Of a DNA stretch of 64,000 bases, positions 1 to 64,000 are shown one piece after another. A program made the position numbers and the translations under genes. Positions within the stretch are counted from its first letter, which is position 1. Every line of letters starts with the position of its first letter. The DNA lies in NCBI RefSeq assembly GCF_010183535.1, contig NC_071331.1, forward strand, positions 2,852,001-2,916,000, read 5' to 3'. Origin of the DNA: Caenorhabditis remanei (taxonomy: Eukaryota; Nematoda; Chromadorea; Rhabditida; Rhabditidae). Under the pieces are notes generated by a model. That model did no database searches and was not told where the DNA came from. It was given only the letters and a program-made list of their open reading frames with translations.

Positions 1-1690
1 AATAAGATCGATGCCTTTTTGGACCGCGACAGGGTTAGAGGAATAAATTTTTATGTCATCGGCAAATGCGGAGACCTGCAGGGAAGGGATGAGTGCGAGA
101 TCAAGAAGTAAATCGTTTATAAATATGAGGAAGAGGAGAGGGCCAGAGACTGAGCCTTGAGGAACTCCGGAAGGTATCTGAGTAATAGAGGTATCGGTGA
201 AGTCTTCAATTTTTATGGAAAATGTACGGCCGGAAAGGAAATTAGAAAACCACTCAATAAAAAGGTGAGGAATGCCAAAAAGCGCTAGTTTTTGAAGTAG
301 AAGTTTGTGATTGACTTTGTCGAAGGCTTTCTTGAAGTCAAAGAAGATGACGTCAAGAGAGTTATTACTGGAAAGAGACGATTTGTAGAAAGATATGGAA
401 TGGACTAATGAGCTTGTGCATGAACGGTAAGCGAGAAAACCATGCTGATTTTGACTGAATTTGTGTGCAAAATGTAATTTAATGTATTCGCAAATGACTC
501 TTTCGAATAGGCGAGCGAAAGGGTCAGTCAATGATATGGGTCTGAAGTTTTCTGGAGAAGACAGCGAACCTTTTTTTGGTATTGGAATGACCGTCGCATG
601 TTTCCATGAGTCGGGCACTTCTGAGGTTAGGAGCGAGTCAGAGAAGATGATGGAGAGGGGCAGGGCTAACGATGTGGCACAGTTCTTTAGGATGAAGTAG
701 TTGGCAAGGTGGGACGTGTAGCCGCAGCGCGGGGGGAGATTTTTTGATGTTTTTTCAATCAACCATGGAGGAAAGATTTCTGAGATAGGAGGAGAGACTG
801 GGTGGAGCAAAGGAAGAGAGGATAGGTGAGGGAGATAATTATTGGGAGAAAAGTTTTTGGCGAAGGTTTGAGCAAAGATGGTGGCTTTTTCGGAATTGGA
901 GCTGACGAGGCGATTATTGATGGATAAGGGAGGAACAGAGGACCTGACTCGGACTCTCTTTTTGATAAGCGAGCGGGCAGCACGAGAATGGGGAGCAGAA
1001 AGGATTAAAGATTCAGAGCGGAAGTTGCACTTTTTCAATTTTTGTTTGATAGTGGTAAGAAGGGACTTAAGCTTGGAAATTTGGGAAGCGTGAGAGGAGG
1101 CTAAATTCAGAAGAACGGCATATCGGTGGCGAGTTCGGCGGAGCTTGTTAATAAGATTGGAAGGGCGATAGGGTTTGTGGACTTGAGACAAAGGAGTGTG
1201 TCTCAGAATGAGCTGAGAGAGAAGTTCTATGAAAAATGAGTATTTGGAGGAGGGAGAGGAGTGGGTACTGAATGCTAGATCCCAATCGTAAGAGGCTAGG
1301 TAGGCGTTAAGGTCTTTGACATTGCATTGCTTGTAGTTGAGCCGAGGTTTCGAGGACTGTGGGATGATATTGTAGTTGGGTGGAAGCGTGATCGGATAGG
1401 GAAGAAGGTCGAATTCGACAGAAAAATGATCAGAGTTAAGGAGAGGAGGATGTTTGGATATCTTTGAGACTGGGAGATCTTTAGTAGTCATGACTAGATC
1501 GAGGATATTAGCCGTAGAAGAAGAGGAACGAGTGGGGAAAGTGACATGTTGGAAAAGATCTTTGGAGTTGACAAAGGAAAGAAATTCGTGACTAGTATGG
1601 GGAGAGTCCCATTTGAGAGATGGGTAGTTGAAATCCCCTGCAAGAAGGGAGCTTGAACACGTCACTCGCGAGATAGCATGAAGTTGAAAA
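1..1690 (-). CDS. CR1-like non-LTR retrotransposon ORF2, partial (endonuclease C-terminus plus reverse transcriptase)
   Basis: Reading the minus strand, one frame stays open from about 1700 to the left window edge with no stop. It begins in the end of an apurinic-type endonuclease domain (AGDFNYPSLKW near 1620-1650, then NSDHFSVEF near 1430), followed by a linker and a reverse transcriptase: SWKHATVIPIPKKG near 560-610, FRPISLTDPFARLFERVI near 500-545, FDFKKAFDKVNHK near 300-340, GVPQGSVSGPLLFLIFINDL near 110-170 and the catalytic FADDIKIY near 50-75. These motifs are typical of CR1/L2/Sam-type LINEs, which copy themselves by target-primed reverse transcription. The frame meets a TAA at 1701-1703 and homology starts just inside it, so the N-terminal part is missing, as expected of 5' truncation. 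The 3' end lies outside the window. The frame is undamaged, so the insertion is probably young. Family level is sure; the exact family is not. Confidence 0.9.
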
Positions 1691-1703
1691 GAAAGATTCG
1701 TTT

Positions 1704-2436
1704 AAAGTTTTTGAATTAATTTTTTATTTGGAAACGTTGTAAATTAGGAACCGGTAAAAACAAATAAAGTTTCTGAAATAGGAAAGAATTAAAAATAGTT
1801 TTCAAAGAAGTCGATCTCTTACAGTTCTGTTTCATAAAAGTATTGAAACTTATCGATCAATTGTTGTCCTCAGTCAGTTTTGGGCCTTGAAGTTGTTGTG
1901 TAGTCAGGTATTTTAATCTTTGCAGATATTTCTACAGTATGAAACTGTAACACATTTCTATTTTGAGAGTGTGATTATTGAGATGCAAACGTATCTTTTC
2001 GATGACAATAGAATATTTAGGGAGATCTGTTTAGCTGAAATGCAGTTTTCAGAAAACTCCTTCAATGTTAGTTCTAGTTGCCAGAGCATACGTTAGAAAA
2101 ATATGAAAATATGAAAATTTCAAACTCAAATCAACTTTTATTGAGGCTTCTGAAGCAGTCAATTTCTGACAATTCAGTCTAAAACGTTATTTTAGACCAT
2201 GTAGTCACCATATTTCTGAATACATTTTTATTTGTTCTCAACATATATTAACGTTCTTGACAGCGGTCACTCCGAAATCTCTTCGATATGAAACGGTAAC
2301 ATTTTTCGTTTTCAAGAACTTCAAGAATCTCAAATTTTACATTTCTTCAGCCAGAAAATTACAATAGAAAAACCAAAAAATCGTTGATAAAACTGGAAAT
2401 TCAATTAGAAATCATGTTTAAAAAATCTATTTTTAG
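1704..2436. other. AT-rich host DNA with one 21U-type motif
   Basis: No coding frame is convincing here. An exact CTGTTTCA lies at 1827-1834 on the plus strand, within sequence rich in near matches such as TATGAAACTG. The stretch looks like the other piRNA-type host DNA of the window. Confidence 0.5.
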
Positions 2437-2706
2437 CATACTTGCAATGGGACGGGCCGAAGGCCCGGCTGAAAAATGTGAACTGAAATTTTGAACGAAA
2501 TTTTGAACTTTTTTGAACTTTTTCCCAAAAATGCCGAATTTTTGGCTATACTTCAAAATTCAATCAAAAGATAGTTATGCATCAAAAAATTGAAGTTTTT
2601 AATGTAAAATTTCAAAAATTTGGTAAAAAATAGGTACTTTTTTGAAGCCGGGCCTTGAAAATTCTCTTCCGGCCTGGCCCGGCCGGGCCGTAAATTTGCA
2701 AGTATG
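2437..2706. mobile_element. MITE with CATACTTGCAA termini and GGGCC-rich arms, copy 1
   Basis: The element starts CATACTTGCAA (2437-2447) and ends with its exact reverse complement TTGCAAGTATG (2696-2706). Just inside both ends are CGGGCC/GGCCCG blocks that can fold back. No transposase is present. A closely similar copy lies at 23128-23463, and two palindromic relatives share the outer CATACTTGCA at 21338 and 46559. No clear target duplication was seen, so the superfamily is unknown. Confidence 0.75.
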
Positions 2707-4299
2707 ATTTTTAGAAATTCGTATTATCATTTTCTGTACAGCTCTGCAAAACGGACTGTCCCACAAACTGATTTGGTTGTCCAGCTGAAATCCGGTAGGG
2801 TAAGAGAATTATTGAGTAAGGTGTTACTGAAAAAGATACAAATAAAAAAACAAAAGAGTTTTCTGAAACATCACAAATTTTAAACCAGAAAAAGACTCAA
2901 AATCAAAATCTCAAAAACACTATAATTTTAATGGCATACTTGTGAAACAGTGATTTGTGGTGGGAAAGTGAAGAAAACTCAAAGAAAATAGTGCAGAGAG
3001 CAAACAGGGCGCAGAAAAGTAAAAGTAGATTACCATTGATAGCTTTGATAATTTTTAAAAGTTAAATGGGCGGTCTATTAAAAAACACAAACTTTAATTT
3101 CAATTTACTTTAATGAGTTGCAAACAAAATCAACTGAGGGCTTTATTCAATATGAAATTAAAACAAGGAACTGTTTTCAGGATTACAATTTACGAGATTT
3201 CATGAGAATCACTTGCCTGTCTCGAAACTTCCTGAATATTGCTTTTGAAAATCAACTATTTCAAGCTTGGTGACATGTGCAATGTGACTTATGCAGTTAA
3301 AAAACAATTTCTGAAACGGAAATGTCGAAAATTGTTATGTTCCCGCTTCGCCACAATAATGGATTTAATTTTTTGAAATTCTGATACTTTCAAATCAAAA
3401 TACGATTTCCCTTTCAATTGCCTTCAAGAAAATGCCAAAAAAAGACTATTTTCTGTTTCGAAACTCCCAGAAAACTTGTAAATTCTTCAGAAAATTTTTG
3501 ATAGTTGAAATTTCCTGCATTTTTTTGTTATCACAAGTTCAGTTTCATAAACTGTTTGAGTTGATCGACTTATTGGATGTTTCATTGCTGAGACATATCT
3601 CAAACTTTCAAAATAACTCCAAGGCTATCATCAGGGGAATGGTCACGGAGGCCTCTTGTCATCGTAAAATTTACTTCTGGTCAGGAAGGTAATAATTTGG
3701 CAAACTTTGAACACATTTTCTCCAATACCAGGACTCGAGGGCATACTATCAAATCATTTCAAAACATTTTGTTTTTTTCCTCATTCTTTACAGTTTGAAA
3801 AAGTTTATTTGTTCTTGTAGGTTCCACACTTTCAGTTTTTGTCGCACATATCTGTTAGTGGTACGTCACGTTTCGGAAAAAGGACTATAATTTTTATTCA
3901 ATACTCATATCAATACTTTTATTATTTAACTGATCAGAGGTATTTGTTCCCTCTGTTCTTCAAGTTTCAAAACGCATGTTTTACTCTAAAAATATTTTTC
4001 AGTTCACTGCGGCTGCAGATAGTGTTTCTCTTATAATTTATCATAAGTGCATGTCCTTCTTTCAGATTAAATTTAAAAAAATATTCTGTTTCGAATTGAT
4101 TAGAAAACATATAAATTCTAAACTTTAGATAGTTTTGGGGTAATTTGTATTAAACTAATAAACCCGTTGAACAAACTACAAAATGTGCATGGTTAGTTCT
4201 GGAATGTTCACAGTGACGATTTGATAGCAAAACAAACAAAACGTTAGTTAAATCAGTACGATCACTTCGTTATCAAAACAGAGAGGCAATGCGAGTCCC
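2707..4299. promoter_or_regulatory. AT-rich host DNA, one minus-strand 21U-type motif
   Basis: TGAAACAG, the reverse complement of CTGTTTCA, lies at 2943-2950. Several near matches ending in CG instead of CA (CTGTTTCG near 3450 and 4087) also occur. Nothing protein-coding is convincing; the short open frames have no family features. Confidence 0.45.
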
Positions 4300-4415
4300 G
4301 CGGGAATTCGGTCTCGGTTCGTCCCGGTTCGTCTCGCACTCTGTCTCGGTTCGGTTCGGTTCGTCTCGGTTCGGTTTGTCTCGCATTCGGTTTGTCTCGA
4401 TTCGCAAAAAGTTCG
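4300..4415 (+). repeat. GGTTCGTCTC-type simple repeat
   Basis: The stretch is an irregular tandem repeat of GGTTCG and GTCTCG units, much more GC-rich than its surroundings. It gives a spurious Arg/Ser/Phe-rich open frame. It is probably low-complexity DNA. Confidence 0.7.
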
Positions 4416-4599
4416 GAAAGTTCATTTCTCGCAAATTACTCGCAAAGTTCACAAGACAAAGTGAACTATTCGTATTTCACGCGTTGATCATTTCTACCGT
4501 TGATTTTCTGAAAATAATAATTTGGTAATTAAAGTCGTGAACTTTTTCTAATCTCATTTCCATTTATTTTTTCTGAAATTTATTTTATTATTACAGCCT

Positions 4600-7500
4600 C
4601 TTAGTTTTTTGCAGGTATTGTTTCAGATACCTTGGAAATGCTGCGTTTTCCAGATTTTATAAGAAAAACTGAATGTTTCAAAAATATCATATTGCGTGTC
4701 AATTTCGAGTGTTTCAATATGTCATCCCTGATGGCTTTTTAAAAAACCTAGAATATGAAACTTTGATTAATTGATTTTCCTGTATTTATACAAAATTTCA
4801 ATTTAGTTTTTGATCACTTTAAATGTTCTGTTTTAAGCGGGTATTTTTATCTCGTACATGTTTTTAATTGGCTTCGACGATATTCTCTAGATCTGATACA
4901 GGTTGACTAAAAAGCAAAATTTTCAAGAAAAAATTATAATAGTGCTCACTGACAAGTGTGCTTCTTTGTGTATCTCTATATCTTTTTAATTCGTTTTTCA
5001 TACACTTTTCCCCAAAAATGGAACTCATTTGTTTTTTTTTTGTTTCATATTCTTCAATGATCGTTTTGTTTTCTTTTAGAAGATATATTTATGTCTTGTT
5101 TTGATCTTCTCATCAGAAGTGTTCTTTTCCAGTTCTGAAGAGAAAAATTCGTCTGTTTCGAAACGTCGAAAAATGTTGTCAGGTTTTTGCGTTTTCAATA
5201 AGCAAACAAAGATCAACCTGGGAGTAATGTAAGGGCCAGTACGGTATCGTAAGAATACAATTATCTTTCTGAAGTTGTTAAATTGAAAAAAATGTACTGT
5301 TTTATGTAAATTATAATTTTAATGATATTCATTTAGTGATACTTGAGTCTGATTGCTATGATCATCGAATAGTTACATTTACACTTTAACAATCAATTTC
5401 ATGAAACAGAGGAAGTTTCGCTGTTTCAGAAACATTTTAAAAGATCGTGATCGAGTAAAATAGTTAATAATCGAAACAATTCCTCATTCTTCACACGTTT
5501 TGATATGATAACTACTTAAAACAACACTTTCTCTGGGTCTCCACTGATCTCTACACTGTTTCTCAATACTTATTTGAAAGTCTTGCAATGCTGAAGTGAC
5601 GGTATTTCTTCCAGAACCTCATATCTTACGTTCATCGTGCACAGTTAAGTTTGAATTATAAGAACCCGTTTCTGCAGTTTTCTCTCGAACATTGAATACT
5701 GTTTCCAAAAGTTTAAAAAAACCATTTCGGAAAACTGTTTTGTTCCAAACAGAAGTCCGATTGTCATTACTGTTATTTTAGTCATCGGTATGCTCATTGA
5801 TGTCTTTCTTGGACTTTGTCATTAAAAATGTACTTGAAATGTACTTATGTACTTATAAAACAATCGATTCATTTTTCAAGCATACGACTTCGCAATACAC
5901 TCTGTTGCAGGAATTATAACAAAGAATTGAATATAATAATTTTGTTATGACTGGCCAGGAAATGGTTTAGAGGAATTGGAGACACAAACATCGCTCTACC
6001 GAAACAAACCTTTCCAGTTTTGGGGATTACAGATATCTCAAGGTCCAACTCATATTTCAATCGACGCGATTATCTCCCGTATCACCTTATTTCGGCTTGC
6101 CACCAAACTAGCTATTACCAAAGATTCGTTTACAGAAACATCCGGAAGAAATTAATATGATTTTTCAAATCAGCGTGTTAGAAATGGGTGTCAGTTTCAA
6201 TTTGTGTTTTTTTTTCTGATTAATATAATTACAGTTTACTGTAAAGACTTTGGGTTCACATCGCCTTTATCGTTTACCTTTTTTATTTGTCGTATATCGG
6301 TTTTATCGAACAAAATTAAAAATGTTTATGAAGTTTTCGAAACAGAGAAATCTTACTTTTTCAAAAATGTTTCAAGTTCAACACGGTCAAGGTAGTTCTA
6401 CTTTTTGATAATAATTGTAATTACGTAACCGGATTTTGTCAGCGAGTATCAATTTCATGGAACAGAAAAAATGTTACTGTTCCATGAAAATTTTGTTTAG
6501 TATTGATAGTAATACTCTAAATTAATAATAATTTACACATAATAACTAAAAGCGTGAAGGTGACAAAAAATATTTCTTTCTCTGAGTCTCCTCTGATCTC
6601 TACACTATATCTCGATACCTTTTCAAAATTTTGAATTGTTAGAGATAGACGGTTTCGGAAACCTAATTTCAGATTGCGTTATTTTTTAAATTTTGATGAT
6701 TTGTGGAACCTACGGATACACTATCGAAAACTTGAAAAATTGTCGTAAAGATAGGCCCACCTGATAATTTTCAATATTTTGTTAATTTTTTCCGTTGTTT
6801 TCACACAAACATTGTTTCGATTAGGAAAATCCACGTTTTCCTAAGGTTGTCTTTTTTCTGTATTTTTTCAGCGAAATATCTGAATTGTTAGAAGCGGTTC
6901 AGAAACCCCATATACAGAAACCCCATCCAAGAAATTTCTTCGGATTCTTTCCACATTCTATACAGTTTCAAATGCTCTGTACTTTACATACTTTTCATTG
7001 ATTTTATGTTTATTACTACGAGATTTCAGCTTCCGGGCCGGGCCGATATTTTGCAAGTCTGCAGAAAAGTTATACTGTTTCATGAACATTTTGTGATAGC
7101 AGTACGGTTTGTTCTAGCATTAAAAAGTATACTAAACAATGCCACATATGTGCACTCTAATACAATAACTACATAAAAGATTAGAAAACGGCAGAAACCT
7201 AATATAGTCAATATATCTCTTCTTATCTCTACGCTGTGTTGTTACGTTTTTCTGAAATTGAATTTTCAGAAGTGTACGGTTTTTTAAATGCAAACAAAAC
7301 CCAACGATAATTTCCTTCTAAAGATGTTGAAACAGAAAAACTACACTCTTTCACAACAAATATAATTGTAATGCTTGTAAATTCAGTTCCACTTCGTCTT
7401 CCAAACAAAAAGTTAAAACTTTTTTTTCGGAAAGCTGCGAATTCGCTCAATATCACACCCTTTACAGTAGCGAGCATAAGCGAGGCCAGATTCATACTTT
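4600..7500. repeat. Segmental duplication block A, copy 1
   Basis: This block is repeated with high similarity at about 30190-33900 and, for its first kilobase, at about 44090-45095. Shared landmarks include ATTCTCTAGATCTGATAC near 4880, 30810 and 44380, and the divergent motif pair at 5402/5421. Copy 2 carries the palindromic insertion 31840-32626, absent here, so this copy shows the empty site (AACAAAGAATTGAATATAAT near 5929). No gene is seen. Confidence 0.8.
5402..5428. promoter_or_regulatory. Divergent pair of 21U-RNA upstream motifs (block A copy 1)
   Basis: TGAAACAG at 5402-5409 and CTGTTTCA at 5421-5428 point away from each other with 11 bp between. In C. elegans the CTGTTTCA core sits about 40 bp upstream of a 21U-RNA that begins with T, so this pair predicts one short RNA on each strand, near 5360 (minus) and 5464 (plus, at a TAGT that fits YRNT). 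The same pair is kept in block A copies 2 and 3. The motif is seen; transcription is inferred. Confidence 0.6.
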
Positions 7501-9842
7501 CATATGTAACTCTGCTGTATCATGTCCGTTTTGCATTTGACAGATAGCTGAAACATCCAGTAACAAGAAAATAAGTTTTTTGAAAAATTGACATTTCAAA
7601 TTTTATCGATAATTGATTTTTCCTGACCGTGATTTGAAAATTCGGGAAAAAAAACAAATGTTAATCGAATTTTTTCAAAAGTGTATCAGTTGTAATTATC
7701 GATAAAGTTAAAAAATACTCACCTTTATGAAGTTGTTGAATCAGAAAAAAAGCACGATACTCTTTCACGAATAGTTCAAGTTCAACACGTTCATGTTAAT
7801 TTTACTTTGTTTTCCCAATCTATGTAGTATTGACTGTTGTAATCTTTAAGACGACACTGCGGTATTCTGAGTCCGTATTAAGAATCCGTCTACCTGCCAC
7901 TCTATACATTATTTTCCTAGTAATGTTATTTTGGACGGCCTGTTTGGATTTTACAGTTTTCATATTGGAAACGACCGCCCCATACTCTAAAAATGGTCTA
8001 TCAAAAGTTTTACAAAGTAATAAAAGTAACCTGACGTTGGTCCTACATATTGATTTAAATACATATAGAGTAAATCGCAAAATTTGCTTTTTTGATCGAG
8101 GTTTTCATTGAGAATGAAGCCAAGATCACCAACAGTTAATTCCCGTTTTTTGACTCGTTTTGGAACCGATATTCTATTTTGGAACAAGTTTTTACCTACT
8201 ATTGTTATCGGGAATTTACGAATTCTAAAATTAATTCTTTGAAACAGAAAACTATTGCTGCTTCATGAACATTTCAATATGATAGCGGATTACGGTCAAG
8301 TTAGTTTTGGAAAGACAGAATTTTTAATACTGCCTACATGTTTGCACTCTAATACAATAACTACAATGTATGAAAGTGACCAGAGTCTAAAATATCTAAC
8401 AGATTTGAAAAGCAGTCACATTTCTCTCACACAATGCCGTAAATTTTTCTGTTTCAGAACTTTCATAGTAATCGATTCAATTTTTGAAAATCCAATATAG
8501 CTTGATTATTGAACTCTTAAAACGTTTTTTTACAGTTTCAAAAAGTTTCTTTCATTCTGTTTGTTTTAAATTTCTCAATGCCTATAGGTCATTGAGGTAA
8601 CTAGCGTGATTCCAGTTTGTCAACCGGATCAACTAGTGACACAGCTCATCTCACAGCATCCATCGGAAGAAAGTACCACTTCATTCAGTACCCGTATCTG
8701 TACTTAGTTTAAACTAAATGGTAATATTTTATCACTTCAATTTTTCTGTTTGAAGCGAGCATTTTAATCTCAACAATCACACGTTCAAAATGTTGAGTCT
8801 CCAATCTGGAAAATAAAACGCACGTGAGGTTTGCCTGTGCGTTTCACATGGCTTCCAAACATACCATCTTCTATATTTTGGGTCAAACTGACTGAAATTC
8901 GTTGCTGTCCTTATCACTCTAAAATTGAGTTTATTTTTACAACTTTTGCCAGTTTCGTGAAACTCATTTGTTTGTTTTTTTGTTTCATATTCTTCAATGA
9001 TCTTCTTGTTTTCTTTTAGAAGATATATTTATGTCTTGTTTTGATCTTCTCATCAGAAGTGTTCTTTTCCAGTTCTGAAGAGGAAAACTCGCCTGTTTCG
9101 AAACGTTGAAAAATGTTATCAGGTTTTTGCGTTTTCAATAAGCAACGGCCAAACAGTGATCAACGTGAGCGTAATAATAACAAGCAACAATATGGAAACT
9201 ACAGTACTGGCCATAAAGAATGCGAAACTTGCAGTTTTTAGTTGAAAATGGTCAACTTTGTGACTGTAACACGGACTCCCCGATAGTCTCACAATATCGG
9301 ATAGTTTTTCTATAGTAATATCAAATTTTCTTGTCCTGGCTACTTTTGTGTACTTTAATAAAATAACTACAAAGTCTAGAAATTACTGAAAGTACCAATT
9401 TCTCTGAGTCTCCTCTGATTCGTACACATGTTCGTACACATTTTGAAACTGAACTGTGAGAATATATTGGAACATAAGCAAGAGAAGATGACTGGTCTCG
9501 GCCGAAACGCCGATTTTCTGTGCGCTAGACTGAAGTGATTGAAGACCATTCCGATTTTTTTCCTTTTTCAGAAACTTCATTTGTTCTTATTGATTTCGAC
9601 TTTTTTCAATGAATCCATTGTTTCACATGCTATTAATTTTTATGTATTTGTTGAATCAGAAAAATTGTACTGTTTAACGAATATTATAATTTTAATGATA
9701 TTGATTCACATTCAGTTCTACCTGATTTTTGAAAAATAATCCTTGAAAGTGTTTCTGAAATATGCGAATTAGCACAGTATAGCTTACAATATATATATTG
9801 TCATCGAGAAGTTACGTTTGGAAAATCAAGTTCGTGAAACAG
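7075..9842. promoter_or_regulatory. Cluster of single 21U-type motifs, 7.1-9.8 kb
   Basis: Exact plus-strand CTGTTTCA lies at 7075-7082 and 8449-8456. Exact minus-strand copies (TGAAACAG) lie at 7328-7335, 8240-8247 and 9835-9842. Each is in AT-rich DNA that recurs elsewhere in the window; for example the surroundings of 8240 match 45424, and those of 7075 match 33562. Predicted 21U-RNA starts are about 40 bp downstream of each core. Confidence 0.55.
7820..8190 (-). pseudogene. Decayed LINE ORF2 C-terminal relic
   Basis: On the minus strand two overlapping frames spell a broken C-terminal part of a LINE protein: KRELTVGDLGFILNENL at the 5' side (about 8090-8150), then RLLLLLCKTFDRPFLEYGAVV and NNITRKIMYRVAGRR (about 7865-8040). 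This resembles the region after the reverse transcriptase catalytic motif in CR1-type LINEs (D-LG, then LLEYG and a TRK/TRR motif). A frameshift separates the parts. At least a dozen related relics, all on the minus strand, occur in the window. Confidence 0.6.
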
Positions 9843-10218
9843 AAAAGTGTCACTGTTTCTTAGGCATTTCTAATTGTAAGTGAGCATTTCTATTCTAGTA
9901 TGAAATTTCTAAAAAACTAGTGAGAATTGCTATCGAAACTCTTGTAGTCAGGTGATGTTTTAGAAATACTCCAAAAAACTGAAGTTTCGTCTCTGAAGCA
10001 TCCAAAACCAGGAATTTGGAAACCGAGACACTCGAAAAACTCGTAAACCAGACGTTTTAATTCTAATTGTAAAGAAAAATCACTGAAAATCAAGGCTAAG
10101 CTAAAATTTCTGCCCAAAAAACCTCTCTGTTTGACTTACAAAACAATAAAGTTACATTATTCTTCAGACCACTATGTTCTTAGACAAAATGAGAAATGCC
10201 TTCTGATGCGAAAAACTC
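9580..10218. repeat. Repeat block C, copy 1
   Basis: This stretch recurs at about 22550-23090, 47760-48270 and 58440-58960, with landmarks AAGTTTCGTCTCTGAAGCAT and AAAAAACTAGTGAGAATTGC. It carries the minus-strand motif at 9835. No gene was recognised. Confidence 0.75.
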
Positions 10219-10788
10219 AAAATGATTCCATTTACTACTGAAAACGTGGAAAAAACAACTGTTTGGATTCAATTGCAAATAACTCCGCTCAAAGTTGATA
10301 TTTTTCCAAAATCTTTTTTGTAATAGGTTCACAAATAAATGAGTCAAATCACCGATAACGTTTCAGAATAGTAGTCATTTCTATTTCAGAGAAATAAGAC
10401 ATCAAAGTCAAAAAATGCACAAAAAGTGATTTCGCGTGATATTGAAGTTTTGTTTTTGAAGATAAAACAAACAGAAATTGATGTTAAAACATGTAAAACA
10501 TGTAAAAACACATTAAAATGTGATTTCGTGTTATCCGAAACCATTTCCACCTAAATAATTTTTCTGAAAATCAACTGAAGATTGGTTTTCTCAGGTGGTC
10601 CTAAAGATATTTCGCGGCCAAAAAAGTGACTTTTTGATGGTACAAGGGTATGAAAAGTGATAGGTTCATGAAAATTTGTGTCCGGGAGTTATTTTAGATT
10701 CGGAATCGATTGGCATTCACAGATTTTTGATATTTTTTCTGGGTTTTCCAGAACCCCCTAATTTGAGGGGGGTCCTAAAGATATTTCG
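10219..10788. mobile_element. Tc1-like element remnant with one recognisable terminus
   Basis: The right end reads GGGGGTCCTAAAGATATTTCGCGCACTG followed by TA at 10789-10790. This is related to the terminus of the fold-back Tc1 element at 25924-27540, and the inner sequence (AATCTGTGA-TGCC-ATCGATT, CAAATTTTCATGA on the opposite strand) matches that element too. The block GGTCCTAAAGATATTTCGCG is repeated near 10595, like the inner repeat of an IR/DR-type end. The left end cannot be placed exactly; host DNA is recognisable up to about 10218. No transposase remains. Confidence 0.55.
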
Positions 10789-10790
10789 CG

Positions 10791-11739
10791 CACTGTATCT
10801 CTGCCGCAACAAAACATTCCAGTTTCGGAAACTTTTTAAATTTCAGGTTCCAGTTCTTGTTTCAATCTGTACTCGCATATATCACACCCGTTTTCAGCTG
10901 GCTAACAGAAACAATTTTGGAAAAAGGGTGTTTTCCAGAAACTTCCGAAAAAGTTGGTAAATGTATTACTTTGCAATCAACATGTTAGATGTTCCAGTTT
11001 CAATTCGTTTTCAAATGAGGGTATCTTAGTAGCGACATTATCCAAAAAAACCTGAACGTTTTTTACTTGTTCTTATAAGAATCTTGTTCATTCTACAAGG
11101 TTTATCAATGCTAATACAATCTAGTCTCGATAATGGATGAAAATAAAGCCTTGTTTCAAAAATTCTCAGAGATTTCGTAATACTCTATCACAGTTTCATT
11201 AATTTTGTAAACTGAATGACTGGTTTGGTCGGTAATGGTCGGGTAAAATACATTTCTGAAAAACTTTCTTAATTGTTTATTACAAGTTCATTAACTTTCA
11301 AATTTGATTGACTATTTTTTTCCGGAATTTCCGAACAATTTCGCATTTTTCGACTTTGCCGCTAGTTTTTGCATGGACTTATTGTTCGATTCGCCGTTTT
11401 AAATCATCAAATTTGATTTTTTCTGAAAACCACAGCCGTCTAAACGGACAAAGTTTATAAGTTCTTACCTTTTTTAGTGCTGCTGAATCAGAAAAAAGTT
11501 ATACTGTTTCACGAATAGTTCAAGTTCATCAGGGTTAACTTAATTCTAATTCTCGCGGGCTTTGCGTTTTTGATATTGAGAATGATTGAGAATGAAGCCA
11601 AGGTCTCTAACTGTAAGTTCCCGTTTTATTGGCTCGTTTTGGAGCCGATATTCTACTTTAGTTGGATTTAATCCGACTCATCTATTGTTATGAATTCTGA
11701 AATTAATTTCTTGAAACAGAAGAGTGTTACTGTTTTATA
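10791..11739. promoter_or_regulatory. Host repeat DNA with 21U-type motifs
   Basis: Exact motifs lie at 11504-11511 (plus) and 11712-11719 (minus). The region matches about 48780-49740 and 60000-61430, including the module CCAGTTTCGGAAACTT near its start. A LINE relic module (TGAGAATGAAGCCAAGGTCT) is present at 11585-11660. No gene is seen. Confidence 0.5.
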
Positions 11740-11747
11740 AAAATTTC

Positions 11748-12374
11748 GGCTCTATTCCAGTTTAGATGTCCTTTAAAAACTAGAACGTCCCAAAAAACAC
11801 TTAGACGTCCCTTAAAACACTTAGACGTCCCTTGAAACACTTAGACGTCCTTTGAAACATTTAAACGTCCTTTCGGATCCCAAATATGTTCAAAAATGTT
11901 TAAACGTCCCAAAAAACATTTAGACGTCCCAAAAAACGTTCAGACGTCTAATTAAATATTGAGACGTCCCTTGAAGTCCGAAAATTTGGTTTTAAATACT
12001 TAGACGTCCCAAAAAACATTTAGACGTCCCAAAAAACATTTAAACGTCCCAAAAAATGTTTAGACGTCCCTTCAACACTAAAAGCCACTGAAAGTGTTCA
12101 AGGGACGTCTAAATATTTTTTGGGACGTTTAAATGTTTTTTGGGACGTTTGAATCTTCAGAACTATATTTTGGGATTACAAGGGACGTCTAAACATTTAA
12201 TGGGACGTTTAAACGTTTTTTGGGACGTCTAAACTTTTGAAAGGACGTTTTAAAAAAATTAGAGTTTGAAAGGACGTTTAAGTGTTTCAAGGGACGTCTA
12301 AGTGTTTTAAGGGACGTTTAAGTGTTTTTTGGGACGTTTGAGTTTTTAAAGGACATCTAAACTGGAATAGAGCC
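11748..12374. mobile_element. Palindromic MITE made of tandem GACGTCC repeats, 8-bp target duplication
   Basis: The element begins GGCTCTATTCCAGTTTAGAT and ends with its exact reverse complement. It is flanked by AAAATTTC on both sides (11740-11747 and 12375-12382). The duplicated host at 49735 and 61425 shows the uninterrupted site, which confirms the insertion. Inside, each arm is an array of about 20-bp units of the form (T)TTAGACGTCCCAAAAAACA, and the array flips orientation near 12090, so the whole element folds into one long imperfect hairpin. The 8-bp duplication fits a hAT-type mobiliser. There is no coding capacity. Confidence 0.85.
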
Positions 12375-12431
12375 AAAATTTCAATATACATAATAGCGGA
12401 TTGCGGTCAAGATAGTGTTAATAGTACACAC

Positions 12432-12972
12432 CAGAGCTGTGCGGAAGTAAAATTTTTTGAAAAGGAAGAAGGAAGAAGGAAGAAGGAAGTGAAATTTTCA
12501 AAAAGGAAGAAGGAAGAAGGAAGAAGGAAATAACTTTTTCAAAAGGGAAGAAGGAAGAAGGAATAAAAAAGTGAAAAAAGCCCGGAAGAAGGAAAAAGGA
12601 AGGAAGAAGGAAGGAAGAAAGAAGTTGGGTTCCGAACCGGGAAATCGGAAGTTAATTTTGAAAATGACAAATTTGAGGAAACTTTTTTCTAGTCATCTCT
12701 GAAAACGAATTTTGATGTTGTTTCATACAAAATTCCGTCAAAAACCCCCAAAATTCCGCCAAAATTCCGTCGAAAATTACAAAATTTTAGTAAACTTTTC
12801 AACCGAAGAAGGAAGAAGGAGGAAGGAAAAAAAACATTTTCAAAAGGGAAGAAGGAAGAAGGAAGAAGGAAGTAAATTTTTCAAAAGGGAAGAAGGAAGA
12901 AGGAATAAAAAAGTGAAAAAAGCCCGGAAGAAGGAAGAAGGAAGTCGAAGGAAGGAATTCCGCACAGCTCTG
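12432..12972. mobile_element. CAGAGCTGTGCGG MITE filled with GGAAGAA simple repeat, 8-bp target duplication
   Basis: Terminal inverted repeats CAGAGCTGTGCGGAA and TTCCGCACAGCTCTG bound an interior of GGAAGAA-type repeats. GTACACAC lies at 12424-12431 and again at 12973-12980, an 8-bp target duplication. A sister element lies directly beyond, sharing the middle duplication. The purine-rich interior makes a spurious Lys/Arg-rich open frame. Related copies are at 24206 and 59615. Confidence 0.85.
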
Positions 12973-12980
12973 GTACACAC

Positions 12981-13277
12981 CAGAGTTGCATGGAGTTCCG
13001 ACTTCCGACTTCCTACTTACGGTTAAGGAATTTACTTCGGACTTCCGTCATGGAATTCACGAAAAGTACATTTCGCAGAAATACATGCATTGAAAAATTA
13101 TCTAAAAGGATAAAAAACGGGCTTTTCTTCAGCCAAAAACTAATTTTCTACTGATTTTCGCGAATTTTATGATTTTTCTCTTGGAGTTTTTGAAAATTTG
13201 CAAAAAAATCTAATTCCGACTTCCGACTTCCGACTTCCGACTTCCGGATAAGAAATGTTCACTTCCATGCAACTCTG
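12981..13277. mobile_element. CAGAGTTGCATGG MITE filled with CTTCCGA repeat, 8-bp target duplication
   Basis: The ends CAGAGTTGCATGG and CCATGCAACTCTG are inverted repeats, and the interior holds tandem CTTCCGA units near both ends. GTACACAC flanks it at 12973-12980 and 13278-13285. Diverged copies occupy the equivalent site at 49794-50059 and 61481-61678. Arrangement with 12432-12972 shows two insertions side by side at one target. Confidence 0.85.
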
Positions 13278-13285
13278 GTACACAC

Positions 13286-15430
13286 ACTAAAATTATAATG
13301 TCTGAAAGTGACTGAAAACACCAATTTCTCTGCGCCTACTCTGATCTCTACACTATGTTTCAATAGTTTTTTCTGAGTTGTCAAATGTAGCAAAATAGTC
13401 ATTGTGGATGTCGGGATCCGACTGGACTGTCAGAATTTGACTGTTTCAGAATCTCTATTTGAAACCCGTTTGTTTTTGAGTTGCTGATAATTTCACGTGT
13501 TTTGAAATATATTTCAGTCTGAAAGTAACCAAAAAAGAGGATTAACAACTTTACAGTGTGTATATTAAAAAACGATTAAGAAAAACCACTCACTCTTGAA
13601 AAAAAATTGAAGTGGTTTCCAAAATTACATTAATTCTTTCAGTTTTTCATCTCTTGCGGTCCAGTACCTTAGAGTCTCCAAACCACTATTCTTTAATAAT
13701 TTTCTGAAACTGATATGTGAGAAACTGACTGTTTCAGAAACTCCATTAAAGTATGTGATATTTATGAAGTTCTGATGTTATTGACAATGTCAAGTCCTAT
13801 ATATCTTCCAAAACTCACTTTTCCTAGTTAGCAACCCAATTTTTAAACCAAAATATAATCTTACTGTTTCACTTACCTAATAATCTAATCACTACACTCT
13901 CGTTTGAGTGATCTCCTTCCAGTAGATTTTTTTCGAAATTATCATTTTGTTTAGGCTCCGCCTCCTCAGCGGCTATATGTGTCGACTCCCATTTTTGGGG
14001 GTGGAGCCTAAAAAACGAACAGATCAGTGAGAAAAATTGAACTCTTTTTTAAATGTAATTTTCGTGATTTATTTTTTTATACGTTTTCATTAAACGTGTT
14101 CTTTTACAGCTTTCATTTTGAAAACCAATCTGTTTCAAAACTTCAAAAAATTCCGTTAATTTTCAAAAGTTTTCAATAGAAAATCGATTGCGTGAATCAT
14201 AACAAAAAGTGAAATGCAATCATTCTGTCACGTCTGCCGAGGAAATGATTCAGAGGACTTGGAGAAATATCTCTAGGCCGAAACAGAATTTTCCAGTTTC
14301 GGAAACTACTTAGATTTCACGTTCCAGCTCATAATTCATTATGAATCCACTCAAGACTTTCAGATTTCTTATATTAAAAAAGCGTCTTTGACATAAAATT
14401 CCGGAATAATTGGTAAATGTATTACTTCGGAATCACCATGTTAGATATTCCAGTTTCAATACGGTTTCAAATGACTGGTTTTCCACAAATGCATTACTCT
14501 GGCATTCGGTAGGTTCCGAAAAACTGAAAACTTTTTTACTAGTTCTCATCAGAATAGTTATTTGTTTTAAAACTTCCAAAATCTTGTGAATTCTACTTCC
14601 GAGAGTTTATTTATGCTAGTACGGTCTAGTCTTGAAAAAAAATTATCATTCCACTTTGAAGAACTACATTTTAGGTCAATGTCTTACAAATTCATTTCGA
14701 AATGGTTGCAAAATACGGTTTTAGTCAGTCTGGCCTCGTTTCCCTGACATTTTCAGAAAAATTGTAAGTTGGCTGCATGTTGAGTGGCTCTTGGCATCCA
14801 GGCAACATCAACGGCTTCTGGTGCCAATTGTTCCCTAAAAAAGTGTTGTGGTTGAGAATTTTTTTCAGAATAATTGTGTTCATCTGTTTCATCAATTTTG
14901 TAAATTGATAATGCATGACTGAAATGGGTTATTGAAAAATTTCTGAATTGTTCACTACATGTTCAGTTTCATAAACTTTTCAAATTGATTGACTAGTTGT
15001 TTCATCAATTAAATCCATTTTCCAACTTCACATTCGACTTTTAATCTTTTATCGAAAACGTTTTGAAATTCACAAAATAGAAAAATATCATGAAGTCATT
15101 TTGTCAGCGTAAAAATAAAGTCACATTTCTCTGCATCTCCTTCTATTTCAATGATGTTTTTGAAATCAAAATCTCAAAAATGTCCCCTTTTTTTCTCACA
15201 TACTTACAATTTTTTACAATTTTGGAAAACTAATTTGGTTTTTTGATTTCATAATTTTCAATTTTCCTATGTTATGATCTGTATTTTAAAGTGATTGTAT
15301 GTTCAGTGACGTCTTTCTTTTACATTTTTTGAAATTGGTTGTACCAATCTACAAAGTCAATGAATTCTTACTTTATGAGGTTGTTGAATCAGAAAAAAAC
15401 ACGATACTCTTTCACGGATAGTTCAATTTC
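13286..15430. promoter_or_regulatory. Host DNA dense in plus-strand 21U-type motifs
   Basis: Exact CTGTTTCA lies at 13441-13448, 13729-13736, 13864-13871, 14130-14137 and 14884-14891, all on the plus strand. The first four fall within about 700 bp. The surroundings of 13729 (CAGAAACTCCATTAAA) recur at 25425 and 58019. In this subfamily a TGAT fitting the YRNT start signal lies about 43 bp past the core centre. No gene is seen. Confidence 0.6.
13950..14012. mobile_element. Short MITE with TTTAGGCTCCGCC termini
   Basis: TTTAGGCTCCGCC at the left is matched by GGTGGAGCCTAAA at the right, enclosing a short GC-rich core that contains GTCGACTCCCA. Longer relatives are at 54295-54370 and 62381-62482. 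There is no coding content and no clear target duplication. Confidence 0.65.
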
Positions 15431-15437
15431 AACACGA

Positions 15438-15760
15438 TTAACTTAATTCCGATCCTAGAGAGGCTCTATGCATTACTCTTTTCATGAAGATATTTTGGAC
15501 CTCCTCTATGGATTTTACAGTTTCGGTCGCCTTGGAAATGAAAGTTCCATTCTGAAAAGGGTATAGTGAAGGTTCTATAAGCAATAAAAGTAACCAGACG
15601 CTGGTGCTACATAATGATTTAAATATAGAGTAAATCGCGAAATTTTGATCAAGTTTTTCATTGAGAATGATACCAAGCTTTCTAGCAGTTAATTCCAGTT
15701 TTTTTGCTCGTTTTGGAAACGATATTCTTCTTTGGTTCAATTAATTGTGGAGAAAAGTTA
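15438..15760 (-). pseudogene. Decayed LINE ORF2 C-terminal relic
   Basis: A minus-strand open frame of about 100 codons contains KKLELTARKLGIILNEKLDQ, the same D/K-LG-ILNE motif as the relic at 7820-8190, followed by a degenerate leucine-rich stretch and a VQNIFMKRVMHR segment that corresponds to NNITRKIMYR. The frame is short and altered, so it is a relic. Its orientation matches all other relics. Confidence 0.55.
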
Positions 15761-15803
15761 ATATATTGTTATCGATAAGTATCGAATTCTAAAATTAATT
15801 TCT

Positions 15804-18465
15804 TGAAACAGGAAAGTGTTACTGTTTTATAAACATTTCAATATGATAGCTGAACATGGTCACGTTGGTAAAGACTATCTCATATGCGCTCTGATACGAT
15901 AACTACAGGTTCTGAAAGTGACAGAAAACATCAATTTCTCTGCGTCTCCTCTGATCTCTACACTATGTTTCAATAGTTTTTCTGAGTAGTCAAAAGTGCG
16001 AAATAGTCATGGTCGATATCGGAATCCTACAAAAACTGTCTCAGAATTTGACTGTTTCATAATCTCTATCAAAACCGGTATATTTTTGAACTGCTAATAA
16101 GAGGCGCTCTAATTCTGAAAGTAACCAAAAAAAGATGATTGACAACTTGTTAATCACCAATTTACGGTGGGTTGCATAGAAACGATTATTTTATTAAAAA
16201 CCTTTTTTACACTGTTATTACGCTTTTCTGAGACTGAATTTTCCAAAATGTACGGTTTCAGAGCCCTCATTAAAGTTTGGTTTAATTGTCGAATATTTGA
16301 TTTCTTTTGACACATTGGTAGGGTGATTGAAACTTTCAAAAAAACGTGATATCTTCTTTCTAAACAAATCCAACAAACGTCAAATGAAGGATTGGGAGGA
16401 GACGAGAGGAAGAGATGCAGCTAATCAATGGTAAAAATGGTCAATTTTTAGATGGAAATTTCAGACACTTACAGGTCACGTAAGCAACTTAAATTACATT
16501 AATTCTTTCAGTTTTGCATCTCTTTTATTCCAATATCTTAGAGTCTCCGAACCACTATGTTCCAATTATTTTCTGAAACTGATATGTTAGAAACTGTCTG
16601 TTTCAGAAACCCCATTAAAATATGTGATATTAAATTCTACTGATACAAGTTCTTCACCTTGCTTTCCGTACCTGACTTTCCGCATACTTTTTCCCATGAT
16701 ATTTATTAGCACGGTTATTTCTTGAAACCAAAATGTAGAAAATATTCATATTTCAGAAGTTCCATAGTAATTGAGTCAATTTTTTGAAACTCTGATGGCA
16801 TGTTGCAATTGTAAATGTTGAATTTAAAACTCCAAAATCAAAGTTTTCTAATATTTCTTGGGGCAATAAATTCAGGGATTTCGAAATATTTTACAGTTTT
16901 GGAAAACTCTTTTCATGTACTCTTCGTGGTGTCTCTGATGTAGTATTACTTGTATCTTTCCATTGAACGTTTATTTTTAAAGTTTTCATTTTAAAAAAAC
17001 AATCTGTTTCAGAACTTCAAAAATTCTCTCCATTTCCAAAAAGTTTCAATAAAACTCCCTTCGGTGAATTATAGAAAACAATAAAATGCAAGGAAATGAT
17101 TGATTTACATTAGAGGACTTGGAGACACATATCCAACCAAACATTCCAGTTTCGGAAACTTCTTACATTTCAGGTTCCAGCTCTTGTTTCAATCTGAGTT
17201 GGGAAATCTGTCGGATATCACACCCATTTTCAAGCTTGCTAACAGAAACAATTTTGGAAAAAAGACGTTTCCAGAAACTTCCGAAAAAGTTGGTATGTGT
17301 ATTACTTTGCAATCAACATGTGAGATGTTCCAGTTTCAATACGTTTCCAAATGAGTTCGTCCACAAATGCATGATTGATATTTTCGTTTTCCAAAAAACC
17401 GACTAAGTTCTCATCAGAATAGTTATATGTATGTATCAAAACGTATAAATTCTTGCAAATTCTACTTCTGGATGCTAATACAATCTAGTCTTTAAATGGC
17501 TAGAAAACCAACCATTGTTCCAGAAATTCACAGAATATTCCTAATACTCGTTCACAATTTCATTAATTTTTTTGATTGATTGACGGGTTGGGTCGGTAAT
17601 GAGCGAAATATGTTTCTGAAAAACTTTCTGAATTGTTTATTACATGTTCCGTTTCATAACCTTTTCAATTTGATTGACTAGTTGTTTATCCAATAAAACC
17701 CACTTTCCATTTAATCTTCTATCGAAAACGTTTGGACTTACACAAAATGGAAAAATATCATGAAGTCATTTTGTCAGCGTAAAAATAAAGGCACATTTCT
17801 CTACATCCCCTTCTATTTCAATGATGTTTTTGAAATCAAAATCTCAACCATTATCCTGTTTTTTTAATATTTTATAAAATTTCTACAGTTTTAGAATCCT
17901 TATTTGGTTTTTTTGACTTTATAATTTTCAATTTTCCTATGTTATGATCTGTATTTTAAAGTGATTGTATTTTCAGTGACGTCTTTCTTTTACATTTTTT
18001 GAAATTGGTTGTACCAATCGACAAAGTCAATAAATTCTTACTTTATGAAGTTGTTGAATCAGAAAAAAATCCGATACTCTTTCACGAATAAGTCAAGTTC
18101 AACACGATTAGCTTAATTCCGATGAGGCTCTGCATTACTCTTTTCATGAAGATATTTCGCACAGCCTCTATGGATTTTACAGTTTCGGTCGCCTTGGAAA
18201 TGGAAGTCCCATACTCTGAAAAAGTTTTATAAAACAAAAAAGTTACCTGTCGTTGGTGCTACAGAATGATTTAAATATAGAGTAAATCCCGAAATTTACA
18301 TTTTTGATCGAGTTTTTCGTCGAGAATGAAGCCAAGATCAAGATCTCTAACTGTAAATTCCCGATTTTAGGCTCGTTTTGGAACCGATAATTTATTTTAG
18401 TGTTAGTTTTAACCATGTATTGTTATCAAGAAGTTATGAACTCTAAATTTAACTTTTTGAAACAG
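15804..18465. promoter_or_regulatory. Host repeats with 21U-type motifs, 15.8-18.5 kb
   Basis: Exact plus-strand motifs lie at 16052-16059, 16598-16605 and 17004-17011. Exact minus-strand motifs lie at 15804-15811 and 18458-18465. The stretch recurs, diverged, at about 57400-58080 and 61690-63900. It holds another LINE relic at 18130-18400 (minus). No intact gene is present. Confidence 0.55.
18130..18400 (-). pseudogene. LINE ORF2 relic
   Basis: The minus strand carries the module that in better copies encodes RELTV-DLGFILNE and the NNITRK block, but with frameshifts and stops. It is recognised by DNA similarity to 15438-15760 and 63680-63960, for example ATTTTACAGTTTCGGTCGCC. Confidence 0.45.
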
Positions 18466-18617
18466 AAGAATGTTACTGTTTTATGGACATTTCAATATGA
18501 TAGCGGATCACGGTCAAGTTAGTCCAGTGAATTTTAGTAAACTGTTGTGTAGATGAACAGTCAGAATTAAGAGCTTTTCGAGCCGCACTCACTGTCTTCT
18601 TTGATTTACGGCACCTA

Positions 18618-18889
18618 CCGTAAATACTGTATTATAACGGCACCTGTAATAGAACGGCACCTGTATTATAACGGCACCCCATCTATACTCAGAATTCATG
18701 AACGTGATTATCAAGGTGTTTTTTCATGGTTTTGTTTAGAAGCAGCGTGATTAGTAACTTCTTGATCAGGAAACCTAACGCCCAAAAAAGTTTTTACGTT
18801 TGATTTTAATGAGTTTTTGAAACCACAAAATGTCTCTGGGAGGCAGTTGAAAAATATAACGGCATGCCGTTATAATACAGTATTTACGG
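18618..18889. mobile_element. MITE with TA target duplication (Tc/mariner type)
   Basis: CCGTAAATACTGTATTATAA at the left is matched by its reverse complement at the right, and TA lies directly outside both ends (18616-18617 and 18890-18891). Inside the left arm GGCACCTGTA-TA-AACGGCACC is repeated. It has no coding capacity. Host DNA resumes at once with the LINE relic ATTCTGAGTCCGTATTAAGA. Confidence 0.75.
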
Positions 18890-18892
18890 TAA

Positions 18893-19210
18893 TTGGTTTT
18901 GTATTCTGAGTCCGTATTAAGAATTCGTCTACCTGCCACTCTATACATTATTTTCCTGGTAATGTTATTTGAGACGACCTGTTTGGATTTTACAAGTTTT
19001 ATATTGGAAACGACCATACTCGAAAAAGGGTCTAGCAAAAGTTTTATAAGCAATAAAAGTAACATGTCTCGTTCATACATATTGATTTAAATATACAGTA
19101 AATCGCGAACTTTGCTGTTTTGATCGAACTTTTCATTGAGAATGAAGCGAAGGTCTCTAACAGTAAATTCCCGTATTATTGGATCGTTTTGAAACCGATA
19201 TTCTACTGTG
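18893..19210 (-). pseudogene. Decayed LINE ORF2 C-terminal relic
   Basis: On the minus strand the segment VKSKQVVSNNITRKIMYRVA and then GRRILNTDSEYK is almost identical to the relic at 7820-8190. Upstream the KRELTV/DLGFILNE part is frameshifted. The frame is joined to MITE sequence at its 3' end, which confirms that it is dead. Confidence 0.55.
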
Positions 19211-19268
19211 GTTGGATATTTTACCTCCTATTGTTATCAAGAAGTTATGAACTCTAAAATTAATTCTT

Positions 19269-19276
19269 TGAAACAG
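19269..19276 (-). promoter_or_regulatory. Single 21U-type motif
   Basis: TGAAACAG in the context TTGAAACAGAAAACTGTTGC, the same module as at 8240 and 45424. Predicted start about 40 bp to the left. Confidence 0.5.
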
Positions 19277-19339
19277 AAAACTGTTGCTGTTTTATAAACA
19301 TTTCAATATGATAGCGGATTATGGTCAAGTTGTTTCTGG

Positions 19340-20358
19340 AACTGTTTCCTTTCCTTTGCCCATCGGAATTCAAGTCTCTTCTTGTGAATAATATTGAACG
19401 ATTCTGATTTTTTTCTTTCTTTATTCTCCTTCTCCCTTGCCCAACACCTATTTTATAATTCCTTATTTCCCGGTTTCCTTTTCTCAGGTTTAGTCTCGTG
19501 AGGGACTTTACCTAACCTCTAGTGACATTTACTGTATATTTAAATAGTTAAATAAAATATCAAATATCAACTGGCAGAGCTTTTAAATAATATTGCCTGT
19601 TGACAGTTGCCAGGTCCCCGATCAGGCCTCTGTCACACTCCAAACTAAAATGCATTAATTGATTGTATAAATTACTATAATTTATTCAATTACTTTTATG
19701 TATTTTACTTTCTGTTAATTATCTTCTTTTTTCCCTGTTTTCTCTTTCATTGTAATAGGAAGTAATTCCTTTTACAATTCAAATCGCCGCCAACAACGAT
19801 GTCTGCGTCTCCACCACAGTTCAAAGGCGCACGCCATTTCCACCACGAGGAACTCCCACCACGACACACAGGAAACGACTGTTACAGTAGCTGACCGACA
19901 CCCACGCTGGCCTATAATTAATTTCCCTTTTATAAAGAGTTTTCTTCCCTTTTTATAGTTGTTGTTCTGAACCTCGAGAGAAAGTGTGTTTTTACCGCGA
20001 ATCCTTCTAGGAGGCGCTTGTAATAACTCGCTGAGAGCTCTTAGAATGCAACCGCGAGAATTCTCTATAGAGAATTCCCCCGCAGTAGCTTTCTATGCAG
20101 TTTACCTCGTTTCTCCCCATTTTCTCTGTTGCTTTGATGTAAAGGCACGATCAGTTAAAGGTTTTTAATGCCGACCTCGTGTCAAGCTTTTATCCTTGAA
20201 TAAACTGATTGTAGACTAAACCGCGTAACTGTACATTGGGTCCTGCGTACCTCTGAACCACCTAAATAAGCAGGAAACCACCGAGACGTGTAGCCTCCCT
20301 AGTCGGCTAATAACCGACGGCCTTCTATCTCTAGAAGGGGCGGCCACATTGCCCCCAT
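19340..20358. mobile_element. Unassigned insertion, possibly a solo LTR
   Basis: Comparison with 8290-8370 and 45475-45545 shows that about 1 kb of unrelated sequence interrupts the module between GGTCAAGTT and CATTCTAATACAATAACTAC. The insertion has a different base composition, a TTTATAAAG/CTTTATAAA box near 19935, AATAAA signals on both strands and no long open frame. These features would fit a solo LTR, but I could not find clean TG...CA ends with a target duplication. About 35 bp of host is also missing, so a deletion or other junction event is possible. Confidence 0.35.
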
Positions 20359-23105
20359 GTCTCCATTCTAATACAATAACTACAATGTATGAAAGTGACC
20401 GGAGTCTAAAAGACAAACAGATTTGAAAATCAGTCACATTTCTCTGCGTTTTCTCTGATTTCTGTGCTTTATTTGTAACAAAAATTACGTAAATTTTTCT
20501 GTTTCTGAATTTTCATATTAATCGATTCAATTTTTGAAAATCCAGTTTGTCAACCGGATCAACTAATGACACAGCTCATCTCACAGCATCTATCGGAAGA
20601 AATTACTACTTCATTCAGTACCCGTATTTGTACTTAGTTTAAACTAAATGGTAATATTTTATCACTTCAATCTTTCTGTTTGAAGCGAACATTTTAATCT
20701 CAACCATCACTCGTTCCGCCTCGCATTCAATTGTGAAAATGTTGAGGTTCCGATCTGAAAAATAAAACGCACGTGAGGTTTGCCTATGCGTTTCACATGG
20801 CTTCCAAACATACCATCTTCTATATTTTGGGTCAAACTGACTGAAATTCGTTGCTGTCCTTATCACTCCAAAAATTGATTTACTTTTGAAATCTTTCTAC
20901 AGTTTCATGAAACTCATTTGTTTTTTTGGTTTTCATATTCTTCAATGATATTCCTGTTTTCTTCTTGAAGAGATATTTATGTTTTGTGATGATCTTCTCA
21001 TTAGAAACGTCAAAAAAAAGTTATCAGTTTTTACCGTTTTCAGTCACGACTAATCAACACGTTTGCAACGATTAAGGAGTTACAGCGTGCGTGGGAATTA
21101 TCACAAGTAAGAATATGGAAGCGCTCAATATTTATCCAGAAAATGATGTAAAAATGTCGCAGAGCTGAAACAGAATATTTCAGTTACGGAAACGACTGGT
21201 ATCTCATATTTCAGCTCTTGTTTCAATATGATTTTTTTTACAGAAACATCCGAAAAATTGATTCACTTGTTTCGAATCACCATGTTTTTAAATCATGAGC
21301 TTTTTTTATTGATCAAAAAATATGAACGCTCTTTTTTCATACTTGCACACCGGGCCGAAACGGGTCGACACGGGCCGGTGCGTAACTCGCTTCAAACTGA
21401 GTTTTATGAGCTGGAAAATATACCAAAATGTAGATCCGTTCTATCTCCGTGACCCACTACGGACCGGATGGCAATTTGTTAATGTGCCGCATGCCGGGAA
21501 AAAGTGCGAAAAAACGCGAAAATGGCCAAAAAAGACATTCTAGCCCGGCTCGCGGCACATTAACGAACAGCCATCCGGCCCGTAGTAGGTCACGGACATA
21601 GAACTCGCCGAGATCTAGATTTTGGTATATTTTTCAGCTCATAATATTGAGTTTGAAGCGAGATACGAGCCTGCACGGTTTGCTAGTATGCTTTTTTCTG
21701 AAGGTGTGAATTTATTGTACTGTTTCACAAATATTTCAAGATCAGCACGGAAAATCTAATTTCATGCTATGCTAGTAATGGCACAAATAATATGAACTTC
21801 GGATATTTTTTAAAGAAAAATTTCATTATTTCTTCGAGTTATTAAGAAAATATGAATGCACTTACTTAGAAAGTTTCTCGAAACAGTGAAGCGCCCCTGT
21901 TTCAGAAACATTTCTAAGTGCAATCAAGTTAGTTACAGTAATGTTTGAATTTCTGTCAGAATTTGACGATTTCAGAAATCAGATTAAAATTAATTTCTTT
22001 TTTAAAGTTTCGATGGGACAGTTTCAAAAGGAACATAAACAAGAGAAGATGACTGATCTGTGTATTAGACAGAAGTGATTGAAGATCATTTCAATGTTTT
22101 TTTTTTACTTTTTCAGAAAGTTCACTTGTTTTTATATATTCAAACTTGTTTCAATCGACCCATTGTTCTCAATCGGAGACGCACGGAAGACTTTAGTCAT
22201 CGTTTCGTTTTCCGTTTTCCATGAAATTCTTTCCAATACGCTTTTTCTTGGTTTTCTTGCACCGCTTGAACCAATTTGTTCTCGTTTTCCGTAAAATTTT
22301 GAACCGTTTCGCCTGCCATTTTTAAAGGTTTGTCATCCGTGCATCACTAGTGAAAAGTACTTGAACATGGTCTTTGGCAGATGAATCCGATATCGTTTCA
22401 GTGATTCTCTGAAATTTCCGAAAAGTTCGCCATTTTTGAATTTCGCCACTAGTTTTTTCATGGATTTTCTAGTTCGTTCTGCGGTTATCAGTATAAAAAA
22501 TCGTGATTAGTATCGGAAAAATATATTAGTATTAATTTTTCTAAATTTGGTGAATCAGAAAAATTGTACTGTTTAATGAATATTATAATTTTAATGATAT
22601 TGATTCACATTCAGTTCTACCTGATTTTTTTTAAAATAATCCTTGAAAGTGTTTCTGAAATATGCGAATTAGCACAGTAGAGATTATAATTTCTATATTG
22701 TCATCGAGAAGTTACGTTTTCAAAATCAATTTCATAAAACAGAAAAGTGTCACTGTTTCTTAGGCATTTCTAATTGTAAGTGAGCATTTCTATTCTAGTA
22801 TTACGGGTATTAAAAAGTAGAGTTTTACTAGTTTTTTTCCGGAAAATTATCTGTTTCGAAATTTCTAAAAAACTAGTGAGAATTGCTATCGAAACTCTCT
22901 TTAAACGGATCAACGAAATATTATTTTCGGTAATGAATGATACACCGGGCGATGTTTTAAAAATACTCCAAAAAACTGAAGTTTCGTCTCTGAAGCATTC
23001 GAAACCAGACATTTGGAAACCAAGACACTTGAAAAACTCGTAAACCAGAGGTTTTAAAACTAAATGTGAAAAAATTAATGAAAATCAATGCTTAACTTCC
23101 CGTGG
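20359..23105. repeat. Segmental duplication block, copy 1 (matches 45480-48270)
   Basis: This block and 45480-48270 are collinear and closely similar, including the palindromic MITE inside both. Landmarks are GACTGATCTGTGTTATAGAC-type sequence near 22050 and 47270 and AATCGGAGACGCACGGAA near 22170 and 47380. Exact 21U-type motifs lie at 21166-21173 (minus), 21720-21727 (plus) and 21897-21904 (plus); their counterparts are 46385, 46940 and 47114. All three motifs are thus conserved between copies. No gene is seen. Confidence 0.8.
21338..21690. mobile_element. Palindromic MITE, CATACTTGCA family, copy A
   Basis: The left arm starts CATACTTGCACACCGGGCC and the right end reads CGGTTTGCTAGTATG, an imperfect inverted match. 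Internal arms such as TCGCTTCAAACT/AGTTTGAAGCGA, GACCCACTACGG/CCGTAGTAGGTC and AATTTGTTAATGTGCCGC/GCGGCACATTAACGAA pair over almost the full length, so the element is one long hairpin. The second copy at 46559-46910 lies in the duplicate block, so the insertion preceded the duplication. Confidence 0.75.
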
Positions 23106-23127
23106 ATCGCAAAAATCTCTATTTTTC

Positions 23128-23463
23128 CATACTTGCAACGGGCCGAGCCGGGCCGTGACGAGAATTTCCAAGGCCCGGCCCGAAGGCCCGGCTGAAAAAT
23201 TTGAACTGAAATTTTGAACGAAAATTTGAATTTTTAAAAAATTTTTTTGAATTTTTTCCCAAAAATGTCGAATTTTTGACTATACTTCAGAATTCAATCA
23301 AACGATAGTTATGCATCAAAAAATTGAATTTTTTAATGTAAAATTTCAAAAAAATTGGTAAAAAATTGGTTCCTTTTTTTTGAAGCCGGGCCTTCGGGCC
23401 GGGCCGGGCCTTGAAAATTCTCTACCGGCCCGGCCCGGCCCGGGCCGTAAATTTGCAAGTATG
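23128..23463. mobile_element. MITE with CATACTTGCAA termini and GGGCC-rich arms, copy 2
   Basis: It starts CATACTTGCAACGGGCCGAG and ends CGGGCCGTAAATTTGCAAGTATG. The interior (TTTGAACTGAAATTTTGAACG, AGTTATGCATCAAAAAATTG) matches the copy at 2437-2706. It is absent from the other copies of this host block (about 48240), which marks it as a younger insertion. Confidence 0.75.
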
Positions 23464-24197
23464 ATTTTTTCAATATATTTTTCACATTGTCGGAATGTCA
23501 TGGTTTCGAAATGTCCCTGAGCTAAAAACTCTATTCAAATAAATTTTCTGTTTTAGTTACATAACAATAACGTTATGATAAAGTCTGAAAATAATATAAT
23601 ACTGTACCTTGCAGTTCTTTTTTTCCAAAAAAATTGTTTCATTTAGCTGCAAACACCTGTCCTTTTTCCGTTCCCTTGAGAAATGCCTTCTGTTGAGAAA
23701 GTTCCAAAAATTGTAAATTTTGTTCTAGAAATTTCTTTTAAATCAAACGGATTCAGAGCTATTATGTGTCTTTTCCACAGTTTCCGAACCACCAATCTTA
23801 CGTGTTTCACAATCAGATTTGAGTTATAGGAACCGGTTTCTGTACACTTCTCTTTAAAAATTCATGGTTCTCAAAATTTTTTACAGTTTTGGAAAACTCA
23901 TTTTTATGTGCTTTTTGTGATGTCATTGATGAGTCTGATTGGGCCTTGTCATTAAACGTGTACTTGTACAGTTTTCATTCTGAAAACCAACCTGTTTCAA
24001 AACTTCAAAAAAATCTGTCGATTTCCAAAAGTTTTCAATTCAGAACAGGGAAGAACCATCAAGAAAATGCAATCATTTTGCCGCGACGGTCCAGGAAATG
24101 ATTTAGAGGACTTGGAGACACATAATTACATATGCCGTAACAAAACATTCCAGTTTCGGGAACTTCTTACATTTCAGGTTCCAGTTCTTGTTTCAAT
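23464..24197. promoter_or_regulatory. Host repeat DNA with one 21U-type motif
   Basis: CTGTTTCA lies at 23992-23999 in the context ACCAACCTGTTTCAAAACTT. The same module is at 14130, 48641 and 54489. It is followed by the recurring GGACTTGGAGACACA and CCAGTTTCGG modules. No gene is seen. Confidence 0.5.
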
Positions 24198-24205
24198 CTG
24201 AGTAA

Positions 24206-24316
24206 CACGGCTGTGATGAAGTAAAATTTTTCAAAAGGAAAGAAGGAAGAAGAAAGTCAAAAATGGCCCGGAAGAAGGAAGAAGGAAGTCGAAGGAAGGA
24301 ATTCCGCACAGCTCTG
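24206..24316. mobile_element. Short CAGAGCTGTGCGG-family MITE, 8-bp target duplication
   Basis: The left end is CACGGCTGTG and the right end CCGCACAGCTCTG, with GGAAGAA repeat between. CTGAGTAA at 24198-24205 and CTGACTAA at 24317-24324 form an 8-bp target duplication with one difference. The longer copy at 59615-59992 sits at the same site in the duplicate block, so this is an internally deleted version of the same insertion. Confidence 0.75.
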
Positions 24317-24584
24317 CTGACTAAGTATAATAGATCGGTTAGATATCACACCCGTTTTCAGCTTGCTAACAGAAACAATTTCGAAAAAAGTATGTTTTCC
24401 AGAAACTTCCGAAACAGTTGGTATGTGTGTTACTCAAAATGGTCAATTTTCCAATAGAAATTTCAGACATTTACAGGTCACGGAAGCAACTTTTGGAAGT
24501 TGATTTATAGGTTTTGAAATATGCTCTTTCGACCTGTATAGGTCGTTTTTGCTGGCATTAGGAACCACTTAAAAGGTTTCCTAG

Positions 24585-24860
24585 TTTAATTTTCTCATGA
24601 AGTTATTTTGGACGACCTCTATGGATTTCACAGTTCTCATATTGAAAACGACTGTCACATACTCGAAAAAGGGTCTTGCAAAAGTTTTATAGAGCCATAA
24701 AAGTAACCTGTCGTTGGTGCTACGGAATGATTCAAATATAGAAAAATCGCGAAATTTACTTTTTTCATCGAGTTTTCATCGAGAATGAAGCCAAGGTCTC
24801 TAACAGTTAATTCCCGTTTTTTTGGCTCGTTTTGGAACCGATATTTTACTTTGGTTCAAT
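24585..24860 (-). pseudogene. LINE ORF2 relic
   Basis: The minus strand holds the GAACCGATATT-to-TCATTGAGAATGAAG module and the block for RPFLEYG/VVSN, damaged by frameshifts. It is recognised by DNA similarity to the clearer relics at 7820-8190 and 45026-45370. Confidence 0.45.
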
Positions 24861-24922
24861 TAATTGTGGCGAAAAATTCATATATTGTTATCAAGAACTT
24901 ATTTATTCTAAAATGAACTTTT

Positions 24923-25432
24923 TGAAACAGAAGAATGTTACTGTTTTATGAGCATTTCAATATGATAGCGACCAAGTTAGTTTTAGTTATTGGTATCTCC
25001 TCTGATCTCTTCACTATCTTTCATTATTTTTTATTAGTAGTCAAAAAGTAGCAGAATAATCATTGTCGATGTCGGAATCCTACAAAAACTGTCTCAGAAT
25101 ATGCTCTGTTTCAGAATCTCTATTAAACACCAGTTAATTTTTGAAGTGCTGATGGTTTGAATATATGTGCAATTCAGAGTATCTTTCAGCCTGAAAATAT
25201 TCAAAAAAGATGATTGACAACTTGTTAATCACCAATTTACGGTGGGTTGCATAGAAACGATTATTTTAATAAAAACCCTTTTTTATTCACTCTTGAAAAA
25301 AGTTGAAGAAGCTTCCAAAATTACATTAATTCTTTCAGTTTTTCATCTCTTCGATTCCAATATCTTAGAGTCTCCAAACCACTATTTTTCAATGATTTTC
25401 TGAAACTTATATGTTAGAGACTGACTGTTTCA
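24923..25432. promoter_or_regulatory. 21U-type motifs next to the fold-back Tc1
   Basis: Exact motifs lie at 24923-24930 (minus), 25106-25113 (plus) and 25425-25432 (plus). The last is followed by CAGAAGCTCCATTAAAATAT, which is the empty-site sequence for the BEL insertion at 50511-54110. Host DNA continues to the Tc1 element at 25924 with no gene. Confidence 0.55.
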
Positions 25433-26360
25433 GAAGCTCCATTAAAATATGTAATATTTATGAAGTTCTGATTATCTTGACAGAGCTCCCGTAATTGACT
25501 CCATGACCTTCTCTATTCAGTACTGGAAGTTCTGTATCCAAATATAATCTTACTATTTCACTTATTCCTTACAATCAAGTTACTTTATTCTTAATTAATT
25601 CTCAGAAAATTATACAACCGCCGAAAACTCGAAAATTTGGTCATAAAGAAAGGCCCGGCCCATCTGAGAATTTTCAATGTTTCAAAAATTGTTTCCGTTT
25701 TTTCACACGGGCTTTAATCCACATTTTATACAATTTCACCCACGAGATTTCAGATTGGCAACTATTGAAAATTTCGTTTTAGACAATTTTCTTATAAGAC
25801 CATTCAAAAAATATATCGAAAAATACGGGAATACTAATCTTTCTAAAGTTGTTGAAACAAAATACCATACTCTTTCACGAATATCATAATTTTAATGATG
25901 CTATATTAATTCAGTTCACTATACAGTGCGTGCAATAAGGATAGGACCACCCCCCCATTTTGGGTGTTCCGAGAAAAGTAAAAATGATATGAAAAATCTG
26001 TGACTGCCATTCGATTCAGAATACAAAAAAACCCCAGGAGCCAAATTTTCATGTCTCTAGCACTTTCCGTACTCAAGTACCATCCAGAAGTCGCTTTTGC
26101 AGGCGTGCAATAAGGAAAGGACCACCAGCCATTTTCGATGAAGTGGTGCTTTTTTTTCAATTTTTTTTGGGCACAGTGCTCATATTTTAATTTATTTCAT
26201 TGTTTTTTTAAGTTTTCACTTCAATACCATTGGACTGTGTAGATTTACGGCACTTGTCGATTTACGAGAATCATTTCTAAAGCTTCAGTTAACAATTCAA
26301 TCATTTATTGACGAAAATGAGAGAAAACACACAAGAAAACAGAAAAAACGTAAGCGAAAT

Positions 26361-26975
26361 TTAATAACTTGTTTCTTCACCATTGTTCTGGATAACTTCG
26401 AACATGCGGTTGGGCATACTGGCGACGAGAGCCCTCAATTCAGCAGCAGTGATTGCATTCCACTCGGTCTCAACGGCGTCTTTGAACTCTTGGATCGTAT
26501 TGAATTGCCTTCCGTGCTTGTAAACGCGTCGAACCAGCAGTCCCCATAAGTTTTCGATTGGATTGAGGTCTGGGCTGACTGCTGGCCACTCGAGATCCGT
26601 GATTTTTTGCGCCTTCAGCCAATTCTGTGTGGAGATGCTCTTGTGGATCGACGCGTTGTCCTGTTGGAAAACATGGGTTCGGCGTTTGTTTCGGAAAAAT
26701 GGAACGATGGCCTTCTGAAGGGTGCTCTAGTAGGAAACAGACGTTTCTCGAGTTGTGATGAATTGAAGTTTCATCTTCATTCCGTTGCAGAAGCCTCCCC
26801 AGACCATCAGCGATACGCCACCAAAGTTTCGTCTTGAGAAGAGCTGTGGATCTTTACGGAGATCTCTCCAATAATGCCTGTTTCCGTCCGGGCCGTCAAG
26901 ATTCCATTTTTTCTCGTCCGAGAAGAGAACCTGGACAATGTTTTTAAGCACGGAAGGCAATTCAATACGATCCAA
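26361..26975 (-). pseudogene. Tc1-type transposase, DD34E catalytic domain, truncated and with one stop
   Basis: On the minus strand a single frame of 205 codons runs from 26975 to a TAA at 26361-26363. It shows FSDEKKWNLDGPDG with the first catalytic Asp, GGVSLMVWGGF, FQQDNASIH with the second Asp, and SPDLNPIENLWG with the Glu 34 residues later, the DD34E spacing of the Tc1 family. The C-terminus AELRALVASMPNRMFEVI is also typical. One in-frame TAG lies at 26727-26729. The N-terminal paired-type HTH and nuclear-signal region are missing; beyond 26945 the frame reads through inverted C-terminal sequence. The enzyme would have cut and pasted the element at TA sites; this copy is dead. Confidence 0.9.
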
Positions 26976-27104
26976 GAGTTCAAAGACGCCGTTGAGACCG
27001 AGTGGAATGCAATCACTGCTGCTGAATTGAGGGCTCTCGTCGCCAGTATGCCCAACCGCATGTTCGAAGTTATCCAGAACAATGGTGGAGAAACAAGTTA
27101 TTAA
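26945..27104 (+). pseudogene. Inverted duplicate of the Tc1 transposase C-terminus
   Basis: The plus strand repeats the 3' end of the transposase gene: KHGRQFNTIQEFKDAVETEW, then ITAAELRALVASMPNRMFEV and a TAA at 27102-27104. It differs from the minus-strand copy at one visible residue near the end (GGET against GEET), so the duplication is recent. The frame upstream is antisense transposase and has no meaning. Confidence 0.85.
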
Positions 27105-27540
27105 ATTTCGCTTACGTTTTTTCTGTTTTCTTGTGTGTTTTCTCTCATTTTCGTCAATAAATGATTGAATTGTTAACTGAAGCTTTAGAAATGATTCTCG
27201 TAAATCGACAAGTGCCGTAAATCTACACAGTCCAATGGTATTGAAGTGAAAACTTAAAAAAACAATGAAATAAATTAAAATATGAGCACTGTGCCCAAAA
27301 AAAATTGAAAAAAAGGCACCACTTCATCGAAAATGGCTGGTGGTCCTTTCCTTATTGCACGCCTGCAAAAGCGACTTCTGGATGGTACTTGAGTACGGAA
27401 AGTGCTAGAGACATGAAAATTTGGCTCCTGGGGTTTTTTTGTATTCTGAATCGAATGGCAGTCACAGATTTTTCATATCATTTTTACTTTTCTCGGAACA
27501 CCCAAAATGGGGGGTGGTCCTATCCTTATTGCACGCACTG

Positions 27541-28440
27541 TATTAATTCAGTTCTACTAAATTCACCAGTAAGATAAAACGTTTCTCTCTTTATTATCGA
27601 AATTTTATGTTTGCATCCTAATAATCAATTCCATGAAACAGAAAAAATGATATTGTTTCATAAGCATTTTGTGATAGCGGTACAGTTATTTCATTCAATA
27701 ATTTACTTGAAAAAACCACATACATACATGCACTCTAATACAATAACGAAAAAATCTGAATATGTCCACCAATTTCTCTGCGTCTCTTCTGATCTCTACG
27801 TTATTCTCTACGTGCTCTTCTAAAGCTGAATTTTCATTTTCAGAAGTGTACTGTTTTGGACCTCTTATTGGTCTAATTGTCTAAGTTTTGATAACAATTA
27901 TGGTTACCGTGGGCAAGATGATTGAAACTTTCAAAGAGCGTGTCTCAAAAAATCAAAAAAAAAATGAGGAGACTTATCTCTGACAAACTTTATAACAAAG
28001 CGGCGTGGAGGACTTGGAGACACAAATACCGCTCTTCTGAAACAAAATTTTCCAGTTTTAGGAAGCGCGGATATCTCCGGCAAGCTCCAAGTCATATTAC
28101 AAAAAAATCTTAATTTTCAGTTTACCGGTCTGCAATTATGTTTTCAGTCAGTTCCATCAACTTTTTTGACTCTCAGATATGACATTAGAATGTTTAGACT
28201 ATGAACGTATCGTCATCAACCAAAAATAAGAATACTCACCTTTATGAAGTTGTTGAATCAGAAAAAGAGACAATACTCTTTCACGAATAGTTCAAGTTCA
28301 ACACGGTCAAGTCAATTCTACTCTAGTTTTTCGATCCAGTGGCGTTTGTAGATTGTAATCTTTAAGACGGTCCGCTGCACTCCGGTATTCTGATTCCTTA
28401 TTGAGAAACCGTCTACCTTCCACTTAGGGAAGGCCCTCGA
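27541..28440. promoter_or_regulatory. Host repeat DNA with one minus-strand 21U-type motif
   Basis: TGAAACAG lies at 27634-27641. A worn LINE relic (GTAATCTTTAAGACGG to ACCGTCTACCTTCCACTTA, minus strand) lies at about 28345-28430. The region parallels 35570-36480. No gene is seen. Confidence 0.45.
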
Positions 28441-28556
28441 GTCGGTATGGAGTTATGGGACGTGACCAATGTCATTGGAAAGCTGAGAAAACGCTGATTC
28501 CAAATATATATATTCAGTTTTTGCCCTCGAGGCCAGGTATTCGAGAAAAACAAGGT

Positions 28557-28630
28557 CAAAGTTCGGGAAAATGACAAATTATTGCCGTTTTCAAACGCGT
28601 GTAAAGGCGTTAGTCATTTTCCCGAACTTT
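28557..28630. repeat. Short inverted repeat
   Basis: AAAGTTCGGGAAAATGAC and GTCATTTTCCCGAACTTT pair across about 37 bp. The surrounding 28440-28640 is unrelated to the host modules, so it may be part of a small unassigned insertion. Confidence 0.5.
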
Positions 28631-28639
28631 CACATTGTT

Positions 28640-29703
28640 TTTTTCCCCGTTTCTGTATTTTTATCTCGAAGATTGACTGTTTCCAAAAGTTTATGTTTAA
28701 TTGCTTTCGATTTCCCACGGATAAGACAGTGCAAGAATAATAACGTAAATGCAACAATTTTGTCACGGCAGCCCAAAAAATGGTTTAGATGACTTAGAGA
28801 TTATTCAGTTTCGGGAACGACTGATATCTCAACTCATATTTCAGTCAGCGATTATTTCGCGTCTTAACTTATTTAGGCTAGCACTCTGACTTGGTGACTT
28901 TCCCTAGTGATCATCTACAAGCAATATATTCACGTAGTCTTTTTAAAAGAAAATTATTAAAATACGATAACTAAAAGAGTTAAGAAGAATGATAGTCAAC
29001 TTCTCTGATTTCTACACTATTTTTCTTTCTATACTTTTTGAAACTTTCCTTATTAGAGATTTCCGTTTCCAATCGTCTCCAAAAAAACTCTTGAAAAAGA
29101 ATGGTGATCAGTCGAAGGCAAGCAGGGACATTTATGTTTTTATCGATTTCAGTTTTTTGAATGCTTCAAAACGGTATTTATTCACTTCAACTTTCTTATT
29201 TCTACATCCAATAAAAACATGAATACTCGTAGTGAAATTCCAAGAGTAACAAAAAATATCTGTTTCTACTCTATCACAATAAAGTTACATTTTGCTAAAA
29301 CTTGCTTCAGTCAAAATTTGTTACAAAACTTTATAGATCAAAACTATCTTTCAAAGATCACCAATTTCTCAGCTTCAAACATGTCACTACATTATTTTTC
29401 AATGGTTTCCTTTCTCACACTCGAAATAAAAATAGTCTTTTTTAAATTTTCCTTTGACCACGTTCATCTATTTAACTTTTTCTGTTCCATACTTACGATT
29501 TTTACTACAATAAAATTGTTTACTGTTCTGTGGTGTTAAAGAATACAGGAATTGTTTCAGATATCGTGAGAATGTTGTTTTTTTTTTCATTTTCATAAGA
29601 AAAATACTGCTTTTGAATGTTTATATCATCAATGATCGATGAAATTTTCAATAAAGTCTTTTAAAACTTCCAGAATATTGTAATTTTCTTATCAATGTTC
29701 TTA
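28640..29703. other. AT-rich host DNA without a recognised gene
   Basis: Parts match 38230-38560 and 43830-44100 (for example TTTCCGTTTCCAATCGTCTCC and GAATACTCGTA-TGAAATTCC). There is no exact CTGTTTCA. Open frames up to about 100 codons occur, as expected at this composition, without family features. Confidence 0.5.
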
Positions 29704-29711
29704 GCAGTTAT

Positions 29712-29789
29712 CAGAGTTGCGCGGAAGTAAAATTTTGAAAACGGAAGTTGGAAGTTGGAAGTCGGAAGTCGGAATTCCGCGCAACTCTG
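29712..29789. mobile_element. 78-bp CAGAGTTGCGCGG MITE
   Basis: Ends CAGAGTTGCGCGGAA and TTCCGCGCAACTCTG enclose GGAAGTT/GGAAGTC repeats. GCAGTTAT on the left and ATAGTTAT on the right are probably a worn 8-bp target duplication. It is the shortest member of the family found here. Confidence 0.7.
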
Positions 29790-29930
29790 ATAGTTATCAT
29801 TTGGCTCAGTGATTGTTTTTGTATCCGACGCTTTCTCATGAGTTTTTTCAAACAGTTCCTTTTTAGTACTCCACGATTCTTCGTTATTCTTCTCGGTGAT
29901 CCCTCTTGATTTCTAAACAGTCTCTTACAA

Positions 29931-30166
29931 CCTCTGGTACTTTCGACCCTGCTCCAAAAATTCAAGAAAAATAAGCGAAGTGCTCACGTGAACCGAGTTA
30001 TGGCCAGTCAAACTAGCAATTCTACAGCACAAGTGTCGATGAAAACGTGAAAAGCTTAACAACGTGAACAAATTGAAAAGTTTGACGGTTCATAACTCGG
30101 TTCACGTGAGCATTTCGCTGATTTTTCTTGCATTTTTGGAATCAACAGGGTCGAAAGTACCAGAGG
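29931..30166. mobile_element. Inverted-repeat element, CCTCTGGTACTTTCGACCCTG ends
   Basis: CCTCTGGTACTTTCGACCC at the left is matched by GGGTCGAAAGTACCAGAGG at the right, and the inner GTGCTCACGTGAACCGAGTTAT pairs with ATAACTCGGTTCACGTGAGC. The whole unit folds on itself. No target duplication was found and no other copy is in the window. Confidence 0.6.
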
Positions 30167-31329
30167 TCCAATTTTTAGAAAAAGTTCAACTCGCCTCATT
30201 ATGAACTTTCAAAAATATCATATTGCGTGTGAATTTTGAGTGTTTCAATATGTGCTCTGATGGCTTTATAAAAACCCTGGAATATGATACTGTGATTAAT
30301 GTTTCAAAATTAATTAATAGGTTCGTTAGGTTTGTCCGGTCAGTTATTCTCATCAGATCTTAATAGTTGGATTTTGAAACGAATATATCGTCAAAAATTG
30401 TAATTCTCCTCTTTCTGAGAATGTGGGAACATAAATTACATTTTTCTGTATATTTCTAGCTCATCTCCATCACTGTGAGGATTACATTAACCAGGGATGT
30501 GCCTTCGGAGGCGCTTTGGGCGCAGTGAAAATGCAAAGTGTATAAAAACGCGAGAAGAGAGAGTGTGTGAATTGGAGAGACGATGTTTGCGCCATCAAAG
30601 TTCTACACTATTTTTGTTATTTTGATTATTTAGTGAGTGAAGCAAGTAATTTCATTTCCATTATCTCATAATAACTTTCGGAATAAATTAATACATTATT
30701 CGGTACCTTTATTTGTACAAAATTTCAATTTAGTTTTTGATCACTTTAAATGTTCTGTTTTAAGCGGGTATTTTTATCTCGTACATATTTTTAGTTTGCT
30801 TCGACGATATTCTCTAGATCTGATACCGGTTGACTGAAAAGCGAAATTTTCAAGAAAAAATTATAATAGTGCTCACTAGGTGTTCTTCTTTGTGTATCTC
30901 TATATCTTTTTTATTTGTTTTTTGCACAACTTTTCCCAAAAAAAAGAAACTCATTTGTTTTTTTGTTTTGTTTCATATTCTTCAATGATCTTTTTGTTTT
31001 CTTTTAGAAGATATATTTATGTCTTGTTTAGATCTTCTCATCAGAAGTGTTCTTTTCCAGTTTTGATGAGAAAAATTCTTCTGTTTCGAAACGTCGAAAA
31101 ATGTTATCAGGTTTTTGCGTTTTCAATAAGCAAACAAAGATCAACCTGCGCGTAATGTAAGGGCCAGTGCGGTATCGTAAGAATATAATTATCTTTCTGA
31201 AGTTGTTAAATTGGAAAAATTGTACTGTTTTATGTAAACTATAATTTTAATGATATTCATTTAATGATACTTGAGTCTGATTGCTTTGATCATCGAATAG
31301 TTACATTTACACTTTAACAATCAATTTCA

Positions 31330-31356
31330 TGAAACAGAGGAAGTTTCGCTGTTTCA
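31330..31356. promoter_or_regulatory. Divergent pair of 21U-RNA upstream motifs (block A copy 2)
   Basis: TGAAACAG and CTGTTTCA are 11 bp apart, as at 5402/5421 and 45049/45068. The flanks beyond the motifs have diverged between copies, while both 8-bp cores are intact in all three. Confidence 0.6.
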
Positions 31357-31839
31357 GAAACATTTTAAAAGATCGTGATCGAGTAAAAGAGTTAATAATC
31401 ACACACTTTGACACGATAACTACAATGACTTAAAACAACATTTTCACTGGGTCTCCACTGATCTCTACACTGTTTCTCAATACTTCTTTGAAAGTCTTGC
31501 GATGCTGAAGTGACGGTACTTCCTCCAGAATCTCCTATCTTACATTCATCGTGCACAGTTAAGTTTGAATTATAAGAACCCGTTTCTGCACTTTTCTCTC
31601 GAACATTGACTGTTTCCAAATGTTTTAAAAAACCATTTCGAAAAACTGATTTGTTTCTATCAAACGCCCATTTGTCATTACTGTTCTTTTAGTCATCGGT
31701 ATGCTCAATGATGTCTTTCTTGGACCTTGTCATTAAAAATGTACTTTAAATGTACTTATGTACTTATAAAACAATCGATTAATTTTTCAAGCATACGTCT
31801 TCGCAATACACTCTGTTGCAGGAATTATAACAAACAATT

Positions 31840-32626
31840 CACAGTCTCCCATACTCCGAGTAAGAACTGCAAGGAAATTTTTGATCTACCCTCATGAAAC
31901 GAAAAATTTGAGAAATTTGCAGGCCTAAAACGTTATTACTTTAATTTTTAACGTAAAGCTCAAGGTCAGAAGTAAGAAAATTTCAGTTTTAGAATTATTC
32001 TGAGAGCATTATCCAACCATTCAATCCAAAAAATCCTGGTTTCAGATATTATTTCAGGTCGAAAAGGCAATTTTCCATTTTGATTTCGGAAAAATCTACG
32101 GGATTTTTTCATTTCTCAACATTATCCAACGAATGATAGCTCAAATCGTGCTCCGAAGATTTGTACACATTTCTGTAGGACGGTTTTTTAATTTGCTCAT
32201 TAGTTTTCGAGAAATCGATCAAATTCCGAATTTCTTTCAATTTTTTGTTATTTTCTCGAAAACTAATAAGCTAATTGAAAAACCGTCCTACAGAAATGTG
32301 TACAAATCTTCGGAACACGGTTTGAGCTATCATTCGTTGGATAATGTTGAGAAATGAAAAAATCCCGTAGATTTTTCCGAAATCAAAATGAAAAATTGCC
32401 TTTTCGACTTGAAAAAGTATCTGAAACCAGAATATTTTGGATTGAATGGGTGGATAATGCTCTCAGAATAATTATAAAACTGAAATTTTCTTACTTCCGA
32501 CCTGAAGCTTTACGCTAAAAATTAAAGTAATAACGTTTTAGACCTACTAATTTCTCAAATTTTTTGTTTCATGAGGGTAGATCAAAAATTTCCTTGCAGT
32601 TCTTACTCGGAGTCTGGGAGACTGTG
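31840..32626. mobile_element. 787-bp palindromic element, 5-bp target duplication
   Basis: CACAGTCTCCCATACTCCGA at the left is matched by CTCGGAGTCTGGGAGACTGTG at the right, and complementarity continues through arms of about 380 bp each to a small loop near 32235. CAATT lies just outside both ends (31835-31839 and 32627-32631), and the empty site is seen at about 5933 (AAAGAATTGAATA). It has no coding capacity. A transcript through it would form a very long double-stranded hairpin. Confidence 0.85.
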
Positions 32627-34049
32627 CAATTGAATATAATAATTTTGTTACGACTGCCCAGGAAATGGTTTAGAGGAATTGGAGACACAAACATCGCTCT
32701 ACCGAAACAAAACTTTCCAGTTTTGGGAACTACAGATATCTCAAGGTCCAACTCATATTGCAATGTAGCGATTATCTCACGTCTCACCTAATCTCGGCTT
32801 TCCACCAAACTTTCATCGAACAAAATTAAAAGGACAACATTAAAAATATTTATGAAGTTTTTCAAGTTTTTGAAACAGAGAAGTCTTACTTTTTCAAAAC
32901 TGTTTCAAGTTCAACAAGGTAGTTCTGCTTTTTGATAGTTATCGTAATTACGTAATTTGACGGATCTTGTCAGCGAGTATCAATTTCATGGATCAGAAAA
33001 ATGTTACTGTTTCATGAACATTTTCTGATAACGGCCAAATTAGTATTGATAGTAATTCTCTCCATTAATATTAATTTACACATAATAACCAAAAACGTGA
33101 AGGTGACAGATAATATTTCTTTCTCTGAGTCTCCTCTGAGCTCTACACTATATCTCAATACTTTTTCAAAATTTTGAATTGTTAGAGATAGACGGTTTCA
33201 GAAACCTCATTTCTGATCGCGTTATTTTTTAAATTTTAATGATTTGAGTAGACTACGGATGCACTATCGAAAACTCGAAAAATTGTCGTAAAGATAGGCC
33301 CACCTGATAATTTTGACTCTTTCGCTAATTTTTTCTGTTTTTTTCACACAAACATTGTTTCGATTAGGGAAATTCACGTTGAGTAAATAGACCAGTTAAA
33401 TCAATTGTTTAATTTAAACCTTCCAAGAGATTTTTTCGGATTCTTTCCACGTTCTATATAGTTCCAAATGCTCTGTACTTTACATACTTTTCATGTTTAT
33501 TACTACGAGATTTCAGCTTCCGGGCCGGGCCGATATTTCGCAAGTCTGCAAAAAAGTTATACTGTTTCACGAACTTTTTGTGATAGCAGTACAGTTTGTT
33601 CTAGCATTAATGAATATTCTAAATAAAGCCACATATGTGCACTCTAATGCAATAACTACTTATAAGATCGGAAAATGGCAGAAACCGAATATAGTCAATG
33701 CATCTCCTCTGATCTCTACGCTATGCTGTTACGCTTTTCTGAAATTGAATGTTCAGAAGTGTACAGTTTCAGAGTCCCCATTAAAAATTGAATTGATTAA
33801 CGAGATTTTGATGACGTCGAATTCCCTGTAAGATTCAAGTATAATCACAGTATAGGTAGAATGGTTGAAACTTTTAAAGAAATCTCTTTCTTCTTTTCAC
33901 AAAAAATCAAAAAAGGGGCGAACTTATCTCTGAGAAACTTTATAACAAGGTGGCGTAAAGCACATGTAGACACAAATACCGCTCTGCCGAAACAAATCTT
34001 TCCAGTTTCGGGAGAGTCACATATTTTTCAATAACTCTATCTTATTTTT

Positions 34050-34230
34050 AAGCTTGCCTGTCTGCAATTATGTTTTCAGTCAGTCCTATCAACTTTTTAG
34101 CTTAAAATTCTGGTTTTTAGTTGGTTCTCAGTTATGAGATTTGAATTTATTACACCTGAAACTCAATCATCGACCATAAGTAAGAATACTAACTTTTATG
34201 GATTTGTTGAACGAATAGTTCAAGTTCAAC
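34050..34230. repeat. Direct repeat, first copy (second at 35560-35740)
   Basis: AAGCTTGCCTGTCTGCAATT through GGTTTTTAGTTGGTTCTCAG appears here and again about 1.5 kb downstream. The intervening 34286-35560 is mostly unrelated to the host repeats and includes a CAGAG-type MITE end. Confidence 0.7.
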
Positions 34231-34285
34231 ACGGTCAACTTAATTATACTCGTTTTCTGATGGTAGAGAGCTTGTAAGTAGTAAT

Positions 34286-34470
34286 CAGAGTTGCGCGGAA
34301 TTCCGACTTCCGACTTCCGACTTCCGGGCTGTTTTTCACTTCCGACTTCCGACTTCCGGTTTGAAAATTTTACTTCCGACTTCCGTTTTCGGATGTTTGC
34401 TTCCGACTTGCGTCATTCCATAATTGTGAAATTTCCGAAAAGTATATTTTGCAGAAATACAAGGAAAAAT
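34286..34470. mobile_element. CAGAGTTGCGCGG MITE, right end not found
   Basis: The left end CAGAGTTGCGCGGAATTCCG is clear and is followed by CTTCCGA tandem repeats. No matching CAACTCTG end lies nearby, so the element is broken or its right part has been lost. The end coordinate is only where family resemblance stops. Confidence 0.5.
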
Positions 34471-35559
34471 GGTCTAAAAGTAGAGACCGCAACATATTTT
34501 TCAAACTCATTTTTTCATAAAAATTTCCATCCTGGCCTGTTCTTCAGTTAAATGGAAGTATATTCCCAATTTTTTTTCCGAAAATATTCACTCTCTTCGA
34601 AGTTACAGGACCTTTTAGTCAGCCATGGTTTCTACTGAATTCTCTTGGGGAATTCTTTTGTTTACCTGACCACGCAAAAAAATATTTTCTGCTTTCACGT
34701 TCAATTTGTCAAATTTTTCCAAAAGTTGGAACCAGAAACTGTTTGATTAAAAACCCAGCGTGTTATCCACTGAACTAAATGACCACAAATGTGACGCTGA
34801 TAATGGTAAATTATACTTTCAACGTGATTTTTTAAAATTCGAGAGAATTTTTAATGATTTTCAGCATATTTCGAGATAAATCATCAAATATCTAAAATTC
34901 GACAGCACGAAATTTTTTGTTTCCAAGTGCATCTAGATCGAAATTTTGCGTAGAATCTGAATCCGTCAAAAAACGATGCGTGCTTGACCTCCTTTAACCT
35001 GAACTGTCGGGAAAACTGATTTTCTTTTTGAATCTGTTGTCTTCCGACATCAAAAAAATCACAATTTACGAATCAATGAGCTTCCAAATTTTGGCCCCAG
35101 GTACCTGAAGAGATGTCCAAAAAGAATATGCCAGAAAATATATATGTTATCACAGAAAGTTATTTGATGTGATGCCTCGAAGTTCAGATGGCTCCCAAAA
35201 ATATTCGACAGCACGAAAATCGAATTTTCTTTCAAAACCTATTAGAGTATGTCCAGAACTAATAGAAACTGTCAAAAAATGATGCGTGTTCGACCTAGAA
35301 CCTCCTAAACGTGACATTTTTCTGTTCGAAGCAAAACGTTTTTTCACTTTTCTGAGAAAACAAAACATTTGGGTGAAACGAAAGTGGGTTCATCGAATTC
35401 TACGTACTCGATTACATCGGGGTATAAAGTTTTCATTCTGTTTTAGCGTTCTGGGCTCGCAGGGCAGTCCACCAAAAATTTCAATAAGCTCTCCATGACG
35501 GCCCAAGAGAAGAAAATGAAAAACTCCGCCCACGTTCATTGCGGTCCCTATCTATAATA
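34471..35559. other. Unassigned stretch between direct repeats
   Basis: This kilobase does not resemble the rest of the host DNA. It holds ATTCGACAGCACGAAA twice (about 34898 and 35205) and a tRNA-like segment on the minus strand. No protein family was recognised in its open frames. Confidence 0.4.
34718..34790 (-). other. tRNA-like A/B-box segment (pseudo-tRNA or SINE-like)
   Basis: On the minus strand TTAGTTCAGTGGATAACACG (34759-34778) fits the internal A box of tRNA genes, and GGTTCCAAC (34725-34733) is one substitution away from the B-box core about 26 bp downstream of it. The acceptor and T stems do not pair well, so it is not a working tRNA gene as read here. Confidence 0.3.
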
Positions 35560-36490
35560 TCATATTTTTAAGCTTGCCTGTCTGCAATTATGTTTTCAGT
35601 CAGTCCTATCAACTTTTTAACATAAATTTCTGGTTTTTAGTTGGTTCTCAGTTATGAAACTTAATCATCGACCATAAGTAAGAATACTAACTTTTACGGA
35701 TTTGTTGAATCAGAAAAAAACACGATACTCATTCATGAATAGTTCAAGTTCAACACGGTCAACTCGTTTTCTGATGGTAGAGTTGTAATGTTTAAGGCGG
35801 ATCGCCGCGCTTTAATATTCTGAGTCCGTATTAAAAACCCGTCTTCTTTCCACTTAGTTTTCTCGTGATGTTATTTTGCACGGCTTCTTTGGATTAATTT
35901 AAAGTTTTACATTAAGCAATAAAAGTAACCGAGAAGTTATGTTTGCAGTGTAATAATTAATTTCTTGAAACTGAAAAGTGATACTGTTTCATGAACATTT
36001 TGTGATAGCAGTACAGTTTGTCCTAGCATTATAAAACAGATTTTAAAAAACTCAAACTTTCACTTTAATACAATAACTACAAGATCTGAAAACGGCTAAA
36101 AACAATAAATTCTCTGCGTTTCCTCTGATCTCTAGGTTATTCTTTACGTGCTCTTCTAAAATTGAATTTTCAGAAGTATACGGTTTCAGAGGCCCCATTA
36201 CAAACTGATTTGAATATCGAGATTTGGTAAATTGGCTTCTATGGGAGACTCAAGTATGGTCACAGTGGGTAGAATGATTGAAACTTTCAAAGAACGTATT
36301 TTCTTCTTTTCTCAAAAAATCAAAAAAGGGAGAGACTTATGCATCTCTGAAAAACTTTATAACAAAGTGGCGTGGAGGACATGGTGACACAAATACCGCT
36401 CTGACAAAAAAAAATTTTAGCTTTGGGAACGACTGTTATATCAAGCTTCAAGTCATATTTCAATTGTATCTCACTTTTCAGATTGCCGAT
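35560..36490. promoter_or_regulatory. Host repeat DNA with one plus-strand 21U-type motif
   Basis: CTGTTTCA lies at 35984-35991 in the module ATACTGTTTCATGAACATTTTG, shared with 7075 and 33007. A YRNT-fitting CAGT lies about 30 bp past the core. A worn LINE relic is at about 35785-35900 (minus). Confidence 0.5.
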
Positions 36491-36823
36491 CAGGCTTGGT
36501 CGGATAATTTTATGAATTTTGTCGGGAATGCTCTGGGAATCTCAATAGTGTTATTTTCGGATGTGCGTCACTGGGTTATTGATTTTTAACTGCATTTTGT
36601 CTGAATAAAAAAATTGTCCCTTGAGTTATGGCGATTTTATCCGAAATTTTTTATCCGAATTTTATCCGAAAAAAAGTCGGCTACAAACGAAAAATTAAGT
36701 GTAAAAATGTTCAAATCGCTAATATCTACAATTATAGATAGGCAACTGGTTCTGAGAAATTGAGTGCGCAAAGTTAAACGATTTTTATCCGACATTCTCC
36801 AACTTTTTCTCCGACCAAGCCTG
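36491..36823. mobile_element. hAT-type MITE, 8-bp target duplication
   Basis: The ends are CAGGCTTGGTCGGATAAT and CTCCGACCAAGCCTG. TTGCCGAT flanks it on both sides (36483-36490 and 36824-36831). The interior is AT-rich with TTTTATCCGA repeats and no coding frame. Removing element and one duplication rejoins GATTGCCGATCGATCTGC in the host. Confidence 0.85.
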
Positions 36824-36831
36824 TTGCCGAT

Positions 36832-38557
36832 CGATCTGCAATTATGTTTTCAGTCAATTCCATTAACTTTTAAACATAATTTTCTGGTTCATTGTTCGAT
36901 TCTTTGTTTTAAATAAATGTTGATCAAATTTGATTTTTTGAAAAACTATAAGCATATCTGCGGACCGAGACCTGTTTTTCATTGTGCACCTTGATGAAAT
37001 TTGATTGTTCAGCACTGAAAAGCTAGGAATAATTAGGTTTTTTCTCAAAAAACACCAGTTTTTACCAGAGCCCTACCGGCATTTTCAGACAACCAAAATT
37101 AACAAATGAAAGCTAAAAATAAAGGAAACAGCATTTTCTATCAGATGGTCGTTTTGGATTTTCTTTAAAAGCTTTTTTAAAGCTAAAATAGCTCAAAACG
37201 TGCTCCATGTGTCAAAAAAGCGTTCCCACGTGAATTTTAGATGAAACATTTTTTAGAGATCGCAATAATTATTGACGCGGGAAGCTTCGCGGGCTGCACG
37301 TAAAACGCGTCAGTAACCAATAAGCTGAACTGGATTCGCTGTTTAGAACACCGTGCCGTTAATTTATCGAAAATATATGTACGTGAATACAAATCTTTCT
37401 GAAGTTGTTGAAACAGAAAAACCATACTCTTTCAAGAATATTATAATTTTAATGCAGTTTAATTTAGTTCTAGTTAATCCTCCAGAAAACTGCGAATTAT
37501 CTCAATACCGCCCCCTTTATCTGTTATGGTCATCAAGAAGCTATGTTTTCATTCTAATAATCTATTCCAAGGAACCGAAATGTGATACTATTTTATGAAC
37601 ATTTTACAGTAAATCCCGAAAAATTGCCTATATATATACTACTTTGGAATCAACATGTTCCGAAATGTTCCAGTTTCGATACGTTTTCAAATAGGGGCAT
37701 TATGTTTTCATTATAATCTTTTTTTCTCTTGAATTTCTGGTCCGTCGTTAGATTCTCAGTTGTGCTGATGAAATTTTATTCTTTCAAACACGTAACTGTA
37801 TCGAACAAAAATAAGATTACTCATCTTTCTGAAGTTTTTGAAAACGAAAAAAAAACTGATACTATTTTAATGGTATTAATTTTGTTCTACTGGATCGCCA
37901 AATTGATATTTTTCGACTACGAAGAAACTTTATCAATCAATTTCATGAAACAAAAGAGTGATACTGTTTCATATGCATTTATAAGTGATCGCGATCGAGT
38001 AAAAGCGTTTATTATTTCATCGAAGGGTGATTACCACTAACACGTGAAAATTAATTGGTTTTAGGAGTTGCATGAAAGAGAGTTAGTGGGAAATGTTCCT
38101 TTAATCTTCATAATCGTAAACTTTGACATAAAAACTATAATGACTGGAAACAAAGCATCGTGCATAGTTAAATATGAATTATAAGAACCCCGTTTCTGTA
38201 TTTTTATCTCGAAGATAGAGTGTTTCCAAAAGTTTATAAGAAAAATTTCGAACACTTTTCTGTTAATTGTTCGATTGTTTTCGATTTTCCACGGATAAGA
38301 CAGTGCAAGAATAATAACAAACATTTAAATGCAACAGTTTTGTCACGGCAGCCCAAAAAATGGTCTAAAAATATATTCACGTAGTTTTTTTAAAGAAAAT
38401 TATCAAAATACGAAAAAGCGTTAAGAAGACGGATAGTAACAACTTCTCTGATTTCTACACTATTTTTCTTCTATACTTTTTGAAACTTAACTTATTAGAG
38501 ATTTCCGTTTCCAATCGTCTCCAAAAAAAAAACTCTTGAAAAATAATGGTGATCGGT
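36832..38557. promoter_or_regulatory. Host DNA with 21U-type motifs and a unique segment
   Basis: Exact motifs are TGAAACAG at 37409-37416 (minus) and CTGTTTCA at 37964-37971 (plus). The piece 37080-37345 does not match other parts of the window and is slightly more GC-rich (contains GACGCGGGAAGCTTCGCGGG). No gene is seen. Confidence 0.45.
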
Positions 38558-39529
38558 CGTAGACTAACTTTAAAGCTTGAGACTAGGTCGTAGTAGTCCA
38601 TTCGGTCCAGTCGGGTTCGGTCCGACCGCCGACCGACCGCCGACCGACCGAACCGACCGAGGTCCGCATTTGTGCGTGAAGTATTTGCGTATTTATCGGC
38701 GGAAGTTTAAATTTAGTTTATTTTTTTTCAAAAATTTCAGATTTTTTCAAAATTCAAATTGTGAAAAGTGCGCTGAAAATTATGTCAAAACATGATTCAC
38801 TTTGAAAATTTTGACGAATTTCGAGTGATTTTTGAAAATCGGAATAATAACCTGTGGTCATTAAAAATTGCACTATGACCAAAATTGGCATTAAAAATTG
38901 TTGGAAGTACTAATTTTGTCCAAACTATTCCTAGTTTATTTCATTTTTTGTCATCCTTGCCCGGAAAAATGCCAGTTTTCAGCCGGATTTCTTTTCAACA
39001 TTTTTCGTCGATTATGGCGTGCAGACAGAAAAAATTGCGTAGGTCGGCGATCGGTCGGTCGGGGGTCGGCAGTGTGAGGTATTCGGAAGGATTCGGTAAA
39101 TTTACCGGTAAATTTACCGGTAAATCTACCGGTAAATTACCGGTAAATTTACCGGTAAATTTTCGGTAAATTTTCGGTAAATATTCATCGGTAATTTACC
39201 GGTAAATTTACCGAAAGTTATCGTTCCGAATAGTTGTTTACCGGTAAATTACCGGTGAATAGCTACTTTTTTTTGCCTTTTTTGGCTGAAAGGGTTGCAT
39301 GTTCGAACCCACAAAGAGACTAACTGTGTTTTCTGATGTTTTTAGGAGACTCTGTCACGAATCTGAAGTCTAGAGATAAACACTCGTTTATAATTTTCAA
39401 TTTTTTGGAAAATTTCTGAATATTTTCGTTTCATTCGAGTTTAAAATAAAATTTGAGACAAACAATCGTAAAATAATTCGATCGCTCAAAAAAATTATTC
39501 CAAAAACAACAAAAAAAATTGCCACCACT

Positions 39530-39625
39530 GGGGGTCGAACCCTGGTACTTAAATTGGTACAAAAACGTCCACAAATACGTTTTGTTTCCATAACGGACTT
39601 AACCATCTTTACTATTAACAAACAC
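39530..39625 (-). other. tRNA-like A/B-box segment inside the hAT-like element
   Basis: The minus strand has GGGTTCGACCCCC, a good B-box, and about 70 bp upstream TAGTAAAGATGGTTAAGTCC, which resembles an A box. No cloverleaf forms. It may be a tRNA-derived SINE piece. Confidence 0.25.
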
Positions 39626-40684
39626 CAGATTCTGTATGTTTGTGTGTGTGTCGCCGATCCTACAGCCCTTCCTACTGGACCGATTTTCTTCAAAGTTGGA
39701 CCAAAAAATCAGGAATTTCCCCCGCATGATGCCCGTCTTTTTCTTTTTTCAAAATTCTCGAAATGACGCCTTCTGAGCCAGAAACACTGATAAGCATAGG
39801 GGAAATGAAAAACGGAAAAAGATGCGTGAAACTGTCGGCCTAAGCGTCGTCATTTCTTTCCTTTCTTTGGCTTGCATTTTCCGTGGGCCGCATTCACAGG
39901 TAGACCGCTAAGTCCCAAAAACGGACGACCGACGGCTGAGCGGCCGCAGACGTGCGAGTGGCGAACCAATGGCGGCTAAACGACCGCAAACGGGCCAACG
40001 ACGGTCCGTTACCGGGCCGCCAAATCACTGTTAAAAACCAGTCAAAAAATGGATTGTCGAAATACTGCTTTAAAATCATTGATATGTCATTTAGAGTCTG
40101 TAGAAGTAGTTTGAGGCTATTATTTTCTTGTTTTCGACATGTTATGAAGCAAACGGACGAACAACGGGCTAATGGCGGCCGAAAAACGGACTAATAGCGA
40201 CTTATTGGCGTTTCAAAGTATTCAAACATGCTGAGAAAGTATTTGGTGTAGAAAAATCACTGAAATCTATACAAAAGTATTTTTAGTGTTCTAGTTATTC
40301 ATTAAAAGTCTAAATGGTTAATTTTTGAAACTAAGTGAACTTATATAAAGAAATAGTGCTGCTAGTGGTTCAACGAATAGCTATAGAGCTAGAGGATGTC
40401 TATAATTGGTTTATTGACCTTGTACAACATTCAGCTTTTCATATTCAAGAATTTTCTAAATCACAAAACCGAACCAGAAGGATACTTTAGTGTAGCTTCT
40501 ATTCACAATCTCACAAGTATTACTGTAGTATTCGCTATCTGATCACTTCATACTTTTGTTCAGGCACTTTTGATTTTTTTTTCAATAATTTGTTTCAGGA
40601 ATTATCATGCTTCTTCATTTTATGTGTTTTTCTCAAAAAAACTATCATTTTTCACTGAAATTTCCGAGTATTCGCTTTTTTCTA

Positions 40685-40780
40685 GTCGACTCGTTGAAGC
40701 TGAATCTCGCAACGACACTCCGAAATTACGGCAGCGCGCCTTGTTTATCGTAAATCGACACTGAATTTTTCCGCGTCAAA
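40685..40780 (+). promoter_or_regulatory. GC-rich block upstream of the nested gene
   Basis: About 160-250 bp upstream of the start codon is a block with GCAACGACACTCCGAAATTACGG and TCGTAAATCGACACTGAATT-like sequence in otherwise AT-rich DNA. Its position suggests promoter DNA of the gene at 40938, though no TATA box is evident. This is inference from position only. Confidence 0.3.
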
Positions 40781-40937
40781 ATTTTATTTCGTTCATTTTC
40801 CTTCAATTTTTATGGTATTTCTTCTGTTTATCTTACATTATTTTCAGTAAAAATGGTTTATTTATCTGTCAAAAACTTTTTCACTCGCAGTTTGTTACTA
40901 ATTTCGACGAAATTGTCTATTTTCAGGCTAATCGAGA

Positions 40938-41506
40938 ATGTCGTCGGCGGCGCGCCCCTACTGGACACCAAAAACGAAGAATTTCAAAGGATTCGTAAGG
41001 TTTGTATCAGAAAATTGCTAACCTAAGTGTAAAATATTAATATATTTTCAGCGAATGTCAAGGGACGCCCGAAAATTGTGCCCAAATCGACCAGCAGAAG
41101 AACTTGTTAGTGAGGAATCGATAAGGGAAGAAGTTTTCAGTGAAAATTGAGCTCATTGAAAAACCAAAAGTAAGATATTCGTGCTAGTTTAAATACTGCA
41201 AACTTAACTAGGTTTTTTTCAGAGATCGATCTGATAAATTCAACTTTGACAACTTCTGGCTATCGGAGATTCGACGTTCAGGACAAAGTGAGAAGTCCCG
41301 AGTATCATGTAACAACTTTTCGAATGATAAGTAAGTAGTTCAATAACTATGAATTGTATTGTATCTTATTATCTTTCAGGCTGATTCGATTCGACAACAA
41401 CCGAATTCATCGCAACGAAGATTGGACATCAACAGGAGCGACGAGAGGAAGAAGTGAAGAAAGTCACACACGACTCGCCTGTTTGATGCGGAAAATCGAC
41501 GAGTAG
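40938..41506 (+). CDS. Four-exon gene for a 116-residue protein of unknown function, inside a transposon
   Basis: Exons 40938-40999, 41052-41105, 41223-41330 and 41380-41506 join in one frame of 116 codons plus TAG. The reading is MSSAARPYWTPKTKNFKGFV, then SECQGTPENCAQIDQQKN, then a basic and polar C-terminal half ending ACLMRKIDE. Introns of 52, 117 and 49 bp start with GTTTGT, GTTAGT and GTAAGT and end with TTTTCAG, TTTTTCAG and CTTTCAG, which is typical of nematode introns. A TATTTTCAG at 40918-40926, 11 bp before the ATG, could accept a spliced leader. A polyadenylation signal AATAAA is at 41617-41622. I recognise no family; the protein is hydrophilic with no membrane segment. It may be a captured host gene or an accessory protein of the element. 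The donor of intron 2 is the least certain; using the downstream GTAAGA instead brings in a stop. Confidence 0.55.
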
Positions 41507-41929
41507 CGAGCCAAAAGGCGAATTTTCTAAATCCTTAGTCACCTATTTATGATGTTTCTTTTTAGTATTATTTTTTATAAGTGTCAAATTTTTTTTGTTA
41601 TTAATTTTAATTTGAAAATAAATATGTATTTATAATAACGAGTACTGGTCTCCAAAAGCCATTTTGAACAAGCCTAATGGGGAGCGGGAAGGGACCAGAA
41701 TGGTTTGAAAACGGATGAAAAACGGTCCGTCAGCGGCGCAAAAAGCGAGAAAACGGGCCGTCTACGGATGTTCGACGGACCGTTGACGGCCCGTCGGTCA
41801 GCCACAGAATGTTCGCCGGTGAACCGGCGCTGGTCCGTTTTTGGGACTTTGCGGTCTACCTGTGTTGTTGAGGGCGGCGTGTCGACGCGTCCGATCTGGC
41901 AAGTTATGCGTTATTGACTACAGTTAGTT

Positions 41930-43550
41930 TTTAGTTCGATCCCGGGGGCGAGGGAAGATTTTTAATTTTGTTTGCTGATAAATTCGGAAAAAAGAGATTT
42001 CCGAACGTGTCGTCTGTTTCCAATAAGGAAAAATACAGTCCGCGTTCTAAAAAGCGAAGACGCGAAAGATGCTTTGGTATCATAAGATTCAGAAAAGTTG
42101 ATGATTCCAGCCGTGTCGATTTTCTCCAGATTGATCAATATCATACAAATACGGGCAGTTTTCTGGGGACAGCTCAAAGGGGATGGATCCATTGTGGATA
42201 TGGGTCCACTTTTTTAAAAACTATTAATAGCCATTCTTTCCAGCATTTACTTCTTCTTCTTACCACGGTTTTAGCTCCGCCTACTTTTTTTCGTGTAAAA
42301 TACAGTGAAAAGCAGAAGTTGCATGAAGTCCAGACATTGGGGCCACGTAAAGCACAGTCTTTTGAACTGCCGATAACTATCATTTTCCTTTTTCCCTTCA
42401 TGCTCCATCGCTCAGAATCAGATGTTGGATTGAAGCTCGGAGGAGTTGATGGGGTACAGGACATTCAACGCATGACACAGGAGTCGGTGAAGAAAAAGAC
42501 GAAAAGAAAACGTCGGGCACTGCTATCCGGACTTGAGATTGTCCAGAATCCATGGCAAATGTTGCTGACCTATCACCCTATATTTGAATATCGACTAATC
42601 TTTTGGTTCTCTTCAAGGCCGCCTGAAGAAGCGAAAATTTTCCATGGCTGGAATTAAGATATAAAATCGCCCACCGGCCTTTTTGACAGCCTTGGCTCGG
42701 TTCACATATGATCGTAGAGCTTGACGGAATGGAAGGGATTGAGGACGAGATGATGATACAGGGGACAGTACGAAAACGAGATAAGAAAAACGCATAACCT
42801 CGCTTATAGAGAGAGGGAGAGAGATCAACTTTTACTGACTTCAGAAGAATAAAGCTGATGATTCAAATCGCATGGTAGCCAAACGAGAAGCTGAGAGTCA
42901 GGATGAGAAAGAGTTCAGATTGAAATCAATGGGAGATGATACAGCAGTCCGACGATCTCTACAGTCTGACACGGAGAAGTCGAACAGCAACAGAACCAAT
43001 ACTAAAAAATTGGAAACAGCAGTGAAAAAGAGTCCGAAGATGATCTAGACTGTCTTCAGTAGCTTTCCGGGAAGCTACCAGACGATCATAAAAGCCCGAT
43101 GATGTGACGGCGAGAAGAAAGGAGCTCTTCTCGGAGTAGCTACTACTGATGTACAACCATATCTTCACTACACCAGAAGGATGAATCAAATTTGTTAATA
43201 TTGCGAGGGGCTATACTTCAAAGCTAAGTTCGACTTTCAAATAACGAAGGTCGGTGCGTTCAGAAACCCTATCTGTCAAGTTCGGCAACGTTGACTGTAG
43301 TCAGTTGGATCAAACCCATGTGGGGACGTGAAATATTTTTTCTTATACTCAGATATAGAAAAAAGAAGATTCAAAACGTGTCGTCCGTTTCCGGATTGAT
43401 TCACAGAGGCGATATGAAAGTTTTGTTATCGTCGGAGGCAGAAAAAACAAGGGATTTCGAACGTGTCGTCCGTTTTCGGATTAATTAAGATTTACAGTAA
43501 CACCTAGAAGGGTGGTGTTGAGAAGGAGGTTTAGTCGCCGTTAGGCGACG
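41930..43550 (+). pseudogene. Possible decayed multi-exon gene in the hAT-like element
   Basis: The composition is more coding-like than elsewhere. A plus-strand frame of over 220 codons ends at 42657 but has no ATG near its start, so it could be at most an exon. A second stretch, preceded by an acceptor-like GACTTCAG near 42842, reads KNKADDSNRMVAKREAESQD and on to a stop near 43049. A block CGTGTCGTCCGTTTCCGGAT recurs three times (about 42007, 43378, 43462). No family, hAT transposase included, was recognised. Confidence 0.3.
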
Positions 43551-45025
43551 TGAACCGACTGGTGTGAGAAAAACACAAAAAAACATGAATGGGAAAAATG
43601 ATGAAAGAAAAATTCACTATTTACCGGTAATTTACCGAATACTCATTTACCGGTAATTTACCGGTAATTACCGGTAAATTTTCGGTAAATTGATTTTTTA
43701 CCGGTAATTTACCGGTAAAATTTCGGTAAAAATTTACCGGTAATTGTTCACCGAATACCTCACACTGGGGGTCGGTCAGGTCTGCGGTCGGTCAGGTCGG
43801 TCAAAAATTGGACCGAATGGAAGCCTTATCGTAGACTAGCGATCTGTATGTTGTTATCGATTTCTTGAATGGATCAAAACTGTTTTTATTCACTTCAACT
43901 TTCTTATTTGTTCATCCAATAAAAACATGAATACTCGTAATGAAATTCCAAGAGTAACAAAGAAATATCTGTTTCTATTCTTTCACAATAAAGTTACATT
44001 TTGCTAAAACTTGCTTCTGTTAAATTCAAAATTTGTTAATGCGCCCAATAATAGTTTTGATTTTAGATCAAAACTAGAGGCTGTTAGTTTTTTGCAAGAC
44101 AGGTATTGTTCCAGATACCTTGGAAATGTTGCGTTTTCCAGATTTTATAAGAAAAACTGGATATTTCAAAAATATCATATTGCGTATGAATTATGAGTGT
44201 TTCAATACGGCAATCGGCTCTGATAGCTTTATTAAAAAAACCTAGAAAATGAAACTTTGATTAATTGATTTTCCTGTATTTGTACAAAATTTCAATTTAG
44301 TTTTTGATCACTTTAAATGTTCTGTTTTAAGCGGGTATTTTCATCTCGAGATGTTTTTAGTTTGATTCCACGATATTCTCTAGATCTGATACCGGTTGAC
44401 TAAAAAGCAAAATTTTCAAGAAAAAATTATAATAGTGCTCACTGATAGGTGTGCTTCTCTGTGTATCTCTATATCTTTTTTATTCGTTTTTCATACGACT
44501 TTTCCCCAAAAATTTAGTGTTTCAGAAATGACAAAAAAGGTTACTCGAACTTTAAAACTTGTTAAGTTTACTCGAATTTCAAAACTTGTTAAGTTTACTC
44601 GAATTTTAAAACTAAAATGCATTTTCTATTCAATTACTTTAACTTTAAACAACTCTCAGAAGGGGGGGAACTCATCTGTTTTTTTATTGTTTCATATTCT
44701 TCAATGATCTTTTTGTTTTCTTTTAGAAGATATATTTATGTCTTGTTTTGATCTTCTCATCAGAAGTGTTCTTTTCCAGTTTTGACGAGAAAAATTCGTC
44801 TGTTTCAAAACGTCGAAAAATGTTATCAGGTTTTTGCGTTTTCAATAAGCAAAAAAAGATCAACGTGCGCGTAATGTAAGGGCCAGTGCGGTATCGTAAG
44901 AATACAATTATCTTTCTGAAGTTGTTAAATTGAAAAAAATGTACTGTTTCGTGTAAATTATAATGTTAATGATATTCATTTAGTGATACTTGAGTCTCAT
45001 TGCTATGGTCATCGAATAGTTACAT

Positions 45026-45370
45026 TTACACTTTAACAATCAATTTCATGAAACAGAGGAAGTTTCGCTGTTTCAGAAACATTTTAAAAGATCGTCGCAA
45101 ACGAATTTTCCTGGTAATGTTATTTTGGAAGCCCTCTATGGATTTTACAGGCTTTATCTTGGAAACCACCGTCCCATACTCGAAAAAGGGTCTAGCGAAA
45201 GTTTTACAAAGTAATAAAAGTAACATGACTTTGGTCCTATTGATTTATATAGAGTAAATCGCGAAATTTGCTTTTTTGATTGAGGTTTTCATTGAGAATG
45301 AAGCCAAGGTCACCAACAGTTAATTCCCGTTTTTTGACTCGTTTTGGAACCGATATTCTATTTTGGAACA
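45026..45370 (-). pseudogene. Decayed LINE ORF2 C-terminal relic
   Basis: The minus strand reads LLLLLCKTFARPFFEYGTVV and NNITRKIRL, a frameshifted counterpart of the relic at 7820-8190, followed upstream by the DNA module for KRELTV-DLGFILNEN. The C-terminal end is cut by the block junction near 45096. Confidence 0.55.
45049..45075. promoter_or_regulatory. Divergent pair of 21U-RNA upstream motifs (block A copy 3)
   Basis: TGAAACAG and CTGTTTCA stand 11 bp apart, as in the other two copies. The plus-strand transcript would start in different sequence here, because the block junction lies about 25 bp downstream of the core. Confidence 0.6.
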
Positions 45371-46558
45371 AGTTTTTACCTACTATTGTTATCGGGAATT
45401 TACGAATTCTAAAATTAATTTTTTGAAACAGAAAACTGTTACTGTTTTATGAACATTTCAATATGATAGCGGATTACGGTCAAGTTAGTTTTGGAAAGAC
45501 AGAATTTTTAATACTGCCTACATGTTTGCACTCTAATACAATAACTACAATGTCTGAAAGTGACCGGAGTCTAAAATATCTAACAGATTTGAAAAGCAGT
45601 CACATTTCTCACACAATGTCATAAATTTTTCTATTTCAGAACTTTCATAGTAATCGATTCGATTTTTGAAATTCCAATATAGCTTGATTATGGAACGTTC
45701 AAAACTTGTTTTTTTTTCCAGTTTCAAAAAGTTGCTTTCATTCTTTTTGTTTTCAATTTCTCAATGCCTGATTGAAGAGATACGGTCATTGAGGTAACTA
45801 GCGTGATTCCAGTTTGTCAACCGGGTCAACTAATGACACAGCTCATCTCACAGCATCTATCGGAAGAAATTACTACTTCATTCAGTACCCCTATCTGTAC
45901 TTAGTTTAAACATTTTATTCTCAATCATCACTCGTTCCGTCTCGCATTCAATTGTGAAAATGTTGAGTCTCCGATCTGGAAAAAAAAACGCACGTGAGGT
46001 TTGCCTGTGAGTTTCACATGGCTTCCAAACATCCCATCTTCTATATTTTGGGTCAAACTGACTGCAATTCGTTGATGTCTTTATCACTCTAAATATTGAT
46101 TTACTTTTGAAATCTTTCTACAGTTTCATGAAACTCATTTGTTTTTTTGGTTTTCATATTCTTCAATAATGATCCTTTTATTCTTCAAGAGGTATTTATG
46201 TTTTGTGATGATCTTCACATTAGAAACGTCAAAAAAAAGTTATCAGTTTTAAGCGTTTTCAGTCACGACTAATTAACACGTTTGCAACGATTAAGGAGTT
46301 ACAGCGTGCGTGGGAATTATCACAAGTAAGAATATGGAAGCGCTCAATATTTATCCAGAAAATGGTGTAGAAATACCACAGAGCTGAAACAGAATATTTC
46401 AGTTACGGAAACGACTGGTATCTCACATTTCAGCTCTTGTTTCAATATGATTTTTTTTACAGAAACATCCAAAAAAAAGATTGCCTTGTTTCGAATCACC
46501 ATGTTTTTAAATCATGAGCTTTTTTTTTATTGATCAAAAAATATGAACGCTCTTTTTT

Positions 46559-46910
46559 CATACTTGCACACCGGGCCGAAACGGGTCGACACGGGCCGGT
46601 GCGTAACTCGCTTCAAACTGAGTTTTATGAGCTGAAAAATATACCAAAATGTAGATCAGTTCTATCTCCGTGACCCACTACGGGCCGGATGGCAATTTGT
46701 TAATGTGACGCAGGCCGGGAAAAGTGCCAAAAAACGCGAAAATGGCCAAAAAAGACATTCTAGCCCGGCTCGCGGCACATTAACGAACAGCCATCCGGTC
46801 CGTAGTAGGTCACAGATATAAAACTCGCCGAGATCTACATTTTGGTATATTTTTCAGTTCATAATATTGAGTTTGACGCGAGTTACGAGCCGGCACGGTT
46901 TGCTAGTATG
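46559..46910. mobile_element. Palindromic MITE, CATACTTGCA family, copy B
   Basis: It is the counterpart of 21338-21690 in the duplicate block, with the same ends and the same internal pairing arms. Small differences from copy A lie throughout, so both have drifted since the duplication. Confidence 0.75.
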
Positions 46911-49785
46911 CTTTTTTCTGAAGGTGTGAATTTATTGTACTGTTTCACAAATAATTCAAGATCAGCACGGAAAATCTAATTTCATGCTAGTAATGGCACA
47001 AATAATATGAACTTCGGATATTTTTTAAAGAAATATTTCGTTCTGTTTCTTCAAGTTATTAAGAAAATATGAATGCACTTAATCAGAAAGTTTCTCGAAA
47101 CAGAGAATTATCCCTGTTTCAGAAACATTTCTAAGTGCAATCAAGTTAGTTATAGTAATGTTTGAATTTCTGTCAGAATTTGACGATTTCAGAAATCAGA
47201 TTAAAATTAATTTCTATTTTAAAGTTTCAGTGGGACAGTTTCAAAAGGAACATAAGCAAGAGAAGATGACTGATCTGTGTTATAGACAGAAGTGATTGAA
47301 GACCATTTCGATTTTTTACTTTTTCAGAAACTTCACTTGTTCTTATTTATTTAAACTGGTTTCAATGGGCACATTGTTCTCAATCGGAGACGCACGGAAA
47401 TCTTTAGTCATCGTTTCGTTTTCCGTCTTCCATGAAATTCTTTCCACTACGCTTTTTCTTGGTTTTCTTGCACCGCTTGAACCAATTTATTTTCGTCTTC
47501 CGTAAAATTTGGAACCGTTCCATTTATCGATTTTGAAGGATTGTCTTCCATCACTGGTTAGATTTCTTTTTACCGCCTAGTCTTTTTGGCAGATGAATCC
47601 GATACCCCGCCCCTTCAGCAATTCTCTGAAATTTCCGAAAAGTTCGCCATTTTTGAATTTCGCCACTAGTTTTTGTATAGACTTTCTAGTTCGTTCTGCG
47701 GTTATCAGTGTAACCATCGTGATTGGTATCGGAAAAATATAATAGTATTAATTTTTCTAAATTTGGTGAATCAGAAAAATTGTACTGTTTAACGAATATT
47801 ATAATTTTAATGATATTGATTCACATTCAGTTCCACCTGATTTTTGAAAAATAATCCTTGAAAGTGTTTCTGAAATATGCGAATTAGCACTGTGGAGCTA
47901 ACAATGTTCATATCGAGAAGTTACGTTTGCAAAATCAATTTCGTAAAACAAAAAAGTGTCACTGTTTTTCTGGCATTTCTAATTGTAAGTGAGCATTTCT
48001 ATTCTAGTATGATCGGTATTAAAAAGTAGAGTTTTACTAGTCTTTTCCAGAAAACTATCTGTTTCGAAATTTCTAAAAAACTAGTGAGAATTGCTATCGA
48101 AACTCTCGTAGTCAGGTGATGATTTAGAAATACTCCAAAAAACTAAAGTTTCGTCTCTGAAGCATCCTAAACCAGACATTTGGAAACCGAGACACTTGAC
48201 AACCTCTTAAACCAGAGGTTTTACAACTAATCATGAAGAAAAATTACTGAAAATCAATGCTTCTTTTTTTTTTCCAAAAAAATTGTTTGAGTTTACTGCA
48301 AACACTTGCCCTTTTTCCGTTCCCATAAGAAATGCCTTCTGATGCGAAAATTCCAAAAAAGTGTAAATTTTGCTGGAGTAAATTCTTATAAATCAAACGC
48401 ATTCAAAGCTCTTATGTTTCTTTTTCACAGTTTCCGAATCACCAATCCAACGTGTTTTACAATCAGATTTGAGCTATAGGAACCGCCTTTTGTACTTTTT
48501 CTCAAAAAATTCATGGTTCTCAAAATTTTTTCCCGTTTCGGAAAACTCATTTTTATGTGCTTTTTGGAATGTCATTGATGAGTCTGATTGGGCCTTGTCA
48601 TTAAACGTGTACTTTTACATATTTCATTTTGAAAACCAATCTGTTTCAAAACTTCAAAAAATTCTGTCAATTTCCAAAAGTTTTCGATACGAGAATAGGA
48701 CATAACCAACAACAAAATGCAATCATTTTGCCGCGACGGTCAAGGAAAATTTAGAGGACTTGGAGACACATATCTATGCCGAAACAAAACATTCCAGTTT
48801 CGGAAACTTCTTACATTTCAGGTTCCAGTTCTTGTTTCAATCTGTAATCGTAGATATCACACCCGTTTTCAGCTGGCTAACAGAAACAATTTTAGAAAAT
48901 GGGTGTTTTCCAGAAACTTTCGAAACAGTTGGTATATGTATTACTTCGGAATCACCATGTTAGATGTTCCAGTTTCACTACGTTTTCAAATGGGGGTATC
49001 TTAGTAGCGATATTATCCAAAAAAAACTGAACGTTTTTTACTAGTTCTCATCAGAATCTTGTGCATTCTACATAGTTTATCGATGTTTATACGATCTAGT
49101 CTTGAAAATGGATAAAAACCCAACCATTGTTCCAGAAATTCTCAGAGATTTCGGAATACTCTATCACAGTTTCATTAATTTTGTAAATTGATTGACTGGT
49201 TGGGTCGGTATTGGTCTGGTAAAATACATTTCTGAAAAACTTTCTGAATTGTTTATTACAAGTTCATTAACTTTCAAAGTTGATTGACTATTTTTTTCTG
49301 AAATTTCCGAAAAATTTCGCATTTTTCGACTTTGCTGCTAGTTTTTGCATGGACTTATTGTTCGATTCTTCGTTTTAAATCGTCAAATTTGATTTTTTCT
49401 GAACATCACAGACGTGTAAACAAACAAAGTTAATAAGGTCTTGCCTTTTTTAATGCTGCTGAATCAGAAAAAAGTTATACGGTTTCACGAATAGTTCAAG
49501 TTCATCAGGGTTAACTTAATTCTAATTATCGCGGGTTTTGCGTTTTTGATCTAGCTTTTTATTGAGAATGATTGAGAATGAAGGCAAGGTCTCTAACTGT
49601 AAATTCCCGTTTTATTGGCTCGTTTTGGAGCCGATATTCTACTTTAGTTGGATTTAATCCGACTCTTCGATTGTTTTCAAGAAGTTATTTATTCTAAAAT
49701 TGATTTCTTGAAACAGAAGAGTGTTACTGTTTCATAAACATTTCAATATACATAATAGCGGATTGCGGTCAAGAAAGTGTTAATA
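46911..49785. promoter_or_regulatory. Host repeat DNA with 21U-type motifs, 46.9-49.8 kb
   Basis: Exact motifs: 46940-46947, 47114-47121 and 48641-48648 (plus), and the divergent pair 49709-49716 (minus) and 49727-49734 (plus). The region matches 21691-23100 and then 58960-61480. A LINE relic module lies at 49540-49650 (minus). No gene is seen. Confidence 0.55.
49709..49734. promoter_or_regulatory. Divergent pair of 21U-RNA upstream motifs
   Basis: TGAAACAG and CTGTTTCA are 10 bp apart. In the related modules at 11712 and 61396 only the minus-strand core is exact; the plus one reads CTGTTTTA. Confidence 0.55.
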
Positions 49786-49793
49786 GTACACAC

Positions 49794-50059
49794 CAGAGTT
49801 GAATTCCGACTTCCGACTACCGACTTCCGGATAAGGAATTTTACTTCCGATTTCCGTCATGGAATTCACGAAAAGTACATTTCGCAGAAATACATTGAAA
49901 AATTATCTAAAATAATAAAAAACGGGCATTTCTTCAGCCAAAAACTAATTTTCTACTGATTTTCGCGAGTTTTATGATTTTTCTCTTGGAGATTTGATGG
50001 TTTGAGAAAAAATCTAATTCCGACTTCCGGATAAGGAAAATGGCTTCCATGCAACTCTG
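49794..50059. mobile_element. CAGAGTTG MITE with CTTCCGA repeats, 8-bp target duplication
   Basis: Left end CAGAGTTGAATTCCGACTTC, right end CTTCCATGCAACTCTG. GTACACAC flanks it at 49786-49793 and 50060-50067. The left end has lost CATGGA relative to 12981, a change shared with 61481. Confidence 0.8.
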
Positions 50060-50067
50060 GTACACAC

Positions 50068-50510
50068 ACATTACAATGTCTGAAAGTGACTGAAAACATC
50101 AATTTCTCTGCGTCTCCTCTGATCTCTACACTATGTTTCAATAGTTTCTCTGAGTAGTAAAAAGTAGCGAAATAGTCATTGACGATGTTGAAATCCGACT
50201 GAACTGTCAGAATTTTACTGTTTCAGAATCTCTATTAAAATTGGTTTCTTTTTGAGTTGCTGATAAAACCACAGGAGGGTTTTGGAATATATTTCAGTCT
50301 GAAAGTAACCAAAAATGATGATTAACAACTTTTCAGTGTGTTTACTAAAAAAACGATTAAGAAAACCATTCAGTCTTGAAAAAAAAATTGAAGTGTTCTC
50401 CAAAATTACATTAATTCTTTCAGTTTTTCATATCTTGCTTTCTAATATCTTAGAGGCGCCGAACCACTATTCTTTAATAATTTTCTGAAATTGATATGTT
50501 AGAGACTGTC
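50068..50510. promoter_or_regulatory. Host DNA with a 21U-type motif, up to the BEL junction
   Basis: CTGTTTCA lies at 50218-50225. A further motif is cut by the retrotransposon: host reads GAGACTGTCTGTTTC and breaks at 50516/50517 where other copies continue AGAAAC. Confidence 0.55.
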
Positions 50511-51139
50511 TGTTTCTATACTCGAAATCTCGTATTTTTTATTGTTTTACTTGATTTGTATTATTCTTACATTGGTCCCCCACACATTTGCTCATTCCTT
50601 TTCTTCTCTAACGCCCCTTACACCCTCATCTCTATACACGCTATCTAGATATTACGACATCTGTTGCATTATTGTCCAAGCTATGTATACATAGCGCGGA
50701 CAGTAATGCAACAGAAGTAACACCTTTTTGTCGTGGACAGATGCTGGGTCTCCAGATCTGTCCACGCTATCTCACGCACAACACCCACATCATTCCCCAC
50801 ATTCACCTCTGTCTGTCCCTTATATTAAACTCCGCCCCCAACAGACAGAGCATCCCTTCTTCCCTTCCTTCATTTTATTGTTATAAGATTGTCGTCTTAA
50901 GACGATCTCTTCTGTTTTCTCTCCCTTTATTTTATTCTCCTTATTTTTTATGTTCTCCCTTGTTCTTTTATCCCCTTTTCTGTTACATCCTTTCTTTTGT
51001 TGTTAACTCTTTTTATTCGTTTATATAAAAGGTTTAATTACCCAAGTTTGAGGTTTCTACACAAACGCATTCTACCACACAACGACGCCAAGGATAACTC
51101 CTGAAGACGAGTACGCCTGAAGGATTATTTTTGATTTTA
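50511..51139 (+). repeat. 5' LTR and leader of a BEL/Pao retrotransposon
   Basis: Host homology stops at 50516/50517, and TG at 50511 is the likely LTR start. A TATA box TATATAAAA is at 51022-51030, so transcription should start near 51055. An exact 17-bp inverted repeat (CTGTTGCATTATTGTCC at 50661, its partner at 50698-50714, with one T/A-T/G style mismatch in the middle) surrounds AGCTATGTATACATAGC, itself a palindrome. The 3' border is set by the primer-binding site at 51140. With no second LTR for comparison, both borders are estimates. Confidence 0.65.
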
Positions 51140-51154
51140 TGGTGCATCGACCGA
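51140..51154 (+). promoter_or_regulatory. Primer-binding site, tRNA-Gly type
   Basis: TGGTGCATCGACCGA starts with TGG, the complement of the tRNA CCA end, and its next bases match the 3' acceptor stem of tRNA-Gly(GCC) as I recall it, with one difference. It would prime minus-strand DNA synthesis. The start codon follows 14 bp later. Confidence 0.6.
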
Positions 51155-51167
51155 ATTGAAGAGGAAG

Positions 51168-54110
51168 ATGCTGTCAGCTGCGAAATCCCAAGTAACGAAG
51201 ACGGCCACACTGGTGACGCATCTTGCGGATGAAGCAGAACGCTCAGTTGAGACATATAAAGCCCTCGAAAACAACGCTCTCAGAGATCACGCAAAGAACA
51301 TAACCAGCGAGGCAAAGAAGCTACAGAGGTCCATGGAGAGGCTCAAAAACTACATGGAAGCGCTGGAGAAGGGATTCAATGCGACGGTCGAAGACAGAGA
51401 GCCAACACAGGAGGAAGTGGATTGTCTTGACGCATATGCGGTAAAGTATGCCGATGCATACGAAAAAGCCGCAGAGGTACTTGACGACCTCAACATTGAG
51501 CTCGAAAGAGCCACGGAGAATTTGGAGGATTATCGATCCACTCGTTCATCACAAAGCGTTCATGAAGCAGAAGATAACCGAGAGGATCCATTGCATGAAG
51601 CAGAAGGAAACCAAGATGTTACGCTGCAGGAAGACGCCACATATGAAGTACGGAACGATAACACAACGCTCATCGAAATTCTGCAAGGATTTCAAATGGC
51701 AAATTCAGTCAAACAAACGGAGTTGAAAAAGTTCAAAGGAGATAGATGGGAGTTCGAAAGGTTCATGACCATCTTCGAGGAGGTCATAGGAAAAACAAAC
51801 ATGCGTGAGTTATTGAAACTCAACTATCTCTTGAACGCCCTGGAAGGAGAACCCAGGGAACATATCGAATCGTTTGAGCTGACAGACGCCAACTATCGAC
51901 CAGCACTTGCCGCCCTGAAGAAGAAGTACGGGGACAAGAAAAAGGCTGTTTCGGATTTACTATCAAGGCTTAAGAAGGAAGAAGCCAGGACCGAGTCTAT
52001 TAAGGACCAAAGGAGACTACTGGACAAAGTAACGGCCATAGCCAACCAGTTGCTGCTCACGGACGAGAAAATAGACAACACGCTCACACAAGAACTGATC
52101 ATTGAGAAGTTCACTTTCCAAATCCAGAAGGACGTATACGGATGTAAGCTGGATCGACCTGAAGAATGGACGATCCGTCAACTCCTCAAAGATTTGGACA
52201 ACATCATCACCAGGGATGAAGAACTCCTGGAATTGCTATCAAAACGGTCACAAGACAAGAGTGGAAAGGACGGGAAGGACAAGAAGCCGAACGCTCGCAA
52301 CGAGAAATCTTCCGCGGACAACAATCGATTCCAGGAGAAGAAGGCGAGGAAGTGCTTGATCTGTAACCGTGAGAACCACTACATGTCTCAATGCAGGACA
52401 ATGCCCAACCCAAGTGACCGTACGAAATTCTTGGAAAAAGAAGACAGATGTGGCCAATGTTTACGCAAGGGACACAAGACGTCCAGTTGCCCAGGCAAAG
52501 TCTGCAACAGATGCAACAAGCCGGGACACCACTTCGGTAACTGTCCAAACAGTGACTCAGCGTCAAATCAGAAAAAGACGGAGAAGAAGGACAAACAGAA
52601 GCCGACACAAGGACGAACGATGGCTGCTAGCATCAACACGGAGTGTAACCTTGAGTCACAAGATTCGAAAGAAGGGGACACTAAGACGGCAGCAGCAACG
52701 ACAAGTCCCAGCGGGGACAACACAACTTCTATTCCAACTATTCAAGCTGAAGCATACAATCCACACAATTCCAAATGGGAACGCATCTCACTGATGATCG
52801 ACACTGGAGCCGATCTCACATTCATTTCGGAGAAGATTGCGAACAACTGGAAACTCCCAATCATAAAGAAAGATAAGTTCTGCCTTACTACTTTTAAATC
52901 AGGAGAACCGAGTCCAGGAGAATACGCACTTACGAAAGTGAAATGCAGAGTACCAAATTCGAACAAGGAATTGGAGATCACACCCTACATATCAGATCAA
53001 TTGGTAGGAAGGATCAAGAAGAGGACGCTTCCGCCAGAGGACATGATGTACATCCTGAAGAACGACATCAGGATGAACAAGGACGCTTTCGAGACATCAG
53101 TCGTGCCAGACATGATCATCGGAGATGATTTCGTCACACTGATTCTCACAGGAAACATGGTACGTCTACCATCAGGAATGGCACTGCTGGATACAGTATT
53201 CGGGAATACAACTATTGGACGACCAAGAGATTCACAAATCGAGCTCAATCCAACGGAACACTACAGGTTCACCGCAATTGGAAACACAGCAATCGATGAA
53301 GCTCAAAGAGTCGAGGAGCAGCAGAAGAGAGACACCACCATGAAGAAGCCAGAAGAGTTCACAGGATCGCTTGTCAACGAGAAAGCAGAAATGGAGCGAG
53401 CGACTGTGGAACATTTCAAGAGGACTGTGGAAAAGAGAGATAAGTCATATTACGTTCGCTTGCACATGAAAGAGGATCGCGAGGAGTTACCTGATAACTA
53501 CTCAATCGCTGAGAAGAGACTCATTAGTGTAGGACGCCAATACTCGAAAGAAGTATTGAAAACGATCGACACAGTATTCAAAGACCAACTCGAGAAAGGA
53601 ATACTGGAAATCGTTAACGCACACGAACGAACGGGGAAAAGACTTGTACACTACAATCCGCACCAACCAGTCTTCACGCCAACGAAAACAACCACAAAAT
53701 GCAGAGTGGTTGTAGATGGCTCCGCACACTTCAAGAACAAACCATCCCTCAACGACCAGATACATCAAGGACCCACCATTCTTCCGGACTTGATGGGGAT
53801 GCTTTTACGTTTCCGCTCAGGAAAAACGGCTGTCACCTCGGACGTAGAGAAGGCTTTTTTGCAAGTCTATCTCCATGAGGATGACAGAGATGCTACAAGA
53901 CTGCTGTGGGTCAAAGACATCAACAAGGACTTCTCAGGAGACAACATCATGGTGCTCCGCTTCACTCGAGTCCTTTTCGGTCTAAACGTAAGCCCTTTCT
54001 TGTTAGCAGCAACGATTAACCATCACCTGGAGACAATCAACGACCAGGACATGGCCCGTGAGATGTCGAACAACCTGTATGTGGACAATCTTCTGATGAA
54101 GCTCCATTAA
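51168..54110 (+). CDS. BEL/Pao retrotransposon Gag-Pol, C-terminally truncated within the reverse transcriptase
   Basis: One frame of 980 codons from the ATG at 51168. In order: a coiled-coil-like N-terminal region; a Gag region of DUF1759 type (FKGDRWEFERFMTIFEEVI near 51735-51790); three CCHC zinc knuckles at 52353-52394, 52449-52490 and 52503-52544; an aspartic protease with the active-site motif MIDTGADLTFIS near 52794; and the Pao-type reverse transcriptase with CRVVVDGSA near 53700, SDVEKAFLQV near 53840 and LFGLNVSPF near 53975. The catalytic YVDN is present at about 54079-54090, and four or so residues later the frame runs into host DNA and stops. The rest of RT, RNase H, integrase and the 3' LTR are missing. 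No internal stop or frameshift, so the fragment is young. An upstream in-frame TTG at 51156 is not needed. It cannot retrotranspose by itself. Confidence 0.92.
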   Translation: MLSAAKSQVTKTATLVTHLADEAERSVETYKALENNALRDHAKNITSEAKKLQRSMERLKNYMEALEKGFNATVEDREPTQEEVDCLDAYAVKYADAYEKAAEVLDDLNIELERATENLEDYRSTRSSQSVHEAEDNREDPLHEAEGNQDVTLQEDATYEVRNDNTTLIEILQGFQMANSVKQTELKKFKGDRWEFERFMTIFEEVIGKTNMRELLKLNYLLNALEGEPREHIESFELTDANYRPALAALKKKYGDKKKAVSDLLSRLKKEEARTESIKDQRRLLDKVTAIANQLLLTDEKIDNTLTQELIIEKFTFQIQKDVYGCKLDRPEEWTIRQLLKDLDNIITRDEELLELLSKRSQDKSGKDGKDKKPNARNEKSSADNNRFQEKKARKCLICNRENHYMSQCRTMPNPSDRTKFLEKEDRCGQCLRKGHKTSSCPGKVCNRCNKPGHHFGNCPNSDSASNQKKTEKKDKQKPTQGRTMAASINTECNLESQDSKEGDTKTAAATTSPSGDNTTSIPTIQAEAYNPHNSKWERISLMIDTGADLTFISEKIANNWKLPIIKKDKFCLTTFKSGEPSPGEYALTKVKCRVPNSNKELEITPYISDQLVGRIKKRTLPPEDMMYILKNDIRMNKDAFETSVVPDMIIGDDFVTLILTGNMVRLPSGMALLDTVFGNTTIGRPRDSQIELNPTEHYRFTAIGNTAIDEAQRVEEQQKRDTTMKKPEEFTGSLVNEKAEMERATVEHFKRTVEKRDKSYYVRLHMKEDREELPDNYSIAEKRLISVGRQYSKEVLKTIDTVFKDQLEKGILEIVNAHERTGKRLVHYNPHQPVFTPTKTTTKCRVVVDGSAHFKNKPSLNDQIHQGPTILPDLMGMLLRFRSGKTAVTSDVEKAFLQVYLHEDDRDATRLLWVKDINKDFSGDNIMVLRFTRVLFGLNVSPFLLAATINHHLETINDQDMAREMSNNLYVDNLLMKLH

Positions 54111-55215
54111 AATATGTGATATTTATGAAGTTCTGGTGATGTTAACCATTTCAAATATATCTTCCAAAACTCACCTTTCCTGGTTAGTAATCCATTTTTT
54201 TAAATCAAAATATGATCTTACTGTTTCATTTACCTAATAATCAGATCACTTCACTCTCGCTTTAATTATGACTTTTTAGGAAATTGTCATTTTGTTTAGG
54301 CTCCGCCTCCGCACCGGTATCAAATTCAGGCTATATGTGTCGACTCCCATTTTTGGGGACGGAGTCTAAAAATCGAACAAATCAGTGAGAAAAATTGAAC
54401 TCTTTTTTATGTAATTTTCGTGATGTATTTTTTATACATACCTTTACATTAAACGTGTACTTTTACAGTTTTAATTTTGAAAACCAATCTGTTTCAAAAC
54501 TTCAAAAAATTCCGCAAATTTTCTAGTTTTCCAGTTTCGGAAACTACTTAGATTTCACATTCCAGCTCATTTATTCATTATGAATCCACTCGTCTTTCAG
54601 ATTTCTTATATTAAAAAAAGCGTATTTTCCAGAAACTTCCGAATAATTTGGTATATTTCTTTGGAATCGCCATGTTAGATATTACAGTTTCAATACGTTT
54701 TCAAATGAGGGGTTTTCCACAAGTGCATTATTCTGTCTCTCGAATTCTGAAAAACTTAAAACTTTTTACTGGTTCTCATCAGAGTAGTTATTTGTTTTAA
54801 ATCTTCCAAAATATTGTGTATTCTACTTCCGAGAGTTTATTTATGCTAGTACGGTCTAGTCTTGAAAATTAATGAAAAAAACCAACCATCGTTTCAAAAA
54901 TTTTCAGAAATTTCGCGAGGGATGTTTGAATGATGAAATTCTGAAAAACTTTTTGAATTGTTTATTATAAGTTCAGTTTCATAAACTTTTCAAATTGATT
55001 GACCAGTTGTTTCATCAATTAAATCCAACTTCACATTCGACTTTTAATCTACTATCGAAAACGTTTGGACTTTCACAAAATAGAAAAATATCATGAAGTC
55101 ATTTTGTCAGCGTAAAAATAAAGTCACATTTCTCTACATCTCCTTCTATTTCAATGATGTTTTTTGAATAAAAATCTCAAACGGTGTCCTGTTTTCTTTT
55201 CTCACATAGGTACTA
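54111..55215. promoter_or_regulatory. Host repeat DNA with two 21U-type motifs
   Basis: CTGTTTCA lies at 54221-54228 and 54489-54496 (plus). The region continues the host sequence broken at 50516, matching 13740-15200 and 25435 onwards. No gene is seen. Confidence 0.55.
54295..54370. mobile_element. Short MITE with TTTAGGCTCCGCC termini
   Basis: TTTAGGCTCCGCCTCC and GGACGGAGTCTAAA bound a core longer than that at 13950-14012 by about 13 bp (CCGGTATCAAATTCA), in the equivalent host position. Confidence 0.65.
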
Positions 55216-56689
55216 CCAGCAGAAAGTTCGCGGCTACGCCGCGATTTTCGCTGGATTCAGTTGGCTTGAAGGTTGTGAGTAGGAGTTGCTGGAAATAATT
55301 TTCTGAATCCAAATAAGTTTTTCAGATGAATGTAATGTTAATATGATTCACTCTCTTTCTCTTTCATTTTTGTTGAGGATGCTGCCGAAAAAAATTCTCT
55401 GACTTTTTTTCTAAACTTTAAGAAAACATCAAAAAACGATAAAAGTGTTTTCACTAAACCAAAGAACTCTTCGTGAATGTATAACCCTTTCACGTAAATT
55501 CCCGCCGAAATTCAAAAATTTCTTTAGAAGTTTCTAGAAAGTTCCAGAACATTTGAATTCCCGCCGAAATTCAAAAGTTTCTCTAGAAGTTTCTAGAAGG
55601 TTCTAGAATATTTGAATTCCCGCTGAAATTCAAAAGTTTCTCTAGAAGTTTCTAGAAGGTTCTAGAATATTTGAATTCCCGCTGAAATTCAAAAGTTTCT
55701 CTAGAAGTTTCTAGAAGGTTCTAGAATATTTGAATTCCCGCTGAAATTCAAAAGTTTCTCTAGAAGTTTCTAGAAGGTTCCAGAATATTTGAAATCCCGC
55801 CGAAATTCAAAATTTTGAATTGCCGCCGAATTTATTTCTTGAAGTTCCTGGAAGATTCTCAAATATTTGGATTCTAAAATCGGAAGTATTTCTGGAAGTT
55901 TCCGGAAGTTTCTAGAAAATTCTGGAAAAATCTTGAAACTTCCGGATCTTCTGGTATCTTCTGGAAGGTTCTGGAAAAGCCTAGAACTTTTTAAACGGTT
56001 CTATTAATTTCTGAAATTTTCTAGAACTCTCTGGAAGTTTCTAGAAGTTTTTGAAAGTTTCAAGAAGTTTCTGGAACATTCTGGAAACTTTTAAGAATTT
56101 CTGGATGTTGCGGCCAAACTGGCTCAAATTTTCGGAGTATTGTGTTAAGGTGCCTAGGGAGTCACAACCAAATTATGGGCCCCGTATTTTCAGTTTTAAC
56201 CTGCTTTTCCGATTTTTGGGTTACTGTAGCTACAGTACCCTTTCAGGGGTATGGCAGTGGAAATCCTGCAAAGTCTCTCGAGGAAAAGTACGGGACTACA
56301 GAGTTAAAAATTTATCAACGTACTCAATCTGTGGGGATCTGAACCTTCCAAGGTATTCAGATTCGACTGTTAATGTTCAAAACTCTGTAACTACCGTAAT
56401 CCTACAGTAACCGACCCATCTTTTTTTGGGTGCCATGCTGAGGGGTCAAGGTTGTTACCACCCCAGTCTGGTCTCCCCTCGTTCTGTTTGGAACCCTTTT
56501 TCATTTTTTGGGTTACGGTTGCTACAGTAATCCTACAGTAATCTGACACCCAGGGTCCAAAAAATTGAAGCGCTCGGAGGTACATGATTATACCCCCAAA
56601 CATCTTTTGGAACGGTTCAGAGAGAAAAAAGTTATTCAGGGAGAAGCGTCGGACGGACAGACAGAACTATTCCATTAGTAGGAAGAAGA
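55216..56689 (-). mobile_element. Non-autonomous Helitron, minus strand
   Basis: Read on the minus strand, the element begins TCTTCTTCCTACTAATGG at 56689 and ends at 55216 with CTGG, preceded by a perfect hairpin CGCGGCGTAGCCGCG (55229-55243) 9 bp from the end. It sits between A and T, as Helitrons do. The empty site is seen in the duplicate at about 15200 (CTCACATACTTACA, then ATTTTTT), which fixes both ends. There is no Rep/helicase frame, so it moves, if at all, by rolling-circle replication with help in trans. The 119-codon open frame at 56051 has no family features. Confidence 0.85.
55497..55855 (+). repeat. 59-bp tandem repeat with heat-shock-element arrays
   Basis: Six units start at 55501, 55560, 55619, 55678, 55737 and about 55796. 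Each holds CTCTAGAAGTTTCTAGAAGG and then TTCTAGAA, i.e. runs of alternating TTC and GAA 2 bp apart, the binding pattern of heat-shock factor. Further TTCNNGAA units continue to about 56090. Helitrons are known to spread HSF-1 sites in Caenorhabditis; binding here is inferred. Confidence 0.85.
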
Positions 56690-59479
56690 TTTTTTTCTCA
56701 TAATTCATTTGGTTTTTTGATTTCATAATTTTGTTAATGATTTCACTTCAAAACAATCGCTGTTTAAATAATTATTGTTTTGAAGTGATATGAGTATGCA
56801 GGGATTTTTTGCTTCTCCAATTTTTCTTTTTTTATCTGTTTCGAAATGACAAAAAATGCAGTTAATTTTTAAATCTTTCAATGACACAATGAAACACCTT
56901 TTAATAAAAAAACAATAGCATCGGAAAAAATATGATAGCTCATGTTTCTGAAGTTGTTGAATAAGAAAAAATTATGTTGTTTTATAAATATTTTTATTTT
57001 AATGATATAAATTAATTTGATATTGTTCTACTAAAAGACCATTCCGCGGAGTTCCCAATAAATTAGATGCACCTTTAAACATAAAATTCTGGTTCAGTGT
57101 TGGATTCTTTGTTTTATATGAATGTTGATGAAAATGGGTTGTACCAATCGACAAATTCAATAAATTCTTACTGTATGAAGTTGTTGAATCAGAAAAAACA
57201 AGATACTCTTTCACGGATAGTTCAAGTTCAACACGATTAACTTAATTCCGATCCAATGAGGCAGTATGCGTTACTCTTTTCATGAAGATATTTTGCCCAG
57301 CCTCTATGGATTTTACAGTTTCGGTCGTCTTGGAAATGGAAGTCCCATACACCAAAAAAAAACCGATATTTTACTTTGGTTCAATTAATTATAAATTCAT
57401 CTATTTGTTTTCATCTAAATAAATTCATCTATTATTATCAAGAAGTTTTAAATTCTAAAATTAACTTTTTGAAACAGGAAAGTGTTACTGTTTCACGAAC
57501 ATTTCAATATGATAGCGAATCACGGTCAAGTTAGTAAAGACTATCTCTTGTGCGCTCTGATACGATAACTACAATATCAGAAAATAACAGAAAACACCAA
57601 TTTCTCTGCGTCTCCTCTGATCTCTACACTATGTTTTCAAATATGTTTTCGGAGTAGTCAAAAGTAGCGAAATAGTCATTGTCGATGTCGGAATCCTACA
57701 AAAACTGTCTCAGAATTTGACTGTTTCATAATCTCTATCAAAACCGGTATATTTTTGTACTGCTAATAGATTTTAGGATCATTCTGAAAGTAACCAAAAA
57801 AAGATGATTGACAACTTGTTAATCACCAATTTACGGTGGGTTGCATAGGAACGATTATTTTAATAAAACCCATTTTTTATTCACTCTTGAAAAATGTTGA
57901 AGAAGCTTCCAAAATTACATTAATTTTTTCATTTTTTCATCTCTTCGGTTCCAATATCTTAGAGGCGCCGAACCACTATGTTTCAATGATTTTCTGAAAC
58001 TGATATGTTAGAGACTGACTGTTTCAGAAACTCCATTAAAGTATGTGACATCTTTGAAGTTCTGATGATCTTGACCAATTTTTTATATAGAAATCAATAA
58101 AATTATGATTGAAATTCTTAAAAACAGGGTACTTTTTATCAAATTAACTTCCCCCACCATTCTTATCTGTGTCGGTTCCGGTTAGACTGATCGAGCATGG
58201 CGCTGTAATAGTCTATACTTATCCGGGCTGAGGTTTACTTCAGTAGACGCGGGTTTGAATCCTCCCGGGTTAGAAATTAAAGAAAAACAAATTTTTTTTT
58301 TCAAATTCGTAAAATTTTGATCCGTTTCATCTGCCATTTTTAAAGGTTTGTCATCCGTGCATCACTAGTGAAAAGTACTTGAACGTGGTCTTTGGCAGAT
58401 GAATCCGATATCCCGCGCTTTTACCGATTCTCTGAGATTTCCGAAAAACATAATCTTTGAAAGTGTTTCTGAAATATGCGAATTAGCACAGTAGAGCTTA
58501 TCATTTCTATATTGTCATCGAGAAGTTACGCTTGCAAAATCAATTTGACGAGACAGAAAAGTGTCACTATTTCTTAGGCATTTCTAATTGTAAGTGTGCA
58601 TTTCTATTCTAGATCGGTATTAAAAAGTCGAGTTTTACTAGTTTTTTTTCCAGAAAACTATCTGTTTCGAAATTTCTAAAAAACTAGTGAGAATTGCTAT
58701 CGAAACTCTAGTAGTCAGTCGATGTTTTAGAAATCCTCCAAAAAACATAAGTTTCGTCTCTGAAGCATCCGCGAAACCAGACATTTGGAAACCGAGACAC
58801 TTGAAAACCTCTTAAACCGGGCGTTTTAATTCTAATTGTAAAGAAAAATCACTGAAAATCTAGACTAAGCTAAAATTTCTGCTCAAAAAAACTCTCTGTT
58901 TCACTTACAAAACAATAAAGTTACACTATTCTTCAGACCACTATGTTCTTAGACAAACTGAAAAATGCCTTCTGATGCGAAAATTCCAAAAATCGTAAAT
59001 TTTGCTGGAGTAAATTCTTTTAAATCAAACGGATTCAAAGCTCTTATGTTTCTTTTCCACAGTTTCCGAATCACCAATCCTTGGTGTTTTACAATCAGAT
59101 TTGAGTTATAGGAACCGGTTTCTGTACACTTTTCTCAAAAAATTGATGGTTCTCAAAATTTTTTACAGTTTTGGAAAACTCATTTTTACGTTATTTTTGT
59201 AATTTCATTGATGTGACTATTTTTTTTCCTTGTCACTTTTATAGCTTGCATTTTGAAAAACAATATGTTTCAAAACTTCAAAAAAATCTGTCAATTTCCA
59301 AAATATTTCGATATCAGACTATAGTCTCAATAAAATGCAATCATTTTGCCGCGACGGTCCAGGAAATGATTTAGATTTACATTAGAGGATTTGGAGACAC
59401 ATCTCTATGCCGCAAGAAAACATTCGAGTTTCAGAAACTTCTTACATTTCAGGTTCCAGTTCTTGTTTCAATCTGAGTA
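56690..59479. promoter_or_regulatory. Host repeat DNA with 21U-type motifs, 56.7-59.5 kb
   Basis: Exact motifs: divergent pair 57470-57477 (minus) and 57488-57495 (plus), then 57721-57728, 58019-58026 and 58896-58903 (plus). LINE relic modules lie at 57250-57370 (minus). A short unmatched piece at 58090-58310 includes GGGTTTGAATCC. No gene is seen. Confidence 0.55.
57470..57495. promoter_or_regulatory. Divergent pair of 21U-RNA upstream motifs
   Basis: TGAAACAG and CTGTTTCA stand 10 bp apart in the module AACAGGAAAGTGTTACTG. The related module at 15804 keeps only the minus-strand core. Confidence 0.55.
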
Positions 59480-59611
59480 TTATCGAAATAAACAAGTTCC
59501 GACATTTTTTCCTCGTCGGTGTTTGCGGACTCAAGCCAAAATTATCAAATTTTGGCTTGAGTCCGCAAACACCGAGGGGGAAAAAATGTCGGAACTTTTT
59601 TGTTGCGACAA
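59480..59611. mobile_element. Near-perfect palindromic MITE with TA target duplication
   Basis: Arms of about 50 bp (AAGTTCCGACATTTTTTCC through CTCAAGCCAAAATT and the reverse) surround a 4-bp loop near 59545. The outer TTATCG and CGACAA also pair. TA flanks it at 59478-59479 and 59612-59613. The copy at 24198-24210 shows the empty site GAGTAACACGG. It has landed inside the 8-bp target duplication of the next element. Confidence 0.85.
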
Positions 59612-59614
59612 TAA

Positions 59615-59992
59615 CACGGCTGTGCGGAAGTAAAATTTTTCAAAAGGAAAGAAGGAAGAAGAAAGTGAAAAAAGACCCGGAAGAAGGAAGAAAGAAGGAA
59701 GAAGGAAGTTGGGTTCCGAACCGGGAAATCGGAAGTTCATTTTGAAAATGACAAATTTGAGGAAACTTTTTTCTAGTCATCTCTGAAAACGAATTTTGAT
59801 GTTGTTTCATACAAAATTCCGCCAAAATTCCGTCGAAAATTACAAAATTTTAGTAAACTTTTTAACGGAAGAACGAACAAGGAAGAAGGAAGTGAAATTT
59901 TTAAAAAGGAAGAGGGAAGAAGGAAGAAGGAAGTGAAAAAGGCCCGGAAGAAGGAAGAAGGAAGTCGAAGGAAGGAATTCCGCACAGCTCTG
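59615..59992. mobile_element. CAGAGCTGTGCGG MITE with GGAAGAA repeats, 8-bp target duplication
   Basis: Left end CACGGCTGTGCGGAAG, right end CCGCACAGCTCTG. The duplication CTGAGTAA is intact at 59993-60000, while its left copy is split by the palindrome (CTGAGTA at 59473-59479, TAA from 59612). The interior segment with AAATCGGAAGTT-ATTTTGAAAATGACA matches 12645-12800, so this is the fuller form of the element at 24206. Confidence 0.8.
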
Positions 59993-60000
59993 CTGAGTAA

Positions 60001-61472
60001 GTAGATCGGTCAGATATCACACCCGTTTTCAGCTGGCTAACAGAAACAATTTCGAAAAAAGGGCGTTTTCCAGAAACTTCCGAAACAGTTGGTATGTGTA
60101 TTACTTTGCAATCACCATGTTAGATGTTCCAGTTTCAATACGGTGTCAAATGGGGGTCTTACAATTAGTAGCGACATTATCCAAAAAAACCTGAACGTTT
60201 TTTACTAGTTCTCATCAGAATCTTGTGCATTCTACAAGGTTTATCGATGCTAATACAATCTAGTCTTTAATTGGCTAGAAAACCAACCATTGTTCCAGAA
60301 ATCCTTAGAAATTTCGTAATACTCGTTCACAGTTTCATCAATTTTGTAAATTGATTGACTGGTTGGATCGGTAATGCAATCTCACAAAAGATTCTGAAAA
60401 TCTATCTGAATTGTTTATTGCAAGTTCAGTTTCATCAACTTTTCAAATTGATTGACTAGTTGTTTCTTCAATAAAATCCGTGTTTTCATTTTCCTTCACT
60501 CCTACTCTCGCCTTAAGATATTTGATCGAAAACGTTTAGGAAAATTTCATGAAGTCATCTTATCGGTGTAAAAGTAAGGTCACATTTCTCTGCATTTCCA
60601 TTTCTATGATGTTTTTGAAATAAAAATCTCGAACATTGTCCTGTTTTCTTTTCTCACATAGTGACAATTTTCTACAGTTTCGGAAAACTCATTTCATTAT
60701 ATAAAATTGGTTTGATTGTTGAAATTTCGATGATGTCTTTTACGCATTCTTTGTAAGACTCATGTATGGTAACAGTTTGTAATTATTTGAAACGTTTTTT
60801 ATTCTTTTTCCAACAAAATAAATCAAAAATGGGGAAGACTTATCCCTGACAAACTTCAGAACAACATGGCGTGGGGGTCATGGAGACACCAATGCCGCTC
60901 TACTGAAACAAATCTATCCAATTTCGGAAACGGCTGATATCTCAAGCTCCAAGTCAGTCATGTTTCAGTTTTGTCTCCCGTTTCAACTTGCCAGTTATGT
61001 TTTCAAGCAGTTCAATCAATTTTTAACATGAATTTCTTGTTCATTGTTTGATTCTTCGTTTTAAATCATCAAATTTGATTTTTTCTGAAAATCACAGCCT
61101 TGTAAACGAACAAAGTTAATTAAATCTTACCTCTTTTAATGCTGCTGAATCAGAAGAAAGTTATACTGTTTCACGAATAGTTCAAGTTCATCAGGGTCAA
61201 CTTAATTCTAATAATCGCGGGTTTTGCGTTTTTGATCTAGCTTTTTATTGAGAATGATTGAGAATGAAGGCAAGGTCTCTAACTGTAAATTCCCTTTTTA
61301 TTGGCTCGTTTTGGAGCCGATATTCTACTTTAGTTGGAAAATAATCCTATTCATCTATTGTTATCGAAAAGTTAGGAATTCTAAAATTAATTTCTTGAAA
61401 CAGAAGAGTGTTACTGTTTTATAAACATTTCAATATACATAATAGCGGATTGCGGTCAAGATAGTGTTAATA
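60001..61472. promoter_or_regulatory. Host repeat DNA with 21U-type motifs
   Basis: Exact motifs: 61166-61173 (plus) and 61396-61403 (minus). The stretch matches 10870-11720 and 48850-49780. A LINE relic module is at 61215-61335 (minus). No gene is seen. Confidence 0.5.
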
Positions 61473-61480
61473 GTGCACAC

Positions 61481-61678
61481 CAGAGTTGAATTCCGACTTC
61501 CGACTACCGACTTCCGGATAAGGAATTTTACTTCCGACTTCCGTCATGGAATTCACGAAAAGTACATTTCGCAGAAATACATTGAAAAATTATCTAAAAG
61601 GATAAAAACGGGCTTTAAAAAAAATCTAATTCCGACTTCCGACTTCCGTATAAGGAAAATCACTTCCATGCAACTCTG
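61481..61678. mobile_element. CAGAGTTG MITE with CTTCCGA repeats, 8-bp target duplication GTGCACAC
   Basis: It has the same shortened left end as 49794 and a further internal deletion (TTTAAAAAAAATC where 49794 has over 60 more bp). The flanks are GTGCACAC at 61473-61480 and 61679-61686, where the other copies have GTACACAC. Confidence 0.8.
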
Positions 61679-62380
61679 GTGCACACACTAAAATTACAAT
61701 GTCTGAAAGTGACTGAAAACACCAATTTCTCTGCGTCTCCTCTGATCTCTACACTATGTTTCAATAGTTTCTCTGAGTAGTTAATAGTAGCGAAATAGTC
61801 ATTGACGATGTCGGAGATCCGTCTGAACTGAATTTGACTGTTTCAGAATCTCTATTAAAATTGGTTTGTTTTTGAGTTGCTGATCAAAACACAAGTACAG
61901 GTGGGTTTTGGAATATATTTCAAAGTAACCAAAAAAGAGGATTAACAACTTTTCAGTGTGTTTATTAAAAAAGTCACTCAGTTTTGAAAAAAATTGAAGT
62001 GGTTTCCAAAATTACATTAATTCTTTCTGTTTTTCATCTCTTTGGTTCCAAATATCTTAGAGTCTTCGAACCACTATGTTTCAATTGTTTTCTGAAACTG
62101 ATCTGTTAGAGACTGTCTGTTTCAGAAACCCAATTAAAGTATGGGATATTAAATTCTACTGATGCAAGTTCTTCACATTTCTTTCCGTACCTGACTTTCC
62201 GCATGCTTTGAGCTTTCCCATGATACTTATTAGAACAGCACGCTTGTTAGAACTGCGCTCTACTGAAACCGAAGAAAATTGTGTGGGAAATTGAGAGACT
62301 GAGAGAAAAAGAGACATTTCCAAAAGAGATTTCGGGGGAGCGCAGTTGTAAGACATGGGCTGAGCTACTATCATTTTTAT

Positions 62381-62482
62381 TCTAGGCTCCGCCTCCACAG
62401 CTAATTCAAGTACTGTAACCAGTGAAGCGTCTGGCGCAGAAAGTGTGCCCCGACTCCCACTTTTTCGGGGCGGAGACTAAAA
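62381..62482. mobile_element. Short MITE with (T)CTAGGCTCCGCC termini
   Basis: CTAGGCTCCGCCTCC at the left pairs with GGGGCGGAGACTAAA at the right, with CCCGACTCCCAC in the core as in the other two copies. It is the longest of the three. Confidence 0.6.
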
Positions 62483-63679
62483 CGCGAACAGATTTTTCAA
62501 AGACACATTTCTCTGCGTTTTTCTGATTTCTTTGTTATTTCTTGAAACCAAAATGTAGAATATATTCATATTTCAGAAGTTCCATAGTAATTGGGTCAAT
62601 TTTTTGAAACTCTGATGGCATGTTGCAATTGTAAATGTTGAATATTAAAAAAAAATAAAACTCCAATATATTTCATGTACTTCTCGTGGTGTCTCTGATG
62701 TAGTCTTACTTGAATCTTTCCATTGAACGTTTATTTTTAAAGTTTTCATTTTGCAAAACAATCTGTTTCAGAACTTGAAAAAATTCTCTCCATTTCCAAA
62801 AAGTTTCAATACAATTATCGTAAATTATAGAAAACAATAAAATGCAAAGAAATTATTTAGATTGACTTTAGAGGGTAGAGGCACATCTCTCTGCCGAAAC
62901 AGATTATTCCGGTTTTGGAAACAAGCAATATGTAAAGTTCCCGCTCATTCTTCAATATGATCTTCGACAATTCAAGTCACACCCGTTTTCAGCTTGCCAA
63001 CATAAACAGTAATAGACGAAGCGTCTTTTAGAGAAACTTCCGAAAAATTGGTATATTTCTTTGGAACTGCTATGTTAGATGTTCAGTTTCAATACTTTTT
63101 CAAATGAGTTCGTCCACAAATGCATGATTGTTATTTTCGTTTTCCAAAAAACCGACTAAATTGTCATCAGAATAGTCATATGTATGTATCAAAACGTATA
63201 AAGTCTTGCAAATTCTACTTCTGGATGCTAATACAATCTAGTCTTTTGGCTAGAAAAGCAGCCATTGATCCAGAAATTCTCAGAATATTCCTAATACTCT
63301 TTTACAGTTTCATCAATTTTGTAAATTGATTGACTGGTTGGGTCGGTAATGCATGATTGAAATGGGTTATTGAAAAACTTTCTGAATTATTCATTACAAG
63401 TTCAGTTTCATAAACTTTTCAAATTGACTGACCAGTTGTTTCTTCAATAATCCAGAATTCTCTCATAATATTTTATCGATAACCTTTAGGAAAAGATTAT
63501 GAAGGCATCTCATCAGAGTAAAAATTAAGTCACATTCCTCTACATCTTTTTCTTCTTTCAATAATATTTTTGAAATAAAATCTCAAACAATGTCCTTACT
63601 ATATTTTACTTATGAATCAGAAAAACACTGGATACTCTTTCACGAATAAGTCAAGTTCAACACGATTAACTTAATTCCG

Positions 63680-63960
63680 ATGATGCTCTGCATTACTCTT
63701 TTCTTGAAGGTATTTTGCACAGCCTCTATGGATTTTACAGTTTCGGTCGCCTTGGAAATGGAAGTCCCATACTCTGAAAAGGTTTTATAAAACAAAAAAG
63801 TTACCTGCCGTTGGTCCTACAGAATGATTTAAGTATAGAGTAAATCACAAAATTTTCTTTTTTGATCGAGTTTTTTATTGAGAATGAAGCCAAAGTCTCT
63901 AACAGTTAATTCCCGTTTTATTGGTTCGTTTTGGAACCGATATTCTACTTTGGTTTCAAT
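63680..63960 (-). pseudogene. LINE ORF2 relic at the right edge
   Basis: The minus strand holds the DNA for RELTV-DLGF(I) (module TGAGAATGAAGCCAAAGTCT) and for the block after it, with stops. It matches 18130-18400 closely, so both descend from one duplicated relic. Confidence 0.45.
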
Positions 63961-64000
63961 TAATTGTGGAAACAAAATTTCATCTATTGTTTTCAACATA

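What the first reader, a model, noticed from the sequence alone, without database searches (positions are those of the whole stretch)
1704..64000. Window is probably a 21U-RNA (piRNA) gene domain
I counted about 61 exact CTGTTTCA cores (40 plus, 21 minus) where about 2-3 are expected from base composition (rough estimate). CTGTTTCA is the core of the C. elegans type 1 21U-RNA upstream motif; the same setting (AT-rich, gene-poor, motifs on both strands) is seen here. Duplicated blocks inflate the count, so copies are not independent, but cores are often kept where flanks have drifted.
Basis: partly seen in the sequence, partly recalled or inferred. Interest (0 to 1): 0.9.

Follow-up and report, generated by a model that had tools for sequence, protein, structure and literature searches.

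The report
piRNA gene cluster with replaceable guides
This stretch of a roundworm chromosome looks packed with tiny genes for 21-letter guide RNAs that protect the germ line, and comparing duplicated copies suggests that the gene switches are kept while the guide itself is sometimes swapped for a new one, a possible answer to how worms invent new guides.

Summary
In detail: 62 exact CTGTTTCA (41 plus, 21 minus) against 4.7 expected. The 21U-RNA reading is supported from sequence: a YRNT lies 37-40 nt after the core at 57 of 62 sites (18.2 of 21 families; controls 6.8), and in 59.9 of 74 families sampled elsewhere on the contig (controls 23.6). By recalled sizes the contig is C. remanei chromosome IV. 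15 of 17 samples at 1.3-7.3 Mb hold several cores, so the window is part of a multi-megabase domain. The two repeat families searched genome-wide lie within 125 kb: local duplication, not a dispersed transposon.

New here: between duplicates the core is kept (0.97 per base), flanks drift (0.83), but nucleotides 2-21 of the predicted RNA differ far more (0.575; 77 window pairs). 29 of 35 families show it. Most decoy 8-mers, and cores without YRNT, do not. Change looks stepwise: most close gapless pairs keep the body, a few have it largely replaced. I read this as birth of 21U genes by duplication plus product replacement, probably driven by selection for new guides; transcription-linked mutation is not excluded. 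No small-RNA reads were available.

The parts
1..64000 (.). Segment of a type 1 21U-RNA (piRNA) gene domain; 62 exact CTGTTTCA cores, 57 with a predicted 21-nt product (54 distinct, some differing by one to three bases)
   Evidence: domain extent
57721..57728 (+). Core of the locus with the clearest recent replacement of the 21-nt body
57767..57787 (+). Predicted 21U RNA, derived body: 11 of 20 nt (nt 2-21) differ from the 16052 copy while 113 of 115 flank bases agree; no second copy of its first 17 nt found in the genome at up to 1 mismatch
16052..16059 (+). Core of the sister locus keeping the older body
16098..16118 (+). Predicted 21U RNA, older body, also present unchanged at C4:2940264-2940284
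5402..5428 (.). Head-to-head pair of cores (minus 5402-5409, plus 5421-5428), 11 bases between; copies at 31330-31356 and 45049-45075
49709..49734 (.). Head-to-head pair of cores, 10 bases between
57470..57495 (.). Head-to-head pair of cores, 10 bases between
32871..32907 (.). Head-to-head pair of cores, 21 bases between
45365..45385 (-). Predicted 21U RNA of the largest local family (core 45424-45431 minus); identical body at 8181-8201
18399..18419 (-). Predicted 21U RNA of the same family with another body (core 18458-18465 minus); 19 of 20 nt shared with the copy whose core starts at C4:2939982
24864..24884 (-). Predicted 21U RNA of the same family, third body type; 17 of 20 nt shared with the copy at 15745-15765
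20688..22899 (.). Largest duplicated block, 92% identical to 45909-48107, carrying three cores
4779..5928 (.). Duplicated block, 92% identical to 30706-31839, carrying a head-to-head pair

Best explanation
The window is part of a multi-megabase type 1 21U-RNA domain on chromosome IV of a Caenorhabditis (C. remanei PX506 by recalled assembly sizes). Shown from sequence: each unit is a CTGTTTCA core (or a permitted variant), an AT-rich spacer of 37-40 nt and a YRNT whose T would be the first base of a 21-nt product; such units recur on both strands; local duplication has multiplied them; between duplicates the core is conserved, flanks drift, the first T mostly stays, and nucleotides 2-21 show excess change, concentrated in some pairs. 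Inferred from C. elegans: the core recruits the USTC, Pol II starts at the YR, a short capped RNA is trimmed to 21 nt and loaded on PRG-1. Inferred, about 55% on its own: copies that acquire a new guide are favoured, because an identical second guide adds nothing while a changed one adds a new target; multi-base changes are favoured because guide-target pairing tolerates mismatches. This would make duplication plus product replacement the way new 21U genes arise here. The confidence given is for domain, units, duplication and excess change of the product together, not for the driver.
For: Enrichment 62 vs 4.66. Fixed YRNT spacing: 57 of 62 sites, 18.2 of 21 families vs 6.8; outside the window 59.9 of 74 families vs 23.6. 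Domain: 15 of 17 samples at 1.3-7.3 Mb have 2-16 cores per 10 kb, three at 0.1-0.9 Mb have 1, 0, 0. Core identical in 174 of 208 copy pairs vs 2856 of 8055 control 8-mers. Body vs flank identity: 0.575 vs 0.834 (77 window pairs), 0.527 vs 0.797 (104 pairs with another locus), 0.528 vs 0.803 (9 pairs wholly outside the neighbourhood); random placements in the same alignments average +0.01 to +0.03. 29 of 35 families have body below flank, sign p 1.2e-4; 12 of 14 families wholly outside the neighbourhood. Specificity: six core variants with YRNT show the dip; CTGTTTCA without YRNT (10 sites, +0.079) and TTGTTTCA, TTTTGAAA, TTCTGAAA, TTTTCAGA do not. Boundaries in 35 gapless pairs: T 1.00, nt 2-21 0.80-0.84, nt 22-27 0.94, flanks 0.89-0.91. 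Stepwise: of 16 non-redundant gapless pairs 12 differ at 0-3 of 20, four at 6, 6, 11, 16; with stricter flanks 8 of 11 and three (6, 6, 11), dispersion 172 against simulated maxima of 61 and 93. Polarised case: 16052 and the copy at C4:2940218 share 20 of 20 body bases, 57721 has the closer flanks but 9 of 20.
Against: No RNA data. Six of 35 families go the other way. In most close gapless pairs the body is not faster than the flanks: in the 12 of 16 pairs with 0-3 changes it has 13 of 240 differences against 123 of 1377 in flanks; the excess rests on four pairs there, three under the stricter rule, and the dispersion leans much on the 57721/16052 pair. Copies whose core is broken (GTTTC lost) still show a smaller dip, 31 of 36 pairs, -0.193 against -0.286, though some of those cores may work and the partner is always an exact core; in 7 gapless core-lost pairs there is no clear dip. 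In the pairs with another locus, identity recovers only near nt 26-31 and the first T is 0.90, not 1.00, which blurs the edges. TTTCCAGT, a decoy with 6 sites, shows -0.101 and CTATTTCA, 5 sites, -0.043. The low-Tm downstream signal described for C. elegans is weak here. Pairs inside a family are not independent, and the 14 outside families come from five places on one chromosome.
Confidence: 0.82

Rival explanations
1. Same 21U domain, but the 21-nt body changes because transcription damages it: Pol II pausing or the RNA-DNA hybrid over this short unit causes breaks that are mended with complex changes, without any advantage of new guides. (A rival only to the driver named in the best explanation.)
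For: The dip goes with a live-looking core and YRNT, that is, with expected transcription. Changes are clustered blocks and indels, with transitions:transversions 41:88 in bodies against 117:131 in flanks, as complex repair would leave. In the pairs with another locus the low-identity stretch runs on to about nt 26-31, as far as the capped precursor would.
Against: In 35 gapless pairs nt 22-27, inside the usual precursor but trimmed off, are as conserved as the flanks (0.938), and the two bases before the T are 0.96 and 1.00. Purifying selection on initiator and terminator could mimic both edges, so this is not decisive.
Confidence: 0.27
2. The bodies are exchanged: short gene conversion copies the 21-nt unit from other 21U loci.
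For: Body types recur in copies whose flanks are not the closest, e.g. cores at 2870465 and 2939982 share 19 of 20 with flanks 0.83/0.79.
Against: The new body of 57721 has no other copy found in the assembly at 17 nt and up to 1 mismatch (one case only). Of 12,880 pairs of fetched sites only 8 from different families share 14 of 20 body bases, none more. Recurrence fits plain descent as well.
Confidence: 0.1
3. A dispersed transposon or satellite happens to contain CTGTTTCA, and nothing is transcribed as 21U RNA.
For: 57 of 62 cores have an aligned copy in the window.
Against: In the two families searched genome-wide the copies are local: 19 of 19 and 25 of 25 listed matches lie on C4 within 2.838-2.963 Mb (the tool calls its counts lower bounds). 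84 further families among the sampled sites outside the window have the same core, and unrelated families share the YRNT spacing.
Confidence: 0.02
4. The dip is an alignment artefact.
For: Bodies are often gapped, and gap placement is arbitrary.
Against: It remains in gapless pairs, random placements in the same alignments lack it, and most decoy 8-mers processed by the same script lack it.
Confidence: 0.04

Closest known systems
C. elegans type 1 21U-RNA loci (two clusters on chromosome IV)
   Same: CTGTTTCA core, AT-rich spacer (literature about 35-42 nt, here 37-40), YRNT with T as first base, chromosome IV (PMC3597512, PMC6317315: passages seen); both strands
   Different: Many loci here are recognisable local duplicates, some with replaced 21-nt bodies; I found no such description in the passages seen
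C. briggsae piRNA clusters (chromosome IV 0.02-7.1 and 13.0-15.0 Mb, chromosome I 9.8-12.0 Mb)
   Same: Left-arm chromosome IV cluster of like extent, same motif (PMC9683057: passages seen)
   Different: That paper writes that piRNA sequences are under little selective pressure and that the source of new piRNA genes is undiscovered; the present data suggest duplication followed by replacement of the product
C. remanei 21U-RNAs profiled in earlier work
   Same: C. [quoted passage not shown] elegans and C. briggsae (PMC6468775, a review: passages seen)
   Different: The primary paper was not held, so whether these loci were listed there is unknown
Conotoxin and similar gene families (recalled)
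   Same: Conserved leader, hypervariable product, expansion by duplication
   Different: Protein coding; here the product is a 21-nt RNA and only the pattern is compared

Membership tests
Type 1 21U-RNA locus | CTGTTTCA core, above chance | tested here: met
   62 vs 4.66 expected
Type 1 21U-RNA locus | YRNT about 35-42 nt after the core | tested here: met
   57 of 62 sites with 37-40 nt between core and T; 18.2 of 21 families vs 6.8 control
Type 1 21U-RNA locus | AT-rich spacer | tested here: met
   spacer GC 0.286 vs 21U body 0.359, 161 sites
Type 1 21U-RNA locus | Pol II pausing signal: low-Tm stretch just downstream of the 21U | tested here: inconclusive
   GC 0.304 at +25..29 vs about 0.34 further down; weak, no test against genome background
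Type 1 21U-RNA locus | Clustered in megabase domains of chromosome IV | tested here: met
   15 of 17 samples at 1.3-7.3 Mb with 2-16 cores per 10 kb; 0-1 per 5 kb in 7 of 8 samples from 9.7 to 24.8 Mb; chromosome number recalled from contig length; other chromosomes were not sampled
Type 1 21U-RNA locus | 21-nt 5'-U, 3' 2'-O-methyl RNA bound by PRG-1 | not testable with these tools
   no small-RNA reads; the divergent block of nt 2-21 is indirect support only
Type 1 21U-RNA locus | USTC (PRDE-1, SNPC-4, TOFU-4, TOFU-5) binding and H3K27me3 chromatin | not testable with these tools
   needs ChIP
Dispersed transposon carrying the motif | copies on many chromosomes | tested here: not met
   two families tested: 19 of 19 and 25 of 25 listed matches on C4 within 125 kb
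Gene family with product under diversifying selection | product diverges faster than linked flanking sequence | tested here: met
   29 of 35 families; random placements and most decoys do not; that the flanks are neutral is assumed
Gene family with product under diversifying selection | excess of fixed over polymorphic product changes | not testable with these tools
   one genome only

The most novel reading that the evidence does not exclude
New piRNA genes arise here by local duplication of a promoter cassette followed by stepwise, often wholesale replacement of the mature guide (nucleotides 2-21, first U kept), so that 21 flank families with 62 cores in one 64-kb window encode 54 distinct predicted guides: an evolving repertoire with constant promoter and variable product, kept by selection for new guides or made by a process aimed at the transcribed unit.
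Probability: 0.65. Interest if true: 0.85.

Novelty: new variant of a known kind. Interest (0 to 1): 0.7.

Why it matters
Worm piRNA sequences are poorly conserved between species, and a 2022 paper asks how new piRNA genes arise, suggests a yet undiscovered mechanism, and says the sequences are under little selective pressure (PMC9683057, passages seen). Duplicated loci in one genome give matched pairs in which promoter, product and flank can be compared directly. If the product really changes faster than its surroundings, and in blocks, the guides are not idle: they are being renewed. The divergence footprint may also mark 21U products and working promoter variants from DNA alone, without small-RNA reads.

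Tried and rejected
Simple count statistics were set aside after finding duplication; I used family-weighted counts instead. My first reading of the YRNT position from unweighted columns (T at +40 from the core start) was wrong and came from duplicates; family weighting gives +45 to +48, mode +46 outside the window (in the window +46 to +48 are about equal).

A scan for any 19-column dip with gaps allowed was uninformative on its own because indels make many dips elsewhere; a count per distinct position with gapless neighbourhoods separates them: 50 of 303 body positions vs 1164 of 53,907 others (with gaps allowed 281 of 541 vs 8832 of 78,568).

Copies with a broken core as a negative control were not clean, because several broken cores may be active variants and the partner is always exact; decoy 8-mers and cores without YRNT served better.

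One of the 16 gapless pairs (L004) has an upstream flank that runs out of its duplicated block, so its flank divergence is overstated; one search repeats the test with stricter flanks, without it and four others.

A donor for the replaced body of 57721 was sought and not found. tRNA genes and Rfam families at gathering scores: none in the window. Literature: the searches aimed at 21U duplication, selection, bidirectional promoters or diversity listed nothing that describes hypervariable 21U paralogues by title or start of abstract; one search listed 20 of 543 papers. I saw passages of nine papers, none whole, so absence from print is not shown.

Rows dropped before counts: alignments under 120 or 150 bases; sites without YRNT; copies with fewer than 7 of 8 core bases in the summaries; pairs whose body or flanks change length, which favours conserved bodies; sites too near a sequence end.
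Full report
WHERE IT IS. The window is C4:2852001-2916000 of a genome of 130,466,896 bases in 186 contigs; C4 is 25,790,997 bases long. These sizes match, from memory, the C. remanei PX506 assembly with C4 as chromosome IV; no tool named the species.

THE OBSERVATION. 62 exact CTGTTTCA occur (41 plus, 21 minus), expected 4.66 with sd 2.48 and a maximum of 12 in 100 shuffles. It is the most frequent of the 840 permutations of its letters. The whole genome has 19,000 matches against 6,781 for the reversed 8-mer, so the window, at 9.7 per 10 kb, is about 6.6 times denser than the genome mean of 1.46.

THE DOMAIN. In 10-kb samples, 15 of 17 between 1.3 and 7.3 Mb hold 2-16 cores, two GC-rich ones (4.1 and 5.7 Mb) none; three samples at 0.1-0.9 Mb hold 1, 0 and 0. 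Two more at 4.89 and 4.91 Mb, chosen for their neighbour, hold 8 and 12. Eight 5-kb samples from 9.7 to 24.8 Mb hold 0, 0, 0, 1, 1, 1, 7, 0; the 7 are at 23.2 Mb, where the next 10 kb hold 28. So the left arm carries a domain of at least 6 Mb, its left edge between 0.9 and 1.3 Mb, its right edge beyond 7.3 Mb and not located, and a second dense spot lies near 23.2 Mb. Other chromosomes were not sampled. The C. briggsae cluster on chromosome IV spans 0.02-7.1 Mb (PMC9683057, passages seen).

SPACING. With families weighted equally, a YRNT has its T at +45 to +48 from the first base of the core (mode +46 outside the window, 38 nt after the core). In the window 57 of 62 sites and 18.2 of 21 families have it, against a mean of 6.8 (maximum 12.3) for control windows of the same width; outside the window 59.9 of 74 families against 23.6 (maximum 37.2). 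The C. elegans spacer is about 35-42 nt (PMC3597512, passages seen). Of 13 variant cores tested, CAGTTTCA and CTGTTTCT (0.71), CGGTTTCA (0.68), ATGTTTCA, GTGTTTCA and CTCTTTCA (0.62), CTGTTTCG and CTGATTCA (0.61) carry YRNT well above their controls of 0.28-0.34; CTGTTTTA (0.59 vs 0.38), CTTTTTCA (0.44 vs 0.30) and CTGTTTCC (0.44 vs 0.32) less clearly; TTGTTTCA (0.32 vs 0.26) and CTATTTCA (0.36 vs 0.32) hardly (not weighted by family). The number of loci is therefore probably larger than 62.

PREDICTED PRODUCTS (core start and strand > 21-nt positions): 1827+>1874-1894; 2943->2882-2902; 5402->5344-5364; 5421+>5468-5488; 7075+>7121-7141; 7328->7267-7287; 8240->8181-8201; 8449+>8496-8516; 9835->9777-9797; 11504+>11550-11570; 11712- none; 13441+>13488-13508; 13729+>13776-13796; 13864+>13912-13932; 14130+>14177-14197; 14884+ none; 15804->15745-15765; 16052+>16098-16118; 16598+>16644-16664; 17004+>17050-17070; 18458->18399-18419; 19269->19210-19230; 21166->21107-21127; 21720+>21768-21788; 21897+>21942-21962; 23992+>24039-24059; 24923->24864-24884; 25106+>25153-25173; 25425+>25472-25492; 27634->27576-27596; 31330->31272-31292; 31349+>31396-31416; 32871- none; 32900+>32948-32968; 33007+>33053-33073; 33562+>33608-33628; 35984+>36030-36050; 37409- none; 37964+>38009-38029; 44800+>44846-44866; 45049->44991-45011; 45068+>45115-45135; 45424->45365-45385; 46385->46326-46346; 46940+>46988-47008; 47114+>47159-47179; 48641+>48688-48708; 49709->49650-49670; 49727+ none; 50218+>50264-50284; 54221+>54266-54286; 54489+>54535-54555; 57470->57411-57431; 57488+>57535-57555; 57721+>57767-57787; 58019+>58066-58086; 58896+>58942-58962; 61166+>61212-61232; 61396->61337-61357; 61838+>61884-61904; 62117+>62163-62183; 62763+>62810-62830. 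The 57 products comprise 54 distinct sequences, some differing by one to three bases. Where several YRNT fit, +46 was taken first, then +47, +45, +48, so single positions can be off by a base or two.

DUPLICATION. 40,150 of 64,000 bases lie in self-alignments of at least 120 bases, and 57 of 62 cores have at least one copy. Blocks run up to 2.2 kb (20688-22899 with 45909-48107, 91.6%). Two families searched genome-wide match only on C4 between 2.838 and 2.963 Mb (19 of 19 and 25 of 25 listed; the tool calls its counts lower bounds). So these are local duplications.

THE BODY CHANGES MORE. In aligned duplicates the core is kept (174 of 208 copies identical, against 2856 of 8055 control 8-mers; per-base identity 0.97), flanks lie near 0.87, and positions +46 to +66 fall to 0.72 (mean over cores). 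Pair by pair, nt 2-21 have identity 0.575 against 0.834 for flanks in 77 window pairs (69 below, 8 above), 0.527 against 0.797 in 104 pairs involving another locus (95 below, 9 above), and 0.528 against 0.803 in 9 pairs wholly outside the 2.84-2.96 Mb neighbourhood (9 of 9 below; these 9 are among the 104); placing the frame at random in the same alignments gave mean differences of +0.01 to +0.03, and none of 5000 draws reached the observed value. By family, 29 of 35 are below (217 pairs; sign test p 1.2e-4, Wilcoxon 2.1e-5), and 12 of 14 families wholly outside the neighbourhood, which come from five places. In 35 gapless pairs the T is 1.00, nt 2-8 0.803, 9-14 0.840, 15-21 0.838, nt 22-27 0.938, upstream 0.893, downstream 0.907. 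In the larger gapped sets the T is 0.95 (window) and 0.90 (with other loci), and for the latter recovery is later, near nt 26-31.

CONTROLS. The same script at other 8-mers with YRNT at the same offset: TTGTTTCA +0.022 (16 sites), TTTTGAAA 0.000 (44), TTCTGAAA +0.018 (27), TTTTCAGA +0.056 (13), GTTTTCCA +0.009 (4), CTTTGTCA +0.127 (1), CTATTTCA -0.043 (5), and one decoy with a dip, TTTCCAGT -0.101 (6 sites). Without YRNT: CTGTTTCA +0.079 (10 sites), TTGTTTCA +0.036 (22), TTTTGAAA +0.022 (94). With YRNT: CTGTTTCA -0.211 (92 sites, 79 below), CAGTTTCA -0.169 (40, 32 below), CTGTTTCT -0.186 (7), GTGTTTCA -0.173 (4), CTGTTTCG -0.125 (14), ATGTTTCA -0.083 (30, 21 below). Thus the spacing test and the divergence test, which use different information, broadly agree on which cores look live. 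The other variants were not put through this test.

STEPWISE. In 16 non-redundant gapless pairs chosen by flank identity alone, body differences are 0-3 of 20 in 12 pairs and 6, 6, 11 and 16 in four; a clock-like model gave a dispersion of 16 on average and 83 at most in 5000 simulations, observed 285. The value depends on how pairs without flank changes are treated (245 against 68 on repeat) and leans on the 57721/16052 pair; with stricter flanks 11 pairs remain, 8 with 0-2 and three with 6, 6 and 11, dispersion 172 against simulated maxima of 61 and 93 in two runs. In the 12 quiet pairs the body has 13 of 240 differences and the flanks 123 of 1377; in the four others 39 of 80 against 43 of 462. 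So the excess is not a steady faster clock. The clearest case: 57721 and 16052 agree at 113 of 115 flank bases but differ at 11 of 20 body bases, while 16052 and the copy with core at C4:2940218 have 20 of 20 identical bodies with more distant flanks, so the 57721 body is the newer one on the simplest reading. No second copy of its first 17 nt was found in the genome at up to one mismatch. Transitions to transversions are 41:88 in bodies and 117:131 in flanks (Fisher p 0.004; pairs not independent).

READING. Domain and units: shown from sequence. Transcription by Pol II, USTC, trimming and PRG-1 loading: inferred from C. elegans. Why the body changes: selection for new guides is my preferred reading (about 55%), because the edges in gapless pairs fit the mature RNA rather than the longer precursor and because block changes are what a guide that tolerates mismatches would need. 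Transcription-linked mutation (27%) needs only that pausing is mutagenic. The copies with a broken core, which still show a smaller dip (31 of 36 pairs), do not settle it.

LIMITS. One genome, no reads, no relatives. Families are few and neighbours share history. The genome could be sampled only in part (281.5 kb fetched beyond the window). Papers were seen as passages only, and the primary C. remanei small-RNA paper was not held.

Noticed in passing
L035 (C4:23205001-23215000): 28 exact cores in 10 kb, 26 of them on the minus strand, 21 with a YRNT at about the usual offset, and only two duplicate pairs found: a very dense, one-sided second spot of the domain.
   Followed up: partly
window 5402/5421, 31330/31349, 45049/45068, 49709/49727, 57470/57488, 32871/32900; L014 2262/2311, 8833/8882, 9607/9656; L007 (two); L031: Of 13 neighbouring exact-core pairs within 60 bases in the window and L001-L032, 12 are head-to-head, one tandem, none convergent; gaps of 10-11 bases (6 pairs, some copies of each other) and 41 bases (3 pairs) recur, suggesting shared bidirectional 21U promoters.
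   Followed up: partly
window 51135-54110 (+): Open frame of 991 codons with DUF1759 and, below the curated cut-offs, reverse transcriptase and zinc-knuckle matches: looks like a BEL/Pao-type retrotransposon inside the domain.
   Followed up: no
window 25921-27543: Two inverted arms (99.2% identical, 605 bases) with a DDE_3 transposase fragment at 26364-26726: looks like a recent Tc1/mariner-like insertion.
   Followed up: no
window 55497-56109: Tandem 59-bp repeats (5.4 copies, 96%) and looser ones rich in TTCTAGAA, resembling heat-shock elements (resemblance recalled).
   Followed up: no
window 11741-12381: Satellite-like arrays of about 20 bp with units such as GGGACGT and ACGTCCC in opposite orientations, forming a long inverted repeat.
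   Followed up: no
all fetched loci: TTGTTTCA is the odd one among first-base variants: it shows hardly any YRNT enrichment and no product divergence, while A, G and C in that place show both.
   Followed up: partly
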